The notes beneath the pieces were generated by a model that was not told the origin of the DNA, did not search any database, and saw only the letters and a program-made list of their open reading frames with translations. From NCBI RefSeq assembly GCF_007859655.1, contig NZ_CP042304.1:4156501-4220500 (forward strand): a DNA stretch of 64,000 nucleotides, in the 5' to 3' direction. The translations under genes were made by a program, and so were the position numbers. Source of the DNA: Devosia ginsengisoli (GTDB lineage: Bacteria; Pseudomonadota; Alphaproteobacteria; Rhizobiales; Devosiaceae). Positions 1 to 64,000 of the stretch are shown piece after piece (the stretch's first letter is position 1; each line of letters begins with the position of its first letter).

Positions 1-447
1 GATGCCGATCCAGAAATTGGGCAGCGACACGCCCAGCAGAGCCGTGGTCATGATGCCCAGGTCGAGGAGCTTGCCGCGGAAGCGCGCGGCCACGATCCCC
101 ATGGCAATGCTGAGGGGAATGGCAATCGCCAGTGAATAGAGGGCGATGGACAGGGTCACCGGAATGCGCTCGATAATGAGATCGGCAACGTCGGCCCGCA
201 GTGTATAGCTGTGCCCCAGATCGCCCCGCAGCAGCGCCAGATACCAGTCCGCCAGGCGCAGATACCAGGCCCGGTCTAGCCCGAGATCGTGGCGGATGGC
301 CTCGATTTCGGCGACGGAAGCGTCGGAGCCCGCCATGGCGTGCGCCGGGTCGCCCGGCACGATCTGCATCAGCAGAAAGGCCAGCAGGCTCACCATTATC
401 AGCACGGGCACGGCGGCCATCAGGCGCCGCATGATATAGCCGATCAT
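1..447 (-). CDS. ABC transporter permease, DppB/OppB type (3' part outside window)
   Basis: Inner-membrane permease of a peptide/nickel-type ABC importer. Only the first 149 codons are present; the gene runs off the left edge. The N-terminus has the family layout: a short MRRL segment, a first membrane helix, then the VPGDP signature at residues 30-34, a periplasmic stretch, and the start of the conserved membrane domain with LGVSLPNFW near the edge. The ATG overlaps the TGA of the upstream CoA-transferase gene (ATGA), so the two are probably translationally coupled in one operon with both CoA-transferases. The family is clear, the substrate is not; an acid or peptide-like substrate would suit the operon. 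Confidence 0.88.
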   Translation of the reverse strand, partial: MIGYIMRRLMAAVPVLIMVSLLAFLLMQIVPGDPAHAMAGSDASVAEIEAIRHDLGLDRAWYLRLADWYLALLRGDLGHSYTLRADVADLIIERIPVTLSIALYSLAIAIPLSIAMGIVAARFRGKLLDLGIMTTALLGVSLPNFWIGI

Positions 448-1859
448 CGTATCATCCCTTCAACTGGGGAAAGCCATTGCGGTTGGGATGCGCCGGCCGG
501 CTGCGGCGGCAGGTCCCAATAGGCTGGCGTGTCGGAATAGCGGGCTATCGGCCGCGCATGGGTTACGCGGCCAAAGGCGCAGTCGCGGCTGTCGAGGTCG
601 TCCGGGCCGGGCACGTAGTCCATGCCGGCGGCGAGCGTCGGCAGCAGCCCTTGCTGCAACACCCACATCGAGGCCTGCGCCAGCGACGTGCTGACATGAT
701 AGCTGCCGCCTTCCCGGCAGCGCCGCAGCAGCGCTCCCATAATGCCGGCGCCAGCCAGGTAGGCGGCGAGGAAATCGTTCATCGTAACGGTCGGCGCATT
801 GCGCGGCTTGTCCGGCGTGCCTTCAACTGCACAGAGCCCGGAAACGGCCTGTCCGATCGGCTCATACCCGCCACGTTCCGCCCATGGTCCCTCATGGCCA
901 TAGCAACTGATCGACACATAGATGATGCCCGGCCGCAAAGCGGCCAGTGCTTCGGGCCCAAAACCGCGGCGCTGCAAGGCGCCCGGCCGCCACGACTGAA
1001 TGAAGATGTCGGCCTGCTGCGCCAGCCGACGCAACTGCTCGGCATCTTCCACGCGGTTGAGATCAACAAAGGCCGAGCGCTTGCCGAAGCCGGTGTCGAT
1101 ATGAACCGGAATGGTCTCCTGCTCGGCCGGATTGACCACATGCAGCACATCGCCGCCCTGTTCGGCCAGCAGTCGGCCAACGGCGGGGCCGGCGATGACA
1201 TGCGACGCGTCGAGCACACGCAATCCGTCCAGCGGCCGCTTCGCCGGCCCAAGGGGTTCAGCGGGACTATCGCCGATCTTCTCGATGGAAAAACCGGGCC
1301 GCGCCGTCAGCCAGCGCCCCTGGGGATGGACCAGCCATTCCTCAGGCTGCCGCACGATGACGCCGGGCAGCTTTCGCTCGGCCAGCGCGGTTTCGAGTTT
1401 GTCCGCTTGCCAGCCGGCAACGGCCTCGGCAATTCCCGCGGTGTCGTTGGAGGCGCGTAGCAGCCCCACCAGGTCCTGCGTTATGGTCCCGCGCCCATTG
1501 TTGCGCAACAGGTAGACCACGCGCCCGTCGGCCGTCCGGAAGAAGTTCTCGCCCCGTGTCCAGCTGCCCACGCGGAAGGCGTGGCCGTTCTGCCGCAGAT
1601 GAAAAGTGGTGCGCAGCCCGACATGCACGGCGCGGCCTAGGTCGACAGCTACACGCTGACGCCGTCCCGTCCGGTGCTGCCAGATCGCGGCCACGCCGGC
1701 CGCATTGGCGGCCAAAGCGGACGCGGTGGCGGCGCCATAGCGCAGCCGGCTGGGCACCAGCGGGTCGTCACCGCTGAAATCCACATCCGCCGCAGCGCCT
1801 GCCTCGAGTCCGGCTCGTTCGAGCAGCAGGTCGAGGCTTTCGCGTGCCTTCGCTCTCAT
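444..1859 (-). CDS. CaiB/BaiF (class III) CoA-transferase family protein, atypical active site
   Basis: 471 residues. The C-terminal half carries the Rossmann-like start of class III CoA-transferases (LDGLRVLDASHVIAGP at about 210-225) and the later GGSYHVSTSLA block. The N-terminal 200 residues look like a second, partial CaiB segment, so the protein may be a tandem or permuted form. Where the neighbouring paralogue has GYD with the catalytic Asp that forms the acyl-aspartyl anhydride, this protein has GYE (Glu333). Family members transfer CoA between carboxylic acids; with Glu in place of Asp, activity here is uncertain. The start overlaps the TGA of the upstream paralogue (ATGA), so the two may work as a pair. 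Confidence 0.85.
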   Translation of the reverse strand: MRAKARESLDLLLERAGLEAGAAADVDFSGDDPLVPSRLRYGAATASALAANAAGVAAIWQHRTGRRQRVAVDLGRAVHVGLRTTFHLRQNGHAFRVGSWTRGENFFRTADGRVVYLLRNNGRGTITQDLVGLLRASNDTAGIAEAVAGWQADKLETALAERKLPGVIVRQPEEWLVHPQGRWLTARPGFSIEKIGDSPAEPLGPAKRPLDGLRVLDASHVIAGPAVGRLLAEQGGDVLHVVNPAEQETIPVHIDTGFGKRSAFVDLNRVEDAEQLRRLAQQADIFIQSWRPGALQRRGFGPEALAALRPGIIYVSISCYGHEGPWAERGGYEPIGQAVSGLCAVEGTPDKPRNAPTVTMNDFLAAYLAGAGIMGALLRRCREGGSYHVSTSLAQASMWVLQQGLLPTLAAGMDYVPGPDDLDSRDCAFGRVTHARPIARYSDTPAYWDLPPQPAGASQPQWLSPVEGMIR

Positions 1860-3055
1860 GCCAGCACACCCAGCGACCGCAAGGCGGCGATGCGCGGTCC
1901 ATCATAGCCGATGTCGGCCAGTATGCTGTCGGTATGGTCACCAAGCGCAGGTGCGGGCAGGGTGTCTGCCGCGTCCCCGGTGCGGAAGGGTGAGCCCACC
2001 ACCTTGGCGCTGCCGCCATTGGGATGGCGCAACTCGGCCACCATGCCGCGCTCGCCGGTAAACGGCGCCTTCAATGCCTCGGTCATGCTCAGGATCGGCG
2101 CACAGGGCACGACACCCGACAGCATTTCGATCCATTCGCCGGTATTCCGTTGGCGGAACAGTGGGTCGAGCAATGCGGTCAACTGTTCCCGATGCGCCAG
2201 CCGCCCGGCGAAATCGGCAAAGCGCGGATCGTCGGCCAGCTCGGGCACGCCGAGCCGCTTGCAGAGCAGAGGGAAGAACTTTTCCTTGTTGGCCATGATA
2301 TAGACCCAGCCGTCGCGCGTCGGGAACAGCTGGCACGGTACCAGAGAAGGATGCGCCGAGCGCTCGGAACGTTCCGGCTGATAGCCGCCATTCATCGCCC
2401 AGGCCGCCATATAGTTGAGATTGGCCAGCCCCACATCGTAAAGGCTTACGTCGATATCGCGGCCCTTGCCGCTGCGCCGCGCGTCGAACAGGCCGGCGGC
2501 CAGCGCCAGCGCCAGGCAATAGCCGGTCATGAAATCGATGATGGACAGCCCGAACCGCGTCGGCACGGCGCCTGGCTCGCCATTGAGCGCAAAATAGCCG
2601 GTCTCTGCCTGCACCAGATAGTCGTAGCCCGGCCAGGTGGCGCGCGAGGAATCCCGGCCATAGGCCGTCAGGTGGCAGCACACGATATCGGGCTTGATAT
2701 CGGCCAGCGCCGCATAGGTCAGGCCCAGCCGGTCGGGCACGTCGCCCCGCAGATTGCAGGCCACGGCATCGGCATGGCGCACCAGGTCGCGGAACACCGC
2801 CTTGCCCTCGGGCTTGGACAGGTCCAGCGCCAGACTCTTCTTGTTCCGGTTGATCGACTGGAAGAACAGGCTTTTTGCCGTCTCGGGCAGGTCGGGCTGG
2901 AAATAGGGGCCAAGCGAGCGCGAAACGTCGCCGCCATCATGGGGATTTTCGATCTTGATGACCTCGGCCCCCAGATCGGCCAGCGCCTGCGTGCCAAAAG
3001 GCCCGGCGCCATATTGCTCGACCGATAGGATCCTGACGCCCGACAGCAGGCCCAT
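1856..3055 (-). CDS. CaiB/BaiF (class III) CoA-transferase
   Basis: 399 residues, normal length for the family. It begins with LLSGVRILSVEQYGAGPFG and keeps the DLGAEVIKIENP nucleotide-binding motif (about 27-38), the RNKKSLALDL segment (about 70-79) and catalytic Asp145 in PGYDYLVQA. It would move CoA from a donor thioester to an organic acid in the cytoplasm. The ATG at 3055 is preferred because homology starts there; an upstream in-frame extension to 3316 would cross the divergent promoter and the CitE-like gene. It heads an operon with a second CoA-transferase and a permease, divergent from a CitE-like lyase and two MaoC hydratases. The acid substrate cannot be read from sequence. Confidence 0.9.
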   Translation of the reverse strand: MGLLSGVRILSVEQYGAGPFGTQALADLGAEVIKIENPHDGGDVSRSLGPYFQPDLPETAKSLFFQSINRNKKSLALDLSKPEGKAVFRDLVRHADAVACNLRGDVPDRLGLTYAALADIKPDIVCCHLTAYGRDSSRATWPGYDYLVQAETGYFALNGEPGAVPTRFGLSIIDFMTGYCLALALAAGLFDARRSGKGRDIDVSLYDVGLANLNYMAAWAMNGGYQPERSERSAHPSLVPCQLFPTRDGWVYIMANKEKFFPLLCKRLGVPELADDPRFADFAGRLAHREQLTALLDPLFRQRNTGEWIEMLSGVVPCAPILSMTEALKAPFTGERGMVAELRHPNGGSAKVVGSPFRTGDAADTLPAPALGDHTDSILADIGYDGPRIAALRSLGVLA

Positions 3056-3086
3056 GAAGTGACATCTCCCAAGTCCGTTTTCACCT

Positions 3087-3118
3087 TGACATTGTCCGGT
3101 TGTCCGGACATTGTCAAG
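3087..3118. promoter_or_regulatory. 32-bp near-perfect palindrome in divergent promoter (probable operator)
   Basis: The arms TTGACA/TGTCAA with inner TGTCCGG and CCGGAC blocks give a palindrome with mismatches only at one position of each arm and at the four central bases. It lies between the CoA-transferase start (3055, minus) and the CitE-like start (3152, plus). TTGACA could also serve as a -35 element. Symmetric sites of this kind are typical of dimeric GntR or IclR regulators; no regulator gene is adjacent in the window. Confidence 0.6.
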
Positions 3119-3151
3119 CCAGTGCCGAGGACATGGGGGAAAAGGTTGGCA

Positions 3152-3977
3152 ATGCGGGAAAATGTAATGGCAGCACGCTGCCTGCTCTTCGTGCCCGGCA
3201 ACCGGCCCGACCGGTTTGAGTCGGCTTTGCGCGCCTCGCCCGAAGGCATCATTATCGATCTCGAAGATGCCGTGCCGGCGGCCGACAAGGACGCGGCCCG
3301 CGCCAATGTGCTGCACTTACTCGCCAGCCGTAGTGATGGTCCGCCAATCCTCGTCCGCATCAACGCGCCGGATACACGCTCGGGTCTGCAGGATCTCTTG
3401 AGCCTCGAAGGTCTGGCGGCCGATGGCATTGTGCTGCCCAAGGTCGAGTCCCCGCGTGATGTGGCCCTGCTGCAGGCGCATCTGCCAAACACAAATCTCC
3501 CCATTCTGGCCCTTATCGAGATCCGCCAGCGGCCTGGACCACGCTACGGCGATTGCCGCATCCCTGCAGCCCGGCGACGCCCTCGGCCTCGGCGGCGCCG
3601 ACCTCGCCGCCGACCTCGGGACCACCCTCGCTTGGGAACCGCTCCTTCTGGCGCGCAGCACACTGGTCCTGGCAGCGCGGCGTCGGCTCGCTCTGTTCGA
3701 CGTGCCCCTGCTGAACCGCGAACCAGGCCCGGCTCTCACGGATGAAACCACCCGCGTGCGGGCGCTCGGCTATACCGGTAAGCTCGCCATCCATCCCGAT
3801 CAGGTCGGCACCATCCAGACCGCCTTCGCGCCTGATGCCGACGAGATCACCCATGCCCGCGCCATACTCTCCGCCTGGACCGGGCAGGGCGTCACCACCC
3901 TCGACGGTCTGATGATCGACGCCCCCGTCGCCGCCATGGCACGCCATACACTCAATCGCGCGGGACTCTCATCATGA
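3152..3977 (+). pseudogene. CitE-like (HpcH/HpaI family) acyl-CoA lyase, one-base frameshift
   Basis: Citrate-lyase-beta-like TIM barrel that would cleave or form a C-C bond of an acyl-CoA such as citramalyl- or malyl-CoA. The N-terminal frame shows CLLFVPGNRPDRF, the IIDLEDAVP metal-binding Glu/Asp motif, and VLPKVESP. The frame breaks near 3523: LALIEI is followed in the +1 frame by ASGLDHATAIAAS, DALGLGGADLAADLG and KLAIHPDQ, all expected CitE motifs. Removing one base at 3521-3524 restores a protein of about 274 residues. The start at 3152 follows an AAAGG ribosome-binding site; 3167 is an alternative. Its end overlaps the MaoC gene (ATGA). Either a sequencing indel or a recent mutation. 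Confidence 0.8.
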
Positions 3978-4504
3978 GCGACACCTTCGCCGCCTTCGAT
4001 CCCGTGGGCGACAACCGCATTCGCGAAACGGTCGGCCTGTGGTTCGAGCAATTCGCCCCTGGCCAGGTCTTCGATCACCGCCCCGGCATCACCGTGTCGC
4101 AAACCGCCAATGCCGATGAGGCGCTGGCCAGCCTCAATCAGGCGATGATCCATTTTGACCACCACTACGCTCAGGCCACCGAATTCGGCGTGCCGCTCGT
4201 GGTAAGTACGTTGACCCTGCAATATGCCATCGGTCTCGGCTGGAAGACCTTCGGCCGCCGCCGCCGCATTCTCGGCTTCTCTTCCATCCGCCTCACCGCC
4301 CCGGTGCGCGGCGGCGATACCCTCTATGCCCGCTCCGGTATCGTCGCTACTGCGCCGCTCGCCGACGATCCCGATTGCGGTTCGGTGGAAGCCGCCATTG
4401 CACTGGTCCGGCCCGATGGCGCCGCCATTGCCGATATCGGCTGCTCCTTCGCCATCTATCGCCGCAGCGCGGCTGGCCGACTGCCGGCCAGTTTCGGAGC
4501 CTGA
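3974..4504 (+). CDS. MaoC-like hotdog-fold hydratase (first of a pair)
   Basis: 176 residues, a single hotdog domain of the MaoC/R-hydratase family, which adds water to enoyl-CoA thioesters. The region FEQFAPGQVFDHRPGITV and the Asp-Asn-His-like active site with HFDHHYAQATEFGVPL fit mesaconyl- or crotonyl-CoA hydratase-like members. ATG overlaps the end of the CitE-like gene. One base separates its stop from the next MaoC gene, suggesting the two single-domain proteins may form a heteromer. Context with CoA-transferases and a CitE-like lyase points to hydration of a branched or dicarboxylic enoyl-CoA. Confidence 0.85.
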   Translation: MSDTFAAFDPVGDNRIRETVGLWFEQFAPGQVFDHRPGITVSQTANADEALASLNQAMIHFDHHYAQATEFGVPLVVSTLTLQYAIGLGWKTFGRRRRILGFSSIRLTAPVRGGDTLYARSGIVATAPLADDPDCGSVEAAIALVRPDGAAIADIGCSFAIYRRSAAGRLPASFGA

Positions 4505-4505
4505 C

Positions 4506-5023
4506 ATGCACTACCCCTCGCACCAGCAACAGAGTAACGGCGCCTTCGGCGAGATCATCGGCATCGACTTCACCAAGCTGCAGCCCGGCCTCGCCGTCGA
4601 GCACCGCCCTGGCTTCCTGCTCGATTGGCGCGAAGCCCGCAGTCGCGCCTTGATCGCGGGTGACCATGCCCCGGTGCTGGTGGATCCCCAGGCCGCCGCC
4701 TTTGCCGGCGACGGCATTGCGGCCATCTCGGAAACCTGGCTGGTCAGTCTCCTCGTCGCCGCAACCACCCGCGCCTTCGGCCGGGTCGTGGCCAATCTGG
4801 CCTGGGAGAATGTCGCCTTCCCCGCCCCTGCGCGGGATGGCGATTATGTCCTCGCCCGCTCCGAAGTCCTTTCCTGCCGCGAATCCGCATCGCGCCCCGG
4901 TCAGGGCATTGTGCGCGTCGCCACCAGCGGCGCTACCGCCGATGGCCGCGTCTTATGCAGCTACGAACGCACGCTCCTGGTCTATCGCGACCACCACGGG
5001 CCGCATGCCGAAGCCGGCTATTT

Positions 5024-5027
<4 letters not shown>
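4506..5027 (+). CDS. MaoC-like hotdog-fold hydratase (second of a pair)
   Basis: 173 residues from ATG 4506, directly after the first MaoC gene. It has the same [16 protein letters not shown] layout as its neighbour but lacks the full FDxxH catalytic segment at the equivalent position ([11 protein letters not shown] instead), so it could be the structural or partner subunit of a heteromeric hydratase. An upstream in-frame start at 4224 would lie inside the first MaoC gene and is not used. Its stop overlaps by four bases with the convergent ATPase gene. Confidence 0.78.
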
Positions 5028-6067
<1,040 letters not shown>

Positions 6068-6101
6068 ATCGGGCCCCTTCATCTGTGTGCGGCAGGCGGC
6101 T

Positions 6102-6629
6102 TCAGGCCGGCACTGGCGCGTTCAATCCAATCATGGTCACGAAGAGCAAGGCCGCGACCTTGCCGGGATTTTTCCACGCATGCGGCGTGGCGCGCTGCAC
6201 CAGCACGTTGCCGGGGGCCAGGGCGATTTCCCCATCCTCCATCACGGCGACGACCTCGCCTTCGAGCACCAGCACATAGTCGAGGCTTGATGTCACATGC
6301 ATGCCGGGATGGCGCGCCATCCAGTGCGCCGGCCGCTCCTGGCCGATGGCCGCCGCTGCCCGTGCCGCCGCTTCCGGATCGCTCCAGCGCTCGGCATCGG
6401 GCGGAATGCGGACCAGCCGGCAACTGCTGCCATCAGGTCCGGGGGCAAACGCGGGCGGCGCTTCACTGCCTGCCGTGTCCCCCATCGGCGCTTGCGCCGT
6501 GCTCGACCAGATTTCGTGTATCCCGCCACCGGCACCGGTCGCCAGGAAACCACCACCCTGATCGACACTGACGATCTGTGACCGGCCTTCGACCGTCCCG
6601 GTAATGATGCGGCGTGGTGCGGCGGTCAA
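6102..6629 (-). CDS. Cupin-domain protein
   Basis: About 175 residues if translation begins at the TTG at 6629. This start overlaps the TGA of the SDR gene in the sequence TTGA and follows a G-rich ribosome-binding stretch. The C-terminal cupin barrel has [20 protein letters not shown], a metal-binding His segment, and [14 protein letters not shown], the second cupin motif. Likely a small sugar- or acid-modifying enzyme or a ligand-binding protein; the precise role cannot be given. Coupled to the SDR, so they may act on the same transported substrate. Confidence 0.75.
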
Positions 6630-7417
6630 TTGCGCCCCCCATCGACGAACCAGCTCTGGTTGGTGCACAACCGCGCACTGTCCGAGGCCAGGAACAGCAC
6701 CATTTCGGCGACATCGCCCGCCAGGATTTCATCGGCAATGCACTGGCCGTCGCGCCGGCGCTGCTCGGCTTCCGGCGACCACCACAGTTGGCGCTGCTTT
6801 TCGGTGAGCACCCAGCCGGGCACCACCTGGTTCACCCTGATCCGATCCCGTCCCAGTTCGCGCGCAAAGGCCCGTGTCAGCCCGAAGACACCCGCCTTGG
6901 CCGCACCATAGACCGGCATGGCGGCCGCCCCGATATAGGCGGCATGCGAACCCATATTGATGATGGCGCCCCCGCCCGACGCGGCCATGCCCTTGCGCAA
7001 ATGCTTGGTCATGAAGAACTGGTGGCGCAGGTTCACCGCGATCAGCTCATCGAACCGCGCCTCATCCACGCTGTCCAAGTCATGGCGCACGTCATTGGCC
7101 GCATTGTTGACCAGTACCTGCACCGGCCCAAACTCGCTTTCGATCCGCGCGCAGGTCTCGGTGATGCTGTCCACCGAGGTCAGATCGCAGCGGTAATAGC
7201 GGCTCTCGCCCTTGCCCTCGCGCTTGAGGCTCTCCTGTAAAGCTGCTGCACTGGCATCGTCGATATCGACGATCGCCACCCTTGCCCCGTGCCGGGCGAG
7301 CCGCGTGACGATCTCCGCCCCGATCCCGCTGGCGCCGCCGGTCACCACCGCCACCTTGCTGGCCAGGCCTGCATATTGTGATTGTCCTGGCATGGTCATG
7401 GTTTTGCTCTCGTCCAT
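6626..7417 (-). CDS. Short-chain dehydrogenase/reductase (SDR)
   Basis: 263 residues, classical SDR. Cofactor motif TGGASGIG near residue 26-33, NNAA near 108, and active site Ser-Tyr-x-x-x-Lys in GSHAAY and YGAAKAG. IVDIDD after the second strand suggests NAD preference (Asp binds the ribose hydroxyls). C-terminal VDGG is typical. Lies between the sugar permeases and the cupin gene in one operon, so it probably oxidises the imported sugar or polyol. Confidence 0.92.
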   Translation of the reverse strand: MDESKTMTMPGQSQYAGLASKVAVVTGGASGIGAEIVTRLARHGARVAIVDIDDASAAALQESLKREGKGESRYYRCDLTSVDSITETCARIESEFGPVQVLVNNAANDVRHDLDSVDEARFDELIAVNLRHQFFMTKHLRKGMAASGGGAIINMGSHAAYIGAAAMPVYGAAKAGVFGLTRAFARELGRDRIRVNQVVPGWVLTEKQRQLWWSPEAEQRRRDGQCIADEILAGDVAEMVLFLASDSARLCTNQSWFVDGGRN

Positions 7418-7421
7418 GGCG

Positions 7422-8249
7422 CTACCCCTTCACCGATCCGGCGGTCAGCCCGGCCACGATCAGCCGGTTGGCCAGCACGACAAGCAACAGCACCGGCAGC
7501 AACTGAATGGTGACCCCGGCAAACAGCACCCCCCAGCTCGTGCCATAGATGGCGTCCATCACTTCGGACAGCACCAGCGGCGCCGTCTTGGCCTGCGAGG
7601 TGGTGAAGATCAGCGCGAACAGGAATTCATTCCAGGCGAAGATGAAGACGAAGATCGCGCCGGCCGCCAGGCCCTGCGCCGTCAGCGGCAAAATGACCCG
7701 CATCAGGATCTGCCACTGGCTGGCTCCGTCGATCTCCGCTGCCTCGTCCAGCTCGCGCGGAATCTCGTCGATGAAGGTCTTGAGGATGACCGTGACCAGC
7801 GACACCCAGAAGGCCGAATAGAGCAGGATCAGCACGATATGGGTGTCGCTGAGCCGCAGCCACGAAACGATGGGAAACAGCGGCAGTGTCACCACGATGG
7901 GCGGCAGCAGGCGGATGGCGATCATGTAGAGCGCGCTGGCTGCAATGAGCCGGCCCGAATAGCGCGAATAGACATAGCCGGCCATGAAGCCCACCGCCGT
8001 CGTGAACACGGTGGCCCCGATCGATACGATGATGCTGTTGCCCAGTGTGTGGAAGAACTCGCCGAATTCCAGCCACAGGTCGACATAGTTCTGCAGCGTC
8101 GGCGTAAACAGCCATTTCGGCGGATAGGCGAAGATATCGCCAGGCGGCTTGATCGAAGACACTACCACGAAGGCGATAGGGAACAGCGACCAGACGGCAA
8201 TCACGATGATGGTCAGGATTTTGAGCAGGCGCTCGATAATGTCAGACAT
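7422..8249 (-). CDS. Carbohydrate ABC transporter permease, MalG type
   Basis: 275 residues, six predicted membrane helices. The EAA loop that docks on the ATPase is visible as DEAAEIDGASQWQILMRVILP without its last residues varying much from the family. The MSDIIERLLK N-terminus and the SSIKPPGDIF segment after helix 1 are typical of MalG/UgpE proteins. The ATG overlaps the end of the MalF-type gene by eight bases. Four bases separate it from the SDR gene. Confidence 0.93.
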   Translation of the reverse strand: MSDIIERLLKILTIIVIAVWSLFPIAFVVVSSIKPPGDIFAYPPKWLFTPTLQNYVDLWLEFGEFFHTLGNSIIVSIGATVFTTAVGFMAGYVYSRYSGRLIAASALYMIAIRLLPPIVVTLPLFPIVSWLRLSDTHIVLILLYSAFWVSLVTVILKTFIDEIPRELDEAAEIDGASQWQILMRVILPLTAQGLAAGAIFVFIFAWNEFLFALIFTTSQAKTAPLVLSEVMDAIYGTSWGVLFAGVTIQLLPVLLLVVLANRLIVAGLTAGSVKG

Positions 8250-9111
8250 TGCCGTTCCTCATGCCGCGATGCATGAACCAGAGGTAAACCGAGGCAAACA
8301 GCAGCGTGCCGACCACCATCAGCCAGCCGGTAGCCGCCGCCGCGCCGAAATCGCCGGTGCGATAGGCATCCCGATAGAGATAGACCGCCAGCACCTCGGT
8401 CATGCGGGCCGGCCCGCCGCCGGTCAGCAGCCAGACTTCCGAAAACAGTCGGAAGGCGAAGACGAACCGGAAGATGATGGCCACCAGGATTGTCGGGACC
8501 AGCAGGGGCAGGGTGACCTTGAAGAAGGTCTGGATGGTTCCCGCCCCGTCGATGGCCGCGGCCTCGTAGAGCGATCTGGGGATCGCCATCATGCCGGCAT
8601 AGATCAGCAGGAACGAGAAGGGCAGGTGCTGCCACACGCTGATAATGCCCACCAGCACCAGCGCGTCGGAGGGCGATACGCTCCAGTTCAGTCCCATGCC
8701 CAGGTCGATCAGCGCCCGGCCGATCATGCCATAGCTGGGATTCATCAGTGATTTCCACACCAGCACCGTCACCACTTCCGATGCCGCATAGGGCACCAGG
8801 ATAATGGCGATCAGCACCGGCCGGAACGGCACGCCCGACACCAGGACGGCGGCGATGAGCGTCGCCAGCAGGATTTCGACATAGACGATGCCATTGACGA
8901 CGAAGAACGTGTTCTTGGCCGCATTCCAGAAGCTGGGGTCAGCGAAAACGTCGAAATAGTTGCTCAGGCCCACAAAGGTTAGCTGCGTGCCGAAGGTCGA
9001 GTCATTGAGACTCAGCCACAGGATATACACGGCCGGAATGGTAATGGTTATGGCGAGCAACAGGTGGGCCGGAGCGGCCAGCAGGAACGCGCCTCTGTCT
9101 GGTGTCTTCAT
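8242..9111 (-). CDS. Carbohydrate ABC transporter permease, MalF type
   Basis: 289 residues from ATG 9111; a TTG four codons upstream (9123) is an alternative start. Membrane permease with the EAA motif YEAAAIDGAGTIQTFFKVTLP and the LTGGGPARMTEVL segment found near the C-terminus of MalF/UgpA proteins. Pairs with the MalG-type permease and the MalK-type ATPase of the same operon. The likely binding protein is encoded on the opposite strand at 11757. Confidence 0.92.
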   Translation of the reverse strand: MKTPDRGAFLLAAPAHLLLAITITIPAVYILWLSLNDSTFGTQLTFVGLSNYFDVFADPSFWNAAKNTFFVVNGIVYVEILLATLIAAVLVSGVPFRPVLIAIILVPYAASEVVTVLVWKSLMNPSYGMIGRALIDLGMGLNWSVSPSDALVLVGIISVWQHLPFSFLLIYAGMMAIPRSLYEAAAIDGAGTIQTFFKVTLPLLVPTILVAIIFRFVFAFRLFSEVWLLTGGGPARMTEVLAVYLYRDAYRTGDFGAAAATGWLMVVGTLLFASVYLWFMHRGMRNGNV

Positions 9112-9143
9112 GCAAGTTTCCAATCGTGCCTGGGCCGGGCGTT

Positions 9144-9164
9144 GGGAGCGCGCAGGGCGCTCCC
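9144..9164 (-). promoter_or_regulatory. GC-rich hairpin inside operon
   Basis: Perfect 8-bp stem GGGAGCGC/GCGCTCCC with a five-base loop, between the second unknown gene (ends 9178) and the MalF-type permease (starts 9111). No T-tract follows in either direction, so it is more likely an RNA-processing or stability element, or a weak attenuator, than a true terminator. Confidence 0.4.
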
Positions 9165-9177
9165 ATGCGGGGCCGTG

Positions 9178-9534
9178 CTACTCCTTGAGAGCCAGGTAGA
9201 TGAGTACCTTGACCTTGGGCTGATCCCCCGACAACCGTACCTTAAGGCGCAGCCAGTTGCCGAATTCGCGCTGCTTGAAGCTCACCATGACGGGCTCGGC
9301 GGCATTGCCAGCCAGCTTCACCGGGTCGGGCCGGTCCTCGTCGTCGCACCACAATAGCCCGTCGGGCGAGACCTGGGGCATGGCTTCGATACCCGCTCCG
9401 TCACTGGCATCCAGGATCCGGATGAACCAGCGGGCTTCGCTCGCCCATCCGGCCTCGAAGGGCTCGGTGCAGAACGCCTCGCTATAGGTGTTGCTCTGTT
9501 CCAGAACAGCCGAAAAAAATCTGCGCATTGCCAT
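9178..9534 (-). CDS. Protein of unknown function in sugar ABC operon
   Basis: 118 residues from ATG 9534, which overlaps the stop of the preceding gene (TGATG). No signal peptide. The sequence is rich in aromatic and charged residues typical of a soluble beta-sheet protein (RWFIRILDASDG, LLWCDDEDRPDP, VKVRLSG-like strand near the end). I do not recognise the family. Tight coupling to the 311-residue neighbour suggests that the two proteins act together on the imported substrate. Confidence 0.6.
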   Translation of the reverse strand: MAMRRFFSAVLEQSNTYSEAFCTEPFEAGWASEARWFIRILDASDGAGIEAMPQVSPDGLLWCDDEDRPDPVKLAGNAAEPVMVSFKQREFGNWLRLKVRLSGDQPKVKVLIYLALKE

Positions 9535-10469
9535 CACCAGTCCACCGATACGACAGCCGAATCCACCCACAGGAAATTCCGCACATTGGTGTGGGTGCGC
9601 ACGTCGAGACAGAAATTGAGCAGCCGCTCGCAGCCCCAGTAGGGGTGTTCGTAAAGCGGCACGGGAATGTCCCGCAGGTCCAGCGTCAGGTCGTTGACCT
9701 GCAATTCGCGGTTGCGGCGCGTCTCGGTGTCGAACACCCAGCGCAGGTAGTGCCAGTTCGCCTTGGTGGGGATTTCATTGTAGCACAGCGGCTGGTGGCC
9801 GCCCGGCACTTCTTCCCAGTCCTCGGGATTGATGACGTGGTAGTCGACCGGCGAGGCTGCGGTGCCGTTGCGCTCCATCTTGGTCGTGGGCTGCACCGAG
9901 GTCTTGTAATACCACTTCTGCACCAGCTTGCCGGTGTTGTCGGAGTTCATGTAGCGCAGCGCGCAGTGATAGCGCTCGCCGTCTTCGCCCTCGCCCACGT
10001 CATTGCTGAGCGTGAAGTCGCCGAACGATGACGCCGACACATCCTGGTTGCCGTCCCAATTGCCGGTATCGGCGCCTGAAGGCTTCAGCACCGTCTCCGC
10101 CTTGAAGGTGAAATACATCTCGAACTGCACCGCGCCGCGCTTGGCATAGGTGAAGCGCTTGATCGCCTGGCTCATATGGCCGGGCGTCGGGCGGGTCGCC
10201 AGCTTCATGGCATAGGTGCCGTCGATCGACCCATGCGTGCCCGTGTCGAAAAAGGTCATCGAGCTGAGCTGGGGCGGACGCAGGTCGCGCGCCTTGGTGC
10301 GCAGATTGTCCAGGTTGTTGTCGTGATTGCCGCTCAATTCGCACCAGCCATTGGTGCCGTTGTCGAAGTCGTTGACGAACAGGATTCGGGACAGCGGATT
10401 GAACCGACTGAGGGTCGTGTCGCTGCTGCGCAGCGCCCTCGTAAACGCTCGCTCCATTTCGTCTTCCAT
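9534..10469 (-). CDS. Protein of unknown function, beta-sandwich-like, in sugar ABC operon
   Basis: 311 residues, no signal peptide. The middle has a pattern like carbohydrate-binding or lectin-type beta-sandwiches: FVNDFDNGTNGW, GTHGSIDGTYAMKL, AVQFEMYFTFKAE, HYLRWVFDTETRRNRE, LEVND-like and RNFLWVDS segments. I cannot name the family with certainty. First gene of the operon, with an AGG ribosome-binding site six bases before the ATG and a LacI-type operator 43 bases upstream. A role in recognising or processing an oligosaccharide or glycoside is possible but unproven. Confidence 0.65.
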   Translation of the reverse strand: MEDEMERAFTRALRSSDTTLSRFNPLSRILFVNDFDNGTNGWCELSGNHDNNLDNLRTKARDLRPPQLSSMTFFDTGTHGSIDGTYAMKLATRPTPGHMSQAIKRFTYAKRGAVQFEMYFTFKAETVLKPSGADTGNWDGNQDVSASSFGDFTLSNDVGEGEDGERYHCALRYMNSDNTGKLVQKWYYKTSVQPTTKMERNGTAASPVDYHVINPEDWEEVPGGHQPLCYNEIPTKANWHYLRWVFDTETRRNRELQVNDLTLDLRDIPVPLYEHPYWGCERLLNFCLDVRTHTNVRNFLWVDSAVVSVDW

Positions 10470-10511
10470 CCTGCACCTGCTGAGTTGAGCTAAATCTTTC
10501 CTTGCAAACGC

Positions 10512-10529
10512 TATGAAAGCGCTTACATA
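10512..10529. promoter_or_regulatory. LacI-family operator in divergent promoter
   Basis: TATGAAAGCGCTTACATA, a palindrome with one mismatched pair and the central CG typical of LacI/GalR operators. It sits in the 17-bp spacer of a plausible promoter for the LacI gene (TTGCAA at 10503, CATATT at 10526), and 43 bases from the start of the divergent sugar operon. It could control both directions and give autoregulation. Confidence 0.65.
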
Positions 10530-10601
10530 TTGCGTCGATATCTGTTAGGACTGCCGCTGTCAAGGGTTGAGGAAGCGCCCCGCGCATGGTTGAAGTGTTC
10601 A

Positions 10602-11633
10602 ATGAAATCAGGCTCGAAGGCCCCGTCCATGCGGGATGGAAAGTCACATCGCATGGAGGATGTGGCAGTCGAGGCCAAGGTGTCCCTGGCCACGGTTTCC
10701 CGCGTCTTCAGTCAGCCCGATCTGGTGTCGGAAGAGACCAGGCAGCGCGTGCACGAGGCTGCCGCGCGGCTGCGCTATCTGCCCAACCTGATGGCGGGCA
10801 GCATGGCCGGCAAGCGCTCGCGCATCGTCGGTGCTCTGGTTCCCGCCATTGCCAGCCCCATCTTCTCCGAAACCATCAGTGGCCTGTCGAGCGTGCTGCG
10901 GGAAGCGCGCTACGAGTTGATGCTCAGCCAGAGCGGTTACGATCCGGAGCAGGAGCTTTCCATTCTGCAGGCTTTTCTCGGCCGCCGGGTCGATGCGATC
11001 GTGGTAGCCGGTGCGGTGATCACGCCGCCCAGCCGCGAATTGCTGCTGAACGCTGGCACGCCTGTGGTGGAAACCTGGGAACTCATTACCGAACCCATCG
11101 ACATGGCGGTGGGCTTCTCCAATCCCGATGCGGCAGCGGCTTCGGCGCGCTTCCTCATCGACAGGGGCTATCGCCGTTTGGGCTTCATCGGCGGCACGGA
11201 TCGCCGCTCGATGCAGCGTCTCGAGGGGTTCAGTGCGGCTTTGCGCAAGGCCGGTCTCGCCGACCCGCAGGCGATCAGCATCAAATCGCCCGCCCCGTCA
11301 TCCTTCATGGAAGGTGGTGCGGCCATGGATCGAATGCTGCGCCAGGACCAGAAGGTGGATGCGGTCTTCTGCACCAACGACCTGCTGGCGGCCGGCGCGC
11401 TGTTCGAGTGCCAGCGTCGCGGCCTTGCGGTGCCGGGCGACATTGCCGTGATGGGCTTTTCCAATCTCGACATTTCAGAGGTCACGGTACCGGCTTTGAC
11501 CACCGTTCAGGTGGGTGCCCGCGAGATCGGCAGCCAGGCCGCCCAGATGATTCTCGATCGCATCGAGGGGCAGGGTGCGCGCCCGCTCCCGCTCGACACC
11601 GGCTTCTCCATCATCGAGCGCCAGAGCACCTGA
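10602..11633 (+). CDS. LacI-family transcriptional regulator
   Basis: 343 residues from ATG 10602. N-terminal helix-turn-helix with RMEDVAVEAKVSLATVSRVF (about 17-36) and hinge RYLPNLMAGSMAGKRS, followed by a periplasmic-binding-like effector domain (IVGALVPAIASPIFSE onward). Such proteins release DNA or bind it when a sugar is bound. Divergent from the sugar operon and upstream of a sugar-binding protein gene, with a palindromic operator between. An earlier in-frame start at 10530 would overlap the promoter. Confidence 0.92.
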   Translation: MKSGSKAPSMRDGKSHRMEDVAVEAKVSLATVSRVFSQPDLVSEETRQRVHEAAARLRYLPNLMAGSMAGKRSRIVGALVPAIASPIFSETISGLSSVLREARYELMLSQSGYDPEQELSILQAFLGRRVDAIVVAGAVITPPSRELLLNAGTPVVETWELITEPIDMAVGFSNPDAAAASARFLIDRGYRRLGFIGGTDRRSMQRLEGFSAALRKAGLADPQAISIKSPAPSSFMEGGAAMDRMLRQDQKVDAVFCTNDLLAAGALFECQRRGLAVPGDIAVMGFSNLDISEVTVPALTTVQVGAREIGSQAAQMILDRIEGQGARPLPLDTGFSIIERQST

Positions 11634-11756
11634 GCCTCGATACGCCTTCAAACCCCTTTGCCGTGGGCGCTTTCGTGCGCCTGCCCCTCAATCTCCCGGT
11701 TGAATCAGCCGGGGATCACGCCAGCCTTTTCTAAATCCAATGGGAGGAAACCTCTG

Positions 11757-13034
11757 ATGAAACTTGCCAGACTTATCGCCGCGACGGCGCTTGCGGGCAT
11801 AGCCCTGATCGGGCCGAGTGCCGCGCAGGACGCCACCACGCTCACCATCATTTCCCACCGCGTGCACGAAAACGTGGCGCGTGGCCTGGGGGCCGGTTCG
11901 GGCGGCGGCGACATCATGGGCGAATGGGCCCAGCAGAATAACGTCAATCTCAACTGGATCACCGCCGACATCGATCCGCTGCATGATCGCCTGTTGCGCG
12001 AACTGACCCTGCCCCAGGGCTCGATCGACGTGGCTTTCATCATCAACAAATACGCCACGCCCCGCCTGACCCGCATGCTCGAGCCGCTCGACGGCTACAT
12101 GGCCGACCAGCCCATCGAGGATGCCGACGGCATTCCGGCAAAGCTCCTGGCGGGCCTCACCATCGATGACCACGTCTTCGGCATCCCCTTCCGCCACGCC
12201 ACCACCGGCATGCATTACAACATGGCCAATATCGAAGCGGCCGGCCTGCAGGGTCCGCCCACCTCGATCGAGCAGGTGGTCGAATATGCTCGCGCGCTCA
12301 CCCGCAAGGATGAAGATGGCAACCAGGTCTACGGCCTGACCGTCCCCGCCGGTTCTGGCCCCTTCGCCATCCTGTCGCTGTTTGCCGGCTTCGGCGCCGA
12401 GCTGTTCGACCAGGACATGAATGTCACGGCCAATTCGTCGGAAATGATCGAAGCCCTGACCACGATGCGCGCCCTGTTCGAGGAAGGCGTCCTGCCGCCT
12501 AACCTGGCCACGCTCAGCATCGACGAGGTCATCACCCTGGTCCAGCAGGGCCGCACCGGCCTCGCCTTCGACCCCTTCGCTCGCTACGGCACCTTCAACA
12601 GCGCCGATGCCGCCAAATATCCGGGCCAGGTGCTGGTCGCTGCCATTCCCGCACGGGAAGGGGCCGAACCCGCCGTCGTCGCCATGACCGAAATCTGGGC
12701 CATGGTGATCCCGGCCAATTCCCCCCACAAGGACCTCGCCTGGGACTTCGTCCGCACCCTGTCAGGTCCCGATGCCACCATCCGCGCCGCCGTCAATGGC
12801 AACGGGCCGATCCGCCCGGTTGCCTATGACGATGAACGCGTCCAGCAGATGCTGCCTTATTGGCAGGCGGAAGCCGAGGCCATCGCCAACGCCGTCATGC
12901 TGCCCTCCCACTATGATGCCGCGGCCGAAACCGGCCAGATATTCATGGAAGAGTTCCAGTCGGCCGTACTCGGCTTCAAGTCCCCCGAGGACGCCGCTGC
13001 CGCCATGCAGCAGCGCATCGAAGCGCAGTTCTAA
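11757..13034 (+). CDS. Extracellular sugar-binding protein of ABC importer
   Basis: 425 residues. A Sec signal peptide occupies about residues 1-23 (basic start, hydrophobic core, SAAQ cleavage region). The mature part is of the MalE/UgpB type (solute-binding family 1). A strong GGGAGGAAA ribosome-binding site precedes ATG 11757. Likely supplies substrate to the MalF/MalG/MalK-type transporter encoded divergently at 5-9 kb. Ends at a hairpin terminator. Confidence 0.92.
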   Translation: MKLARLIAATALAGIALIGPSAAQDATTLTIISHRVHENVARGLGAGSGGGDIMGEWAQQNNVNLNWITADIDPLHDRLLRELTLPQGSIDVAFIINKYATPRLTRMLEPLDGYMADQPIEDADGIPAKLLAGLTIDDHVFGIPFRHATTGMHYNMANIEAAGLQGPPTSIEQVVEYARALTRKDEDGNQVYGLTVPAGSGPFAILSLFAGFGAELFDQDMNVTANSSEMIEALTTMRALFEEGVLPPNLATLSIDEVITLVQQGRTGLAFDPFARYGTFNSADAAKYPGQVLVAAIPAREGAEPAVVAMTEIWAMVIPANSPHKDLAWDFVRTLSGPDATIRAAVNGNGPIRPVAYDDERVQQMLPYWQAEAEAIANAVMLPSHYDAAAETGQIFMEEFQSAVLGFKSPEDAAAAMQQRIEAQF

Positions 13035-13044
13035 TACTAACGCA

Positions 13045-13074
13045 GCGCCCGGGACGACAGTCCCGGGCGCCTTT
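13045..13074 (+). terminator. Intrinsic terminator after the binding-protein gene
   Basis: Perfect 11-bp stem GCGCCCGGGAC/GTCCCGGGCGC with loop GACA, followed by CTTT. The T-run is short but the stem is very stable. It separates the binding protein from the GMC oxidoreductase. Confidence 0.7.
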
Positions 13075-13117
13075 CCCTGCCCGAAATCCCATCCTGTTGC
13101 CTCTGCCGGAGCTTGTC

Positions 13118-14740
13118 ATGGCCGAATTGAACGCGCCGGATCACGTCGACTACGTCATTGTCGGCGCCGGTTCGGCTGGCTGCGTGTTGGCGGCCCGGCT
13201 GACTGAAAAGCCCGGCGTCACCGTCGCTCTGGTCGAGGCCGGCGGCGCCGATAGCAATCCCTGGATTCGCGTGCCCCTCGGTTTCGGCAAGCTGGTCCGC
13301 AATCCCTCCGTGTTATGGGACTATCGCACCGAGCCCGAACCTGCCCTCGGCGGAAGGCAATTGAGCTTTCCCCGTGGCCGCGTGCTTGGCGGCTCCAGCA
13401 GCGTCAATGGCCTTGTCTGGCTGCGCGGCGCCCGGCAGGATTTCGATGGCTGGGCCAAATCCGGCGCATCCGGCTGGTCCTTCGACGAAGTACTCCCCTA
13501 TTTCCGCCGCTCCGAGCGCATGCTCGCCCCTTCCGATGATACCGCGCTGCATGGCTATGAAGGCCCCGTACCCGTCTCCAACGGTCGGCCCTCGGCCGCC
13601 GCGCGCGCCTTCGTCGCCGCCGCGCAGCAAGCCGGCCATGCGGCCAATCCCGATTTCAACGGTGCCCGCCTGCACGGCGCCGGCCTTGCTCCCACCAATA
13701 TTGAGCGCGGTCGTCGCGTCTCCATGGCCGATGCCTATCTGCGGCCGGCCCTTCGCCGGCAGGCCGGGATTTTCTCGGTGCTGGGCGCCACGGTCTCCTC
13801 GCTGATCATGGAAGAGGGCAGGGCAGCCGGCGTCAGGCTGCGCCTCGCCGATGGCAGCCAACACACCATCCGCGCCGGACGCGAGACCATTCTTGCCGCC
13901 GGCGTTACCAACACGCCGCAACTGCTCATGCTCTCGGGCATCGGCCCGGCTGCGCATCTGCGCGACATGGATATCGCTCCCATTGCCGATCTACCGGTCG
14001 GCGACGGCCTGCAGGACCATGTCCTGGCCCGCACCGGCTATCACAGCCGCGATGTCCTCACCCTCAATGGCGTCATGAGAAATCCCCTGCGCCAGGTCGC
14101 GGCGGGGCTCGAATATGCTTTCGCCCGCCGTGGCCCGCTCGCCATTGCCGCCACCGAAGCCTGCCTTTTCGCCGATGTCCTGCCGCGTGGCGATTCTAGC
14201 GATCATGCCCCCGACGTGCAGATCCAGTTCGCCAATTTCCTCATCGAGGATTACCAGCGCGGCCTCGGCCCGACGCAAGGCTTCGTCTATAGCGTTTGCG
14301 TCTGCCGCCCCCATAGCCGCGGCACCATCCGCCTCGCCAGCCCCGATCCCGCCGCGTCACCGGCGATCCAGGCGAACTATCTCGCTGACGACCGCGACAT
14401 GGCCGCCACTTTGGCCGGACTGCGTCTCTGCATGAACCTTTCGCGGCAACCCGCGCTTCAGGCCATAACCGCCCGCCGCGTCGCTCCGATCGATACCGAT
14501 AGCGACGCCGCCCTCGCCGACTATGTCCGCGAAACCGCCGCCACCGTCTTCCATCCCTGCGGCACGGTGCGCATGGGGCAGGGCGCTGACGCCGCCCTGA
14601 CGCCCGACCTGCGCGTCAAGGGTATCCGCGACTTGCGCGTCTGCGACGCCTCGGTCATGCCGGTAATTCCCTCCACCAATATCCACGCCGCGACCGTGAT
14701 GGTCGCAGAAAAGGCCGCTGACCTGATCCTGGCTGCGTAG
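13118..14740 (+). CDS. GMC-family FAD oxidoreductase (choline/alcohol dehydrogenase-like)
   Basis: 540 residues. Flavoenzyme oxidising an alcohol group. N-terminal FAD site VGAGSAGCVLAARL (about 15-28), GMC signature PRGRVLGGSSSVNGL, second signature GVTNTPQLLMLSGIGP, active-site His in TVFHPCGTVRMG and the C-terminal NIHAATVMVAEKAAD. No signal peptide, so cytoplasmic. The ATG at 13118 is preferred over an upstream TTG at 13097. Follows the sugar-binding protein after a terminator; it may use the imported polyol or sugar, but could be independent. Confidence 0.9.
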   Translation: MAELNAPDHVDYVIVGAGSAGCVLAARLTEKPGVTVALVEAGGADSNPWIRVPLGFGKLVRNPSVLWDYRTEPEPALGGRQLSFPRGRVLGGSSSVNGLVWLRGARQDFDGWAKSGASGWSFDEVLPYFRRSERMLAPSDDTALHGYEGPVPVSNGRPSAAARAFVAAAQQAGHAANPDFNGARLHGAGLAPTNIERGRRVSMADAYLRPALRRQAGIFSVLGATVSSLIMEEGRAAGVRLRLADGSQHTIRAGRETILAAGVTNTPQLLMLSGIGPAAHLRDMDIAPIADLPVGDGLQDHVLARTGYHSRDVLTLNGVMRNPLRQVAAGLEYAFARRGPLAIAATEACLFADVLPRGDSSDHAPDVQIQFANFLIEDYQRGLGPTQGFVYSVCVCRPHSRGTIRLASPDPAASPAIQANYLADDRDMAATLAGLRLCMNLSRQPALQAITARRVAPIDTDSDAALADYVRETAATVFHPCGTVRMGQGADAALTPDLRVKGIRDLRVCDASVMPVIPSTNIHAATVMVAEKAADLILAA

Positions 14741-15342
14741 GCGCTAAAACGCCCCGCCATTTGCAGGAATCTGATGTGCAGCAATGCGTTGCATTGAACT
14801 GCCGCTTGTTGATTGCCGGCACGGTGGCGCTTACTGCCGCGCCGCCAGTCTCTGGTATGGAAGGGAGAGTTTACGCCTGCTGTCCGGCGCAGGAAAATCG
14901 GCCCTGCCACATCGCGCCGGCAGATTGTATGCTACGAAAGTGTCGTATTAAACCACTGGTATCTATGTCTATTTCTGAAGCGAGGGCGCTGTACTGACAT
15001 TCTGTGTATTAGCGATAATGTCCAATGTATCGTCAATTGACGCTGAATGACCTGTATCGTTTTCCTTTGCCGATAGGCAGCTAAAGGGCTCAGGGAAGAA
15101 CATTCGGCCAAGCCGGAATATTTAAGTAACATTGATATAATCCGAAAATTAGCAGAAATTAAACCTGAGATATTTGGATATACTGAAAAACAAAATGTGA
15201 TCTTCGGGAAGTCACGTCTGTGAGATTCAAAAAAACCGTCCAGAAGATACTTGCTCGCCAACCGATCTAGTCGTAGGTTGGCAGCGATGCCTGCGCAGAA
15301 AGCGGCGTTGGTCCCCCGAGATTCTGTTGAGGAGAATTTTGT
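14741..15342. other. 602-bp non-coding stretch, AT-rich in its second half
   Basis: No convincing gene: the short open frames present have no ribosome-binding site and no recognisable protein. From about 14930 to 15260 the sequence is clearly richer in A and T than the rest of the window, with a TATAAT at 15136-15141 and an imperfect inverted repeat TTCGGCC/GGCCGGAA-like at about 15104-15120. It leads to the Rieske gene, which has a GAGGAGA ribosome-binding site at 15330-15336. Probably the promoter and long leader of the Rieske-PQQ operon. Confidence 0.5.
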
Positions 15343-15939
15343 ATGCCTAAGTCCAACTCGCGTGTTGAGCGCGAGAATGATGATGTTTGCCTGGCGGAGG
15401 ACAATGTCATCAACCGCCGTACCTTATTTTCAGCCATTGCCGGCATGGGTGTCCTGGCCGCCACTGGGGCCGCGGTGCAGGCCCAGGAAGACGATGGCCC
15501 GGCGCCTGGCGATATCCTGGTCAATTCCAAGGGCGGCGCCGTGCTGACGCCGGCCGATATCGATCCCACGGCCAAGACCGTCGTGATCGCCTATGCCCAG
15601 GATGCTGCCGGCAACGTCAAGAAGGGCAACAAGAACAAGATCGCCGTGGTCAAGGTCGACCCCGCCAATGTCGGCAGCGAGTCCGAGGGCCGCGGCGCGG
15701 ATGGCCTGATGGCCTATTCCGCCATCTGCACCCATGCCGGGTGCGAGGTGAAGTCCTTCCTCCCCGACCGGGGAATCATGCGTTGCCCGTGCCATGGGTC
15801 CGAATTCGATCCGGCCAATAATGGCGTCGTGGAAAAGGGGCCGGCCAAGCATCGGCTGGCCAGCCTGGTGATCGCGGTCGAAGACGACCAGATCGTCATC
15901 AAGGAAGGGTTTGACGCCGAAGTCGGCGCCCAATCGTAA
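15343..15939 (+). CDS. Tat-exported Rieske [2Fe-2S] protein
   Basis: 198 residues. An N-terminal twin-arginine signal is visible (INRRTLF at 23-29, then hydrophobic IAGMGVLAATGAAV and AQA-like cleavage site at about 47). Both Rieske cluster motifs are intact: CTHAGC (Cys129, His131, Cys134) and CPCHGS (Cys148, His151), with the usual two extra Cys for the disulfide. It would carry single electrons in the periplasm. Its stop lies 23 bases before the PQQ dehydrogenase ATG, with no terminator between, so the two are one operon. It resembles small Rieske subunits such as those of arsenite oxidase or bc1 complexes, but neither system is nearby. The most economical idea is that it accepts electrons from the PQQ enzyme. 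Confidence 0.92.
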   Translation: MPKSNSRVERENDDVCLAEDNVINRRTLFSAIAGMGVLAATGAAVQAQEDDGPAPGDILVNSKGGAVLTPADIDPTAKTVVIAYAQDAAGNVKKGNKNKIAVVKVDPANVGSESEGRGADGLMAYSAICTHAGCEVKSFLPDRGIMRCPCHGSEFDPANNGVVEKGPAKHRLASLVIAVEDDQIVIKEGFDAEVGAQS

Positions 15940-15962
15940 AAAAATATTAGTTGGAGGATATT

Positions 15963-17711
15963 ATGCAAGCCAAGCATCTTGGTTTTGTAGCTCTGGCATC
16001 TGTGCTGATGCTGGGCGCTGTTTACGCGCAGGATTCCTTTGGAATCACCGACTACCCCCCGATCACTGAAGACCAGTTGGTCAATCCGGCGCCGGGTGAC
16101 TGGCCCATGTATCGCCGGACCTATGATGGTCAGGGCTATAGCCCGCTCGATCAGATCAACAAGGATAACGTGGCCCAGCTCGTTCCGGCCTGGTCCTATT
16201 CGACCGGCGTCGTGGAAGGCCACGAATCCCCACCGGTCGTGGTCAATGGCGTGATGTTCGTCACCACGCCCGAGCACCATGTGTTTGCGCTCAATGCGGC
16301 CACCGGCCAGCTCTACTGGAAATACACGGCCGACATCACCGAGAACACCAACCCGTCCCACCCCACCAATCGTGGCGTGGCCGTGCTGGGTGACAAGGTG
16401 TTCTATGCCGCCCATGACGCGACGCTCGTGGCGCTCGATGCCAAGACCGGCGAAGAAGTCTGGTCCACCGAAGTCGCCAATGTCGATGAAGCCTACTACA
16501 TGACGCTGGCGCCGCTGGTTGCCGACGGCAAGGTGCTGATCGGCGTCTCGGGCGGTGAATACGGCATCCGCGGCTTCGTGGCCGCTTATGATGCTGAGAC
16601 CGGCGAGGAAGCCTGGAAGACCTACACCATCCCGGCTCCCGATGAGCCGGGTGGCGATACCTGGCCGGCTGGTGCCTATGTGACCGGTGCCGGTTCGACC
16701 TGGTCGACGGGCAACTACGACCCCGAGAGCAAGCTGGTCTATTGGGGCGTCGGCAATGCCGGTCCCTGGATGGGCGACCAGCGCCCTGGCGACAACCTCT
16801 ATACCGCTTCGACCATCGCTCTCGATGTCGAGACCGGTGAGATCAAGGGTCACTTCCAGTACAGCCACAATGAATCGTTCGACTGGGACGAGGTCACGGC
16901 CCCGATCCTGGTGGACCTTCCCAACAAGGATGGCGAAACCGTCAAGGGCCTGGTCAATCCGACCCGCAGCGGCATCCTCTGGGCGCTGGAACGTACGTCG
17001 GAAGGCCCGATCAACTTCATCTGGGGCGAGAAATACGTTCCGGGCGACGTGATCACCGACATCGATGCGGAAACCGGCCGCGTCAGCTATGACGAGAGCA
17101 AGAAGCCGTCCACGGGCACGACCAAGACCTATTGCCCGTCGGTCCATGGCGGTCGCGATTGGCCGTCCACGGCCTATAGCCCCGATACCGGGCTGCTCTA
17201 CATCCCGGCCAACGCCAACATGTGCACCGAACTGACCGGCGCCGAAGTTGAATACGAAGCTGGCCAGCCCTTCATCGGTTTCGACTCGCTGGAATTCCAG
17301 GTTACCGACGATGCCGAATATATCGGTTCGGTCCAGGCTTGGGACGTAGCCACCGGCGAAATGAAGTGGGAGCACAAGTTCCCGCGCTCGGGTAACTGGG
17401 GTCCGATTCTGGCGACCGGCGGCGGCCTGATCTTCTCGGGCGGCACCAATGACCGCATGTTCCGCGCCTATGATGCGGAAAACGGTGATGTGCTGTGGGA
17501 ACAGAAGCTCAACTCCGGCGTCATCGGCACGCCTTCGACCTTCGAGGTCGATGGCAAGCAGTATGTCGCCGTGCAGGCCGGCTACGGCGTTGATGCGGTG
17601 TTCAACAACACCGTGATTGCCGAACACTTCGGCATCAGCTCGGACGTGCCGCAGGGCGGCGTGGTCTGGGTCTTCGAAGTCAAGGACGGCGCCGTCGCTT
17701 CGGCGGAATAA
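15963..17711 (+). CDS. PQQ-dependent alcohol-type dehydrogenase with lanthanide-type metal site
   Basis: 582 residues, periplasmic (Sec signal 1-22, cleavage after VYA). Eight-bladed propeller with repeated tryptophan-docking motifs (LDAKTGEEVW, YDAETGEEAW, WDVATGEMKW). Metal and catalytic residues can be aligned with methanol dehydrogenases: Glu199 in SGGEYGIRG, Asn265 in GNAGPW, catalytic Asp307 and an additional Asp309 in FDWDE. The extra Asp two residues after the catalytic Asp is the mark of lanthanide-dependent XoxF/ExaF/PedH-type enzymes. The usual adjacent Cys-Cys near the PQQ is missing (NPSHPTNRGVA at 130-140), and there is no C-terminal cytochrome domain. GGAGG precedes ATG 15963. 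Substrate unknown; alcohol or aldehyde expected. Confidence 0.93.
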   Translation: MQAKHLGFVALASVLMLGAVYAQDSFGITDYPPITEDQLVNPAPGDWPMYRRTYDGQGYSPLDQINKDNVAQLVPAWSYSTGVVEGHESPPVVVNGVMFVTTPEHHVFALNAATGQLYWKYTADITENTNPSHPTNRGVAVLGDKVFYAAHDATLVALDAKTGEEVWSTEVANVDEAYYMTLAPLVADGKVLIGVSGGEYGIRGFVAAYDAETGEEAWKTYTIPAPDEPGGDTWPAGAYVTGAGSTWSTGNYDPESKLVYWGVGNAGPWMGDQRPGDNLYTASTIALDVETGEIKGHFQYSHNESFDWDEVTAPILVDLPNKDGETVKGLVNPTRSGILWALERTSEGPINFIWGEKYVPGDVITDIDAETGRVSYDESKKPSTGTTKTYCPSVHGGRDWPSTAYSPDTGLLYIPANANMCTELTGAEVEYEAGQPFIGFDSLEFQVTDDAEYIGSVQAWDVATGEMKWEHKFPRSGNWGPILATGGGLIFSGGTNDRMFRAYDAENGDVLWEQKLNSGVIGTPSTFEVDGKQYVAVQAGYGVDAVFNNTVIAEHFGISSDVPQGGVVWVFEVKDGAVASAE

Positions 17712-17714
17712 CGC

Positions 17715-19475
17715 TCATCGCTCCCCGGGACTGGTTCCCGGGGAGCTCTTTTCCGGTGCATTGCACCCCTGGGCGCCTGCGGGCGCACTTTTGTTCAAAG
17801 TCATTGATAGGAGATTCACATGCGCCATACGTCGCACTGGCTGCTCGCTGCCTCCACCGCCGTTCTCGCCGCCCTGTCCACGCCGGCCCATGCCCAGCTC
17901 GCCGAAGCCTGGCGTGCCGAGGGCTACGCCATGCCTGAATCGGTCGTCTATGACGAGGCCGGCGGCGCCATCTACGTCACCAACATCAACAGCCCGGACC
18001 AGTCCTCCAACGGCCAGGGCTATGTGGCCAAGGCCAATCCGGACGGTTCCATCGTCACCGAAAAGTTCACCGACGGCCTCAATGCGCCGCGCGGTATCGA
18101 CTTGGCCAATGGCCGGCTCTACGTGGCCACCAATGGCGAAGTCCTCGAGATCGACGCCACCAGTGGTGAAGTACTTGAGCGCCATGCCGTCGAAAACGGC
18201 CTCTTCAACGACGTGCTCGCTCTGCCCGATGGGCGGGTGCTGGTCACCGAAACCATGAGCGGCTCGATCTATGCCATCGACAATGGCGAGTTCAGCCAGT
18301 GGCTGGCCGATCCGGCGCTGACCGGTGCCAACGGCCTGTTGCTGGTGGATGGTCAGGTGCTCGTCGCCTCGATTGGCGATCTCTCCGGCGGCTTCGAGAA
18401 TATCAAGCCCGGCAATATCAAGTCGGTGAATCTCGAAACCAAGGAAATCACCGATTTCGGTTCGGCTGATCCGCTCGGCAACCTCGATGGTCTGTCGAGC
18501 CTGCCCGACGGCGCCGTGCTGGTGACTGACAATTTCACCGGCGACCTCATCAAGGTCTCGGCCGACGGCACCAGCGAAAAGGTCGGCAATGCCGGTCCGG
18601 GCGCTGCCGATCAGGACAATGTCGGCAATGTCGTCGTCGTGCCGGTGATCCAGTCCAACGCGCTGGTCGCCTTCACCATCGAATAGCGGCTGCAATCGAC
18701 CGACGCGAATTCCAACGGGCGCCGCGCAGGCGCCCGTTTCTTGTGGCAGCGGCCCCAGCTTGGTGCCTTCGAAGAAGCCGTATCGGAACTTGGCGCGGCT
18801 CATATTGGCGCCGCGCAGATCGGCGCCCGAAAACCGCCCCCGTGTCATGTCGGCGGACCACAGATCGACCTGCTGTCCCTTGGCGAAACGCATATCGATA
18901 TCGACCATATTGGCCTGCACGAATCCGGCTCCCGTCGCGATGACGCCATAGAGATTGGCGCCCTGCAAATCTGTATTGCTGAGATTGGCTTCGGTCAGGT
19001 CGGCCCGCTTGAAGTTGACGCCGGCCATGCTGGCGCCCTTGAAATCGGCCCCCGCCGCCTGCGCACCGGGCGCCTGCACCTGCGTGAACCGGCTATGCTG
19101 GAACCGCCCACCGGCAAGGTTGGCCTCGGCGAGATTAGCGGTGGAGAAGTCCGCGCCGAAAGCCAGCACCGCCTCCAGATTTGCCGCCACCAGGCTCGCG
19201 CCCTTGAAATCGGCGCGTGTCAGCGTGGCGCCACCAAGGTCGGCCCCATCGAGATTGGCCTTGCCCAGTTGGGCCGCATGCAGGTTTGCGCCGGTCAGCA
19301 CCGCACCGGCCAGGTTCGCCCCCGCCAGATGCCGCCCCTTGAGATCGGCTCCGGCAAGGTCGCAGCCGGGGCAATCGATGCTTGTTCCATCGAGGAACGC
19401 TGCCACATCCGCCGGCTGGGCCTGCACCCCTCCGGTCAGCAACACACTGATGGCCAGCGCTGCCAGGATTCTCAT
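17715..19475 (-). CDS. Exported pentapeptide-repeat protein with no stop at its natural end
   Basis: A signal peptide (about 1-20, VQAQ) is followed by some 40 tandem A(D/N)LxG-type pentapeptides up to about residue 245 (base 18740), which should fold as a right-handed quadrilateral beta-helix in the periplasm. After KFRYGFFEGTKLGPLP the frame has no stop and continues 1 kb antisense through the propeller gene to 17715. That tail shows no pentapeptides and reads as an antisense shadow, so the genuine protein is probably about 245-250 residues and its stop has been lost by mutation or a base error. A Cys pair near 35-38 (CPGC) starts the repeat. The start overlaps the stop of the PQQ-propeller paralogue (ATGA). 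Confidence 0.7.
   Translation of the reverse strand: MRILAALAISVLLTGGVQAQPADVAAFLDGTSIDCPGCDLAGADLKGRHLAGANLAGAVLTGANLHAAQLGKANLDGADLGGATLTRADFKGASLVAANLEAVLAFGADFSTANLAEANLAGGRFQHSRFTQVQAPGAQAAGADFKGASMAGVNFKRADLTEANLSNTDLQGANLYGVIATGAGFVQANMVDIDMRFAKGQQVDLWSADMTRGRFSGADLRGANMSRAKFRYGFFEGTKLGPLPQETGACAAPVGIRVGRLQPLFDGEGDQRVGLDHRHDDDIADIVLIGSARTGIADLFAGAVGRDLDEVAGEIVSHQHGAVGQARQTIEVAERISRTEIGDFLGFEIHRLDIAGLDILEAAGEIANRGDEHLTIHQQQAVGTGQRRIGQPLAELAIVDGIDRAAHGFGDQHPPIGQSEHVVEEAVFDGMALKYFTTGGVDLEDFAIGGHVEPAIGQVDTARRIEAVGELFGDDGTVRIGLGHIALAVGGLVRAVDVGDVDGAAGLVIDDRFRHGVALGTPGFGELGMGRRGQGGENGGGGSEQPVRRMAHVNLLSMTLNKSAPAGAQGCNAPEKSSPGTSPGER
17720..17752 (+). terminator. Intrinsic terminator after PQQ dehydrogenase
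   Basis: Perfect 11-bp stem GCTCCCCGGGA/TCCCGGGGAGC with a five-base loop, followed by TCTTTT. Starts nine bases after the stop codon. Confidence 0.8.
17820..18686 (+). CDS. Periplasmic SMP-30/NHL-like beta-propeller protein
   Basis: 288 residues with a clear Sec signal (about 1-25, THAQ-like cleavage at AHAQ). Repeated segments such as MPESVVYDEAGGAIYVTN, NAPRGIDLANGRLYVAT, LPDGRVLVTE and LDGLSSLPDGAVLVTDN mark a six-bladed propeller of the SMP-30/gluconolactonase or vitellogenin-like type. The metal ligands of true lactonases cannot be confirmed. It may hydrolyse a lactone made by the dehydrogenase upstream or serve as a binding scaffold. It has its own terminator and lies between the PQQ dehydrogenase and the convergent pentapeptide gene. 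Confidence 0.82.
   Translation: MRHTSHWLLAASTAVLAALSTPAHAQLAEAWRAEGYAMPESVVYDEAGGAIYVTNINSPDQSSNGQGYVAKANPDGSIVTEKFTDGLNAPRGIDLANGRLYVATNGEVLEIDATSGEVLERHAVENGLFNDVLALPDGRVLVTETMSGSIYAIDNGEFSQWLADPALTGANGLLLVDGQVLVASIGDLSGGFENIKPGNIKSVNLETKEITDFGSADPLGNLDGLSSLPDGAVLVTDNFTGDLIKVSADGTSEKVGNAGPGAADQDNVGNVVVVPVIQSNALVAFTIE
18716..18742 (+). terminator. Intrinsic terminator after propeller gene
   Basis: Stem CGGGCGCC/GGCGCCCG with loop GCGCA followed by TTTCTT. The same bases are read on the other strand as codons at the end of the recognisable pentapeptide protein. Confidence 0.7.
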
Positions 19476-21082
19476 GGCTCAACTCCGAATACGGCGAACA
19501 CCGCCAGATGCCGCACGCCCGCCATGTCGCGCGAGTGGAACGAGATGTCGCTATAGAGCGGCCCACCACCCACGATCATGCCGATATATTGCCGTCCATC
19601 CACGCTGTAGCTCATCGGCGGCGCCGCCATGAACGAGGAGACGTGCTGGCTCCACAGCGTATCGAGCGTGGTGTCATCGAGCAGGTGCAGCGAGCCGTCG
19701 GCCGTCATCGCCACCACCAGTCCGCCCGCCGTGGTCAGCAGTCCGCTTTGCAGCGGATAGTCGAACAGATGCTCGGCCATAACAGCGCCATTGGCCGGGT
19801 CGATGGCCGAGAGGGCGCCGGTCGAGGTCGTGCTATGGGCATAAAGCCCACCTTCATCCTCACCCGCCAGATTGCCGATAGCGCTGAGATCGGTCCGGCA
19901 GCCATTGTTCTGCGCGGCATAGAACAGGTTGGTGCGGGTGCTGTAGCTGGCCGGCATATGGTCTTCGGCCAGGATATTGGGACAACCCGGCGGGCTCACG
20001 GCGTCGCCGGTCGAAATGGGCGCGCCGTCGGCGTCGCGTTCGTCATACCAGTCGAGGCCCGTCACATAGGGCTCGGCATAATCGAGCGCGCCACTGGTCA
20101 CGTCGAACCGGCGCACGAAGCCGTCGTCGCCGGCCTGCACGGCGCCACCATCCGGCAGCAGAACCGGCGTCGCCGCATCGCTGAATCCAAGCACATCGCT
20201 GGCCAGCAGCGGCCGCTGCCAGGCAATGGTACCATCCTCCGGATCGACGGCCAGCAGGGCATTGGCGGCATTGTCGCCAGCCCGCAGCGTCTCGCCATAA
20301 GCCGATGCGGGACCATCAGTGCTCCACAGCACCAATCCAGACTCGGCATCATAGGCGCCCGTCCGCAGGATCGAAGCGCCGGCGGTGAACTCGTCCCCGG
20401 TGAGGAAGCTGCGCCATTTGACAGCGCCATCATTGGCGTCGAGCCCGGTCAGTTGCGGCCGTGCGCCCCGATCACCACCGGCGCCACCAATCACCAGTGT
20501 ATCGCCCACCAGCACTGGTGGCGCCGCCAGCACATAGCCGGTTGCCGGGTCTGCCACAGCAGCTTCATGCGTCACCGCGCCCGATTCCCGGTCGATCCAG
20601 AACAGTCGCCCGTCGCCTGCCGCCAGGATGACGGAGTCGCCATGCAGCGTCAGGCTCCACTGGCCGATCAGCCACGGATCCATCTCCTGTTCGAGCCGGG
20701 GCGACGTCCACATGATATGGCCATTGACGCCGCTGGTGACGTCGATCCGGTAGACCATGCCGAACGGATCGACCATATAGGCCATGCCGTCCTCGACTAG
20801 TGGGGCGGACAGCTTTGTATGCTCGAACCCTTCCCCCACCGAGATCGGGCCGAGCGACACGGTGAACAGCAGCTTGACGCGCGCCGCATTCTCGGCGCTG
20901 AGCGCGTCCAGCCCCGAATAGCGCTGAGCACCATAATCACCGGTTCCCATCAGCCAGTTTTGCGGCTCGTCTCCCGTCGCCAGCAGGCGTTCCGGGGTGA
21001 TGGGCGCGGCACTGGCCATCAGCGTGGCCAGAAGTGAGATTGCAAGGCCGCCGAATACGCCTCGCCGCAGCTTGCCGATCAT
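19472..21082 (-). CDS. PQQ-dehydrogenase-like propeller protein, catalytic residues degenerate
   Basis: 536 residues with a Sec signal (about 1-25). Same propeller architecture as the dehydrogenase at 15963 (APPVLVGDTLVIGG, DAESGLVLW, GDNAANALLAVDPEDG, AGGLVVAMT), but the metal/PQQ site has decayed: the Glu position reads GGDRGAR (Asp204), the Asn position reads STDGPASA, and the catalytic Asp position in the FDWD motif reads GFSD (Phe300). It probably cannot do PQQ-Ca or PQQ-Ln chemistry in the usual way. Possible roles are chaperone, cofactor binder or regulatory partner. AAGGAAAA precedes the ATG. In an operon with the pentapeptide gene, divergent from the NitT/TauT-type binding protein. 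Confidence 0.85.
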   Translation of the reverse strand: MIGKLRRGVFGGLAISLLATLMASAAPITPERLLATGDEPQNWLMGTGDYGAQRYSGLDALSAENAARVKLLFTVSLGPISVGEGFEHTKLSAPLVEDGMAYMVDPFGMVYRIDVTSGVNGHIMWTSPRLEQEMDPWLIGQWSLTLHGDSVILAAGDGRLFWIDRESGAVTHEAAVADPATGYVLAAPPVLVGDTLVIGGAGGDRGARPQLTGLDANDGAVKWRSFLTGDEFTAGASILRTGAYDAESGLVLWSTDGPASAYGETLRAGDNAANALLAVDPEDGTIAWQRPLLASDVLGFSDAATPVLLPDGGAVQAGDDGFVRRFDVTSGALDYAEPYVTGLDWYDERDADGAPISTGDAVSPPGCPNILAEDHMPASYSTRTNLFYAAQNNGCRTDLSAIGNLAGEDEGGLYAHSTTSTGALSAIDPANGAVMAEHLFDYPLQSGLLTTAGGLVVAMTADGSLHLLDDTTLDTLWSQHVSSFMAAPPMSYSVDGRQYIGMIVGGGPLYSDISFHSRDMAGVRHLAVFAVFGVEP

Positions 21083-21164
21083 GGCTTTTCCTTCAACTCG
21101 ACCGACTTGCGGCGCAACGTGATACGAGGAAAAACTCTAACCGCCAGAATGTTTTGGGGCAAGG

Positions 21165-21204
21165 CGAGCAGGGCAAACATCCCTGCTCGAAAGGGGAATT
21201 TTTT
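21165..21204 (+). promoter_or_regulatory. Leader hairpin upstream of NitT/TauT-type binding protein
   Basis: Perfect 9-bp stem CGAGCAGGG/CCCTGCTCG with a seven-base loop; nine bases later comes a run of six T (21199-21204). It looks like an attenuator or the expression platform of a leader RNA, but the distance between stem and T-run is longer than usual. Confidence 0.35.
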
Positions 21205-21238
21205 CGGTGCCCCGGGGGAGAGGGACGGCTATATTGTT

Positions 21239-21257
21239 CGCACTAAAAGGGAGTGCG
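21239..21257 (+). promoter_or_regulatory. Small hairpin enclosing the ribosome-binding site
   Basis: CGCACT/AGTGCG stem with the AAAAGGG ribosome-binding site in its loop, ending six bases before ATG 21263. A TATATT at 21230-21235 could be a -10 element. The arrangement could modulate translation of the binding protein. Confidence 0.35.
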
Positions 21258-21262
21258 TACGA

Positions 21263-22270
21263 ATGTTCAAATTCATTGCCAGCCTCGCCATTGCCGCCGT
21301 CCTAGCCGCCCCGGCCGCCGCCGCCCCGTTCCGGCTGATCGTCACCGACCTTGAGCCGCCTCTCGTGCCCAATTCGGTCATGGATCTGGCTTTGTCGCTC
21401 GGCTATTTCGAGCGCGAAGGCGTCGATGTCGAACTGGTGCGCGTACAGCAGACCCCGCTCGCCGTCGTTGCTTTGCAGGCCGGTGAAGGCGAGATGGCCA
21501 ATGTCGGTGTCGATACCGCGCTGCAACTGGTGGCCAGCGGCCAGCTCGACCTGCGCGCCGTGACCTCGCCAAGCAAGTCGCTATTCTTCATGATCGCCGC
21601 GCAGGAAGCGATCGGCGATGTGGCGGCACTCCCCGGCCACAGCTTCGGCATCGGCCGGGTCGGCAGTGTCGATCAAGGGCTGAGCGAGCAGGTGCTGGCC
21701 GCCCAGGGTATCGACATGGCCGCGCTCGACCAAGTTGCCCTCGGCCAACCCGCCGCCCGCGCCCAGGCGCTCGCCGCGGGGCAGATCGATGCCACCACCA
21801 TGTCGCTGGGCACCTGGACTACCCTGCCGGACCAGACAGGCATGCACATCCTCGTAGACCCGGACGCCTATTTCGCCGCGGCGCCCGTCGTCAGCAAGGT
21901 CAATGTCGTGACGCCCCAGGTTCTGACCGAGCGCCGGGACGATGTCGTCGCCGTCGTGACCGCGCTGGTCAAGCTGTCCCGCGATATCGCCGCCGATCCC
22001 GCCATCTGGATCGACGCCATGGGCGCGGCTCGGCCGGACCTTGCCCGCGCGGACTTCGAAAGCCTCGCCGCCGCTTATGCCAAGAGCTGGAGTGTCAATG
22101 GCGGGTTGAGCGCCAGGGAACTGGCCTTCACGGCCGACTGGAACTTCAAGGGCGAAGATTTCGCCGGTCTTGAACCTGTTGGCCTTGATGCCTGGGTGGA
22201 TTTCACCGTGGCCGACGAAGTGCTGGCTGCCCTCGGCACCGCTCCCGATCTGGATCCTGCCGACCGGTGA
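21263..22270 (+). CDS. ABC transporter substrate-binding protein, NitT/TauT (NMT1/THI5-like) type
   Basis: 335 residues; Sec signal about 1-20 (AAPAAAAP). Fold markers of the SsuA/TauA/NMT1 group: SLGYFEREGVDVELVRV, ALQAGEGEMANVGVDTALQL, and LPGHSFGIGRVGSVDQG. Would bind a small organic molecule in the periplasm. Its stop overlaps a GTG start for the ATPase gene (GTGA). The matching permease is on the opposite strand at 23787. Location between PQQ dehydrogenase genes suggests import of something tied to that pathway (substrate, PQQ or a metal complex). Confidence 0.87.
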   Translation: MFKFIASLAIAAVLAAPAAAAPFRLIVTDLEPPLVPNSVMDLALSLGYFEREGVDVELVRVQQTPLAVVALQAGEGEMANVGVDTALQLVASGQLDLRAVTSPSKSLFFMIAAQEAIGDVAALPGHSFGIGRVGSVDQGLSEQVLAAQGIDMAALDQVALGQPAARAQALAAGQIDATTMSLGTWTTLPDQTGMHILVDPDAYFAAAPVVSKVNVVTPQVLTERRDDVVAVVTALVKLSRDIAADPAIWIDAMGAARPDLARADFESLAAAYAKSWSVNGGLSARELAFTADWNFKGEDFAGLEPVGLDAWVDFTVADEVLAALGTAPDLDPADR

Positions 22271-23078
22271 TCGCAAACTCCGCTCCGCAGACCATCGTCC
22301 TCAAGCATGTCGAAAGAGCTTCGGCCGTCCGGGTGGAACCACCACGACGGCCGTGGCCGACTTTTCGCTCGACATCGCGCCGGGCGAATTTGTCACCATT
22401 CTGGGGCCGTCTGGCTGCGGCAAGACCACTTTGCTGCGGCTGGTCAACGGCCTGCTCAAGCCGGACGGTGGCAGCGTCACGGTCGGCGACCGCACGCCCG
22501 TTCCCGGTCCGGATATGGGCTTCGTCTTCCAGTCGTTCCGGCTGATCCCCTGGGCAACGGCGGAGCGCAATGTCGGCTTCGGCCTCGAACTGGCCGGGGT
22601 CGAACCGGTGCGCCGCAAGGAGATCGTGGCGCGCCTGCTCGATCGGGTCGGGCTCGGCCGCTCTGCCAGTGCCTATCCCGCCGAGCTTTCGGGCGGCATG
22701 AAGCAGCGGGTGGCGCTGGCCCGGGCACTGGCCACCGACCCGTCAATCCTGCTGCTCGACGAGCCCTTTGCCAGCCTCGACGCGCAGACCCGCGAGATCA
22801 TGCAACTCGAGCTGCTGCACTTGTGGAGCGAAAGGCGGGCGACCGCACTCTTCGTGACCCATAGTGTGGAAGAGGCCATCCTGCTGGCCGACCGGGTCGT
22901 GGTCATGGGCGCCGCCCCCCATTCCCTGCGCCACATCGTGCCCATCGACCTGCCGCGCCCGCGCCGCGACGAGGTGCGCACCAGTCCCGCTTTCATCGCC
23001 TTGCGCAATGAACTGACCGGCATCATCCGGGCCCTCATCACCGAGGACCCCAATTCGCCCTTCTTCAACCGGGGCTGA
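22267..23078 (+). pseudogene. ABC ATPase, SsuB/TauB type, frameshift near N-terminus
   Basis: ATPase for the NitT/TauT-type importer. Walker A GPSGCGKTT, Q-loop FQSFRLIPW, signature LSGGMKQRVALARAL, Walker B LLLDEPFASLDA and H-loop VTHSVEE are intact. The expected first strand is read from GTG 22267 (NSAPQTIVLKHV) but after base 22311 the frame changes: KSFGRPGG and all later motifs are in the -1 frame, so one base is missing around 22312. In the given sequence no good start codon exists in the main frame except an unlikely ATG at 22170 inside the binding-protein gene. Probably a base error; if real, the transporter is inactive. Confidence 0.82.
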
Positions 23079-23784
23079 CTACCGTCTCGAAGCCCGGCGC
23101 CAATTGTTCGAACCGCGTCATGCTGTCGAAGGCGTCGGGCTGGAAGCGCGTCGTCACCGGGTCGATAAAGCTTTGGCCACGCTTCTGCAGGTAATGCTGG
23201 CCCACGCTGAAGCGGCCGGCCTCGCTTTCAAGACTGCAGTCGGATTTGACGAAATAGGTGCCAACAGGATTTTCACCGGCGGCCGGCTCGCCATTGCTGC
23301 AGGCCCAGCCACTGCCGAAATGGTTGCGCAGCAGGTTGCCCAGCGTCCAGAACTCGTAGCGGGGGCGGCTGGTCTGGTTACCCGGCCGCGGATCGGTAAT
23401 CACGCGCCGGCCCTGCACCAGCCCGTCGTCGTCGATCAGCAGCGAGGCGACCACCGGAAAACCGAATACCACCGTGCCGCCGAACCGCAGCACGTCCCGG
23501 CGCTGTTCGAGCGAGCGGGCGATATATTCCTGCTCGTCGTCATAGCGGAAATAGACTTCATGCAGCCCGCTTTTCTCTGGCCGGCAGGTAGCGAAATCGA
23601 CAAAGCTGGCCAGCCGCCGCGAGGGCGGGCCGCCATTGCTGCCACAGGCCAGGTCGACGAAATCCGCCGTGATCTCACCCACTGGCGTGCCCAGCGGAAT
23701 GTCCCAGATTTCAGCACGCGGCTCGGCGGCTTGCACCGAACCCGCCAGGCAGAATATGGCCGCGATGGCCAGCAGATGTTTCAT
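23065..23784 (-). CDS. Exported protein of unknown function in PQQ-associated operon
   Basis: 239 residues with a Sec signal (about 1-19, VQAA). Four Cys in the mature protein (ACGSNGG, TCRPEK, WACSNG, SDCSLE) could form two disulfides, fitting a periplasmic location. YEFWTLGNLLRNHFGSGW and TRFQPDAFDSMTRFEQL are distinctive but I do not know the family. GGAGG precedes ATG 23784 by seven bases; a TTG at 23790 is an alternative. Last gene of a six-gene operon with the NitT-type and ABC-2-type permeases, so it may be an accessory binding protein. Its 3' end overlaps 14 bases with the convergent ATPase gene. Confidence 0.7.
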   Translation of the reverse strand: MKHLLAIAAIFCLAGSVQAAEPRAEIWDIPLGTPVGEITADFVDLACGSNGGPPSRRLASFVDFATCRPEKSGLHEVYFRYDDEQEYIARSLEQRRDVLRFGGTVVFGFPVVASLLIDDDGLVQGRRVITDPRPGNQTSRPRYEFWTLGNLLRNHFGSGWACSNGEPAAGENPVGTYFVKSDCSLESEAGRFSVGQHYLQKRGQSFIDPVTTRFQPDAFDSMTRFEQLAPGFETVVSPG

Positions 23785-23786
23785 CG

Positions 23787-24551
23787 TCAACCTCCAGTGC
23801 CGATGCGCCAGCGGTCGAGCCGCCGCTCCACCAGCCGCAACAATTCGGCGACCGCAATGCCCAGGCAGGCCAGGATCAGCACCACCACGAAATAGGGCGC
23901 CATGCGGAATGTGTTTCCATAGATTGCCAGCAACCCGCCCAGGCCCTGCACGGCCGTATAAAGTTCGGCGACCACCGTATTGATCAGCCCGATCGTCGCC
24001 CCCAGCCGCAGGCCCACCATGATGAACGGCGCCGCGCCCGGCAGTAGGATCTTGCTGAAAACCTGCCCCGGCCTGGCGCCGGCCGAGCGGGCCATTTCCA
24101 CCAGTTCGGCATCGCCATTGCGCACCCCGGCATAGGTATTGATCAGGATCGGCATGACCGCGCCCAGCGCCACCACGGTGATCTTGGCCCAGAAACCCAG
24201 CCCCAGCAGCACGATGATGAGCGGGATGAAGGCCACGCGCGGCGTCGCCATCAGCGCATTGAAGAACGGGTCGAGCGTGCGCCCCACGACCGGAACACCC
24301 CCGGCTATCAGCCCCATGGGCAAGCCAATGGCAATGGCCAGCAGCAGGCCCGTCACATAAATGCCGAGCGAGCTGGCTGTGGCTTCATAAATGGTGCCGT
24401 CGCCGAACAGCCTTATGGCAGCTTCGAACACCGCCGGCGGTGCAGGGATCAGGTTGCGCCCCGCGACCAGCGAGGCCAGCCACCACACGATGACAAGCGC
24501 CACCACCACCAGCACCCGGTAGAGCCAGATTGGCTGGTTGCCCCGCTCCAT
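23787..24551 (-). CDS. ABC transporter permease, NitT/TauT (SsuC) type
   Basis: 254 residues, about six membrane helices. The EAA-like docking loop is MARSAGARPGQVFSKILLPGAAPFIMVGLRLG with the central conserved Gly. Features such as NLIPAPPAVFEAA after helix 1 and ATPRVAFIPLIIVLLGLG are standard for SsuC/TauC. Partner of the binding protein and ATPase on the plus strand at 21.3-23.1 kb. Its start overlaps the stop of the ABC-2 permease (TAATG). Confidence 0.9.
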   Translation of the reverse strand: MERGNQPIWLYRVLVVVALVIVWWLASLVAGRNLIPAPPAVFEAAIRLFGDGTIYEATASSLGIYVTGLLLAIAIGLPMGLIAGGVPVVGRTLDPFFNALMATPRVAFIPLIIVLLGLGFWAKITVVALGAVMPILINTYAGVRNGDAELVEMARSAGARPGQVFSKILLPGAAPFIMVGLRLGATIGLINTVVAELYTAVQGLGGLLAIYGNTFRMAPYFVVVLILACLGIAVAELLRLVERRLDRWRIGTGG

Positions 24552-25396
24552 TACTCGCGCCCCTTCCGCATCATCTGCCCGCGCTGCGGATCATAGCCGA
24601 ACACGGCCAGCAGGAAGGACAATATCCCCACACCCAGCACCACCAGCAGCGCAACCGCGTTGAACTGGCCATAGGCGGCAAAGCGGATGAGCTCGACGGC
24701 ATGGGTGAAGGGATTGGCCTGCGCCACCCACCACAGAAAGCTGGCGCCGCTCTCGCGCAGCTTCCACAACGGATAGAGCGCACTCGAGCAGAAGAACATC
24801 GGAAAGATCACGAAATTCATCGTGCCGGCAAAGTTTTCCAGCTGCCGTATATAGACCGACAGCACCAGCCCGATCGACCCCAGCATCAGCCCGGTCACCA
24901 GCAGCGCCGGCAGCACGGTGAGCCAGCCGCCAAGCGGAATCTGCACATTGAGCAGCCGCGCGACCACAAGAAACACATAGGCCTGCGCCAGCGACAGCAG
25001 CGTCCCCGCCAGCAGCTTGGCGAACAGCACATACCAGCGCGGCAGCGGTGCCGTCAGCAGCAGGCGCATCATGCCCATTTCCCGGTCATAGACCAGCGAC
25101 AGCGACGACTGCATGCCGTTGAACAGCAGCATCATCCCAAGCAGGCCGGGCAGCATATATTCCTGATAGGTGATGTAGGTGCGATAGGGCGCGATGATCG
25201 ACACGCCCAGCACATTTTGAAATCCAGCCGCCACCACAACGAGCCACAGCGCCGGCCGCACCAGCGCCGAGATCAGCCGGCTCCACTGCCGCACGAACTT
25301 GGTCAGTTCGCGCGTCACGATGGCCTTGAGGGCCACCAGGGCATGCATGGCCGGTCCCAGCCTGGCTGGGCTATCGGCCGGCGCTGCGGAGGCCAT
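24551..25396 (-). CDS. ABC-2 type permease of PQQ-linked alcohol system (PedC-like)
   Basis: 281 residues with six membrane helices and the ABC-2 signature MGMMRLLLTAPLPRWYVLFAKLLAG. Matches what I know of the alcohol ABC transporter permease family (PedC, TIGR03861 type) that sits beside PQQ alcohol dehydrogenases. Pairs with the ATPase at 28129 and the binding protein just upstream. In Pseudomonas putida the related PedA1A2BC transporter is needed for rare-earth-dependent growth; a Lut-like role here is inference. Confidence 0.85.
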   Translation of the reverse strand: MASAAPADSPARLGPAMHALVALKAIVTRELTKFVRQWSRLISALVRPALWLVVVAAGFQNVLGVSIIAPYRTYITYQEYMLPGLLGMMLLFNGMQSSLSLVYDREMGMMRLLLTAPLPRWYVLFAKLLAGTLLSLAQAYVFLVVARLLNVQIPLGGWLTVLPALLVTGLMLGSIGLVLSVYIRQLENFAGTMNFVIFPMFFCSSALYPLWKLRESGASFLWWVAQANPFTHAVELIRFAAYGQFNAVALLVVLGVGILSFLLAVFGYDPQRGQMMRKGRE

Positions 25397-25407
25397 GCAT
25401 CAGTCTC

Positions 25408-26628
25408 CTAGAAGCTGCACTGGGTTTCAGGTGCATCGACACCCAGCGTATCGAGGTCGTTGACCTCGTGCAGGAATTCGGTGAACGGCGCCCTTGCGAT
25501 GACAGCATCGGGTGTCGCCAGCAGCAGCGGCTGGCGCAACTGGTGGTCCCAACTGCGGAAGCTGCCGGGATTGCCCTTGACCGTATCGAGATTGAGCCGG
25601 TCGCGCAGCAGATACTCCCGCAGCGCGTCGAAATCGCCATTCTTGGTGCGCACCACCGCCGAGCCGATGGCTTCCACCGCCACCCAGGCCGCCCAGCCGC
25701 CGCTATTCATGCGATAGGGCAGGGCCTTGTCCTCATAGCGATGCTGCAATTGCGCGCCCGCATCCTGGTCCCAGCTCCAGGTCCAGGCTTCCGGAACCAG
25801 GCCCGCACTGCCCACCACCGGGCGAGGCAGGTTGGTCTGGTAGGGCACATAGCGGCCGATCTCGAAACCGTGGTCGGCAATGAAGACGACATCGTAATCG
25901 ACGCCCTCGGTCATCAGGGCCACATTGCTCTGTTCGCGGGCATTGGGGTCGTTGGTGAGCAGCGCCTGCCGCTCCTCCACGATAGTCAGCCCGAATTTCT
26001 GTGCCGTGCGGCGGAAGGCTTCCACCATCAGCGCATCGTCCGGCTGCGGCCCCTGCAGCACCAGTGCGCGGCGCCAGTTCTTCACCGCCAGATACTGCCC
26101 CAGCGCATCGGTCAGCATGGCCTGGCTGGGATAGGTATGGAGCACATTGGCGCGGCATTGCGCCCCGCGCAGCGCGTCGTCAGGCGCCGAAACATTGATC
26201 AACATCACCGGCTGGCCAGCCAGTGCATCGGCCAGCTCCACCAGGGCATCCGCCGGCAGGTCGGCCACCACGAAGCTGATGCCTTCATCGACCCAGCCGG
26301 CAATGGTGTCGGCCAAGGCCGAAGTCGAATCGGCGCTGGCCTTTTCCAGTGTAAAATCGATGCCGAGTAGGCGCCCGACATCCTGCGCGTCCTCCAGCCC
26401 CACTTCGGCGCCGGTAAAGGGCCGGGCCAGGGTGTAGAACTGGATGCCCGCAAAGGCTCCCGCGGCCGCATAGCGCGGATCGTTGTCGAGTTCGACATAG
26501 CCGATCGTCACCTGCTCGGCCGCTTCCACCTGCGCAGCCGGGGCCGGCTGTGCAGCAATTGGCACGGCGGAGCCGGCCAGCATCGCGGTTGCGATGGCGG
26601 CCAGCCCCCGGCGCAGGGTCCTAGTCAT
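25408..26628 (-). CDS. Substrate-binding protein of PQQ-linked ABC system (PedA-like)
   Basis: 406 residues, Sec signal about 1-26 (AQPA). Periplasmic-binding fold related to branched-chain amino acid binding proteins: TIGYVELDNDPRYAAAG start, then paired domains with SFVVADLPADAL, VMLINVSAPDDALRG, RRALVLQGPQPDDALM and DVVFIADHGFEIGRYVPYQ split over the hinge. Such proteins (TIGR03863 type) occur with PQQ alcohol dehydrogenase clusters. Overlaps the preceding propeller gene by eight bases; 11 bases before the permease gene. Confidence 0.87.
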   Translation of the reverse strand: MTRTLRRGLAAIATAMLAGSAVPIAAQPAPAAQVEAAEQVTIGYVELDNDPRYAAAGAFAGIQFYTLARPFTGAEVGLEDAQDVGRLLGIDFTLEKASADSTSALADTIAGWVDEGISFVVADLPADALVELADALAGQPVMLINVSAPDDALRGAQCRANVLHTYPSQAMLTDALGQYLAVKNWRRALVLQGPQPDDALMVEAFRRTAQKFGLTIVEERQALLTNDPNAREQSNVALMTEGVDYDVVFIADHGFEIGRYVPYQTNLPRPVVGSAGLVPEAWTWSWDQDAGAQLQHRYEDKALPYRMNSGGWAAWVAVEAIGSAVVRTKNGDFDALREYLLRDRLNLDTVKGNPGSFRSWDHQLRQPLLLATPDAVIARAPFTEFLHEVNDLDTLGVDAPETQCSF

Positions 26629-27610
26629 CGATCACCACCGAATGCGGGATGCGCCCGACCGGCAGGGTCAGCACATTGGTCCGCGATTCCATGTCGACGA
26701 TGGACAGGTCGTCGCTGAGGCCGTTGGCCACATAGAGCGTCTTGTCGTCGCGCGAAATGTCGGTGCCCCAGGCGCGGCTGCCCACCAGCACATAGGTCTC
26801 GATTTCGCGCGTCGCGATATCGACGAAAGCCACGTGGTTGGCGCGGCCAAGTCCCACTATGGCGGTCTTGCCGTCATGGGTCATCGACATGCCGACCGGC
26901 GTCACATCGACCGCCCGGAAACCGGGGGGCAGGAATTCCAGCGTCTCGGCAACCTCGAACGTGTTGAGGTCGATGATCGAGACCGTGCCCGACAGCTCGT
27001 TGGACACCCAGATCTCGGTGTCGCTGGGCTGGATGAAGCGGCGCGGGCGGGTTTCCACCAGCACATTCTCCATCACCACGCCTTCTTCGGCATCGATCAC
27101 ATGCACCATGTCCGCCACTTCGGACGTGGCATAGAGCGTCTTGCCGTCGGCGCTGAGCGCGATGCCCTCGGGCTCGGCCCCGGTGGGTACCTCGAACATG
27201 ATCGCCTTGCTGGCCACGTCGATGACCTGCACCGTCGAGGTTTCCTCGTTGGACACATAGATCAGCGCGTCATCGTGGCTGAGCCTGAACATTTCCGGGC
27301 TTCGCCCGGTGGGGATATTGTCCACCACTTCGAGCTTGGCCACGTCGATCACCTGGATCACGTCGTCGTCGCCGCACGCCACATAGAGCAGCGTGTGGCC
27401 CTGGTTAAAGCTCATGTCGCGCGGCCGTCCGGCCGTGGCGATGAGCTTGATGATCGTATTGTCCTTGGCCGGGTCGATCACCGCGATATTGTTCGAGCGT
27501 TCATTGCTGACGAAGACCAGCCCGGTATCGACCGCCGCCGCCGGCAAAACGCCCGCAATACCCAGCAACGCCCCGAGCAAGGCCGGCACTATTTTGCGCA
27601 AATGTGTCAT
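26621..27610 (-). CDS. Exported YVTN-type beta-propeller of PQQ-linked system
   Basis: 329 residues, Sec signal about 1-26. Regular repeats of the form VSNERSNNIAVID, YVACGDDDVIQVIDV, YVSNEETSTVQVIDV, YATSEVADMVHVID, WVSNELSGTVSIID and YVANGLSDDLSIVD build a seven-bladed propeller. It corresponds to the PQQ-catabolism-associated propeller family (TIGR03866 type). Proposed roles in such clusters are metal or cofactor handling; no catalytic motif is visible. Confidence 0.88.
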   Translation of the reverse strand: MTHLRKIVPALLGALLGIAGVLPAAAVDTGLVFVSNERSNNIAVIDPAKDNTIIKLIATAGRPRDMSFNQGHTLLYVACGDDDVIQVIDVAKLEVVDNIPTGRSPEMFRLSHDDALIYVSNEETSTVQVIDVASKAIMFEVPTGAEPEGIALSADGKTLYATSEVADMVHVIDAEEGVVMENVLVETRPRRFIQPSDTEIWVSNELSGTVSIIDLNTFEVAETLEFLPPGFRAVDVTPVGMSMTHDGKTAIVGLGRANHVAFVDIATREIETYVLVGSRAWGTDISRDDKTLYVANGLSDDLSIVDMESRTNVLTLPVGRIPHSVVIDD

Positions 27611-27620
27611 GGCGCTGGCC

Positions 27621-28046
27621 TTAGCGGACCACGAAGGTGCCGGTCATGCCGCGGCTCTCGAAGCCGGGGGCGCTGAATTCGTAATTGCCGGGCAGCAGCG
27701 GCACGAAGAAGATGTCGGCCCCGCCCTCATCGTCGAATTCCACACCATAGATGGCACCGAGCGGCTTCACCTCGATATCGTTGATCACCACCTGGTTGAT
27801 CCACGAGGCGCGCCAAAGTTCGGGCGCGTTCACGCGGAACTCTTCCAAGCCGTCGCTCTCGATGCGCCACTTGTAATATTTGCCGGTTTCCAGCGTGTAT
27901 TCGGTCACCGAAAAGGTGAGGTCCGCCCCGCTCATCACCAGCGGCTCAAGCTCGGTGGGCTGGGAGGCGAAATTGCCTTCGGCCTGCGCTGCCGACAGGG
28001 TCAGGCAAAGGGCGGAGGCGGCGAAAAAAGCTCTAGCGGCAAACAT
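27621..28046 (-). CDS. Exported cupredoxin-like protein lacking copper ligands
   Basis: 141 residues; signal peptide 1-22 (AQAE). The mature part has a beta-barrel pattern ending in FFVPLLPGNYEFSAPGFESRGMTGTFVV, which parallels the C-terminal loop of cupredoxins (PGxYxFxCxxHxxxGMxGxxxV), but the Cys and both His are replaced (SAPGFESRGM). No Cys or His remains in the mature protein, so it cannot bind type 1 copper. The acidic ELEP and FDDEGGAD segments could bind a hard metal such as Ca or a lanthanide (inference). First gene of the six-gene operon. Confidence 0.8.
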   Translation of the reverse strand: MFAARAFFAASALCLTLSAAQAEGNFASQPTELEPLVMSGADLTFSVTEYTLETGKYYKWRIESDGLEEFRVNAPELWRASWINQVVINDIEVKPLGAIYGVEFDDEGGADIFFVPLLPGNYEFSAPGFESRGMTGTFVVR

Positions 28047-28064
28047 TTAAAGTATCCTTGCAAC

Positions 28065-28110
28065 GGTATGGTGTCGTTCGATATCACCTGTGTATAGTGA
28101 CATCCATACC
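28065..28110. promoter_or_regulatory. Interrupted inverted repeat in divergent promoter
   Basis: GGTATGGTGTC at 28065-28075 is mirrored by GACATCCATACC at 28099-28110, with one extra base; a smaller TCAC/GTGA pair lies between. It occupies most of the 82-bp gap between the cupredoxin-like gene (minus) and the ATPase gene (plus), so one regulator may control both halves of the transporter. Confidence 0.45.
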
Positions 28111-28128
28111 AGTTCCGTCAACGTGATA

Positions 28129-28896
28129 ATGCCCCTATCGACCCACCCAAAAGTCGTATCCGACCCTTTGCTGCAGGCCAGCGATGTTGCCAAGGCCTAT
28201 GATGGCAAGCCGGCGCTGAACGGGGTGGATATCGCCGTCCGTGCCGGCGAACTCGTCGTGCTGCTGGGCCCGAACGGGGCGGGTAAATCCACCTTGCTGC
28301 AGCTGATTACCGGCCTCTTCACGCCCGATCGCGGCAGCATCGCGATCTGCGGCCACGACCTGCGTTCCGGAATCGTCCCGGCGCTCGCCCAACTCGGCGT
28401 GGTGTTCCAGCAGCCCACCCTCGATCTGGAATTGTCGGTCGAGGCCAATTTGCGCTTCCATGCCGAATTGCACGGCCTGCCCGGCAATCAGGTCCGCACG
28501 CGGATTGCCGCCGCCGCCGAACGGTTCGGATTGACCGATCGCCTGCACTCCCCGGCCCGCGAACTGTCCGGCGGCAATCGCCGCCGCGTCGAGCTGGCCC
28601 GCGCCTTGCTGCATGAGCCGCGCCTGCTGGTGATGGATGAAGCCACCGTGGGGCTCGATCCGGCCAGCCGGCGCGACATCCTCAGCCATATCCTGTCGCT
28701 GCGCGCCGCCGGGATGGGCATATTGTGGACCACCCATCTGGTCGATGAGGCCGCCATGGGCGATGCCATCGTGGTGTTGAATCGGGGCAATGTGGTTTTC
28801 GAAGGCGCCCCCGCCGAACTGGCTGCGCGCAGCCAGCCCGCCGATCTCGGCAACGCCTTCCTCCGCTTGACGGCGGATACCGACGCCGCGGCCTAG
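28129..28896 (+). CDS. ATPase of PQQ-linked ABC-2 system (PedB-like)
   Basis: 255 residues. Walker A GPNGAGKST (47-55), Q-loop FQQPTLDLELSV, signature LSGGNRRRVELARAL, Walker B LLVMDEATVGLDP and H-loop WTTHLVDE. The sequence type fits the PQQ-dependent alcohol system ATPases (TIGR03864 type) and pairs with the ABC-2 permease at 24551. ATG 28129 is used; an in-frame GTG at 28090 lies within the inverted repeat region. Divergent from the permease operon. Confidence 0.87.
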   Translation: MPLSTHPKVVSDPLLQASDVAKAYDGKPALNGVDIAVRAGELVVLLGPNGAGKSTLLQLITGLFTPDRGSIAICGHDLRSGIVPALAQLGVVFQQPTLDLELSVEANLRFHAELHGLPGNQVRTRIAAAAERFGLTDRLHSPARELSGGNRRRVELARALLHEPRLLVMDEATVGLDPASRRDILSHILSLRAAGMGILWTTHLVDEAAMGDAIVVLNRGNVVFEGAPAELAARSQPADLGNAFLRLTADTDAAA

Positions 28897-28912
28897 CCGC
28901 GTTCGCCCGGCA

Positions 28913-29828
28913 TCAATCCACCGTTTGGGGATCGACGCCGTAGATCGCCGCCAGCTCGTCCAGCATCATATGCGCGCAATAGATGCCGCCGCCGGTATTC
29001 CACACCAGTTCGCTCACCCGCTGCGCCTTGCCGGCCTTGACGCCTTCAAGGTTCAGCCACAGCGGATCATTGGTCCATTCGGCCAGGTTGGCCACGGCTT
29101 CTTCAGGATCGGCATCGGCCGAGAAATAGAAGATGCGATCGCCGTCCATGTCCGGAATGCGCTCCTTCTGCACCTCTTCGGCAAAGTCCTGGCGATCCTG
29201 CGGGGCAGGGCGCTTCAGGCCGACCTTGTCGAGGATGACGCCGGCAAAGGTATCCTTGTAGTAGATGCGCGTGCGGCCGGGCGAGAACCGCACCAGCGAA
29301 ATCGTGTCATTGATGCTGTCGCCCAGCGATGCGCCGATCGCGGCTGCCCGCTCATTGAAGGCGGCCAGATTGGCAGCGCCCTGGTCATGCAGGCCCAGCA
29401 CATCGGCATAGAACTGATAGTTCTTCTGCCAGTCCCCCGAAAGGTCCTCGGCATAGACGGTGGGGGCGATGGCGCTGAGCTGGTCGTAGATCTTCTCCTG
29501 GCGCACCTTGTTGCCGATGATCAGGTCGGGTTCCAGCGCAGCGAGGATTTCCAGATTGATGCCGCTTTCGGTGCCGAGCGGCACCGTGTCGGCGAGCGGG
29601 CCGGCAATATGGTCATACCAGGGGTCGGCATCCCAGGATTGGGCGGCGCCGACAGGGCACCACGCCCAGATGCAGCAGCGCTTCGGTGCCTTCATTGGTC
29701 AGGATGACGACGCGTTGCGGCGCGTCGGGCACTTCGGTAACGCCCATCACATGGGTGATTTCACGGGCGGCTGTCGGGGCGGCAAGGCTCAGGGCCAGCA
29801 CGGTTGCGGCAAGCAGGGTTCTGATCAT
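28913..29828 (-). pseudogene. Siderophore-type ABC binding protein, frameshifted copy
   Basis: FecB/FepB-like periplasmic protein. The first frame (from ATG 29828) gives a signal peptide and REITHVMGVTEVPDAPQRVVILTNEGTEALLHLGVVP; an extra base at 29654 then shifts the frame. The rest (VGAAQSWDADPWYDHI, DLIIGNKVRQEKIYDQLSAIAPTV, RTRIYYKDTFAGVILDKVG, WLNLEGVKAGKA) follows the intact paralogue at 29900 closely. So this is a tandem duplicate with a one-base insertion outside a homopolymer. Either a true pseudogene, made tolerable by the second copy, or an error. Confidence 0.82.
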
Positions 29829-29864
29829 GGTGGGTCTCGGGACGGAAAGATGAAGCGCATGAAA

Positions 29865-29892
29865 TTTCGGCGCCCCGGAAAGGGCGCCGAAA
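29865..29892 (-). terminator. Terminator between the two binding-protein genes
   Basis: Perfect 11-bp stem TTTCGGCGCCC/GGGCGCCGAAA with a six-base loop; on the minus strand it lies eight bases after the stop of the upstream binding-protein gene and is followed by TTTCAT. Confidence 0.65.
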
Positions 29893-29899
29893 GCTGGGC

Positions 29900-30820
29900 T
29901 CAGCGGGTCGAGGGCAGCTCGTAGAAGCGCTCGACATCATCGAGCATCAGGTTGGCGGCGATGATGCCGCCGGCCGTGTTCCAGATGGCGTCCGGCACCA
30001 TATAAGCCTTGCCGGCCTTGACCACGTCGAGATTCTGCCACAGCGGATCGGCGGTCCAGTCCGCGGCCTGGCTGTCGCCGGCGCCATCGCCGGTCTCGTA
30101 GACGAAGTAGAACATCCGGTCGCCGGCAAAGTCGGGGATACGCTCTTTGCCGACATCGTCAGCAAAGGTCGGGTTGTCCTGCGCCGGCGGGCGGTGGAAG
30201 CCGATCTGCTTAAGGATCAGCCCGGCAAAGGTGTCGTTGTAGTAGATGCGCGTCATGCCCGACATGAAGCGGACCAGCGAAATCTGCTCGTCCAGCAGCG
30301 CGCCGGCTTCCTCGCCCAGCTTGGCGGCGCGGGCGTCGAAGGCGGCGAGCGCCGCCGCCCCTTCCGCACCCTTGCCGGCAGCGTCGGTATAGAGTGCCAT
30401 ATTGATCTTCCAGTCGCCGCGCAGGCGCTCGGCCATGACAGTGGGAGCAATGGCGGAAAGCTGCTCATAGACCTTTTCCTGGCGCGTCTTGTTGCCGATG
30501 ATCAGGTCGGGCTGCAGGGCGGCGATGGCTTCGAGGTTGAGCGCCGATTCTTCGCCCACCACGGTTACATCGGCCATATCGGCGGCGATATGGTCATACC
30601 ATGGATCGCCGAGGAACGACTTGACCGCCCCCACCGGCGTGATGCCCACGGCCAGCAGCGCCTCGGTGCCCTCATTGGTCAGCACGATGACGCGCTGCGG
30701 ATTGTCAGGCACATCGGTAACGCCCATCGCATGGGTGATTTCGCGGGCCAGCACCGCGGGAGCGATAGCCATGGCGGCGACGCCGATGGCAACAGCGGCC
30801 AACTGACGAAAAGTGGACAT
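29900..30820 (-). CDS. Siderophore-type ABC transporter binding protein
   Basis: 306 residues, Sec signal about 1-25 (VLAR). FecB/FepB class: PQRVIVLTNEGTEALLAVGITPVG, DLIIGNKTRQEKVYEQLSAIAPTV and the long central helix segment are diagnostic. Would capture a ferric chelate or related metallophore for the FecCDE-type transporter encoded divergently at 30975. The mature start REITHAMGVTDVPDNPQ is shared with the neighbouring duplicate. Confidence 0.9.
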   Translation of the reverse strand: MSTFRQLAAVAIGVAAMAIAPAVLAREITHAMGVTDVPDNPQRVIVLTNEGTEALLAVGITPVGAVKSFLGDPWYDHIAADMADVTVVGEESALNLEAIAALQPDLIIGNKTRQEKVYEQLSAIAPTVMAERLRGDWKINMALYTDAAGKGAEGAAALAAFDARAAKLGEEAGALLDEQISLVRFMSGMTRIYYNDTFAGLILKQIGFHRPPAQDNPTFADDVGKERIPDFAGDRMFYFVYETGDGAGDSQAADWTADPLWQNLDVVKAGKAYMVPDAIWNTAGGIIAANLMLDDVERFYELPSTR

Positions 30821-30884
30821 TGCAACCTCGTAACTTGACAGGAAGGGTCAGAAAATGGTTTGGGCAAACAGTCAGAATTTATTG

Positions 30885-30899
30885 TGACTGTCAACATCA
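30885..30899. promoter_or_regulatory. TGA-N9-TCA element (possible iron-rhodo-box)
   Basis: TGA at 30885-30887 and TCA at 30897-30899 are separated by nine bases, the pattern described for RirA-linked iron-rhodo-boxes in alphaproteobacteria. It lies between the divergent binding-protein and permease genes. The motif has low information, so the call rests on the iron context. Confidence 0.35.
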
Positions 30900-30974
30900 A
30901 CTTATCTGGGGCTCGTCCTGTCCACCGCCGCACTCGCTGCCGCCCCACCTGTCGGTGTTCCAAGGCGCCTGCTA

Positions 30975-31940
30975 TTGATCTATGGCGGGCTGGTCGTGCT
31001 GCTCTGCATGGCCATGCTCGGCAGCCTGACGCTGGGTTATCGCCTTTACGGGCTGGACCAGGTCTGGCAGGCCCTGTTCGCCTTCGATAATTCCGAAACT
31101 GCCGTCGTCATCGCCAATCTGCGCCTGCCGCGCGCCGTCATTGCGCCCATGGTCGGGGCAGGTCTGGGCATAGCCGGTGTGCTGGTGCAGACCCTCTCGC
31201 GCAATCGCATCGCTTCGCCCGATACGCTAGGTCTCAATGCCGGTGCCTCGCTTGCCGTGGTGCTGGCCAGCTCCGCCTTCGGCATCGGCTCGCTGCTGGG
31301 CCTGTCCATGGCGGCCGCCCTTGGCGCGCTGCTCACCAGCTTCCTTGTTTTCGCTATTGCCGCCAGCGCCGGCGGACTGTCGCCGATCCGCATCGTGCTG
31401 ATCGGCGTCACCATTGCCGGCCTGGGCCATTCGCTGGTGGAGGTGATCCTCACCACCAACGAGGCGCAGTTGCAGCAATTGCTGTTCTGGCTATCCGGCG
31501 CCTTCGTCGACCGGCCGATGGCGCTGGCCCAATCCGGCGGGCCGATCCTGCTGGTCGGTGCCGTCATCGCCATACTGCTGGCACGTACGCTCGATGCGCT
31601 GCAGGCCGATGACGTCACGGCCACCAGCATCGGCGTACCCTTGGTCGTGGTGCGGGGCGCCAGCTTTCTGTCGGTGTCGCTATTGACCGGCGCCTCGGTA
31701 GCCATGGCCGGCCCAGTAGGTTTCGTCGGCCTCGTCGTGCCCCACGCCGCGCGCTGGCTGGTAGGCTTGCGGCATGACAGGCTGATCCCTGCCGCCGCCC
31801 TGATCGGGGCCATTTACGCCACCGTCGCCGATATTGCCGCCCGTTTCGTCATCTATCCGGTGGAAGCCCCCGTCGGCGCCATCACGGCCGTGGTCGGTGG
31901 CGTCGTGCTCCTGATCCTGCTGAAGCGGAGAGCGGCATGA
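30975..31940 (+). CDS. Siderophore ABC permease, FecC/FepD type
   Basis: About 321 residues from TTG 30975; the true N-terminus is uncertain because the frame is open upstream to a stop at 30885 without ATG or GTG, and the in-frame residues before the TTG look like a natural start region. Polytopic BtuC-fold permease: NLRLPRAVIAPMVGAGLGIAG, ASPDTLGLNAGA, LGHSLVEVI and the C-terminal GPVGFVGLVVPHAARWLVG motif that contacts the ATPase. Its stop overlaps the next permease gene (ATGA). Confidence 0.87.
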   Translation: MIYGGLVVLLCMAMLGSLTLGYRLYGLDQVWQALFAFDNSETAVVIANLRLPRAVIAPMVGAGLGIAGVLVQTLSRNRIASPDTLGLNAGASLAVVLASSAFGIGSLLGLSMAAALGALLTSFLVFAIAASAGGLSPIRIVLIGVTIAGLGHSLVEVILTTNEAQLQQLLFWLSGAFVDRPMALAQSGGPILLVGAVIAILLARTLDALQADDVTATSIGVPLVVVRGASFLSVSLLTGASVAMAGPVGFVGLVVPHAARWLVGLRHDRLIPAAALIGAIYATVADIAARFVIYPVEAPVGAITAVVGGVVLLILLKRRAA

Positions 31941-32971
31941 GTGACCTGCCTTCCACCCTGACAGCGGCTCGGGCGCCACTGGCTCTGTCCATCATGGGCG
32001 CCGCCTTCGTGCTGCTGGCGCTGTCGGGCGTCGCCTTCGGCTCCACCTGGATTCCCCTTGATCAGGTGGCCAGCGTCCTCGCCGGCTTCGGCGAGAAGAC
32101 GCAGAACATCATCGTGCTGCAATTGCGCCTGCCGCGCGTGGTGATCGCGGCCCTGGCCGGCGGCGGCATGGCGGTAGCCGGCTTCTTGCTGCAGAAGATC
32201 ACCCGCAATTCGCTGGCCTCGCCCGGCGTACTGGGCGTGGTCGATGGGGCGGCGCTGGGCGTGGTCATCTTCCTCGCCGTGCTCTCGGACGAATCCAATT
32301 CGCTGGTCACCTCCATTGCCTATCAGCCCGTCGCTGCCATGGCCGGCGCCATCATCGCCATCACCCTGGTCTTCGTTCTCTCCGGCCGCCAGGCATCCTC
32401 GGCCATCCGCCTGCTGCTGTTCGGCATTGCCGTGGCCGCGGTGGCCAAGGCGGTGACCATGGTGATGATGCTGATCGGCCCGATCTACCAGACCAGCCAG
32501 GCGGCGCGCTGGATTGCCGGCGCCGTCAACGAGGTCAACTGGGGCGAAATCCAGATCACTGCCATTGCCATGGTGCCGGTCATGCTGCTGGTACTGCTGG
32601 CGGCCCGCAAGCTGCCCCCGGCCGATCTCGATGAAGTCTCCGCGCGCGGCGTCGGGCTCGACCTGCCGGTCTTCCGCATCCTGGTTTTCGCCCTGGCCGC
32701 CGGGCTGACGGCGCTGGCCGTGGCCTTTGTCGGTGGCGTCGGCTTCATCGGCCTGATGGCGCCGCATCTGGCGCGCCTGCTGGTGGGGCGCAATGTCTAT
32801 GCCGGCATTCTCGGCAGCTTCCTGCTGGGCGCGATCATGCTTGTTGGCGCCGACCTCATCGTACGGGTGCTGTTCACCCCCATAGAAGTGCCTGCCGGCA
32901 CGGTGACCGCCGTCATCGGCGCTCCCTATTTCCTGTTCCTGCTGATGGGCAAGCAACGCCATGACGGATAA
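31937..32971 (+). CDS. Siderophore ABC permease, FecD/FepG type
   Basis: 344 residues, BtuC-fold. LRLPRVVIAALAGGGMAVAGF, ASPGVLGVVDGAALG, and GGVGFIGLMAPHLARLLVG are the family motifs. Forms a heterodimeric channel with the permease upstream. Overlaps the ATPase gene by 11 bases. Confidence 0.92.
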   Translation: MSDLPSTLTAARAPLALSIMGAAFVLLALSGVAFGSTWIPLDQVASVLAGFGEKTQNIIVLQLRLPRVVIAALAGGGMAVAGFLLQKITRNSLASPGVLGVVDGAALGVVIFLAVLSDESNSLVTSIAYQPVAAMAGAIIAITLVFVLSGRQASSAIRLLLFGIAVAAVAKAVTMVMMLIGPIYQTSQAARWIAGAVNEVNWGEIQITAIAMVPVMLLVLLAARKLPPADLDEVSARGVGLDLPVFRILVFALAAGLTALAVAFVGGVGFIGLMAPHLARLLVGRNVYAGILGSFLLGAIMLVGADLIVRVLFTPIEVPAGTVTAVIGAPYFLFLLMGKQRHDG

Positions 32972-33776
32972 TCTCTCGGACAGCCGCATCCAGGTTCGCG
33001 ACCTCAGCCTCGACTATGGCAATGTCAATGTGCTCAAGGCCCTGTCACTGCCCATTGCCCGCGGCAAGATCACCGTATTGGCCGGTCCCAATGGCTGCGG
33101 CAAATCCACCCTGCTGCGCGCTATCCGCCGGCTGCACAAGCCCGCTTCCGGGGCGATTTTCCTCGAAGAACTCGACATCGCCAGGCTCAACGACAAGCAG
33201 CTTGCCCGCCAGATCGGCCTCCTGGCGCAGAGCCCGTCGGCCCCCGGCGACATGACGGTCGAGGAACTGGTGCGGCTGGGCCGCTATCCGCATCAGTCCA
33301 TGCTCCAGCCCTGGAGCCCCGGCGACAGCGCCGCGCTGGAACGGGCCATGACGGGCACCGGCGTGACCCATCTCCGCGACCGCCGGCTGGGCTCGCTGTC
33401 GGGCGGCCAGTTGCAGCGCGTCTGGATCGCCATGGTGCTGGCGCAGGAAACCGATGTCGTCTGCCTGGACGAGCCGGTCAATCACCTCGACATGGCCCAC
33501 CAGCTCGATTGCCTCGATCTCGTCCGGCGCCTGAACCGGGAATTCGGCCGCACCATCGTGCTGGTGCTGCATGACCTCAACCTGGCGGCGCGCTACGCCG
33601 ACCAACTGGTTTTCCTGCGCGATGGCGTCATCGCCGCTTCCGGCACCCCGGAAGAGCTCATGACCGAAGCCGGCATCCGCACCGTGTTCGATGTCCGCTC
33701 CATGGTCATCACCGACCCCGTCCATGGCCGCCCGCTCTGCATTCCCCTGGGCACCGACACGGCGCTATCGGCTTAA
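32961..33776 (+). CDS. Siderophore ABC transporter ATPase, FecE/FepC type
   Basis: 271 residues. Walker A GPNGCGKST (about 43-51), signature LSGGQLQRVWIAMVLAQ, Walker B VVCLDEPVNHLDMAHQ and H-loop LHDLNLAARYAD, all typical of FecE/FepC. Last gene of the importer operon. Confidence 0.93.
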   Translation: MTDNLSDSRIQVRDLSLDYGNVNVLKALSLPIARGKITVLAGPNGCGKSTLLRAIRRLHKPASGAIFLEELDIARLNDKQLARQIGLLAQSPSAPGDMTVEELVRLGRYPHQSMLQPWSPGDSAALERAMTGTGVTHLRDRRLGSLSGGQLQRVWIAMVLAQETDVVCLDEPVNHLDMAHQLDCLDLVRRLNREFGRTIVLVLHDLNLAARYADQLVFLRDGVIAASGTPEELMTEAGIRTVFDVRSMVITDPVHGRPLCIPLGTDTALSA

Positions 33777-33818
33777 GCCGGCGCCCACAGCACGTTTTCC
33801 CCAGCTCGCCGCTCCGTC

Positions 33819-33848
33819 TTGACAGAATGTCAGCCGAGTTGCTAATAC
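33819..33848 (+). promoter_or_regulatory. Promoter of the second LacI regulator
   Basis: Consensus -35 TTGACA at 33819-33824; a weak -10 (CTAATA or TAATAC at 33842-33848) lies 17-18 bases on, inside the first operator half. Binding of the repressor would block it directly. Confidence 0.5.
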
Positions 33849-33875
33849 GCATTAGCATAGCTAATGCGTATTAGC
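33841..33875. promoter_or_regulatory. Double palindromic operator
   Basis: Two 16-bp near-palindromes (GCTAATACGCATTAGC and GCTAATGCGTATTAGC) are exact reverse complements of one another, separated by ATA, giving one 35-bp palindrome. The central CG of each half is typical for LacI-family sites. It lies between the -35 and the start of the adjacent LacI gene. Confidence 0.75.
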
Positions 33876-33893
33876 AGAATAGGGCGTGCTTCA

Positions 33894-34922
33894 GTGGCTA
33901 AACGATTGACGCAGAAGGATATTGCGCAGCTTGCCGGCGTCAGCCAGGCAACTGTCTCGCTTGTCTTGAACGCCGCGCCCGCCAACCACGCCCGCATCCC
34001 CGCGGAAACCCGCGAGCGGGTCGAAAAGGTCATCCGCGAAACTGGCTATGTCGCCGATCCGGTAGCGCGGCGCATGGTCAAGGGCCTCAATCGCATCCTC
34101 GGCGTCTTCACCTACGAGCCCGCTTTCCCGTCCGAACAGGCCGACTTTTTCACCCCCTTCCTCTTCGGCATCGAAGAGGCGGCCCAGGCCTTGGGCTATG
34201 ACCTGCTCCTGCTGACCGGCGCCGGCACCCAGCGCAAGATTTTTGCCGAAAATGTCCGCCTGCGCCTGGCCGATGGCTGCGTCATTCTCGGCCGCAAATT
34301 CGACAATACCGAACTGGCGCGGCTGGTGGCCGGCGACTTCCCCTTCGTGGCTGTCGGTCGCCGCGATGATGCCGGGGGTCCCGTGCCCTATGTCGGCGGT
34401 GATTATGCCCCGGCCACCTCGGCGCTGGTCGAGCGCGCCAGGGCGCTGGGGCATCGCCGCATCTCCTATGTCGGCCTCAATGAAGGCGCCGAATCCACCA
34501 TCGATCGCTGGTACGGCTTCAGCCGCGCCATCGGCGATGCCGAATTGGTCGCCAGCATCTTCGCCGTCGATCGCCCCTCTGCCGAAACGCTCGACATCCT
34601 GATCGGTGCCGGCACCACCTGCGTATTCTTCACCGAACTGGCCGACGCCATGCGCGTCGAGGCCGTGGCCCGCCAGCGTGGCCTGTCGGTTCCCGGCGAT
34701 CTCTCTATCGTCGTGCTCGGCAATCATATCCGCGCCGACGAACCCGGCCGCCGCTTCACCTCCTTCGCCATTCCCCGCGAGGCGATGGCCAAGGCTGCAA
34801 CCGAAATGCTGGTGCGGCGCGTCGAGAACGATGCGCCCGTCGAACAGCTCCTGCTGCCCTGCGAACCTGTCGAGGGCGACACCCTCGGCCCGCTTTCTCC
34901 CAAGACCAAGAAGACCAGATGA
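33894..34922 (+). CDS. LacI-family transcriptional regulator
   Basis: 342 residues from GTG 33894 (AKRLTQKDIAQLAGVSQATVSLVLN helix-turn-helix at about 5-25). An ATG ten codons upstream (33864) lies inside the palindromic operator, so the GTG, preceded by AGGG, is preferred. The effector domain is a sugar-binding fold (ILGVFTYEPAFPSE, RRISYVGLNEGAEST). The stop overlaps the FAD oxidoreductase start (ATGA), so the regulator is cotranscribed with the operon it probably controls. Confidence 0.9.
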   Translation: MAKRLTQKDIAQLAGVSQATVSLVLNAAPANHARIPAETRERVEKVIRETGYVADPVARRMVKGLNRILGVFTYEPAFPSEQADFFTPFLFGIEEAAQALGYDLLLLTGAGTQRKIFAENVRLRLADGCVILGRKFDNTELARLVAGDFPFVAVGRRDDAGGPVPYVGGDYAPATSALVERARALGHRRISYVGLNEGAESTIDRWYGFSRAIGDAELVASIFAVDRPSAETLDILIGAGTTCVFFTELADAMRVEAVARQRGLSVPGDLSIVVLGNHIRADEPGRRFTSFAIPREAMAKAATEMLVRRVENDAPVEQLLLPCEPVEGDTLGPLSPKTKKTR

Positions 34923-36532
34923 CCAAAGAATATTCAGCCGATCTGCTCATTGTCGGTGGTGGCCTTGGCGGCGTTGCCGCCGCGCTTGGCGCGCTGCGCT
35001 CCGGCCGCACCGTCATCCTCACCGAGGAATATGACTGGCTGGGCGGCCAGCTCACCAGCCAGGCTGTGCCCCCCGACGAGCATTCCTGGGTCGAGCAATT
35101 CGGCGTCACTCGCTCCTATCGCCAGTTGCGCAATGGCATCCGCCAATATTACCGCGATCACTATCCGCTGACGGCCGAAAGCCGCGCCTGGGGCGATCTC
35201 AATCCCGGTGCCGGCTGGGTCAGCCGGCTCTGCGCCGAGCCGCGCGTCGGCGTCGCCGTCATCGAAGCCATGCTGGCGCCCTGGCGCGGCGGCGGGCAGT
35301 TGCGTGTGCTCCAGCTCTGGCGGCCCGTCGCGGCCGATGTCGATGGCGACACCGTTCGCGCCATCACGCTGCAGCACCGCGACAGCGGCGAGCGCATCGT
35401 GGTCTCGGCGCCCTATGTCGTGGACGCCACCGAACTGGGCGATCTGCTCCCCCTCACAGGCACGGAATATGCCAAGGGCTTCGAGGCCCAATCCGATACC
35501 GGCGAACCCAGCGCCCCCGCCGAAGCCCAGCCTGACAATGTGCAGGCCGTCTCGATCTGCTTTGCCGTCGATCATGTCGATGGCAATCAGGTGGGCGACA
35601 AGCCGGCCAATTATGATTTCTGGCGCCAGTACCAGCCCGATTTCTGGGGCGGCCCGCTGCTCGGCTTCAAGGCGCCCCATCCGCGTACGCTCGAAATCAC
35701 CGAGCGCAGCTTTACCCCCAATCCGGATGACGATCCGCTATTGGTCGATGCCGACCAGCGCCGCAATCCCGGCGACGGGAACCTCTGGACCTTCCGCCGC
35801 ATCGCCGCGCGCCGCAACTTCGTGCCCGGCGCCTATGGCTCCGACATCTGCCTCGTGAACTGGCCGATGATCGACTACATGCTCGGCACCATCATCGATG
35901 TCTCCGAGGAAGAGAAAGCGGCCCATCTCAAATCGGCCGCCGAACTCTCCCATTCCATGTTCTATTGGCTGCAGACCGAGGCGCCCCGTGTCGATGGCGG
36001 TCAGGGCTTCCCCGGCCTGCGCCTGCGTGGCGATGTCACCGGCACCGACCATGGCCTGGCCATGGCCCCCTATGTCAGAGAAAGCCGCCGTATCCTGCCT
36101 GTCACCCGCATCGTCGAGCAGGACGTGTCCATGGCCGAGCATGGCAATGCCCTCTCGCGGCACTACCGCGACAGCGTCGGCATCGGCATGTACCGCATCG
36201 ACCTGCATCCCTCCACCGGCGGCGATAACTATGTCGACGTCGAATCCTCGCCCTTCGAGATTCCCCTCGGCGCGCTGCTGCCGCGCCGGGTGAAGAACCT
36301 GCTGCCCGGGGGTAAGAATATGGGCACCACCCACATCACCAATGGCTGCTACCGGCTGCATCCGGTGGAGTGGAATGTGGGCGAAGTGGTCGGCCTCCTG
36401 GCCGCCCATTGCCTCAACCACGGGCTGACGCCGCACCAGGTGCAGGCCGATGACAGCCTGCTCACCGAATTCCAGGCAAGTCTCTACACCCAGGGGATCG
36501 AAATCCGCTGGCCGGACGTGCGTGGCTATTGA
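34919..36532 (+). CDS. FAD-dependent oxidoreductase in sugar ABC operon
   Basis: 537 residues, no signal peptide. N-terminal dinucleotide fold LLIVGGGLGGVAAALGALRSG (about 9-29) shown only in part, then TEEYDWLGGQLTSQAVPPDE and VVDATELGDLLPL, typical of the FAD_oxidored (pfam12831-like) family; C-terminal NLLPGGKNMGTTHITNG closes the FAD site. Members act on glycosides, sugar acids or polyols in catabolic operons, but the exact reaction is unknown. Located between regulator and sugar-binding protein. Confidence 0.85.
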   Translation: MTKEYSADLLIVGGGLGGVAAALGALRSGRTVILTEEYDWLGGQLTSQAVPPDEHSWVEQFGVTRSYRQLRNGIRQYYRDHYPLTAESRAWGDLNPGAGWVSRLCAEPRVGVAVIEAMLAPWRGGGQLRVLQLWRPVAADVDGDTVRAITLQHRDSGERIVVSAPYVVDATELGDLLPLTGTEYAKGFEAQSDTGEPSAPAEAQPDNVQAVSICFAVDHVDGNQVGDKPANYDFWRQYQPDFWGGPLLGFKAPHPRTLEITERSFTPNPDDDPLLVDADQRRNPGDGNLWTFRRIAARRNFVPGAYGSDICLVNWPMIDYMLGTIIDVSEEEKAAHLKSAAELSHSMFYWLQTEAPRVDGGQGFPGLRLRGDVTGTDHGLAMAPYVRESRRILPVTRIVEQDVSMAEHGNALSRHYRDSVGIGMYRIDLHPSTGGDNYVDVESSPFEIPLGALLPRRVKNLLPGGKNMGTTHITNGCYRLHPVEWNVGEVVGLLAAHCLNHGLTPHQVQADDSLLTEFQASLYTQGIEIRWPDVRGY

Positions 36533-36551
36533 CGAAAACAAGGAGGAACCA

Positions 36552-37820
36552 ATGAAAACCAAATATCTGAAAACATCGGCGGCCATCGCCGGCATCGTCC
36601 TCGGGCTCGCTGCGTCGGGCACCGCCTGGGCACAGGACGCGGTCAACCTGCGCATGACCATCTGGAGCGCCAACGAAGCGCATCTGGCCATGTTCAACGA
36701 GATCGCCGAGGGCTTCAAGGCGACCCATCCCAATGTCACGGTCAGCTTCGAGCCGCTGCCCTTCGACAGCTATACCACGACCCTGACCACCCAGATCGCC
36801 GGCGGCAATCCGCCCGACCTGGCCTGGATTCTCGAAACCACCGCCGCCGACTTCGTCAATTCCGGCGCTCTGGCGCCGCTGAGCGATGCCTTCGCCGCTA
36901 CTGAAGGCTATGACATCGCGGACGTCTCGGAAAAGGCCACCGCGCTCTGGACCAGGGATGGTCAGCTCTACGCCTATCCCTTCTCCACCTCGCCCTTCGC
37001 CCTCTTCGTCAACAACGACGTCATCACGGCCGCTGGCGCCAAGACCCCGGCGGAACTGATCGCATCAGGCGAATGGACCTGGGACAATGCCTTCGCCACC
37101 GCGGCGACGGTCGGCCAGTCCGGCAAGACGGGCCTCGTGGTCCGCGACTTCAAATATCAGGTCTGGCAGAACCTGGCCTCGATCTGGAATGGCTGGGGCG
37201 CCACGCCGTGGTCGGAAGATGGCAAGACCTGCACCTTCGCCGACCAGCCCATGGTCGATGCCATGACCGCCATCCACAAGGCGATCTTCACCGACAAGGC
37301 CATGCCCGGCCCCGGTGAGGATATCGACTTCTTCGCCGGCGAAACCGGCATGACCATCACCCAGATCAGCCGCGCTTCGCTGCTGCCCACGGAAAATCCC
37401 TTCGATTGGGATTTGGTGCCGCTGCCGGCTGGTCCGGTCGGGGAATATGCCGTGGTCGGTCAGGCCGGCGTCGGCGCCTTCGCTGCCGGTGCCAATGTCG
37501 ATACCGCCGTGGCATTCCTCGCCTATATGACCAACCCGGAAAACAGCCAGAAGCTGGCCCAGTTCTTCCCGCCGGCCCGCGCCAGCCTGCTCAATGCCGA
37601 AACCCTGGCCGCCACCAATCCGCTGCTTTCGGCTGAACAGATCGACAATGTGGTGATCTCGGGTATTTCCAACGGCGTCGTGCTGCCGGGTCACACCAAC
37701 TTCGCCCAGATCCAGCAGACCATCCGCGCCTCGCTGGATAGCCTCTGGGTTGCCGATGCCGATGTCGCCGCCGTGCTCGGCAATGTGTGCTCCAGCGTCA
37801 GCCCGCTGCTGGCCCGCTGA
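36552..37820 (+). CDS. Extracellular sugar-binding protein (MalE/UgpB type)
   Basis: 422 residues; Sec signal about 1-27 (TAWAQ). Family 1 solute-binding protein: TIWSANEAHLAMFNEIAEGFKATHP-like start, GGNPPDLAWILE, and MTNPENSQKLAQFF. AGGAGG at 36541 precedes ATG 36552. First of the transport genes of this operon. Confidence 0.92.
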   Translation: MKTKYLKTSAAIAGIVLGLAASGTAWAQDAVNLRMTIWSANEAHLAMFNEIAEGFKATHPNVTVSFEPLPFDSYTTTLTTQIAGGNPPDLAWILETTAADFVNSGALAPLSDAFAATEGYDIADVSEKATALWTRDGQLYAYPFSTSPFALFVNNDVITAAGAKTPAELIASGEWTWDNAFATAATVGQSGKTGLVVRDFKYQVWQNLASIWNGWGATPWSEDGKTCTFADQPMVDAMTAIHKAIFTDKAMPGPGEDIDFFAGETGMTITQISRASLLPTENPFDWDLVPLPAGPVGEYAVVGQAGVGAFAAGANVDTAVAFLAYMTNPENSQKLAQFFPPARASLLNAETLAATNPLLSAEQIDNVVISGISNGVVLPGHTNFAQIQQTIRASLDSLWVADADVAAVLGNVCSSVSPLLAR

Positions 37821-37840
37821 GGCGAGGTTAGGCACTGAAC

Positions 37841-37961
37841 CCCTCCCTCCCTTTTGTGGGGAGGGTGGCCCCGCAGGGGTCGGGTGGGGGGTATGGTTCC
37901 GCAAATTCAGTGTGCGTGACTCACCCCCACCCTTGATCCCTCCCCACAAGGGGGAGGGAGA
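37841..37961. repeat. Intergenic palindromic repeat, CCCTCCC family B
   Basis: Two inverted arms, one around TTTTGTGGGGAGGG (37842-37866) and one around CCCTCCCCACAAGGGGGAGGG (37937-37960), flank about 70 bases. A close relative lies at 53016-53135. It sits within an operon between binding protein and permease genes and could fold in the mRNA. Confidence 0.75.
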
Positions 37962-37977
37962 CGCAGGAACCGACGCT

Positions 37978-38892
37978 ATGAGCCTGGCAGAAACGCCGCA
38001 GAAACGCCCCTTCTGGACCATGGCCCGCCGTGATGCGGCCGCGGGCTACGTCTTCATCGCCCCGCAATTGATCGGCATCATCGCCTTCGTCCTCGTGCCG
38101 CTTGGCCTCGTCTTCTGGTATTCGCTGCACGAATGGAATGTGCTGGCCTCGACCTTCAACTATGTCGGCGCTGCCAATTACCAGATGCTGCTGGCCGATC
38201 CGAACCTGCCGTCGGTTCTGTGGGCGTCCGCCGTTTTCTCGGTCGGTCTGGTCATCCTCAACATGTCGCTGGCTTTGCTGCTGGCCGTGCTGCTGGACCA
38301 GAAGCTCCGAGGCCTTGTCGTCTTCCGCACCCTGTTCTTCTCCCCCGTTGTGGTGTCGCTCGTCGCCTGGACCATCGTCTGGAGCTTCCTGTTGCAGAAC
38401 AATGGCGGCATCAATGGCCTGCTCGCCATGCTGGGCATTGAAGGTCCCAACTGGCTGCGCAACCCGGCCACGGCCATGGTCTCGGTGGTCGTGGTGCAGG
38501 TCTTCAAGAATGTCGGCCTCAACATGGTCCTGTTCCTCGCCGCCCTGCAGGGCGTGCCCAAGGAACTCTACGAGGCCGCGCGGGTCGATGGGGCAGGGCG
38601 CTTCAAGCAGTTCCGCCGCATCACCCTGCCGCTGATCAGCCCGACTATCCTGCTCACCTCGATCATCACCGTCGTCGGCTCGCTCCAGGTCTTCGCCCAG
38701 ATCGCCGTCCTCACCCAGGGCGGGCCGGGCATGTCGACGACGGTGCTGGTCTACTACCTCTACCAGCAGGCCTTCCAGTTCCACTTCTTCGGCTATGGCT
38801 CGACCCTGTCGATCCTGCTCTTCGTCATTGTCGCCGCGCTCACCTTCGCCCAGTGGCAGCTCCGCAAGCGGATCGTCTTCTATGAAAACTGA
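37978..38892 (+). CDS. Carbohydrate ABC permease, MalF type
   Basis: 304 residues from ATG 37978; an open frame upstream through the repeat is not coding. Six helices, EAA loop YEAARVDGAGRFKQFRRITLP and GGPGMSTTVLVYYLY near the C-terminus. Pairs with the MalG-type permease that follows after 12 bases. Confidence 0.92.
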   Translation: MSLAETPQKRPFWTMARRDAAAGYVFIAPQLIGIIAFVLVPLGLVFWYSLHEWNVLASTFNYVGAANYQMLLADPNLPSVLWASAVFSVGLVILNMSLALLLAVLLDQKLRGLVVFRTLFFSPVVVSLVAWTIVWSFLLQNNGGINGLLAMLGIEGPNWLRNPATAMVSVVVVQVFKNVGLNMVLFLAALQGVPKELYEAARVDGAGRFKQFRRITLPLISPTILLTSIITVVGSLQVFAQIAVLTQGGPGMSTTVLVYYLYQQAFQFHFFGYGSTLSILLFVIVAALTFAQWQLRKRIVFYEN

Positions 38893-38904
38893 TCTCTCCC
38901 CCGC

Positions 38905-39724
38905 ATGAAGGTGGCGCTCTACGGGCTCATGTGCGTGCTGCTCGTGCCCTTCGTCTTCCCGACCTGGTGGATGGTCACCTCGTCGGTGAAGCCGATCAGC
39001 GACATCTTCGCCTTCCCGCCCGATCTCTGGCCGCGCCGCTTCGATTTCTCCACCTATGCCCAGGTGTTCGAGCTGCAACCCTTTGCCCGGCAATACTGGA
39101 ACTCGGCCTATATCGCCGCCCTGGTCACCGCGGGCACCATGCTCATCTCGTCCATGGCCGGCTATGCCTTCGCCCGCATCAAATTCCCCTTCAGCAATGC
39201 CATCTTCATGGTCGTGCTGCTGGGCCTGCTGATCCCCCTCCGAGGTCACCATCGTCCCGTTGTTCCAGATGTTCCTCAAATGGGGCATGATCAACACCCA
39301 TTGGCCGCTGATCCTCGTGCCGATCTTCGGCGCGCCCTCGGTCTTTGCCACCTTCGTCATGCGCCAGTTCTTCATCGCCTTGCCGGTGGAGCTGGAAGAG
39401 GCTGCCCGCGTCGATGGCCTGGGCCGGTTCAAGATTTTCTGGACCATTGCCCTGCCGCTGGCCAAGCCGGCCCTCGGCGCGGTGGCCATCTTCACGTTCC
39501 TGCATTCCTGGAACCTCTATCTCGAACCGATCGTATTCCTCTCCTCGACGCAGATGTTCACCCTGCCCCAGGCGCTGACCCAGTTCACCGATGCCTATGG
39601 CGGGGCCATGTGGAACATCCAGCTCGCCGCCGCGACCATGACGGCCATCCCGGTTCTGCTGGTCTTCATCGTGGCGCAGAAGCAGTTCGTCGAAGGGCTC
39701 GCCCATACCGGGCTGAAAGGCTGA
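38905..39724 (+). pseudogene. Carbohydrate ABC permease, MalG type, one-base frameshift
   Basis: The N-terminal frame (LLVPFVFPTWWMVTSSVKP, AGYAFARIKFPF) is followed, after five C at 39234-39238, by the second half in the +1 frame: EVTIVPLFQMFLKWGM, the EAA loop LEEAARVDGLGRFKIFWTIALP, and GLAHTGLKG at the end. Four C instead of five would restore a 272-residue protein (LLIPSEVTI). Because the wrong frame stays open, it appears to run into the ATPase gene; that is not a real fusion. Confidence 0.85.
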
Positions 39725-39726
39725 CC

Positions 39727-40773
39727 ATGGCTCCCGTTACCCTCAAATCCGTTCGCAAGGCCTATGGCGACGCCAAGGTGCTGCATGGCGTGGATATCGC
39801 CATCGCCGACGGCGAATTCATCGTGCTGGTTGGCCCCTCAGGTTGCGGCAAATCCACCCTGCTGCGCATGATTGCCGGCCTCGAAGTCATCACCGATGGC
39901 GCCGTCGAAATCGGTGACCGCGTGGTCAACGACCTCGAGCCCAAGGACCGCGACATCGCCATGGTGTTCCAGAATTATGCGCTCTACCCGCATATGACGG
40001 TTGCCACCAATATGGGCTTTTCGCTCGAGCATCGCGGTGCCTCCAAGGCCGAGATAGCAGAGCGCGTCAAATGGGCCGCGGACATCCTGGGCCTGGTGCC
40101 GCTGCTCGATCGCTATCCCCGCCAACTGTCGGGTGGCCAGCGCCAACGCGTCGCCATGGGCCGCGCCATTGTGCGCAATCCCCAGGTATTCCTGTTCGAC
40201 GAACCCCTCAGCAATCTCGACGCCAAATTGCGCGTCGTGATGCGCGGCGAGATCAAGGGCCTGCACCAGCGCCTCGGCGTCACCACGGTCTACGTCACCC
40301 ACGATCAGGTGGAAGCCATGACCATGGCCGACCGCATCGTGGTGATGAATGCTGGCCGCGTCGAACAGATCGGTGCCCCGCTCGACCTCTATGACCGCCC
40401 GGCCAACCTCTTCGTCGCCGGCTTCATTGGCTCCCCCGCCATGAACCTGATCGGCGGCGAAATCACCGAACAGGGCTTCGCTGCAGCCGGAGTGACGTTG
40501 CCACTGCCCCCGGGCACGACCGCAAAGGGCAGGGCCACCTACGGCATTCGCCCCGAACATCTGGTTCTGGCTGATGATGGCGTGCCCGCCACGGTCGCGC
40601 TGGTCGAGCCCATGGGCTCCGAAACCCAGGTCACCATGACCATGGGTGAACACCGGATCATCGGCGTCTTCCGCGAGCGCCTGTCCGCCCGCCCCGGCGA
40701 AACCATTCATGTCCGGCCCGACCTGACCGCCATCCACCTCTTCGACGCCGAAACCGGCGCACGGATCGCCTGA
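39727..40773 (+). CDS. Carbohydrate ABC ATPase, MalK/UgpC type
   Basis: 348 residues. Walker [10 protein letters not shown] (36-44), [40 protein letters not shown], and a C-terminal regulatory OB domain with YGIRPEH. Close in sequence to the ATPase at 5024. Starts two bases after the permease stop. Confidence 0.93.
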   Translation: MAPVTLKSVRKAYGDAKVLHGVDIAIADGEFIVLVGPSGCGKSTLLRMIAGLEVITDGAVEIGDRVVNDLEPKDRDIAMVFQNYALYPHMTVATNMGFSLEHRGASKAEIAERVKWAADILGLVPLLDRYPRQLSGGQRQRVAMGRAIVRNPQVFLFDEPLSNLDAKLRVVMRGEIKGLHQRLGVTTVYVTHDQVEAMTMADRIVVMNAGRVEQIGAPLDLYDRPANLFVAGFIGSPAMNLIGGEITEQGFAAAGVTLPLPPGTTAKGRATYGIRPEHLVLADDGVPATVALVEPMGSETQVTMTMGEHRIIGVFRERLSARPGETIHVRPDLTAIHLFDAETGARIA

Positions 40774-41451
40774 TGTATCCCGAGACCCCGCTGCATAAAG
40801 CGCTTGTCGATGGCGATTTTCCCGTCATCGTCTCGCTGGCCCGCCACGATCTCGATCTGGCCAAAGCGGCCCTGGATGGCGGTGCCTTTGCCCTCAAGAC
40901 CCATCTCAACGCCTATCACCGCGCCACGGGCACCACCTTTGGCAGCTTCGCCCAGGAACGCCCCTTCTTCGAGCAATTGGCCAAACTCGGCTGCCCGCTG
41001 CTGGTCATGGCCGGCCAGGAAACCGTGCCTTCACCCGAAGAAATGGACTCCCTGGCCGATCTCGGCTTCGAAGGCTTCAACGTCTATATCGACCACTTGC
41101 AGCCGCACCTGCTGCAATCGCGGCTCCGCCCCATGCCGGCTTTGTCCTCGGCCAGCACCGAGGCCGATATTGCCCGCATCGCCGCCATTCCCGGCTGCAT
41201 CATCGAAGCCTCGATCATGCCCTTCGAGCGCTATCGCACCGCCATGACCGAAGCCGACCTCGCCCGCTATCGCCAGATCGCCGAAGCGGTGGACGTTCCG
41301 GTCATCGTCCCCAGCCAGCTCAGCCTCACGCCAACCGACGCAGCCAAGCTGCGCGAAGCCGGCATCGCCGCCCCTCTCCCTGGGCGCCATCGTCACCGGC
41401 GACACACCGCAATCCGTGCGCGCCGCCGTGAGCGCCATCGCCTCGGCCTGA
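40773..41451 (+). pseudogene. TIM-barrel-like protein of unknown function, frameshift near C-terminus
   Basis: About 225 residues. Its start overlaps the ATPase stop (TGATG). The pattern of alternating strands and helices (FPVIVSLARHDLDLAKAALDGG, PLLVMAGQETVPSPEEMD, FEGFNVYIDHL, GCIIEASIMPFERY, VPVIVPSQLSLTP) suggests a small (beta/alpha)8 barrel, perhaps a sugar-phosphate epimerase or aldolase relative. I cannot name the family. At 41371-41374 one extra C shifts the frame just before the last 25 residues; without it the protein ends LSLGAIVTGDTPQSVRAAVS and so on to a TGA at 41451, which resembles a phosphate-binding end of such barrels. Confidence 0.65.
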
Positions 41452-41476
41452 CACAGAGCCCACCGGCCACCCAGTA

Positions 41477-41510
41477 GACCTCATGGTGAGCGTGTCGAAC
41501 CACGAGGTCG
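41477..41510. repeat. Short palindromic repeat (GACCTC...GAGGTC), copy 1
   Basis: GACCTCATGGTGAG and the mirrored ACCACGAGGTC form a hairpin; a copy with two base changes lies at 48461-48494. This copy overlaps the last codons and stop of fdhD. Confidence 0.7.
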
Positions 41511-42356
41511 TGGCACGATGCTGCTATGTCCCGAAATATTGTCCCGCCCGCTCAGCACCAGCGCCGCATCGGGGCGCGCCAGTGTCACTAGCGTCAGCCC
41601 GGCCGCCTCTGCTCGCTCGGCCGCCAGCGTGGTCGGCGCCGAAATGGTCACCAGCATCGGGCAGCCCGCCCGCACGGTCTTTTCGACCAGTTCATAGCTG
41701 CACCGCGCCGTCAGCAGGAAAAAGCCCGTCGCCGGATCGATCCCCTGCCGCGCCAGCGCGCCGATGAGCTTGTCGAGCGCATTGTGCCGGCCCACATCCT
41801 CGCGCGCCATGACGATAGCGCCGTCAGGCAGGCAGAACGCCGCCCCATGCACCGCCCCGGTTTCCCGGCTGAGCGGTTGGTGCTCCGGCAACTCCGCCAG
41901 CGCCCGCACAATGGCCTCCCGCTCCACGCTGATCCGGGCGATAACCGGGGGCAGGGGGCGCAGCACCTGCTCGATATTGTCGATGCCGCACAGCCCGCAA
42001 CTGCTCTCTGTGACCCTGGTCCGCGCCCGTGCCATGGCCTTCTGCGCGCCATCAGGCGGCAGGTTCAGCCGCACCACGAAGCCGCCCTCCACCGCATGGG
42101 CCTGCACATCGAGAATATCCTCGGGTCCCCTGGCCAGCCCCTCGCTCAGCGCAAAGCCCGTGGCATAGTCCACCAGGTCCGCCGGCGTCGCCATCATGAC
42201 CGCATAGCCGATGCCGCACACATCGAAGGCCACCGGCGCCTCGACCGGCACGCTGCGCGTCATCCTTGCATCGCCCTCCGGGCCAAGCCCCAGCCCAAGA
42301 CGATCCAGCCCGGTCTCGACCGCCCGCCGCCCCTGCGCCTCCAAAGGCCTATCCAT
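41481..42356 (-). CDS. fdhD: FdhD, formate dehydrogenase sulfurtransferase
   Basis: 291 residues. FdhD transfers sulfur to the Mo-bis-MGD cofactor so that formate dehydrogenase becomes active. Visible motifs: the sulfur-carrying loop ESSCGLCG (Cys-x-x-Cys near residue 120), TGAVHGAAF, AREDVGRHNALDKLIG and LTARCSYELVEK. Start overlaps the TGA of the molybdoenzyme gene (TGATG), as expected for a dedicated maturation partner. The last 15 residues (SSIVPRPRGSTRSP) are encoded by an intergenic-type repeat and are not typical FdhD sequence. Confidence 0.95.
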   Translation of the reverse strand: MDRPLEAQGRRAVETGLDRLGLGLGPEGDARMTRSVPVEAPVAFDVCGIGYAVMMATPADLVDYATGFALSEGLARGPEDILDVQAHAVEGGFVVRLNLPPDGAQKAMARARTRVTESSCGLCGIDNIEQVLRPLPPVIARISVEREAIVRALAELPEHQPLSRETGAVHGAAFCLPDGAIVMAREDVGRHNALDKLIGALARQGIDPATGFFLLTARCSYELVEKTVRAGCPMLVTISAPTTLAAERAEAAGLTLVTLARPDAALVLSGRDNISGHSSIVPRPRGSTRSP

Positions 42357-44626
42357 CAGCCTTCCCGCACCACCCGCACCGGCACGGATTTGGCGGCCGG
42401 CGTGCCGCTGATGCGGTCGTAATAGTCCAGCGGCAACAGCGGGTTGAGCTCCGGATAGTAGCCGGCCACCGCGCCCCGCGGCATCGGATAGTCGAGCACG
42501 GTCAGATCAGCGATCCGCCGCTCAACCCCATCGCCGGCAATGGTCTCCAGCGCAATCTTCTGGCCCGATTCCAGCCCGCGTGCCTTGCGGTCCTCTTCGT
42601 TCATGAACAGCACCATGCGGTCATTGTAGACCCCACGATAGCGGTCATTATAGCTGTAGATCGTGGTGTTGAACTGGTCATGCGAGCGCACCGTGGCCAG
42701 GCGCAGCATAGTGTCATCCTCGATCACCGCATCGACATGCAGCCCCTCGAACAGCAGGAAATTGGCCTTGCCACTGGGCGTCGGCCACACCCGCCGCCGT
42801 GGCGGAATGTCGAGATGAAACCCCTTGGGCGCTTTGATCCGCTCCGAGAAGTCGGCATAGATTTGCGGGTAGACCGCTGCAATGCTGCCGCGAATAGCAT
42901 CATAATCATCGATATAGCTGGCCCAATCCACCTTGCTGTCGGGCAGTGTCGCCATGGCCATGCGGCACACGATTTCCACCTCCGGCATGCAATCCACGCT
43001 GGCCGGCTCCAGCACCCCGCGCGATGCCGTCACATTGGACATCGAATCCTCGATGGTGATGAACTGCTCGCCCTTGCCGGTGCGGATATATTCCGATCGC
43101 GCCACCACTGGCAGGATCAGCGCATCGCGCCCATGCACCAGGTGTCCGCGATTGAGCTTGGTGGCGATGCCCACCGTCAGCGCCAGTTTCTGCATCGCCG
43201 CATAGGCCTGCTCGGTATCGGGCACGGCCCGCACGAAATTGCCGCCCAGCCCGATGAACACCTTGGCCTGGCCGCTCTTCATTGCCTCGACCGATTCCAC
43301 CGTATGGTGGCCATGCTCGCGCGGCGGCTCGAACCCGAACACCTCGCGCACCCGGTCGAGATAGGCCGGGGTCGGTTTTTCATCGATCCCCACCGTGCGG
43401 TCGCCCTGCACGTTGGAATGGCCGCGAATGGGTGAAATGCCGGCGCCGGGTCGACCGAAATTGCCCCGCAGCATCAGCAGGTTGGCAATCTGCTGCACCA
43501 TGCGCGATCCCTGCTGGTGCTGGGTTATGCCCATGCCGTAGCAGATCATCGTCGCCTTGGAGCGAATGTAGATTTCAGCGCAGCGCCGGATCTGCTCCTC
43601 GGATATGCCCGAAACCGCTGTTATCTCCGCCCAGTCCTGCGCCATAGCATCGTCGCGAATGGCCTCGAATCCCAGCGTATGTTCGGCGATGAACTCCCGG
43701 TCCACGATGGCCTCGCCCGCCGCTTCCCGCTCGAAGATCACCTTCATCATGCCCTTGAGCAGAGCCAGGTCGCCGCCGATCTTGATATGCACGAATTCGC
43801 TGGCAATGGGCGTCGAGCCCATCGTCGCCATCTGCACCACATCCTGCGGCTCGGTGAAGCGGATCAGCGCCCGCTCCGGCATAGGGTTGACCACCACGAT
43901 TGGCACGCCGCGTTTGCGGGCTTCCACCAGGTTGGTCATCATGCGCGGCGCATTGGTCCCGGTATTCTGCCCGATGATGAAGATGGCGTCGGTATGCTCG
44001 AAATCCTCCAGCACCACCGTGCCCTTGCCCACCCCGATGGAGTGCGGCAGCCCGCGGCTGGTCGGCTCGTGGCACATATTCGAGCAGTCGGGGAAATTGT
44101 TGGTCCCGAATTCGCGCACGAAGATGGAATAGAGAAAGGCCGCCTCGTTGGGCGTGCGCCCCGACGTATAGAACTCGGCCTCGTCCGGGCTCTCCAGCGC
44201 CCGCAAATGCTGCCCGATCAGCCCGAACGCATCATCCCACGAACAGGGCACATAATGATCGCTCGCCGCGTCATAGCGCATCGGCTCGGTCAGCCGCCCA
44301 TGCATTTCTAGTTCATAGTCGGATTGCGCCATGAGTTCGCTGACCGAATGCTGTTCGAAGAATTCCCGCGTCACTCGAAACTTGGTCGCCTCATGCGCCA
44401 GCGCCTTGGCGCCGTTCTCGCAGAATTCCAGCGTCTTCTTGCATTCCGGGTCGGGATAGGCGCAGCTCGGACATTTGAACCCGCCCGGCTGGTTCATGGT
44501 CAGCAGCGCCCGCGAGCCCTTGCCGACCACGCTCTGCTCCATCAGCACCTTGGCTGTGGCCGCAGCCGCGCCCCAGCCGCCGGCGGGGTGGTTGTAGGTT
44601 TTGTAGCGGGGCTGCCTGTCGCTCAC
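42356..44626 (-). CDS. Molybdopterin oxidoreductase, FdhF/YdeP type
   Basis: 756 residues, no signal peptide, cytoplasmic. Large subunit of the formate dehydrogenase-like FdhF/YdeP group. N-terminal KCPSCAYPDPECKK (Cys52, Cys55, Cys62) is the Fe-S segment of this subfamily. The Mo ligand is probably Cys185 in SNMCHEPTS. MGD contacts include TSGRTPNEAAFLYS, GQNTGTNAPRMM, GMGITQHQQGSRMVQ and RGHSNVQGDRTVG; the C-terminal domain has VRSHDQFNTTIYS. Coupling to fdhD supports an MGD enzyme. Whether the substrate is formate is not proven; YdeP-type proteins are poorly characterised. Confidence 0.9.
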   Translation of the reverse strand: MSDRQPRYKTYNHPAGGWGAAAATAKVLMEQSVVGKGSRALLTMNQPGGFKCPSCAYPDPECKKTLEFCENGAKALAHEATKFRVTREFFEQHSVSELMAQSDYELEMHGRLTEPMRYDAASDHYVPCSWDDAFGLIGQHLRALESPDEAEFYTSGRTPNEAAFLYSIFVREFGTNNFPDCSNMCHEPTSRGLPHSIGVGKGTVVLEDFEHTDAIFIIGQNTGTNAPRMMTNLVEARKRGVPIVVVNPMPERALIRFTEPQDVVQMATMGSTPIASEFVHIKIGGDLALLKGMMKVIFEREAAGEAIVDREFIAEHTLGFEAIRDDAMAQDWAEITAVSGISEEQIRRCAEIYIRSKATMICYGMGITQHQQGSRMVQQIANLLMLRGNFGRPGAGISPIRGHSNVQGDRTVGIDEKPTPAYLDRVREVFGFEPPREHGHHTVESVEAMKSGQAKVFIGLGGNFVRAVPDTEQAYAAMQKLALTVGIATKLNRGHLVHGRDALILPVVARSEYIRTGKGEQFITIEDSMSNVTASRGVLEPASVDCMPEVEIVCRMAMATLPDSKVDWASYIDDYDAIRGSIAAVYPQIYADFSERIKAPKGFHLDIPPRRRVWPTPSGKANFLLFEGLHVDAVIEDDTMLRLATVRSHDQFNTTIYSYNDRYRGVYNDRMVLFMNEEDRKARGLESGQKIALETIAGDGVERRIADLTVLDYPMPRGAVAGYYPELNPLLPLDYYDRISGTPAAKSVPVRVVREG

Positions 44627-44873
44627 GGTTCCATCCTCGATATGATCAGGACACTAGAGCATAGGGCAGGGCGAGCTTCCATGACCAATATGTCGGGTCG
44701 GCGCGCCGAAATCGCCTGCTTCACACCTGCCGCATGACGCAACCAGAAACTACAAAACCGTCAATTGGCGCAAAATCATCGCGAAGCACATTGTCTACAC
44801 GATCGGTGGACATTATGAACATTCTGCATGACGACCAGTTTACCGCTGATGTGGCAGCCACCGGGAGGCGCAA

Positions 44874-46217
44874 GTGACCGATCAAGGCCGACCTTCCGTG
44901 ACCATCATTGGCGGTGGCGCCAGCGGCGTATTGCTGGCAGCCCATCTCCTGCGCGACCCCGCCTCCGACATCGCGGTGACCCTGCTTGAACGGCGCGGTG
45001 AATTCGGGCAGGGCGTGGCCTATTCGGCCAGCCAGCGCGACCACAAGGTCAATGTGCCCGCCCGCGGCATGAGCGCCTTCGCCGACGATCCCGACCATTT
45101 CTGGCGCTGGCTGCAGGCGCAGAACTATCCCAGCCCCACCGGCTCCTGGGTCTTCGTGCCGCGCCGGCTCTACGGCACCTATCTCGAACATGTGCTGGGC
45201 GAGGCCGCCCGCCTGCGCCCCGGCCGCCTCACCGTCCAGGCCGAAGAGGCCGTGGCGGTGCGGCAGGGCGCGACCGACGTCGAAACCGTGCTGGCCAATG
45301 GCACCATCATCGCCAGCGACCACGCCGTGCTGGCCGTGGGCCACGAAACCCAGCCGGCCCGCGGTCGCGGCATCGCCGTGCGCATCGGTTCGCCCGAAGA
45401 TACCCCGCTCGATCCCGACGCCCCGGTCATGATCCTGGGTTCCGGCCTCAGCATGGTCGATACCTGGCTGTCGCTGGCCCAGATCGAGCATCGCGGCCCC
45501 ATTCTTGTCGTTTCGCGCAACGGCTTCCTGCCCAAGGGCCACCGCGATGTCCCGGCTTTGCCGATCGACGAAGCCGAGGTGCCCTTCGGCACCAGCCTGC
45601 CGCATTTCCTCACCTGGTTCCGCGCGCTGGTCGCCGACACCGAGGCCCAGGGCAGTGATTGGCGCAGCGTCATCGACGGGTTGCGCCCCTTCAACCAGCG
45701 CATCTGGCAGAGCTGGACCGAACATACCAAGCGCCAGGCCCTGCGCCACCTTCGCCCGTGGTGGAACATCCACCGCCATCGCCTGCCGCCCGAACAGCAT
45801 GAGCGACTGAGCGCCGCCATTGCCGGCGGGCAGGTCCAGCTCATCGCCGCCGAATTCGTCGGCATCGAGCGCCATGGCGCCGGCGTCCGCGCCACGATCA
45901 GGCCGCGCGGACAGCAGGATCGGCAGGCCCTGGATGTGGCCCGCGTCTATGATTGCGGCGGCGTCACGGTCGATGTGGAAACCAGCTCCAATCCCATCAT
46001 CCGCGACCTCATCGCCAACGGCACGGGTCGGCCCGACCCGCTGCATATCGGTCTCGATGTCGACGAAAACTGCTGCGTCATCACCGCTGCTGGCGCGACC
46101 TCGTCCCACCTGCTGGCCGTCGGCCCGCTCACCCGCGGCCGCTTCTTCGAGATCGAAGCGGTCCCCGACATCCGCAAACAATGCGCTGACATCGCCCGGC
46201 GCTTGCTGGAGGGATAG
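44874..46217 (+). CDS. FAD/NAD(P)-binding protein, COG4529 type
   Basis: 447 residues from GTG 44874 with GGGAGG six bases before it. Starts with the Rossmann motif VTIIGGGASGVLLAAHLL, followed by FGQGVAYSASQRDHKVNVPARGMSAF, a conserved block of this family, and VMILGSGLSMVDTWLSL, a second dinucleotide motif. Hydroxyacylglutathione-reductase-like annotations exist, but the function is not established. Divergent from the formate dehydrogenase gene with a 247-bp gap in which I see no further gene. Confidence 0.82.
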   Translation: MTDQGRPSVTIIGGGASGVLLAAHLLRDPASDIAVTLLERRGEFGQGVAYSASQRDHKVNVPARGMSAFADDPDHFWRWLQAQNYPSPTGSWVFVPRRLYGTYLEHVLGEAARLRPGRLTVQAEEAVAVRQGATDVETVLANGTIIASDHAVLAVGHETQPARGRGIAVRIGSPEDTPLDPDAPVMILGSGLSMVDTWLSLAQIEHRGPILVVSRNGFLPKGHRDVPALPIDEAEVPFGTSLPHFLTWFRALVADTEAQGSDWRSVIDGLRPFNQRIWQSWTEHTKRQALRHLRPWWNIHRHRLPPEQHERLSAAIAGGQVQLIAAEFVGIERHGAGVRATIRPRGQQDRQALDVARVYDCGGVTVDVETSSNPIIRDLIANGTGRPDPLHIGLDVDENCCVITAAGATSSHLLAVGPLTRGRFFEIEAVPDIRKQCADIARRLLEG

Positions 46218-46241
46218 CTGGCGGTTCTTCGTGTCCCTGCT

Positions 46242-46310
46242 CACCCTCCCCCTTGAGGGGAGGGTAGCGCCGCTAGGCCCAAAGGGCCGTAGCAGAGCTA
46301 GGGAGGGGGT
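46242..46310. repeat. Intergenic palindromic repeat, family A, copy 1
   Basis: A 69-bp unit: CACCCTCCCCCTTGAGGGGAGGG hairpin region, a small GGCCC/GGGCC hairpin and AGCTAGGGAGGGGGT end. The copy at 61846-61914 is the same length with few changes. Lies between convergent genes. Confidence 0.8.
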
Positions 46311-46352
46311 AATTCCGGGACTGATAGCCACTCCTCAGTCCCTTCGCCTCCT

Positions 46353-47588
<1,236 letters not shown>

Positions 47589-47598
47589 CTATCCGAAC

Positions 47599-48432
47599 AT
47601 GAACCGGGTTCCGACATATGCGCTCTATGGCGAGGAAGATGGCGGCCGCCAGCAGGATTGGCTGCATTGGGAAACCATCCAGTCGCGCAGTCGCCTGCAT
47701 GGCTATCGCATTGCCCCGCACCGGCATGAGCGCTTCTTCCAGCTCCTGAGCCTCACCGGCGGCTGGGGCCATGTAACGCTCGACGGCACCGGCTTCGATC
47801 TCAAGCCTCCGGTGATCGTCGTGGTGCCGGCGCTGACCGTTCATGGCTACGTGTTCAGTCACGATGTCGAAGGCGTGGTGGTGACCTTGCTGGAGCGCGA
47901 CCTGGCCGAGCAGTTCGAGGCGCCGCCATCAGGCGTTATCGGCAGCGGCACGGCTGAGGTGAATGCGGCGCTGGATACCTTGCTGGCCGAAGCCGATCGG
48001 CCGGGCGGCTGGCACGATCTGGCGATGCGCGCCCATATCACCCTGCTACAGGTGGCCCTGCATCGCGCCCGTCACCTGCCGGCACCGCGCAGCCAGGGCG
48101 CCGCCCGCGCAAGGCTGCATGCCAATGCCTTCCGCTTTCTGGTCGACCGGAAATTTCGCGAGACCCGCCGCATTGCCGATTACGCCGCCGAACTGGGCCT
48201 GAGCCAGACCCATCTCAACCGCGTATGCCGGCAGGAACTCGGCATTTCGGCCCTGACCGTCATCGAGCGCCGCATCGCCCTCGAGGCACGGCGGCAATTA
48301 CTGTTCTCCACCCTCACCATCAAGCAGATTGGCGCCGGGCTGGGCTATGAGGACCCGGCCTATTTCACCCGCGTCCTGAAACGCGTCCTCGGCGTAACCC
48401 CCGCCGCCTTCCGCAACCGCCCGGAAAGCTAG
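47599..48432 (+). CDS. pobR: AraC-family regulator, PobR type
   Basis: 277 residues from ATG 47599 (an ATG at 47563 also exists). N-terminal cupin-like effector domain (HRHERFFQLLSLTGGWGHV), C-terminal double helix-turn-helix with RRIADYAAELGLSQTHLNRVCRQE shown in part, and GAGLGYEDPAYFTRVLKRVLGVTPAAFR. PobR-type proteins activate pobA in response to 4-hydroxybenzoate; the divergent arrangement with an 88-bp gap supports this. Confidence 0.92.
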   Translation: MNRVPTYALYGEEDGGRQQDWLHWETIQSRSRLHGYRIAPHRHERFFQLLSLTGGWGHVTLDGTGFDLKPPVIVVVPALTVHGYVFSHDVEGVVVTLLERDLAEQFEAPPSGVIGSGTAEVNAALDTLLAEADRPGGWHDLAMRAHITLLQVALHRARHLPAPRSQGAARARLHANAFRFLVDRKFRETRRIADYAAELGLSQTHLNRVCRQELGISALTVIERRIALEARRQLLFSTLTIKQIGAGLGYEDPAYFTRVLKRVLGVTPAAFRNRPES

Positions 48433-48460
48433 CGCGGCACCAAAACGCCGCCCTCCCGGA

Positions 48461-48494
48461 GACCTCATGGTGAGCCCGTCGAACCACGAGGTCG
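48461..48494. repeat. Short palindromic repeat (GACCTC...GAGGTC), copy 2
   Basis: Nearly identical to 41477-41510; stem GACCTC-TGGT with ACCA-GAGGTC. Confidence 0.7.
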
Positions 48495-48601
48495 GGCGCG
48501 TGGCGCCCGCCCCACGCGCATCCCTCACGCCCGGGAGTGTTCAGGCGCCGCTACCCTCCTCAAGGGGGAGTGTTTACTTCGGGCGCTTGGGCGCCTTCCC
48601 T

Positions 48602-48744
48602 TCTCCCCTCGTGGGAGAAGGTGCCCGAAGGGCGGATGAGGGGGCACCAAGGGATCTGCAGACATTGAAGCATGGGATAACGCAGCCCCTCACCCGGAAA
48701 TCCGCTGAACGCGGATTTCCCCCTCTCCCACGAGGGGAGAGGGG
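48602..48744. repeat. Intergenic palindromic repeat, family C
   Basis: Outer arms TCTCCCCTCGTGGGAGA and TCTCCCACGAGGGGAGA are perfect inverted copies about 110 bases apart; an inner GGAAATCCGC/GCGGATTTCC hairpin lies at 48696-48720. Typical structured alphaproteobacterial intergenic element, no coding content. Confidence 0.75.
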
Positions 48745-48831
48745 TAGAGGGCTCATGCTTCCGAGGGGAACACTCCCCCACGCTCGCCCTTCCCTCCAAC
48801 CACTACAGAACCCCCAATCATCTTCCTCCTG

Positions 48832-48870
48832 TTTGTGCGATATTCGAACAAATGCAACATATCGCACAAA
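48832..48870. promoter_or_regulatory. Perfect 12-15-12 inverted repeat upstream of pcaI (operator)
   Basis: TTTGTGCGATAT and ATATCGCACAAA are exact reverse complements separated by 15 bases, ending 64 bases before pcaI. Position and symmetry fit an IclR-type PcaR/PcaU operator. The half-site TGCGATAT recurs in the palindrome at 59035-59050. Confidence 0.75.
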
Positions 48871-48934
48871 ATGCCTTGCGACCCAGCGCCGCCGCTGCCT
48901 ATTTCACCCCATTACTGTCAGGGGGAATGCGCCT

Positions 48935-49657
48935 ATGGACAAGACGGTCACCGATCTTGCTGCCGCGGTAGCCGATATCGAGGATGGCATGGTGCTGATG
49001 ATTGGCGGCTTCGGCGGCTCCGGCGCGCCGATCGAGCTGATCCACGCCTTGATCGATCGCTACAAGGCCACCGGCAGCCCCGGCAACCTGACGATCATCA
49101 ACAACAATGCCGGCAATGGCCGCATCGGCATCGCCGCCATGATCGATGCCGGCATGGTCGCCAAGATGATCTGTTCGTTCCCGCGTTCGGCCGATCCGCG
49201 CGCCTTCACCGAAAAATATCTGGCCGGCCAGATCGCGCTTGAACTGGTGCCGCAGGGCACTTTGGCCGAGCGTATCCGCGCCGGCGGCGCCGGCATTCCC
49301 GCCTTCTATACGCCCACCAGCTTCGGCACCGATCTCGCCAAGGGCAAGCCGGTGGCCGAATTCGACGGCCGTTCCTACGTGCAGGAGCGCTGGCTCAAGG
49401 CCGATGTGGCGCTGCTCAAGGCCGAACTGGCCGACCGGCAGGGCAACCTCACCTATCGCAAGGCCGGCCGCAATTTCTCGCCCCTGATGGCGGCAGCCGC
49501 CAAGGTGACCGTGGTCCAGGCGAGGCGCGTGGTGGAACCGGGCGAGATCGATCCCGAACAGGTCATCACGCCCGGCATTTTCGTCAATCGCGTGGTCGAG
49601 GTCGCCGATGCGCGACAGGAAGAAGCGCTGATGCGCGATGGAGTGGCATACGCATGA
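48935..49657 (+). CDS. pcaI: 3-oxoadipate CoA-transferase, subunit A
   Basis: 240 residues. With PcaJ it moves CoA from succinyl-CoA to beta-ketoadipate. Family I CoA-transferase alpha features: DGMVLMIGGFGGSGAPIELI with the glycine-rich turn, NNNAGNGRIGIAAM, and LVPQGTLAERIRAGGAGIPAFYTPT. Start 48935 has an AGGGGGA site; the long upstream open frame through the repeats is rejected. Stop overlaps pcaJ (ATGA). Confidence 0.95.
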   Translation: MDKTVTDLAAAVADIEDGMVLMIGGFGGSGAPIELIHALIDRYKATGSPGNLTIINNNAGNGRIGIAAMIDAGMVAKMICSFPRSADPRAFTEKYLAGQIALELVPQGTLAERIRAGGAGIPAFYTPTSFGTDLAKGKPVAEFDGRSYVQERWLKADVALLKAELADRQGNLTYRKAGRNFSPLMAAAAKVTVVQARRVVEPGEIDPEQVITPGIFVNRVVEVADARQEEALMRDGVAYA

Positions 49658-50328
49658 CCGACAAACTCTCCAACGCCCAGATCGCCTGGCGCGCCGCGCA
49701 GGATATCGAAAACGACGCCTATGTGAATCTGGGCATCGGCTTCCCCGAAATGGTGGCAAAATTCCAGCCGCCCGGCCGGCAGGCCATTTTCCATACCGAA
49801 AACGGCATCCTCAATTTCGGCGAATCCCCCGCCGCCGGCGAGGAAGACTGGGACCTCATCAACGCCGGCAAGAAGGCCGTAACGCTCAAGCCCGGCGCCG
49901 CCTTCTTCAATCATGCCGACAGTTTCGCCATGGTGCGCGGCGGCCATCTCGATGTGGCGATCCTGGGCGCCTATGAGGTGGCCGAAAATGGCGACCTGGC
50001 CAATTGGTCCACTGGCCCCAAGGGTGTGCCCGCCGTGGGCGGCGCCATGGATCTGGTACATGGCGCCAAACGCGTCGCCGTCATCACCGATCATGTCACC
50101 AAGGATGGTCGCCCCAAATTGGTGAAAAACTGCAGCTTGCCGCTGACCGGCGTCGGCTGCGTCACCCGCGTCTATACCAGCCTGGCCGTCATCGACATCG
50201 AGAACGGCCACTTCGTGCTGCGCGAAAAACTGCCCAGCCTCACAATCGAACAATTGCAGGCGGTGACCGGGGGCGAACTGCTCGTTCCCGGCCCTATCGC
50301 CGATCTCGTCGCGCCGGAGGTCTCGTGA
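49654..50328 (+). CDS. pcaJ: 3-oxoadipate CoA-transferase, subunit B
   Basis: 224 residues. Beta subunit with the catalytic Glu in HTENGILNFGESP (about residue 49), NLGIGFPEMV, and HLDVAILGAYEVAENGDLANW. Overlaps pcaI and pcaF at both ends, so the three are translationally coupled. Confidence 0.95.
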   Translation: MTDKLSNAQIAWRAAQDIENDAYVNLGIGFPEMVAKFQPPGRQAIFHTENGILNFGESPAAGEEDWDLINAGKKAVTLKPGAAFFNHADSFAMVRGGHLDVAILGAYEVAENGDLANWSTGPKGVPAVGGAMDLVHGAKRVAVITDHVTKDGRPKLVKNCSLPLTGVGCVTRVYTSLAVIDIENGHFVLREKLPSLTIEQLQAVTGGELLVPGPIADLVAPEVS

Positions 50329-51530
50329 TGACGGAAGCCTATATCTGCGCCTATAAGCGCACCCCTATCGGCCGTTTCGGCGGCGCGCTCTCTGCCGTCC
50401 GCCCCGACGATCTCGGCGCCATCCCGCTCAAGGCACTGATGGCAGCCCATGCCGGCGTCGATTGGGAAGCCGTCGATGACGTCATCTTCGGCAATGCCAA
50501 CCAGGCCGGCGAGGATAACAGAAACGTCGCCCGCATGAGCCTGCTGCTCGCCGGCCTGCCGGTCGGCGTGCCCGGCACCACCATCAACCGCCTCTGCGGT
50601 TCGGGCATGGACGCGCTGATCACCGCCGCCCGCGCTATCAAGTCGGGCGAGGCCGAACTGCTCATTGCTGGCGGCACCGAAAGCATGTCGCGTGCGCCCT
50701 TCGTGCTGCCCAAGGCCGCGACCGCCTTTTCGCGCAATGCCGAGATTTACGACACCACCATTGGCTGGCGCTTCGTCAATCCGCTGATGAAGGCGCAATA
50801 CGGCGTCGATTCCATGCCCGAGACCGGCGAGAATGTCGCCCAGGACTTCGGCGTGAGCCGCGAAGCGCAGGACGCCTTCGCCGTGCGCAGCCAGGACAAG
50901 GCCGTGGCCGCACAGCAGAACGGACGCCTCGCCAAGGAAATCGTCCCCGTCACCATTTCGCAGAAAAAGGGCGACGCGATCATCGTCGATACCGACGAGC
51001 ATCCGCGCGCCGGCACCACGGTGGAAACCCTCACCAAACTCCGCCCGCTCTTCCCCAATGGCACGGTGACCGCCGGCAACGCCTCCGGCGTCAATGATGG
51101 CGCCGCGGCGCTGATCATCGCCAGCGAAGCCGCCGCGAAAAAACACGGCCTCACCCCCATTGCCCGCATCTTGGGCGGTGCCACGGCTGGTGTCCCGCCG
51201 CGCATCATGGGCATGGGCCCGGCCCCCGCGACGAAAAAACTCTGCGCCCGCCTCGGCCTGTCCCCGGCCGATTTCGACATCATCGAACTCAACGAGGCCT
51301 TCGCCAGCCAGGGCATCGCCGTCTTGCGTGATCTCGGCCTTGCCGAAGACGCAGCGCAGGTAAACCGCAATGGCGGCGCCATCGCGCTCGGTCATCCCCT
51401 CGGCATGAGCGGCGCCCGCATCGCCGGCACGGCGGCGCTGGAACTGGCTCTGGGCGGCGGCAAGCTGGCGCTGGCCACCATGTGCATCGGCGTCGGCCAG
51501 GGCATCGCTGTCGCGCTCGAACGGGTCTAG
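50328..51530 (+). CDS. pcaF: 3-oxoadipyl-CoA thiolase
   Basis: 400 residues. Splits beta-ketoadipyl-CoA into succinyl-CoA and acetyl-CoA. Nucleophilic Cys in NRLCGSGMDAL (about 90), NEAFASQG, active His in GGAIALGHPLGMSGAR, and second Cys in TMCIGVGQG. Begins with YICAYKRTPIGRFGGALSAVRPDDL, a sequence type that separates PcaF from other thiolases. ATG 50328 overlaps the pcaJ stop. Confidence 0.95.
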   Translation: MTEAYICAYKRTPIGRFGGALSAVRPDDLGAIPLKALMAAHAGVDWEAVDDVIFGNANQAGEDNRNVARMSLLLAGLPVGVPGTTINRLCGSGMDALITAARAIKSGEAELLIAGGTESMSRAPFVLPKAATAFSRNAEIYDTTIGWRFVNPLMKAQYGVDSMPETGENVAQDFGVSREAQDAFAVRSQDKAVAAQQNGRLAKEIVPVTISQKKGDAIIVDTDEHPRAGTTVETLTKLRPLFPNGTVTAGNASGVNDGAAALIIASEAAAKKHGLTPIARILGGATAGVPPRIMGMGPAPATKKLCARLGLSPADFDIIELNEAFASQGIAVLRDLGLAEDAAQVNRNGGAIALGHPLGMSGARIAGTAALELALGGGKLALATMCIGVGQGIAVALERV

Positions 51531-51601
51531 CGGCAGGAACGGAGAAGCAAGCGCGAACACCGCAGGCAGAAAAAAGCGACCTGTTCCACCCATCTCGGCG
51601 C

Positions 51602-51620
51602 GCCATTGTTTTTCAATGGC
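51602..51620 (+). terminator. Possible hairpin terminator after pcaF
   Basis: GCCATTG, TTTTT loop, CAATGGC: a perfect 7-bp stem 72 bases after the pcaF stop, with outer GCG/CGC bases that could extend it. The T-run is in the loop, not after the stem, so termination is doubtful. Confidence 0.3.
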
Positions 51621-51712
51621 TTAGCGCCGCGGTGGACTTTTGCCGCCGCGCTTCGGCCGGCATTGATGCGCGCCGTTTGTCCCACGCCTCCCCTTGGCGA
51701 AACCGCGCATCG

Positions 51713-51720
51713 TGTATACA
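51713..51720. promoter_or_regulatory. TGTATACA palindrome upstream of aromatic-type ABC importer
   Basis: Perfect 8-bp palindrome, 73 bases before ATG 51794. Similar TGTATAC or TGTACACA sites occur before the MetE-like gene (57922, 57986) and between the MetF-like and dioxygenase genes (58942). This resembles GntR/FadR-type operators. Confidence 0.5.
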
Positions 51721-51793
51721 GTTCTGGATGCGATGGCACCCAATGAGGTCGCAAAGACCCGGCGCCATCAAGTCAATTCAGAGGGAGGACTTC

Positions 51794-52972
51794 ATGTTGA
51801 AATCGACAGCTTTGGCCGTGGTGCTTGGGCTTGGTGTGGCCTGGTCATCAGGCGCCGTGGCGCAGGAAACGCTCAAGATCGGCGTTATCCTGCCCTATTC
51901 GGGGCCTTTCGCCGATGCCGCCAACCAGCTCCAGGCCGGCATTGATCTCTATATCGCCGAGCATGGCGACGAGGTTGCCGGCCGCAAGATCGAACTCATC
52001 AAGCGCGACACCGGCGGCCCGGCCCCCGACGTGGCCCGGCGCCTGGCGCAGGAACTGGTCGTGCGCGATAATGTCGATATTCTCGCCGGTTTCGCCCTGA
52101 CGCCCGAGGCTCTCGGCGCTGCCGAAATCGCCACCGAAGCGCAGAAGCTGATGGTGGTGATGAATGCCGCCACCTCGGTCGTCACCGAACAGTCGCCCTA
52201 TATCGTGCGGACCTCGGTCACCATCCCGCAGCTCAATTATGCCTTCGGCACCTGGGCCTATGAACAGGGCATCCGCGAGGCCTATACGCTGGTCGCCGAT
52301 TACGGCCCGGGCATCGACGCCGAGACCTCCTTCGCCAAGGGCTTCACCGAAGCCGGCGGCACCATTGTCGGCGCCGACCGCACTCCGGTCGCCAACCCCG
52401 ATTTCTCCGCCTATGTGCAGCGCGTGGCCGACGCCGACCCCGAGGCTGTATACATTTTCGTGCCCGGCGGCGCCCAGCCTGCTGCCATTGGCAAGGCGCT
52501 GGTCGATCGCGGCCTCGCTCCGCCCGATATCAAGGTGCTGGGCCAGGGCGAGCTGACCCACCCCGAAGCCCTCGAAAGCATGGGTGAAACCGCCCGCGGC
52601 ATCATCACCACCTTCCACTACACGCTGGAACGCGACGATCCGCTGAACAAGGCCTATGTCGATGGCTACACGGCCGCCAACAATGGCCGCGAGCCCGACC
52701 TGTTCTCCATCGGCGGCTATGACGGCATGCACCTCATCTACGAGGCGGTGAAGGCCACCAATGGCGATACCAGCGGCGATGCCCTGGTCGAAGCCGCCAA
52801 GGGCATGGCCTGGGACAGCCCGCGCGGCCCGATGTCCATCGATCCGGAAACCCGCGACGTCATCCAGACCGTCTACATCCGCGAAATCCAGGAAGTGGAT
52901 GGCGAGCTGCAGAACGTGATCGTGCACGAGATCCCCAACGTCAAGGACCCCCTGCACGGCGCCGCGCAGTAA
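51794..52972 (+). CDS. Branched-chain/aromatic-type ABC substrate-binding protein
   Basis: 392 residues, Sec signal about 1-23 (AVAQ). LivJ/LivK-type periplasmic-binding fold: LKIGVILPYSGPFADAANQ, DILAGFALTPEALGAAEIA, and PEAVYIFVPGGAQPAAIGKAL. GGGAGGA precedes the start. The next four genes complete the transporter. Given pob/pca upstream and ring-cleavage and C1 genes downstream, an aromatic acid is a likelier ligand than leucine. Confidence 0.92.
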   Translation: MLKSTALAVVLGLGVAWSSGAVAQETLKIGVILPYSGPFADAANQLQAGIDLYIAEHGDEVAGRKIELIKRDTGGPAPDVARRLAQELVVRDNVDILAGFALTPEALGAAEIATEAQKLMVVMNAATSVVTEQSPYIVRTSVTIPQLNYAFGTWAYEQGIREAYTLVADYGPGIDAETSFAKGFTEAGGTIVGADRTPVANPDFSAYVQRVADADPEAVYIFVPGGAQPAAIGKALVDRGLAPPDIKVLGQGELTHPEALESMGETARGIITTFHYTLERDDPLNKAYVDGYTAANNGREPDLFSIGGYDGMHLIYEAVKATNGDTSGDALVEAAKGMAWDSPRGPMSIDPETRDVIQTVYIREIQEVDGELQNVIVHEIPNVKDPLHGAAQ

Positions 52973-53015
52973 AGGCTTCGGACTGAATAACTGAAGCCCG
53001 AGAGCCCCGATCGGC

Positions 53016-53135
53016 CTCCCTCCCCCTTGTGGGGAGGGAATGAGGGTGGGGGTTCCGATCCATCAGGTTGAATATGATCTTGGGTATGTGGAAACATACC
53101 CCCACCCTTGATCCCTCCCCACAAGGGGGAGGGAG
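53016..53135. repeat. Intergenic palindromic repeat, family B, copy 2
   Basis: Two 38-bp arms (53016-53053 and 53098-53135) are inverted copies with three or so differences, each containing a CCCTCCCCCTTGTGGGGAGGG hairpin. Same element as 37841-37961, again inside an ABC operon between binding protein and first permease. Confidence 0.8.
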
Positions 53136-53222
53136 ACGACTGATGCGTCGGTGGACGTCTGCACCGGAAAACAGGGCAATCAATTTGACCAACATGCAGC
53201 ATGATCTGGTAGGAACGGCTCT

Positions 53223-54086
53223 ATGATCAGCCAGATTGTCATCGTCCTGTTCGACGGCTTTGCCTTCGGCATGCTGCTGTTCCTGCTCTCGGTCGGCCTG
53301 TCGGTCACCCTGGGCATGATGAATTTCATCAACCTGGCCCATGGCGCCTTCGGCATGTTCGGCGGCTATGTCGCCGTCACCGTCATGCGCCAGCTCGGCC
53401 TGCCCTTCCTTGCCGCTTTGCCTCTGGCCTTCATCGCCATGGCCCTGCTCAGCATACTCATCGAGCGCACCCTGTTCCGCCGGCTCTACAAGGCCGGCGA
53501 GCTCAACCAGGTGCTGTTCACCATCGGCGTGGTTTTCGTCGCGGCCGCCGCCGCCACCTTCACCTTCGGCACCGTGCAGCAGGTCATCATCCTGCCCGAT
53601 TGGCTGCGCGGCTCGGCCGAAATCGGCGGCGTCCGCTTCGGCATCTATCGCGCCTTTATCATCCTGGTGGCGCTCATCATCACCGCCTTGCTCGTCTTCG
53701 GGCTGGAGCGTACCCGCCTCGGTGCACAGATCCGCGCCGCCGTGGATAACCAGCGCATGGCCCAGGGCCTCGGCCTCGATGTCGAGCGCGTCTTCGCCAT
53801 CACCTTCGCTTTGGGCTGCGGCCTTGCCGGCCTCGGTGGCGCACTGGCGGTCGAGATTGTCGGCCTCTCACCCTCCTTCGGCTTCCAGATGCTGGTCTAT
53901 GTGCTGATCGTCGTCTCCGTCGGCGGCCTCGGCTCCATATCAGGCTCCTTCGCCGGCGCGGCCCTGCTCGGCATTGGCGATGTCGCCGGCAAATATTTCT
54001 GGCCCGAAATCGGCAGCTTCCTCATCTATCTGCTGCTGGTGGCCATCCTGCTCGTGCGGCCGCTCGGCCTCTTCGGCAAGCGCTAG
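53223..54086 (+). CDS. ABC permease, LivH type
   Basis: 287 residues with about eight helices. LivH hallmarks: GLSVTLGMMNFINLAHGAFGMFGGY and the C-terminal GGLGSISGSFAGAALLG. Works with the LivM-type permease as a heterodimer. Start ATG 53223 follows AGGAACG. Confidence 0.93.
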   Translation: MISQIVIVLFDGFAFGMLLFLLSVGLSVTLGMMNFINLAHGAFGMFGGYVAVTVMRQLGLPFLAALPLAFIAMALLSILIERTLFRRLYKAGELNQVLFTIGVVFVAAAAATFTFGTVQQVIILPDWLRGSAEIGGVRFGIYRAFIILVALIITALLVFGLERTRLGAQIRAAVDNQRMAQGLGLDVERVFAITFALGCGLAGLGGALAVEIVGLSPSFGFQMLVYVLIVVSVGGLGSISGSFAGAALLGIGDVAGKYFWPEIGSFLIYLLLVAILLVRPLGLFGKR

Positions 54087-54098
54087 GGGAGGGGACCA

Positions 54099-55086
54099 AT
54101 GACCACGCCCGTTCCCGCCCCCGTCGAGATCCCGTGATTGGCTGCGCCGTCGCAGCCGCTGGTCGCCGTTCGAAATCCTGTTCTGGCTCGCGGCCCTGCT
54201 GCCCTTCATCCTGTTCCCCACCTATCTGCCGCTGGCCAGCCAGATCGCCATTGCCGCGCTCTTCGCCATCTCGGTCGATCTGATCCTGGGCTATGCCGGC
54301 ATCGTCACGCTGGGCCACGCCATGTTCTTTGGCCTCGGCGCCTACTTTGCCGGCGTCATCAGCGTGCGCGGTTGGGGCGAGCCGATTTCCGGCCTGCTGA
54401 TGGCGGGCCTCTTTGCCGGCGTCATCGGCTATATCGTGAGCTTCCTCATCACCCGCGTGCAGCATCTGGCGCTGATCATGGTCACGCTCGGCCTGGGCTT
54501 CCTCACCTATGAACTGGCCAATGCCCTGCCCTGGCTGACCGGCGGCACCGATGGCCTGCGCGGCATCCGCACCTGGCCCATTTTCGGCCAGTTCAAATTC
54601 GATCTCTGGGGCTATACCGGCTATGCCTATGCCCTGGCCGTGCTGTTCCTCTGCTTCCTGCTGAGCCGGCGGCTGGTCAATTCCAGCTTCGGCCTGGCCC
54701 TGCGCGGCATCCGCGAAAACGTCAAGCGCATGCCCGCCATCGGCGCCGACCACAAGGGCCATCTCCGGCTCATCTACGCCATCTCGGCGTCGATCGCCGG
54801 TCTGGCCGGTGCGCTGATGGCGCAGACCACCAATACGGTGGCGCTGGATTCCCTCAGCTTCGAGCGCTCCGCCGACGTCGTCGTCATGCTCATCCTGGGC
54901 GGCACCGGGCGGCTCTATGGCGCTATTCTGGGCACCATCATTTTCCTCGTGGCGCGCGACCAACTGGCGGGCATCAATCCGCAATACTGGTATTTCGGCA
55001 TCGGCATCCTGCTGATGGTCGTCGTGCTCTTCATGCCCAAGGGCATTCTGGGCTTCCTCGCCCGCATCGTGGAGCGGCGCAAATGA
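54099..55086 (+). pseudogene. ABC permease, LivM type, frameshift at N-terminus
   Basis: GGGGAGGGG and ATG 54099 start a frame (TTPVPAPVEI) that hits TGA at 54135. One base less in the CCC at 54131-54133 would give VEIRDWLRRRSRWSPFEIL and join the main frame, which is then open to 55086. The main part is a normal LivM: YAGIVTLGHAMFFGLGAYFAG, EDVKR-like NVKRMPAIG, and GGTGRLYGAILG. Likely a base error; otherwise translation would have to begin at an internal start such as 54322, losing the first helices. Stop overlaps the LivG gene (ATGA). Confidence 0.85.
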
Positions 55087-55844
55087 TGGCCGAGCCAGAC
55101 ATCGTATTGCGCGCCGAAGCGCTCCGGAAGAATTTCGGCAAGCTCGAAGTCACCCGCGATGTGGCCCTGGCTTTGCCGCGCGGCGCCCGCCACGCCCTGA
55201 TCGGCCCCAATGGTGCCGGCAAGACCACGCTGATCAACCTGCTCACCGGCCAGTTGAAGCCCGATGCCGGCCGCATTGAACTCGAAGGCGGCGACATCAC
55301 CAGCCTCGCCCCGGCCCATCGCGTGCGCCGCGGCCTCAGCCGCACCTTTCAGATCAATACGCTCTTCCCCGATCTTACCCCCATCGAGGCGGTCACCCTG
55401 GCGGTGATGGAGCGCGAGCGCACCGCCGGCCAGTTCTGGAAGCGGCTCGCCGCCCATGGCGATGCCATCGAGGAGAGCTTCACCATCCTCTCCCAGCTCG
55501 GCCTCGCCGATGTGGCCACCCGCACCACCCGCACTCTGCCCTACGGCCAGCAGCGCCTGCTCGAAATCGCCCTGGCCCTGGCCACCCGCCCGCGCGTCCT
55601 GCTGCTCGACGAGCCGGCGGCCGGCGTGCCCAAGGATGAAAGCGCGGCCCTCTTCTCGGTCATATCGGCGCTGCCATCCGACATTTCCGTGCTCTTCATC
55701 GAGCACGACATGGACATCGTCTTCAAATTCGCCACCCGTATCATCGTGCTGGTGGGCGGCGGCGTCCTGCTCGAAGCCGATCCCGAAACCGTGCGCAGCG
55801 ACCCACGCGTGCGCGAGGTCTATCTGGGGCATGGACATGGCTGA
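55083..55844 (+). CDS. ABC ATPase, LivG type
   Basis: 253 residues. Walker A GPNGAGKTT (about 41-49), FQINTLFPDLTP, LPYGQQRLLEIALAL in place of a strict LSGGQ, Walker B VLLLDEPAAGVP and H-loop IEHDMDIVF. The LSGGQ variant LPYGQ is usual in LivG. Overlaps LivM (ATGA) and LivF (eight bases). Confidence 0.93.
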   Translation: MMAEPDIVLRAEALRKNFGKLEVTRDVALALPRGARHALIGPNGAGKTTLINLLTGQLKPDAGRIELEGGDITSLAPAHRVRRGLSRTFQINTLFPDLTPIEAVTLAVMERERTAGQFWKRLAAHGDAIEESFTILSQLGLADVATRTTRTLPYGQQRLLEIALALATRPRVLLLDEPAAGVPKDESAALFSVISALPSDISVLFIEHDMDIVFKFATRIIVLVGGGVLLEADPETVRSDPRVREVYLGHGHG

Positions 55845-56550
55845 GCCGCTGCTAGAATTCCGCGACGTCCGCTCCGGCTATGGCGAAGCCGTCGTGCTCG
55901 ACGGCATTTCCTTCGCCTTGCCGGCCAATGGGAGTCTGGCTCTGCTCGGCCGCAACGGCGTGGGCAAGACCACGCTCCTGCTCACCGCCATGGGCTTCGT
56001 CTCCGTCGCCCGCGGGTCGATCCACTGGCGCGGCCAGGACATCTCCCGCCTCGCCCCGCATAAACGCGCCCGCCTCGGCCTAGGCTGGGTGGCGCAGGAG
56101 CGCGATATCTTCCCCTCGCTCTCTGTCGAGGAAAACCTCACCGTCATCGCCCGCCCCGGCCGCTGGAATCTCACCGCCATCTACGCGCTCTTCCCGCGCC
56201 TCGCCGACCGTCGCGCCAATATGGGCAACCAGCTCTCCGGCGGCGAACAGCAGATGCTCGCCATCGCCCGCACCCTGATGACCAATCCGTCCGTGCTGCT
56301 GCTCGACGAACCCTTCGAGGGCTTGGCCCCCATCATCGTGGAAGAACTCACCGGTGCTGTCCGCCAGATGGCCGCCGACGAGGGCATTGCCCTCGTGCTG
56401 GTCGAACAACACGCCGAAGTCGCCCTGCGCCTGACGCAGGACGCCATCATCCTCGAACGCGGCATGATCGCCCACAGGGCGAAGTCGGCGGACCTGCTGC
56501 GGGATAATGCCACGCTGGAGCGCTATCTGGGGTTGAAGCTGGGGGCTTAG
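55837..56550 (+). CDS. ABC ATPase, LivF type
   Basis: 237 residues from ATG 55837, seven bases after GGGG; ATG 55831 is an alternative. Walker A GRNGVGKTT, LSGGEQQMLAIARTL, LLLDEPFEGLAP and VEQHAEVALRL. Pairs with LivG. Followed by a repeat-rich gap and the convergent MetE-like gene. Confidence 0.93.
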   Translation: MAEPLLEFRDVRSGYGEAVVLDGISFALPANGSLALLGRNGVGKTTLLLTAMGFVSVARGSIHWRGQDISRLAPHKRARLGLGWVAQERDIFPSLSVEENLTVIARPGRWNLTAIYALFPRLADRRANMGNQLSGGEQQMLAIARTLMTNPSVLLLDEPFEGLAPIIVEELTGAVRQMAADEGIALVLVEQHAEVALRLTQDAIILERGMIAHRAKSADLLRDNATLERYLGLKLGA

Positions 56551-56574
56551 GACTATTCACCTGCCTCCCACCGG

Positions 56575-56600
56575 GTCATTCCCGCCTGCGCGGGAATGAC
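56575..56600. repeat. GTCATTCCCGC palindrome
   Basis: Perfect 11-bp stem GTCATTCCCGC/GCGGGAATGAC with loop CTGC. This short element is widespread between genes in alphaproteobacteria; here it may end the Liv operon transcript. Confidence 0.75.
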
Positions 56601-56646
56601 GCCGTGAATGGGACTCTGTTCTACCGCACTCGCCCCACACTCAATC

Positions 56647-56730
56647 GTCACCCTCGGGCTTGACCCGAGGGCCCTATACTTGACGAACGCACCGCAAGTG
56701 CAGACCCCTCGGGTCAAGCCCGAGGGTGAC
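56647..56730. repeat. GTCACCCTCGGG inverted repeat pair
   Basis: Two perfect 25-bp inverted copies (56647-56671 and 56706-56730) separated by 34 bases; each also contains a CTCGGG/CCCGAG hairpin. Non-coding, between convergent genes. Confidence 0.8.
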
Positions 56731-56758
56731 GCGCGGTGGGCTAACGTCCAGCCCCAGC

Positions 56759-57883
56759 TTACACCGAACCCCAGATCGCCTCGGCCGTCTTCACCACGAG
56801 TTCCAGCTTCCGCTTCTGGTCATCCACGGTAATCGCGTTGCCCTCTTCGGTGGACGAAAACCCGCATTGCGGTGCAATCCCCATCTGCTCCAGATCGGCA
56901 AACTTGCCCGCCTCGTCGAATTTCCGGCGCAGGCTGTCCACGTCCTCGAGTTCACCCACCTTCGTGGTGATGAAGCCCGGCATCACCCGCTTGCTCCCCT
57001 TGGGCAACAGCCGCAACGGATCGAGTCCGCCGGCGCGCTCGGTGTCATATTCCATGAAATAGATATCGACGCCGGTCTTGTTGAACACGGCATCGGCCGC
57101 CGGGTCATAAGCACCTTCGGCAATCCAGGTCGATTTGAAATTGCCCCGGCACATATGCATGCCGATCACCATGTCGTCCGGCCGCCCGTCGATCGCGTCA
57201 TGCATCATCTTGGCATAGCTTTCGATCAGCCAATCAGGATCGAGCCCCTGCGCCTGCTTCTCGGCGCGGATCTTGGGGTCGCACAGATAGGCAAAGAAAA
57301 TATCGTCCATCTGCAGATAGCGGCAACCCGCGTCGTAAAACGCCTGCACGGCCTTCTTGTAGGCCTTGGACAGGTCGGCGAACAGCAGCTCGAGATCGTC
57401 GCGATAGGGCTTGTGGCCGATATCGTCATTGGCGACGCGGAAATGGCAGCAGCTCGGTCCCGGAATCGAGATTTTCGGCATCACGCTGGTATTGGCCGCC
57501 ACGAACTTGAAATGTTCCAGCATCGGATGGTCTGCGGGAAAATCCACCGGTCCGGTAATGGTCGGGAAAATCGGCCGCGTATTGGCGCCCTTGAAATTGT
57601 GGCCGGTAGCCACATCGCGCTCGACAAACTTGAAGCCCTCAAGCTCCTGCATGAAATCGTAGTGCCAGAACGAGCGGCGGATTTCCCCGTCGGTCACCAC
57701 GGGCAGGCCCACATCCTGCTGCAGCTTGATGGCGTCGCGGATCGCCGCGTCTTCCACAGCGGCCAGTTCCTCGCGCGGAATGGCCTTCTCATCGAAATAG
57801 CGATGCCGCGCCTCCTTCACCGCCGAATTGCGCAGCAGCGATCCGACATGGTCGGCACGGAAAGGGGGGCGGGCAGTGGTCAT
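56759..57883 (-). CDS. MetE-like cobalamin-independent methyltransferase
   Basis: 374 residues, the size of the C-terminal catalytic half of MetE. Methyl transfer involving methyl-tetrahydrofolate and a thiol; zinc ligands expected of the family are visible as His and Cys in GMHMCRGN, a Glu in YFMEYD, and Cys in APQCGFSS. The start DHVGSLLRNSAVKEAR and LPVVTDGEIRRSFWHYDF are typical of the epoxyalkane/methionine synthase II-like group. ATG 57883 has GGAG upstream; the 22-codon extension to 57949 is not needed. The MetF-like gene upstream on the same strand suggests handling of methyl groups from aromatic O-demethylation rather than bulk methionine synthesis (inference). Confidence 0.85.
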   Translation of the reverse strand: MTTARPPFRADHVGSLLRNSAVKEARHRYFDEKAIPREELAAVEDAAIRDAIKLQQDVGLPVVTDGEIRRSFWHYDFMQELEGFKFVERDVATGHNFKGANTRPIFPTITGPVDFPADHPMLEHFKFVAANTSVMPKISIPGPSCCHFRVANDDIGHKPYRDDLELLFADLSKAYKKAVQAFYDAGCRYLQMDDIFFAYLCDPKIRAEKQAQGLDPDWLIESYAKMMHDAIDGRPDDMVIGMHMCRGNFKSTWIAEGAYDPAADAVFNKTGVDIYFMEYDTERAGGLDPLRLLPKGSKRVMPGFITTKVGELEDVDSLRRKFDEAGKFADLEQMGIAPQCGFSSTEEGNAITVDDQKRKLELVVKTAEAIWGSV

Positions 57884-57921
57884 CGTTGAGTCTCCTGATG
57901 CGGCGCAGTCCTGCCTGTTCG

Positions 57922-57992
57922 TGTACACAGGCCGAGGCCTGCTCGGCAAGTATCAACGCCGCTTCAGCGCCCAATCCATGTCGAATGTATAC
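57922..57992. promoter_or_regulatory. Two TGTATAC-like sites upstream of MetE-like gene
   Basis: TGTACACA at 57922-57929 and TGTATAC at 57986-57992, in the gap between the MetF-like stop and the MetE-like start. They match the sites at 51713 and 58942. Confidence 0.45.
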
Positions 57993-57998
57993 GCCGCC

Positions 57999-58920
57999 TC
58001 AGTTGGCTTCCAGCATCGCCTCTTCCGCCACATGCCGGTTCATCCACTCGGCAGCCGTCTTGATCCCGCCCAGCGGGAACACATGCAACTGGCTGATCAG
58101 GCTATCGGGATGCCGCGCCATATAGTCGGCAAACCCGGCCACCACCTCGGTCGGCTCATACGGCATCAGCAATCGCGTCACGTCGCGCGCCCGCTTCTGC
58201 AACACGCTGACCGACGGCCCAACCCCGCAGCTCAGCGCAAACTGGATCAGTGTCTGTAGCTTGGCCGGCCCGGCAATGCCGGCATGAATCGGCAGCGTCA
58301 CGCCCATATCGGCAATGCGCTCGGCCCATGCTGTCACCGCCCGCGTGTCGAAGGCAAATTGTGTCACGATGGCCATGTCAGCATCGGTGCGCGTCGAAAA
58401 ATCCTGCTTGAACATCAGCGCGCCATCGACATTGGCGGTGCTGTCCCCCTGGTCGATGTCCCTGTTCCCCTCGGGATGCCCCGCCACATGCAATCGGGTA
58501 AAGCCGTGCCGGTCGAACAGTCCCGTCTCGATCAACTGGATCGAAGAGTGGAAATCCCCCCACCGGCGCCGCATTGCCTCCGCCCAGCAATAGCGCCCGG
58601 CTAACGCCCGCCTCGTCGCGATAGCGCCTGATCCAGTCCTCCAGCATGGCCCGGTCGGCAATGCCCCGTGCCGGAAAATGCGGCATCACGGCAAAGCCCT
58701 CGTCATGCAGCCGCCGCGCCGTCGCCACCATGTCCTCAATCGGGGTGCCGGCAATATGGGCCACATAGACCAGCGTACCTTCAGGCAGCAGCGCCCGGAA
58801 GTTCTCCACCTTGGCAGCAGTACGCGGCATGACCTCGATGGACCAGCCGCCGATCGCATCGGCAATGCGCGCCTGTGGTGCCAGCGCGTCCCGCCGCATA
58901 TCGAAATTCAGCAGTGCCAT
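57999..58920 (-). pseudogene. Methylenetetrahydrofolate reductase-like protein, one-base frameshift
   Basis: MetF-type TIM barrel (flavin enzyme interconverting methylene- and methyl-tetrahydrofolate). First frame from ATG 58920 (GGAGG upstream): SIEVMPRTAAKVENFRALLPEGTLVYVAHIAG in part, FAVMPHFPARGI, RALLLGGGNAAPVG. At six C (58556-58561 on the plus strand) the frame shifts; five would give APVGDFHSSIQLIETGLFDRHGF and join the second half (GHPEGNRDI, DADMAIVTQFAFD, GIAGPAKLQTLIQFALSCGVG). The restored protein of about 306 residues is normal for MetF. Homopolymer error is likely. Confidence 0.85.
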
Positions 58921-58941
58921 ACCGATCCTCCTTGCTCGCAT

Positions 58942-58953
58942 TATGTATACATA
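58942..58953. promoter_or_regulatory. TATGTATACATA palindrome
   Basis: Perfect 12-bp palindrome 22 bases upstream of the MetF-like start, in the divergent region with the extradiol dioxygenase gene. Best conserved member of the TGTATAC site group in this window. Confidence 0.6.
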
Positions 58954-59034
58954 GTGATTGCGAGTCGAATCAAGAAGAGTCGAAAAACCGCCGATATCAG
59001 GCAAATTCAGCAATAGACAGCCGTTGCAACCCTC

Positions 59035-59050
59035 TATGCGATATCGCATA
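59035..59050. promoter_or_regulatory. TATGCGATATCGCATA palindrome
   Basis: Perfect 16-bp palindrome 83 bases before the dioxygenase ATG. Its half TGCGATAT is the same as in the pcaI operator at 48832-48870, though the spacing differs. Confidence 0.6.
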
Positions 59051-59132
59051 GTGCATACACAAGGCCGCGCAAAACACGCCCAAAGGGCGGGCCGCTGCAT
59101 TCCGCGCGCGGGGGATAAGGGAGGAAATTGCC

Positions 59133-60091
59133 ATGGCCGAGCCGTGTTTCGACGTCGCCCATCTCGGCCATATCGAGCTCTATACCGACCGGTTCGAGGA
59201 AAGTCTCGATTTCTTCACCCGCGTCTACGGGCTGACACCGAGCCTGGTCGAGGATGGCGTCGCCTGGCTGCGCGCCTTCGACGATTATGAATTCCACACG
59301 CTCAAGCTCACCCGCCACCACACGACCGGCATCGGCCATGTTGGCTACCGCACCTCATCGCCCGAGGCGCTGGAGCGGCGGGTCAAGGTCATCGAGGCCA
59401 TGGGCTGCGCCATCGGCTGGGTCGACGGCGATCGCGGCCACGGCCGCGCCTTCCGCTTCACCGATCCCGACGGTCACATTTTCGAGCTCTATTACGACAC
59501 ACGCGTCTATGAAGCGCCGCCCGAAGAGCGCCCGGCGCTCAAGAATATCGCCCAGCGCTACCATGGCCGCGGCTGCTCACCCCGCCGCCTCGACCATTTC
59601 AACCTGCTCGCCAAAGACGTGCGTGCCATCAAGGCCTTCATGACCGAGGCCCTGGGCAGCCGCGTCACCGAGCAAATCCTGCTCGACAACGGGCGCCTCG
59701 GCGGCTGCTGGTTCACCGTCAACAACAAGAGCTATGACGTCGCCTATTCGGAAGATCACACCGGCGAAACCGGTCGCTTCCACCACGTCACCTATGCCGT
59801 GGACCAGCGCGAGGACATTTTGCGCGCCGCCGATATCTTCCTCGAAAACGGCGTCCATATCGAAACCGGCCCACACAAGCACGCCATCCAGGGCACCTTC
59901 TTCCTCTATGTCTGGGAGCCGGCGGGCAACCGTGTCGAACTGGCCAATGCCGGGGCACGGCTGATCCTGCGGCCCGATTGGCCCACCGTGACCTGGACCG
60001 AAACCGAGCGAAAAAGGGCCAGGCCTGGGGCCTCAAGACCATCGACACCTTCCACACCCATGGCACGCCCCCCGTGGGCAAAAGGGGCTGA
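59133..60091 (+). pseudogene. Extradiol ring-cleavage dioxygenase (VOC type), frameshift at C-terminus
   Basis: Type I extradiol (catechol 2,3-dioxygenase-like) enzyme with two VOC modules. Fe ligands can be placed at His155 (RRLDHFNLL), His217 or 218 (FHHVTYAVD) and Glu269 (NRVELANAG). Would cleave a catecholic ring next to the hydroxyls. Up to about residue 292 the frame is intact; in AAAAA at 60011-60015 one A appears to be missing, after which [18 protein letters not shown] is read in another frame up to TGA 60091. The active site is complete, so the shifted product could still work with a foreign tail. Confidence 0.85.
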
Positions 60092-60096
60092 CCACA

Positions 60097-60945
60097 GTGA
60101 CCGACTACATTCTCACCCTGCGATGCAGCAATCGCAGCGGCATCGTGGCGGCCGTGGCCGCGCGCATCGCCAGCCATGGCGGGGATATTTTCGAGGCGCA
60201 CCAGTTCGACGATCCGGCCACCGGCATGTTCTTCATGCGCGTCGGCTTTTCCATGGCCGCATCCGAGGCCGATTTCCGCGCCGGCATCGCCGCGGAAGTA
60301 GCCAGCCTCAGGCTCGATTTCTCGCTGCGCCCCGCCGGGCAGAAGCGCAAGGTGCTGTTCCTCGTCTCCAAATTCGATCACTGCCTGGGCGACCTGCTCT
60401 ATCGCATGCGCATCGGCGAGCTGCATATCGAGGCGGTGGGCATCGTCAGCAATCACCCGCGTGAGGCCCTGAACCTCACCCTGATGGAAGGCATTCCCTA
60501 TCACTATCGCCCGGTGACGAAAGAAACCAAGGCCGAGCAGGAAGCCTGGGTCAAATCCATCATCGAACAGACCGGCGCCGAACTGGTCGTGCTGGCCCGC
60601 TACATGCAAATCCTCTCCGACGATTTCTCCGCCTATCTCGCCGGTCGCTGCATCAATATCCACCATTCCTTCCTACCCGGCTTCAAGGGCGCAAAACCCT
60701 ATCATCAGGCCCACGAGCGCGGCGTGAAGATGATCGGCGCCACCGCCCATTACGTCACCGCCGACCTCGATGAAGGCCCCATTATCTGCCAGGATGTCGA
60801 GCCGGTGAGCCATGCCGATACGCCCGACGATCTGGTGCGCAAGGGCCGCGACATCGAACGCCGCGTCCTCGCCCGCGCCGTCGCCTGGCACCTGCAGGAT
60901 CGCGTGCTGATTAACAAGCACAAGACCGTGGTATTCCAGCACTAG
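60097..60945 (+). CDS. purU: Formyltetrahydrofolate deformylase
   Basis: 282 residues from GTG 60097. Releases formate from 10-formyl-tetrahydrofolate. N-terminal ACT domain ([16 protein letters not shown]) and C-terminal formyltransferase fold with [11 protein letters not shown], the catalytic [20 protein letters not shown] (Asn, His) and Asp in [10 protein letters not shown]. Only five bases after the dioxygenase gene. In this position a catabolic role, clearing C1 units produced by O-demethylation, is more likely than purine synthesis. Confidence 0.94.
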
Positions 60946-60957
60946 CAGGAGGTGCAG

Positions 60958-61809
60958 GTGAAAATCGGATTCCTCGGATATGGCGAAGCGGCCCGGGCCT
61001 TTCACGATGGCCTGGCCCGGTCAGTGCTGGCCTATGACATCCTGCTCGACCAGGATGATGGCGCCATGCGCGAGGCGATGAAACTGCGCGGCGCCATGCC
61101 CGTCGCCATCGCCGGCCTTGCCGAAGCCGATTGGATTTTCAGCGCCGTCACCGCCGATCAAAGCCTGCTCGCCGTCACCCCTCTATTGCCCCATCTGCGG
61201 CAGGGCCAGGTCCTCATCGACATCAACTCCGTCTCCCCCACCCGCAAGCGTGAAACGGCAGCGGCGGTCGAAGCGGCCGGCGCGCACTATCTCGACATGG
61301 CCGTCATGGCCCCGGTCCACCCCAAAAAGCATGCCACGCCCGTCCTGCTGGCCGGCGCGCCCGCCGAAACCCTCCTGCCGCAATTGCTGGCTCTGGGCTT
61401 TTCCGCCAGCGTGGTCGGGCCCGAGCCGGGCGCGGCCACCGCCATCAAGATGGTGCGCTCGCTCTTCGTCAAAGGCCTCGAAGCTATCACCGTCGAAACC
61501 CTGCTGGCCGCCCGCGCCTCGGGCTGCTTCGACGAGATTTATGCCTCGCTCTCTGCATCTTTTCCGGGCCTCGATTGGTCGCGCTTCGCCGCCTACCAGT
61601 TCGAGCGCACCACGCGCCACGGCCACCGCCGCGCCGCCGAAATGCGCGAAAGCGGTTTTACGCTCGATGCCTTGGGCCTGCATGGCGCCCTGGCCCGCGA
61701 AATCGCCGCCATACAGGACGCCATGAGCCAAGCCGGCCCTATCCCCGAAGCGCCACTGGCCGAAACCGTGCAATCCATCCTAGCCAAGCGCACAGGAGAG
61801 GGCGGCTGA
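60958..61809 (+). CDS. NAD-binding 6-phosphogluconate dehydrogenase-like protein (DUF1932 type)
   Basis: 283 residues from GTG 60958, which has AGGAGG at an ideal distance; GTG 60952 is too close. N-terminal Rossmann motif IGFLGYGEAARAF, IDINSVSPTRKRETA like the NAD-binding beta-hydroxyacid dehydrogenases, catalytic-type Lys in AIKMVRSLFVKGLEA, and a C-terminal all-helical domain of the DUF1932 type. Could act on a hydroxy acid from ring cleavage; not proven. Confidence 0.82.
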   Translation: MKIGFLGYGEAARAFHDGLARSVLAYDILLDQDDGAMREAMKLRGAMPVAIAGLAEADWIFSAVTADQSLLAVTPLLPHLRQGQVLIDINSVSPTRKRETAAAVEAAGAHYLDMAVMAPVHPKKHATPVLLAGAPAETLLPQLLALGFSASVVGPEPGAATAIKMVRSLFVKGLEAITVETLLAARASGCFDEIYASLSASFPGLDWSRFAAYQFERTTRHGHRRAAEMRESGFTLDALGLHGALAREIAAIQDAMSQAGPIPEAPLAETVQSILAKRTGEGG

Positions 61810-61845
61810 ACGTCCCTGATCATGGCGATATCCTCGGCTCCAGCC

Positions 61846-61914
61846 CACCCTCCCCCTTGAGGGGAGGGTAGCGCCGCCTGGCCCGCAGGGCCTTGGCAGA
61901 GCTAGGGAGGGGGT
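61846..61914. repeat. Intergenic palindromic repeat, family A, copy 2
   Basis: Same 69-bp unit as at 46242-46310, again between convergent genes, where it may serve as a bidirectional terminator. Confidence 0.8.
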
Positions 61915-61965
61915 GTCGAAGCTTCATCTGGCATCGAATAGTGACCGGAGCCACCCAGCTCCACC

Positions 61966-63978
61966 TCACTCCGCCGCCCAGTTCCCATACATAATCGGCA
62001 TAGTGCCCACGAGCGACTTGAACCGGTTCCAGCTCTTGCGCTCGGGCAGGGTCCAGCCCGCCTCGGCCACGGCCGAAAGCCGCGGAAACACCAGCCGGTC
62101 GAAAATGGCGCGGTCGGTCATGCTCTCGCTCCAGATACAGGCCTGAACGCCCAGCAGATGCTTGAGCCCCTGTTCCGACATGCCTTCACGGCTTTCGAAC
62201 TCATAGGTTTCCTGCGGCCCCGACCAGCCGGCCCAGCCGGCGCCCGGCTCGGCCCAGGCCACGCCATTGGCCATGTCGAGATAATAGCGCTGCCCGGGCG
62301 ACACCACGATGTCATAGCCCCGTTCCGCCAGTTCGGCATTGATCTCCACATTGCGCCAGCCGATGACGAAGGCCTTGTCCTTGTCGACGGCATCGCCATG
62401 CGCGGCCTCTTCCCATCCACCGGTTATAGCGCCCTTCTTCTTGATGATCTCATGCACCCGGCGAATAAACGCCGCCTGGATCAGCGCCGTGGGCGAGCCC
62501 TCGATCTCGTCGGCCCCGCCATGATTGCCGAGCTGGTTGAACTGCCGCTCATGCTTCTTGCGCATCTCGCTGCCGCCGAGCTTTTCGATCATGTCGAGCG
62601 CCAGCGGCGACCCCGACCAGGCGGCCAGCGGCACCTCGTCGGCCCCCAGATGGAATATCCCCGCCGGGAACAGCTCCAGCACCTCGTCGACCACCTTTTC
62701 GACAAAGGCATAGACCGGCTCATGCGCCGGATTCAGGCTGTTATTGGGAAAGCCCTGCACCGACTGGTATTCGCCGGTCTCGTTGGGGTCGCGCAATTCC
62801 GGCAGCGCCTGCAGCGCGGCATAGAAGTGACCCGGCATGTCGATTTCGGGGATGACCGAGATGGCGAGGCTGTCGGCCAGGGCCACGATTTCGCGGATGA
62901 CCGCCTTGGAATAATAGCCGCCCGTCGGATGCGGCCCCGACCCCAGCAGTGGCGGCAGCGCCTTGCCATGGCCGCGCCAGGCGCCGATTTCGGTGAGCTG
63001 CGGATAGGCGGATATCTCGACGCGCCACGCTTCGTCTTCGCTCAGGTGCCAGTGGAACTTGTTGAGCTTGTTCCACGCCATCAACTGGATCAGCCGGCTG
63101 ACTTCCGCGCCCGAATAGAACTGGCGCGCCACATCGAGATGGCAGCCGCGATAGGCAAAGCCCGGCTCGTCCGCAATCACGCCGCCGGTCGGAAAGACGA
63201 AAGTCTGCGGATACTGCCTGGCCCCGCGCAGGATATGCCCCAGCGTCACCAGCCCATAGAACATGCCCTGCCGCGTGCTGGCTTCCACGCTGGCGCCGTT
63301 TTCCGCAAAGCTCAACTCATAGGCCTCCGCGCCCAGCCCAGCCTTGTGCCGAATGGCCACCGGCATGCCCGCTTCCGAGGCCGGGCGCACCAGCCCTTCC
63401 ACCGCAAAAAGGTCCGCGACGAGCCCTGCAAAACCCGCCGCCGCCTTGCCGGCCTCGCTGCCCTCGGGCTTCAGGTCGAGACCCGGAGGCGCCGTGCGAG
63501 CCCCCGTAGTGGCCACCGATTTCGGCCAGGGAATGATCGAAACCGCCACCGGCGCCTTGGCCGGCACCGGGAATTTCGCCGCGCCCTTGAGCAGTGGCGA
63601 ATTGTGCCCCTTGGCCTGAGTGGGCGCCGTCGCCAGCGTCACGATCGTGCCGTCACCCAGCGCCACATAGCCGCTATTGGCCCCGTCGCTCCAATGCCGC
63701 AAACCATAGGACAGCCCGCGCGCGGTGGATTTCCAGGTCTGCCCCGGCTCCAGCACGAAACCATCGGGCGGCGCGATCAGCGTGTGGTTGGACAGGCGCT
63801 TGACCAGCTTGCCATTCTCCAGCGTCGCATGCGGATCGATGCGCGCCGGCCCCGAAAAGCCGAGCTGGAAATTGCTGACCGGCGCATCGCCGGTATTGGT
63901 CAGCTCGATCCCATAACCGAGCGGTTCGCCATCCTTGGCGGGGGTCCAGGTGGTGACGAGGGAAAAGGCGATGGTCAT
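61966..63978 (-). CDS. Beta-N-acetylhexosaminidase, GH20 family
   Basis: 670 residues, no signal peptide, so probably cytoplasmic. Removes terminal GlcNAc or GalNAc from oligosaccharides. A C-terminal-type immunoglobulin-like domain comes first (about 1-120), then a GH20b-like domain (145-265), then the catalytic barrel from YRGCHLDVARQFYS. Catalytic Asp447-Glu448 in FHLGADEVP matches the HxGGDE motif of GH20. NKFHWHLSEDEAWR and IPEIDMPGHFYA are standard. Ends TMPIMYGNW. ATG 63978 lies 22 bases from the window edge; upstream genes are not visible. Confidence 0.93.
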   Translation of the reverse strand: MTIAFSLVTTWTPAKDGEPLGYGIELTNTGDAPVSNFQLGFSGPARIDPHATLENGKLVKRLSNHTLIAPPDGFVLEPGQTWKSTARGLSYGLRHWSDGANSGYVALGDGTIVTLATAPTQAKGHNSPLLKGAAKFPVPAKAPVAVSIIPWPKSVATTGARTAPPGLDLKPEGSEAGKAAAGFAGLVADLFAVEGLVRPASEAGMPVAIRHKAGLGAEAYELSFAENGASVEASTRQGMFYGLVTLGHILRGARQYPQTFVFPTGGVIADEPGFAYRGCHLDVARQFYSGAEVSRLIQLMAWNKLNKFHWHLSEDEAWRVEISAYPQLTEIGAWRGHGKALPPLLGSGPHPTGGYYSKAVIREIVALADSLAISVIPEIDMPGHFYAALQALPELRDPNETGEYQSVQGFPNNSLNPAHEPVYAFVEKVVDEVLELFPAGIFHLGADEVPLAAWSGSPLALDMIEKLGGSEMRKKHERQFNQLGNHGGADEIEGSPTALIQAAFIRRVHEIIKKKGAITGGWEEAAHGDAVDKDKAFVIGWRNVEINAELAERGYDIVVSPGQRYYLDMANGVAWAEPGAGWAGWSGPQETYEFESREGMSEQGLKHLLGVQACIWSESMTDRAIFDRLVFPRLSAVAEAGWTLPERKSWNRFKSLVGTMPIMYGNWAAE

Positions 63979-64000
63979 GGGAAAACTCGTTGTGAATTTG

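Follow-up and report, generated by a model that had tools for sequence, protein, structure and literature searches.

A conserved gene pair for a Rieske protein and a PQQ dehydrogenase in a ped-like cluster of Devosia ginsengisoli, with a possible role in electron transfer

Periplasmic PQQ alcohol dehydrogenases are regarded as cytochrome c-dependent, haem-fused or membrane-bound, and the XoxF/MxaF methanol dehydrogenases are partnered by cytochrome cL. Rieske subunits are known from other settings: that of cytochrome bc1 takes an electron and a proton from ubiquinol, and arsenite oxidase (AioAB) is a precedent for a Rieske subunit that serves a periplasmic oxidase. Among the closest described systems is the ped cluster of Pseudomonas putida, which, in the excerpted text of PMC12997753, has the same ABC genes as the locus described here, a pentapeptide gene and the cytochrome c550 PedF. 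The Lut ABC system is described as similar to PedA1A2BC in an excerpt of PMC6839425, and PQQ dehydrogenases of type 6a are termed uncharacterised in one of PMC7356819. The word 'Rieske' is absent from the main text, as excerpted, of PMC7356819 and PMC8561711; among the matches listed from the open-licence literature, likewise in excerpt, none connects a PQQ dehydrogenase with a Rieske protein, and an earlier mention is possible.

The window analyzed here comprises 64,000 nucleotides of D. ginsengisoli (contig NZ_CP042304.1, positions 4,156,501 to 4,220,500), and we found that every gene named for positions 15343 to 28896 in a preliminary description was present at about the place given there. 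The first gene of the pair (15343..15939, plus strand) encodes a Rieske [2Fe-2S] protein that matched PF00355 with 41.8 bits (cut-off of 20.3) and carried a twin-arginine (Tat-type) signal, from which export by the Tat pathway is predicted. The twin arginine, the motif CxHxxC...CxCHxS and both further (disulfide) cysteines were invariant in all 34 paired Rieske proteins; we take the motif, the disulfide cysteines and the serine to be the marks of a high-potential Rieske protein. Assignment as the Rieske subunit of cytochrome bc1 (TIGR01416, 36.2 bits) or as the small subunit of arsenite oxidase (TIGR02694, 44.5 bits) was rejected, as the scores were below the cut-offs of 97.4 and 95.65, respectively.

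The second gene (15963..17711, plus strand) encodes a PQQ-dependent alcohol dehydrogenase, as was evident from a ligand table, from alignments to solved enzymes and from the TIGR03075 model for PQQ-dependent methanol/ethanol dehydrogenases (556.2 bits, cut-off of 480.05). In alignments with 6zcv and 4mae chains, its metal-site ligands are E199, N265 and D307. A second aspartate, D309, lies two residues past the catalytic aspartate and forms the motif DWD; the lanthanide-type site proposed in the preliminary description was thus recovered, and by this motif the enzyme is probably of the lanthanide type. We also considered whether the enzyme might be a Devosia-type deoxynivalenol dehydrogenase and dropped this reading, since 7wmd, presumably a solved chain of that group, ranked well below the other chains (2.5e-76 versus 6e-96). 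Metal-ligand residues of PQQ dehydrogenases are given in part in the excerpted PMC8561711. The vicinal Cys-Cys of other enzymes, a disulfide that published work links to the passage of electrons to cytochrome c550, is missing from the window enzyme, which reads SHPTNRG at this place and has His133 in the corresponding position. The Cys-Cys was absent, with a histidine in its place, from all 36 proteobacterial group rows compared (35 genes, G237 being entered twice). Of the 20 E-N-D-D rows outside the group, 19 kept it. A Ca-type subgroup makes up 12 of the 36 group rows and is also paired with Rieske proteins, which means that pairing is not confined to enzymes of the lanthanide type. As regards a gene for a cytochrome c partner, no CxxCH or haem motif was found in any of the 16 window genes checked.

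The pair was compared in three genome samples (order, phylum and Acidobacteriota), with dehydrogenases assigned to the group by score. We found an adjoining Rieske gene in 30 of the 35 genomes with a group dehydrogenase, which belong to Pseudomonadota and Acidobacteriota. In the order sample, 17 of 19 group loci (the window included) had a Rieske gene within 1.5 kb and one more was linked through a tandem copy; the Rieske gene lay beside the dehydrogenase in all three cases of the phylum sample and in 10 of 13 cases of the Acidobacteriota sample, where the enzymes were placed in the group by score and not by tree. None of the 18 loci of other PQQ dehydrogenases (0/11 and 0/7) had an adjoining Rieske gene, and Fisher's test of 30/35 versus 0/18 gave a p value of 5e-10, in which independence is overstated because the genomes are related. 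The adjacency spanned two phyla, with alpha-, beta- and gammaproteobacteria represented and either gene coming first, and a chance neighbourhood of the two genes was ruled out by this conserved pairing. Additionally, tandem Ca-type and lanthanide-type enzymes were found behind one Rieske gene in genome G267.

In a midpoint-rooted tree of 61 rows, which has long branches, a 98/96 branch set off the 35 paired enzymes together with the unpaired enzyme of G264; since this unpaired enzyme sits inside the group, the pairing needs two changes on the tree. The distance matrices of the Rieske proteins and the dehydrogenases were correlated (r of 0.71, n = 34; r of 0.37, n = 20 after dereplication), each value being above all 5000 permutations, although host relatedness is not controlled for and may contribute to the correlation. 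A same-strand CxxCH frame within 3.5 kb was present at 3 of 31 group loci versus 6 of 11 other loci, the latter having shorter flanks. A neighbouring Rieske gene was not found in four of the 35 genomes, namely G264, where a search of the whole genome yielded only a weak match of 31.8 bits, and three Acidobacteriota, where about 20 kb around the dehydrogenase contained none. Two of these three Acidobacteriota enzymes keep the histidine, which is therefore not strictly tied to the Rieske protein. Taken over distant bacteria, the recurrence of the gene pair points to a putative electron route for which we found no description.

Downstream, both ABC systems of the preliminary description were present, as a PedA1A2BC-like set and an Ssu/Tau-like set. 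All four NCBIfam families of the former exceeded their cut-offs in the window, and we take these models (TIGR03863, TIGR03861, TIGR03866 and TIGR03864) to cover the ped ABC genes. The minus strand encodes a PedC-type ABC-2 permease (24551..25396; TIGR03861, 378.7 bits, cut-off of 241.35), which is the sole match over this cut-off in the genome, a PedA1-type periplasmic binding protein (25408..26628; TIGR03863, 420.4 bits, cut-off of 413.6) and a PedA2-type YVTN beta-propeller (26621..27610; TIGR03866, 306.5 bits, cut-off of 287.3). A PedB-type ABC ATPase (28090..28896, plus strand; TIGR03864, 304.6 bits, cut-off of 302.25) is divergent from this run. The gene names are those in excerpts of PMC12997753 and PMC6839425. 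The second set consists of an NMT1/SsuA-like substrate-binding protein (21263..22270, plus strand; profile matches), which adjoined the pair in no other compared locus than that of G014, an SsuB-like ABC ATPase (22314..23078, plus strand; from the translation, with an uncertain start and a tblastn match in L143) and an SsuC-like ABC permease (23787..24551, minus strand; PF00528).

The remaining genes also agreed largely with what had been proposed for them. The two further propellers were recovered as an NHL-type, ScyD/ScyE-like protein (17820..18686, plus strand), which was below the ScyD/E family cut-off, and the YVTN protein above. The degenerate PQQ-propeller paralogue (19472..21082, minus strand) has lost the ligands, with D-G-G-S at the four positions that are E-N-D-D in the enzyme. 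A pentapeptide-repeat protein was present on the minus strand (PF00805, 146 bits for the open reading frame 17715-19475), but this frame was too long; the gene occupies about 18741..19475, since the frame in G014, a close relative, stops where the repeats end, and the remainder is antisense run-on. The pentapeptide gene and the dead propeller also occur in L145 and L146. The exported protein described as Cys-rich, here CysX (23065..23784, minus strand), has four cysteines past a likely signal peptide but neither CxxC nor a haem motif, and its assignment as a cytochrome was rejected on the latter ground. It had no Pfam or NCBIfam family, and no Pfam domain was found in the 120 of its 436 homologues that were listed; the four cysteines were invariant in 45 of 45 aligned sequences, the AlphaFold2 model had a mean pLDDT of 90, and the protein is conserved in L145, L146 and L028. 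The cupredoxin-like protein (27621..28046, minus strand) is indeed ligand-free: it contains no histidine, and its only cysteine (residue 14) lies in the likely signal peptide, so it has no copper site and a copper function was rejected. Its putative cupredoxin fold is suggested by a Pfam match below the cut-off (E of 0.11).

Ten of the cluster genes were contiguous in L145 of G276, a genome of the same family and another genus, at identities of 37-69% and in a single run (PedB, cupredoxin-like, PedA2, PedA1, PedC, Rieske, PQQ dehydrogenase, dead propeller, CysX, pentapeptide), with a cupredoxin-like homologue that is 62% identical. This run argues that the cluster is more than a chance assembly, and the synteny in relatives on which the preliminary description had staked its proposal is thus present. 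In most loci compared, the pair had no adjoining ABC genes. Among these loci, G014 alone had the full set that includes the Ssu-like ABC, ScyE and Fec genes, and elsewhere lone relatives lay near the pair: ScyE-like in L027 (32% identical), SsuB-like in L147, SsuB-/SsuC-like in L150 and FecC-/FecE-like in L159. FecBCDE was rejected as part of the module, as no locus but those of the window and G014 had the complete set next to it and the L159 matches were single. We did not find pqqC in G000 (the genome of the window), G014 or G276, and pqqE had no match over the cut-off in the genome of the window; pqqC was present in 17 of 20 searched genomes with the enzyme. The proposal of a self-contained module uniting oxidation, metal uptake and a new electron-acceptor arrangement therefore holds in part. 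The enzyme, a lanthanide-type ABC set and the acceptor arrangement do co-occur, but the module is not self-contained, given these pqq results and the lack of conservation of the Ssu-like and Fec genes as sets; the cluster is better described as a conserved Rieske/PQQ dehydrogenase pair with a ped-like accessory set. Among other elements, no tRNAs were found in the window and no inverted repeats of at least 12 bases in three intergenic regions, and one sigma-70-like promoter was found, fewer than in shuffles. A consensus scan placed a terminator-like hairpin (17720..17746, plus strand; 11 pairs followed by TCTTTT) after the Rieske/PQQ dehydrogenase unit, with seven terminator-like sites in the region versus a shuffle mean of 9.0, which is not above shuffles.

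We consider it fairly probable that the locus encodes a ped-like periplasmic system for alcohol or aldehyde oxidation in which the Rieske protein replaces cytochrome c550 or cL as the electron acceptor. The Rieske protein would receive its cluster in the cytoplasm before Tat export, and the dehydrogenase would be exported as an apoprotein and take up PQQ and a lanthanide afterwards. As pqqC, and pqqE over the cut-off, were not found, PQQ would be obtained by scavenging; lanthanide uptake would fall to the PedA1A2BC-type genes. Oxidation of the substrate would yield PQQH2, which the docked Rieske protein would reoxidise before reducing a respiratory-chain carrier in the periplasm. The disulfide tied elsewhere to cytochrome c transfer is gone, with the histidine in its place. 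A cytochrome c encoded elsewhere in the genome could also be the acceptor. More tentatively, and with less than even confidence, we envisage a widespread class of quinoproteins in which the exposed histidine ligands of the cluster take an electron and a proton from PQQH2, similarly to the bc1 Rieske subunit with ubiquinol, the invariant His133 acts as a relay replacing the disulfide, and one partner serves Ca- and lanthanide-type enzymes.

The Rieske protein might instead be an accessory, such as a maturation, assembly or protection factor, with an unlinked periplasmic cytochrome c as the true acceptor. Another acceptor must work at least in those group members that have no neighbouring Rieske gene, and the partner described for the ped system is cytochrome c550 (PMC12997753, in excerpt); however, invariant redox ligands in all 34 pairs would be unexpected for a dispensable cluster, and none of the 36 rows has the Cys-Cys that is associated with electron delivery to cytochrome c550. 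We regard an accessory role as rather unlikely. It is improbable that the electrons take another path, with the Rieske protein linking the dehydrogenase to some additional partner such as the quinone pool or a molybdenum hydroxylase like that next to the pair in Roseomonas: (2Fe-2S)-binding and molybdopterin-binding proteins follow the pair on a Roseomonas plasmid, but they are not annotated in four other annotated plasmid regions, where aldA is annotated instead. That an ordinary ped- or lut-type lanthanide cluster happens to adjoin an unrelated Rieske gene would fit the PedA1A2BC-type scores over the NCBIfam cut-offs and the rarity of a close Rieske protein within the genus (2 of 37 genomes), but the recurrence of the adjacency across both phyla, three proteobacterial classes and both gene orders makes this very improbable.

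If the Rieske protein is indeed the acceptor, the large Rieske-paired group would represent a new acceptor class and the missing disulfide would be explained. The pair would also provide a gene-context marker for enzymes annotated merely as 'methanol/ethanol family' and a way to probe the uncharacterised enzymes of type 6a, some of which are of the lanthanide type. An overlap of the group with PQQ-ADH type 6a of the Keltjens classification is possible. On pMaq22A_1p of Methylobacterium aquaticum 22A, we found two PQQ dehydrogenases at E <= 1e-60, each with the group histidine motif and an adjoining Rieske gene; motif and score place both in the group, and for one (L110) the tree does so too. 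The two type 6a enzymes of strain 22A carry pMaq22A_1p locus tags in the excerpted PMC7356819, and from their count and replicon we infer that the two are Adh4 and Adh6. Strains of 22A that retain adh4 or adh6 alone are described in the same paper. In Methylobacteriaceae, group 7 (type 6a) has retained the Cys-Cys apart from minor members, according to an excerpt of PMC8561711, which is at odds with the two 22A loci.

Compared with the ped cluster (PedE/PedH, PedF, PedD and PedA1A2BC, as excerpted), the Devosia cluster shares the PQQ alcohol dehydrogenase, the PedA1/A2/B/C homologues and a pentapeptide protein, a possible counterpart of PedD. In contrast, it has neither a haem motif in the 16 genes checked nor the Cys-Cys, a Rieske gene precedes the enzyme, a dead propeller, CysX and a cupredoxin-like gene are additional, and the pqq genes sought were not found, as described above. 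The lanthanide-import ABC genes of the Lut cluster of Methylorubrum extorquens AM1 resemble the Devosia set (PMC7391723, in excerpt); Lut includes a TonB-dependent receptor, whereas none was recognised among the Devosia module genes scanned, and the Lut gene lists, as excerpted, lack the Rieske gene of the Devosia cluster. XoxF and MxaF share the sequence family and the E-N-D ligands with the Devosia enzyme, and XoxF also the second aspartate, but no haem gene was found beside the Devosia enzyme, in which the Cys-Cys is replaced. In arsenite oxidase, a Rieske subunit likewise serves a periplasmic oxidase, although one of another cofactor class: the Devosia protein scored below the TIGR02694 cut-off (44.5 versus 95.65 bits), and its partner is a PQQ propeller rather than a molybdenum enzyme.

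The host genome is a single contig of 4.48 Mb, with the window at 4156501-4220500. The Rieske gene (15343-15939) and the PQQ dehydrogenase gene (15963-17711) lie on the same strand with a gap of 23 bases, and the dehydrogenase showed 98% identity to a dehydrogenase labelled Devosia ginsengisoli. A hairpin with a T tail (17720-17746) is present 3' of the pair; in a region-wide scan, such sites were no commoner than in shuffles. We also found a distant second PQQ-propeller protein (38%) at G000:C1:2317992-2319593, with ligands altered to S-Q-D-D. Pfam and NCBIfam scans and translation confirmed the genes named in the preliminary description, with three corrections: the pentapeptide ORF is too long, the cupredoxin-like protein lacks a copper site, and the "Cys-rich" protein lacks a haem motif.

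A Rieske alignment of the window protein and 21 of its 75 matches was used to scan named genome contigs. A PQQ dehydrogenase belonging with the window enzyme by score (hereafter, the group) adjoined the Rieske gene in seven of the best 80 loci, namely those of Neptuniibacter (L027), Acetobacteraceae (L028), Chenggangzhangella methanolivorans (L029), Pseudoalteromonas arabiensis (L031), a gammaproteobacterium (L034), Azoarcus indigens (L035) and a proteobacterium (L036). The flanking DNA of the remaining 73 yielded no PQQ dehydrogenase; most of these loci align to the query over the cluster region only and are thus distant Rieske proteins. The C. methanolivorans dehydrogenase match (10158-12229) was split over two frames and seems interrupted. 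An acidobacterial genome contained an orphan Rieske relative (L030, 9989-10546) with no PQQ dehydrogenase found in the surrounding 20 kb, and a pair on another contig. All six plasmid records picked from 29 with a Rieske match carried the pair, identified by annotation in Roseomonas marmotae, Paracoccus yeei, Alteromonas macleodii, Azoarcus KH32C and Paracoccus Arc7-R13, and by profile scan in Methylobacterium aquaticum, whose record has no gene table at that place. An aldehyde dehydrogenase gene, aldA, is annotated in four of the five annotated regions (L108, L109, L111 and L112) but not in that of R. marmotae.

Because starting from the Rieske protein is biased, the search was repeated from the dehydrogenase. 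Matches at E <= 1e-60 were present in 109 of 297 genomes of the order, and the best 30 of these 109, with one locus each (L113-L142), were compared. A score gap from E 8e-145 to 3e-112 split these loci into 19 group loci, window included, and 11 others. Some of these genomes also carry a second copy, of the Cys-Cys kind, with matches reaching 4e-120. A Rieske gene lay within the 1.5 kb flanks of 17/19 group loci versus 0/11 others. L130, in genome G267, is a tandem copy whose sister dehydrogenase adjoins the Rieske gene, and the whole genome of G264 gave no Rieske match except one weak hit of 31.8 bits. In the phylum, 12 of 398 genomes had a group member; nine had already been met in the earlier samples, the three new ones were all paired, and none of seven loci of other kinds was. 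In Acidobacteriota, the phylum of the genome with the orphan Rieske relative (G688), 13 of 199 genomes had a match at E <= 1e-140; the His motif was readable in 12 of the 13 and pairing was found in 10, while no Rieske gene was found in the ~20 kb surrounding the dehydrogenase gene in the other three. Pooling the samples gave 30/35 directly paired, or 31 counting the tandem copy; since the genomes are mutually related, the Fisher value (30/35 vs 0/18, p 5e-10) serves merely as a guide. Seven non-group PQQ-propeller frames (a dead paralogue without ligands and six enzymes of the Cys-Cys kind; L028, L029, L145 and L153-L156) have a Rieske gene 1.3 to 8.3 kb away, owing to a pair at the same locus. 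In L028 (2251-7732), for instance, a Cys-Cys PQQ dehydrogenase, a CxxCH protein, a relative of the putatively exported protein CysX, the Rieske gene and the His-type PQQ dehydrogenase stand in a row.

In an IQ-TREE phylogeny of 61 rows, midpoint-rooted, with some long branches and without the Acidobacteriota enzymes, 35 enzymes with a Rieske partner fell, together with that of G264, to one side of a branch with support of 98/96. G264 is nested inside the group, so the pairing label requires two changes. The enzymes of the window, of its close relative G014, of G276 (same family, other genus) and of G237 formed a subgroup with support of 100/99. Among 64 frames above 150 bits, 36 belonged to the group (35 genes, G237 twice), the window being additional. 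All 36 kept the Glu, Asn and Asp ligands; the second Asp of the lanthanide type was present in 24, as in the window, and the Ala of the calcium type in 12, and Rieske pairing was common to both types. In G267 (L160), tandem dehydrogenases behind one Rieske gene have one Asp and one Ala at the deciding position. The vicinal Cys-Cys occurred in 0/36 group rows, all of which had H-x-T-(N/S)-R-G there. Outside the group it was present in 19 of the 20 rows whose ligands are E-N-D-D and in none of the six whose ligands differ; one dead paralogue and one fragment made up the remainder. Published work connects this vicinal disulfide with electron transfer to cytochrome c550.

We selected 34 pairs with both genes on one strand and <=300 bases apart. 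The His of the motif (133 in the window enzyme) was invariant in all 34. The same held in the Rieske partners for a twin Arg, the four cluster ligands (two Cys, two His), a further pair of Cys and the CxCHxS Ser. Rieske and dehydrogenase pairwise distances correlated, host relatedness being uncontrolled. The top-scoring solved relative was the quinol-cytochrome c reductase Rieske subunit 3fou (7e-22), from Thermus. Membership of the bc1 family was rejected, as the protein falls below that family's cut-off; a second, weak Rieske match (24 bits) lies elsewhere in the genome. A motif scan of open frames, as distinct from annotation, revealed same-strand haem motifs within 3.5 kb at 3/31 group loci (L028, L110 and L159) versus 6/11 others, for which the flanks were shorter. 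Gene context gives good support to the new electron-acceptor arrangement proposed earlier, which extends further than first thought. We infer that electrons probably move from PQQH2 to the Rieske cluster; a bolder and rather more doubtful version is a direct quinol-type mechanism via the exposed His cluster ligands and His133.

In the wider module, a tightly packed minus-strand run from 28046 to 23065 encodes the cupredoxin-like protein, PedA2, PedA1, PedC, SsuC and CysX (23065-23784), with PedB divergent. All four Ped families scored above curated NCBIfam cut-offs, and no other match in the genome reaches the PedC cut-off. PedC exceeded it in 22/23 genomes searched, calcium types included, so its presence cannot separate metal types. 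The ABC genes of the Lut cluster of Methylorubrum extorquens AM1 are described as similar to PedA1A2BC of Pseudomonas putida (PMC6839425). G014 had all 19 window genes compared, in the same order. The order in G276 is PedB, cupredoxin-like, PedA2, PedA1, PedC, Rieske, PQQ dehydrogenase, dead propeller (ligands lost too), CysX and pentapeptide; G237 has the last five of these in succession, from Rieske through PQQ dehydrogenase, dead propeller and CysX to pentapeptide, with PedC far off. Distant relatives (30-40%) of all four Ped genes adjoin the unpaired G264 enzyme (L158), and a CysX relative (29%) precedes the Rieske gene in L028. The CysX model was of high confidence (pLDDT 90). The pentapeptide ORF (17715-19475, minus strand) runs ~340 codons beyond the repeat end, antisense to a ScyE-like gene; the G014 frame stops directly after the repeats, where the window is two bases shorter. 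The SsuC-like permease of G014 (L143, 12938-13698) matched as two overlapping pieces and seems interrupted.

Directly after the module, as in G014, are FecB-FecB-FecC-FecD-type metal uptake genes (28913-33776), with a further gene (32961-33776) called FecE from position alone. The FecB-like protein at 28913-29695 (minus strand) has no evident signal peptide; with a complete paralogue next to it (29900-30820), it seems to be a duplicate whose N-terminus has been lost or shifted. An FdhD-type protein and a molybdopterin oxidoreductase lie side by side at 41481-44626 (minus strand).

The module had been proposed to be self-contained, which was not borne out. Among 20 genomes searched, pqqC was over cut-off in 17 and not found in the host, G014 or G276, and the best pqqE match in the host genome scored 50 bits, where the cut-off is 381. 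This lack agrees with a published account of a Devosia strain that requires added PQQ for deoxynivalenol transformation (PMC8779532). The importer PqqU is described as largely absent from Alphaproteobacteria (PMC12124388). A close Rieske protein was found in only 2 of 37 genomes of the genus, own included, indicating that the module is an accessory trait.

Two matches at E <= 1e-60 were found on the M. aquaticum plasmid pMaq22A_1p, a PQQ dehydrogenase of the lanthanide type and one of the calcium type; a separate Rieske gene adjoins each. The two enzymes appear to be Adh4 and Adh6, which have plasmid locus tags and were assigned to PQQ-ADH type 6a and described as uncharacterised (PMC7356819). 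According to a survey, group 7 (type 6a) retains Cys-Cys except for minor members (PMC8561711). The two pMaq22A_1p loci do not fit that statement, which makes any equation of the group with type 6a tentative.
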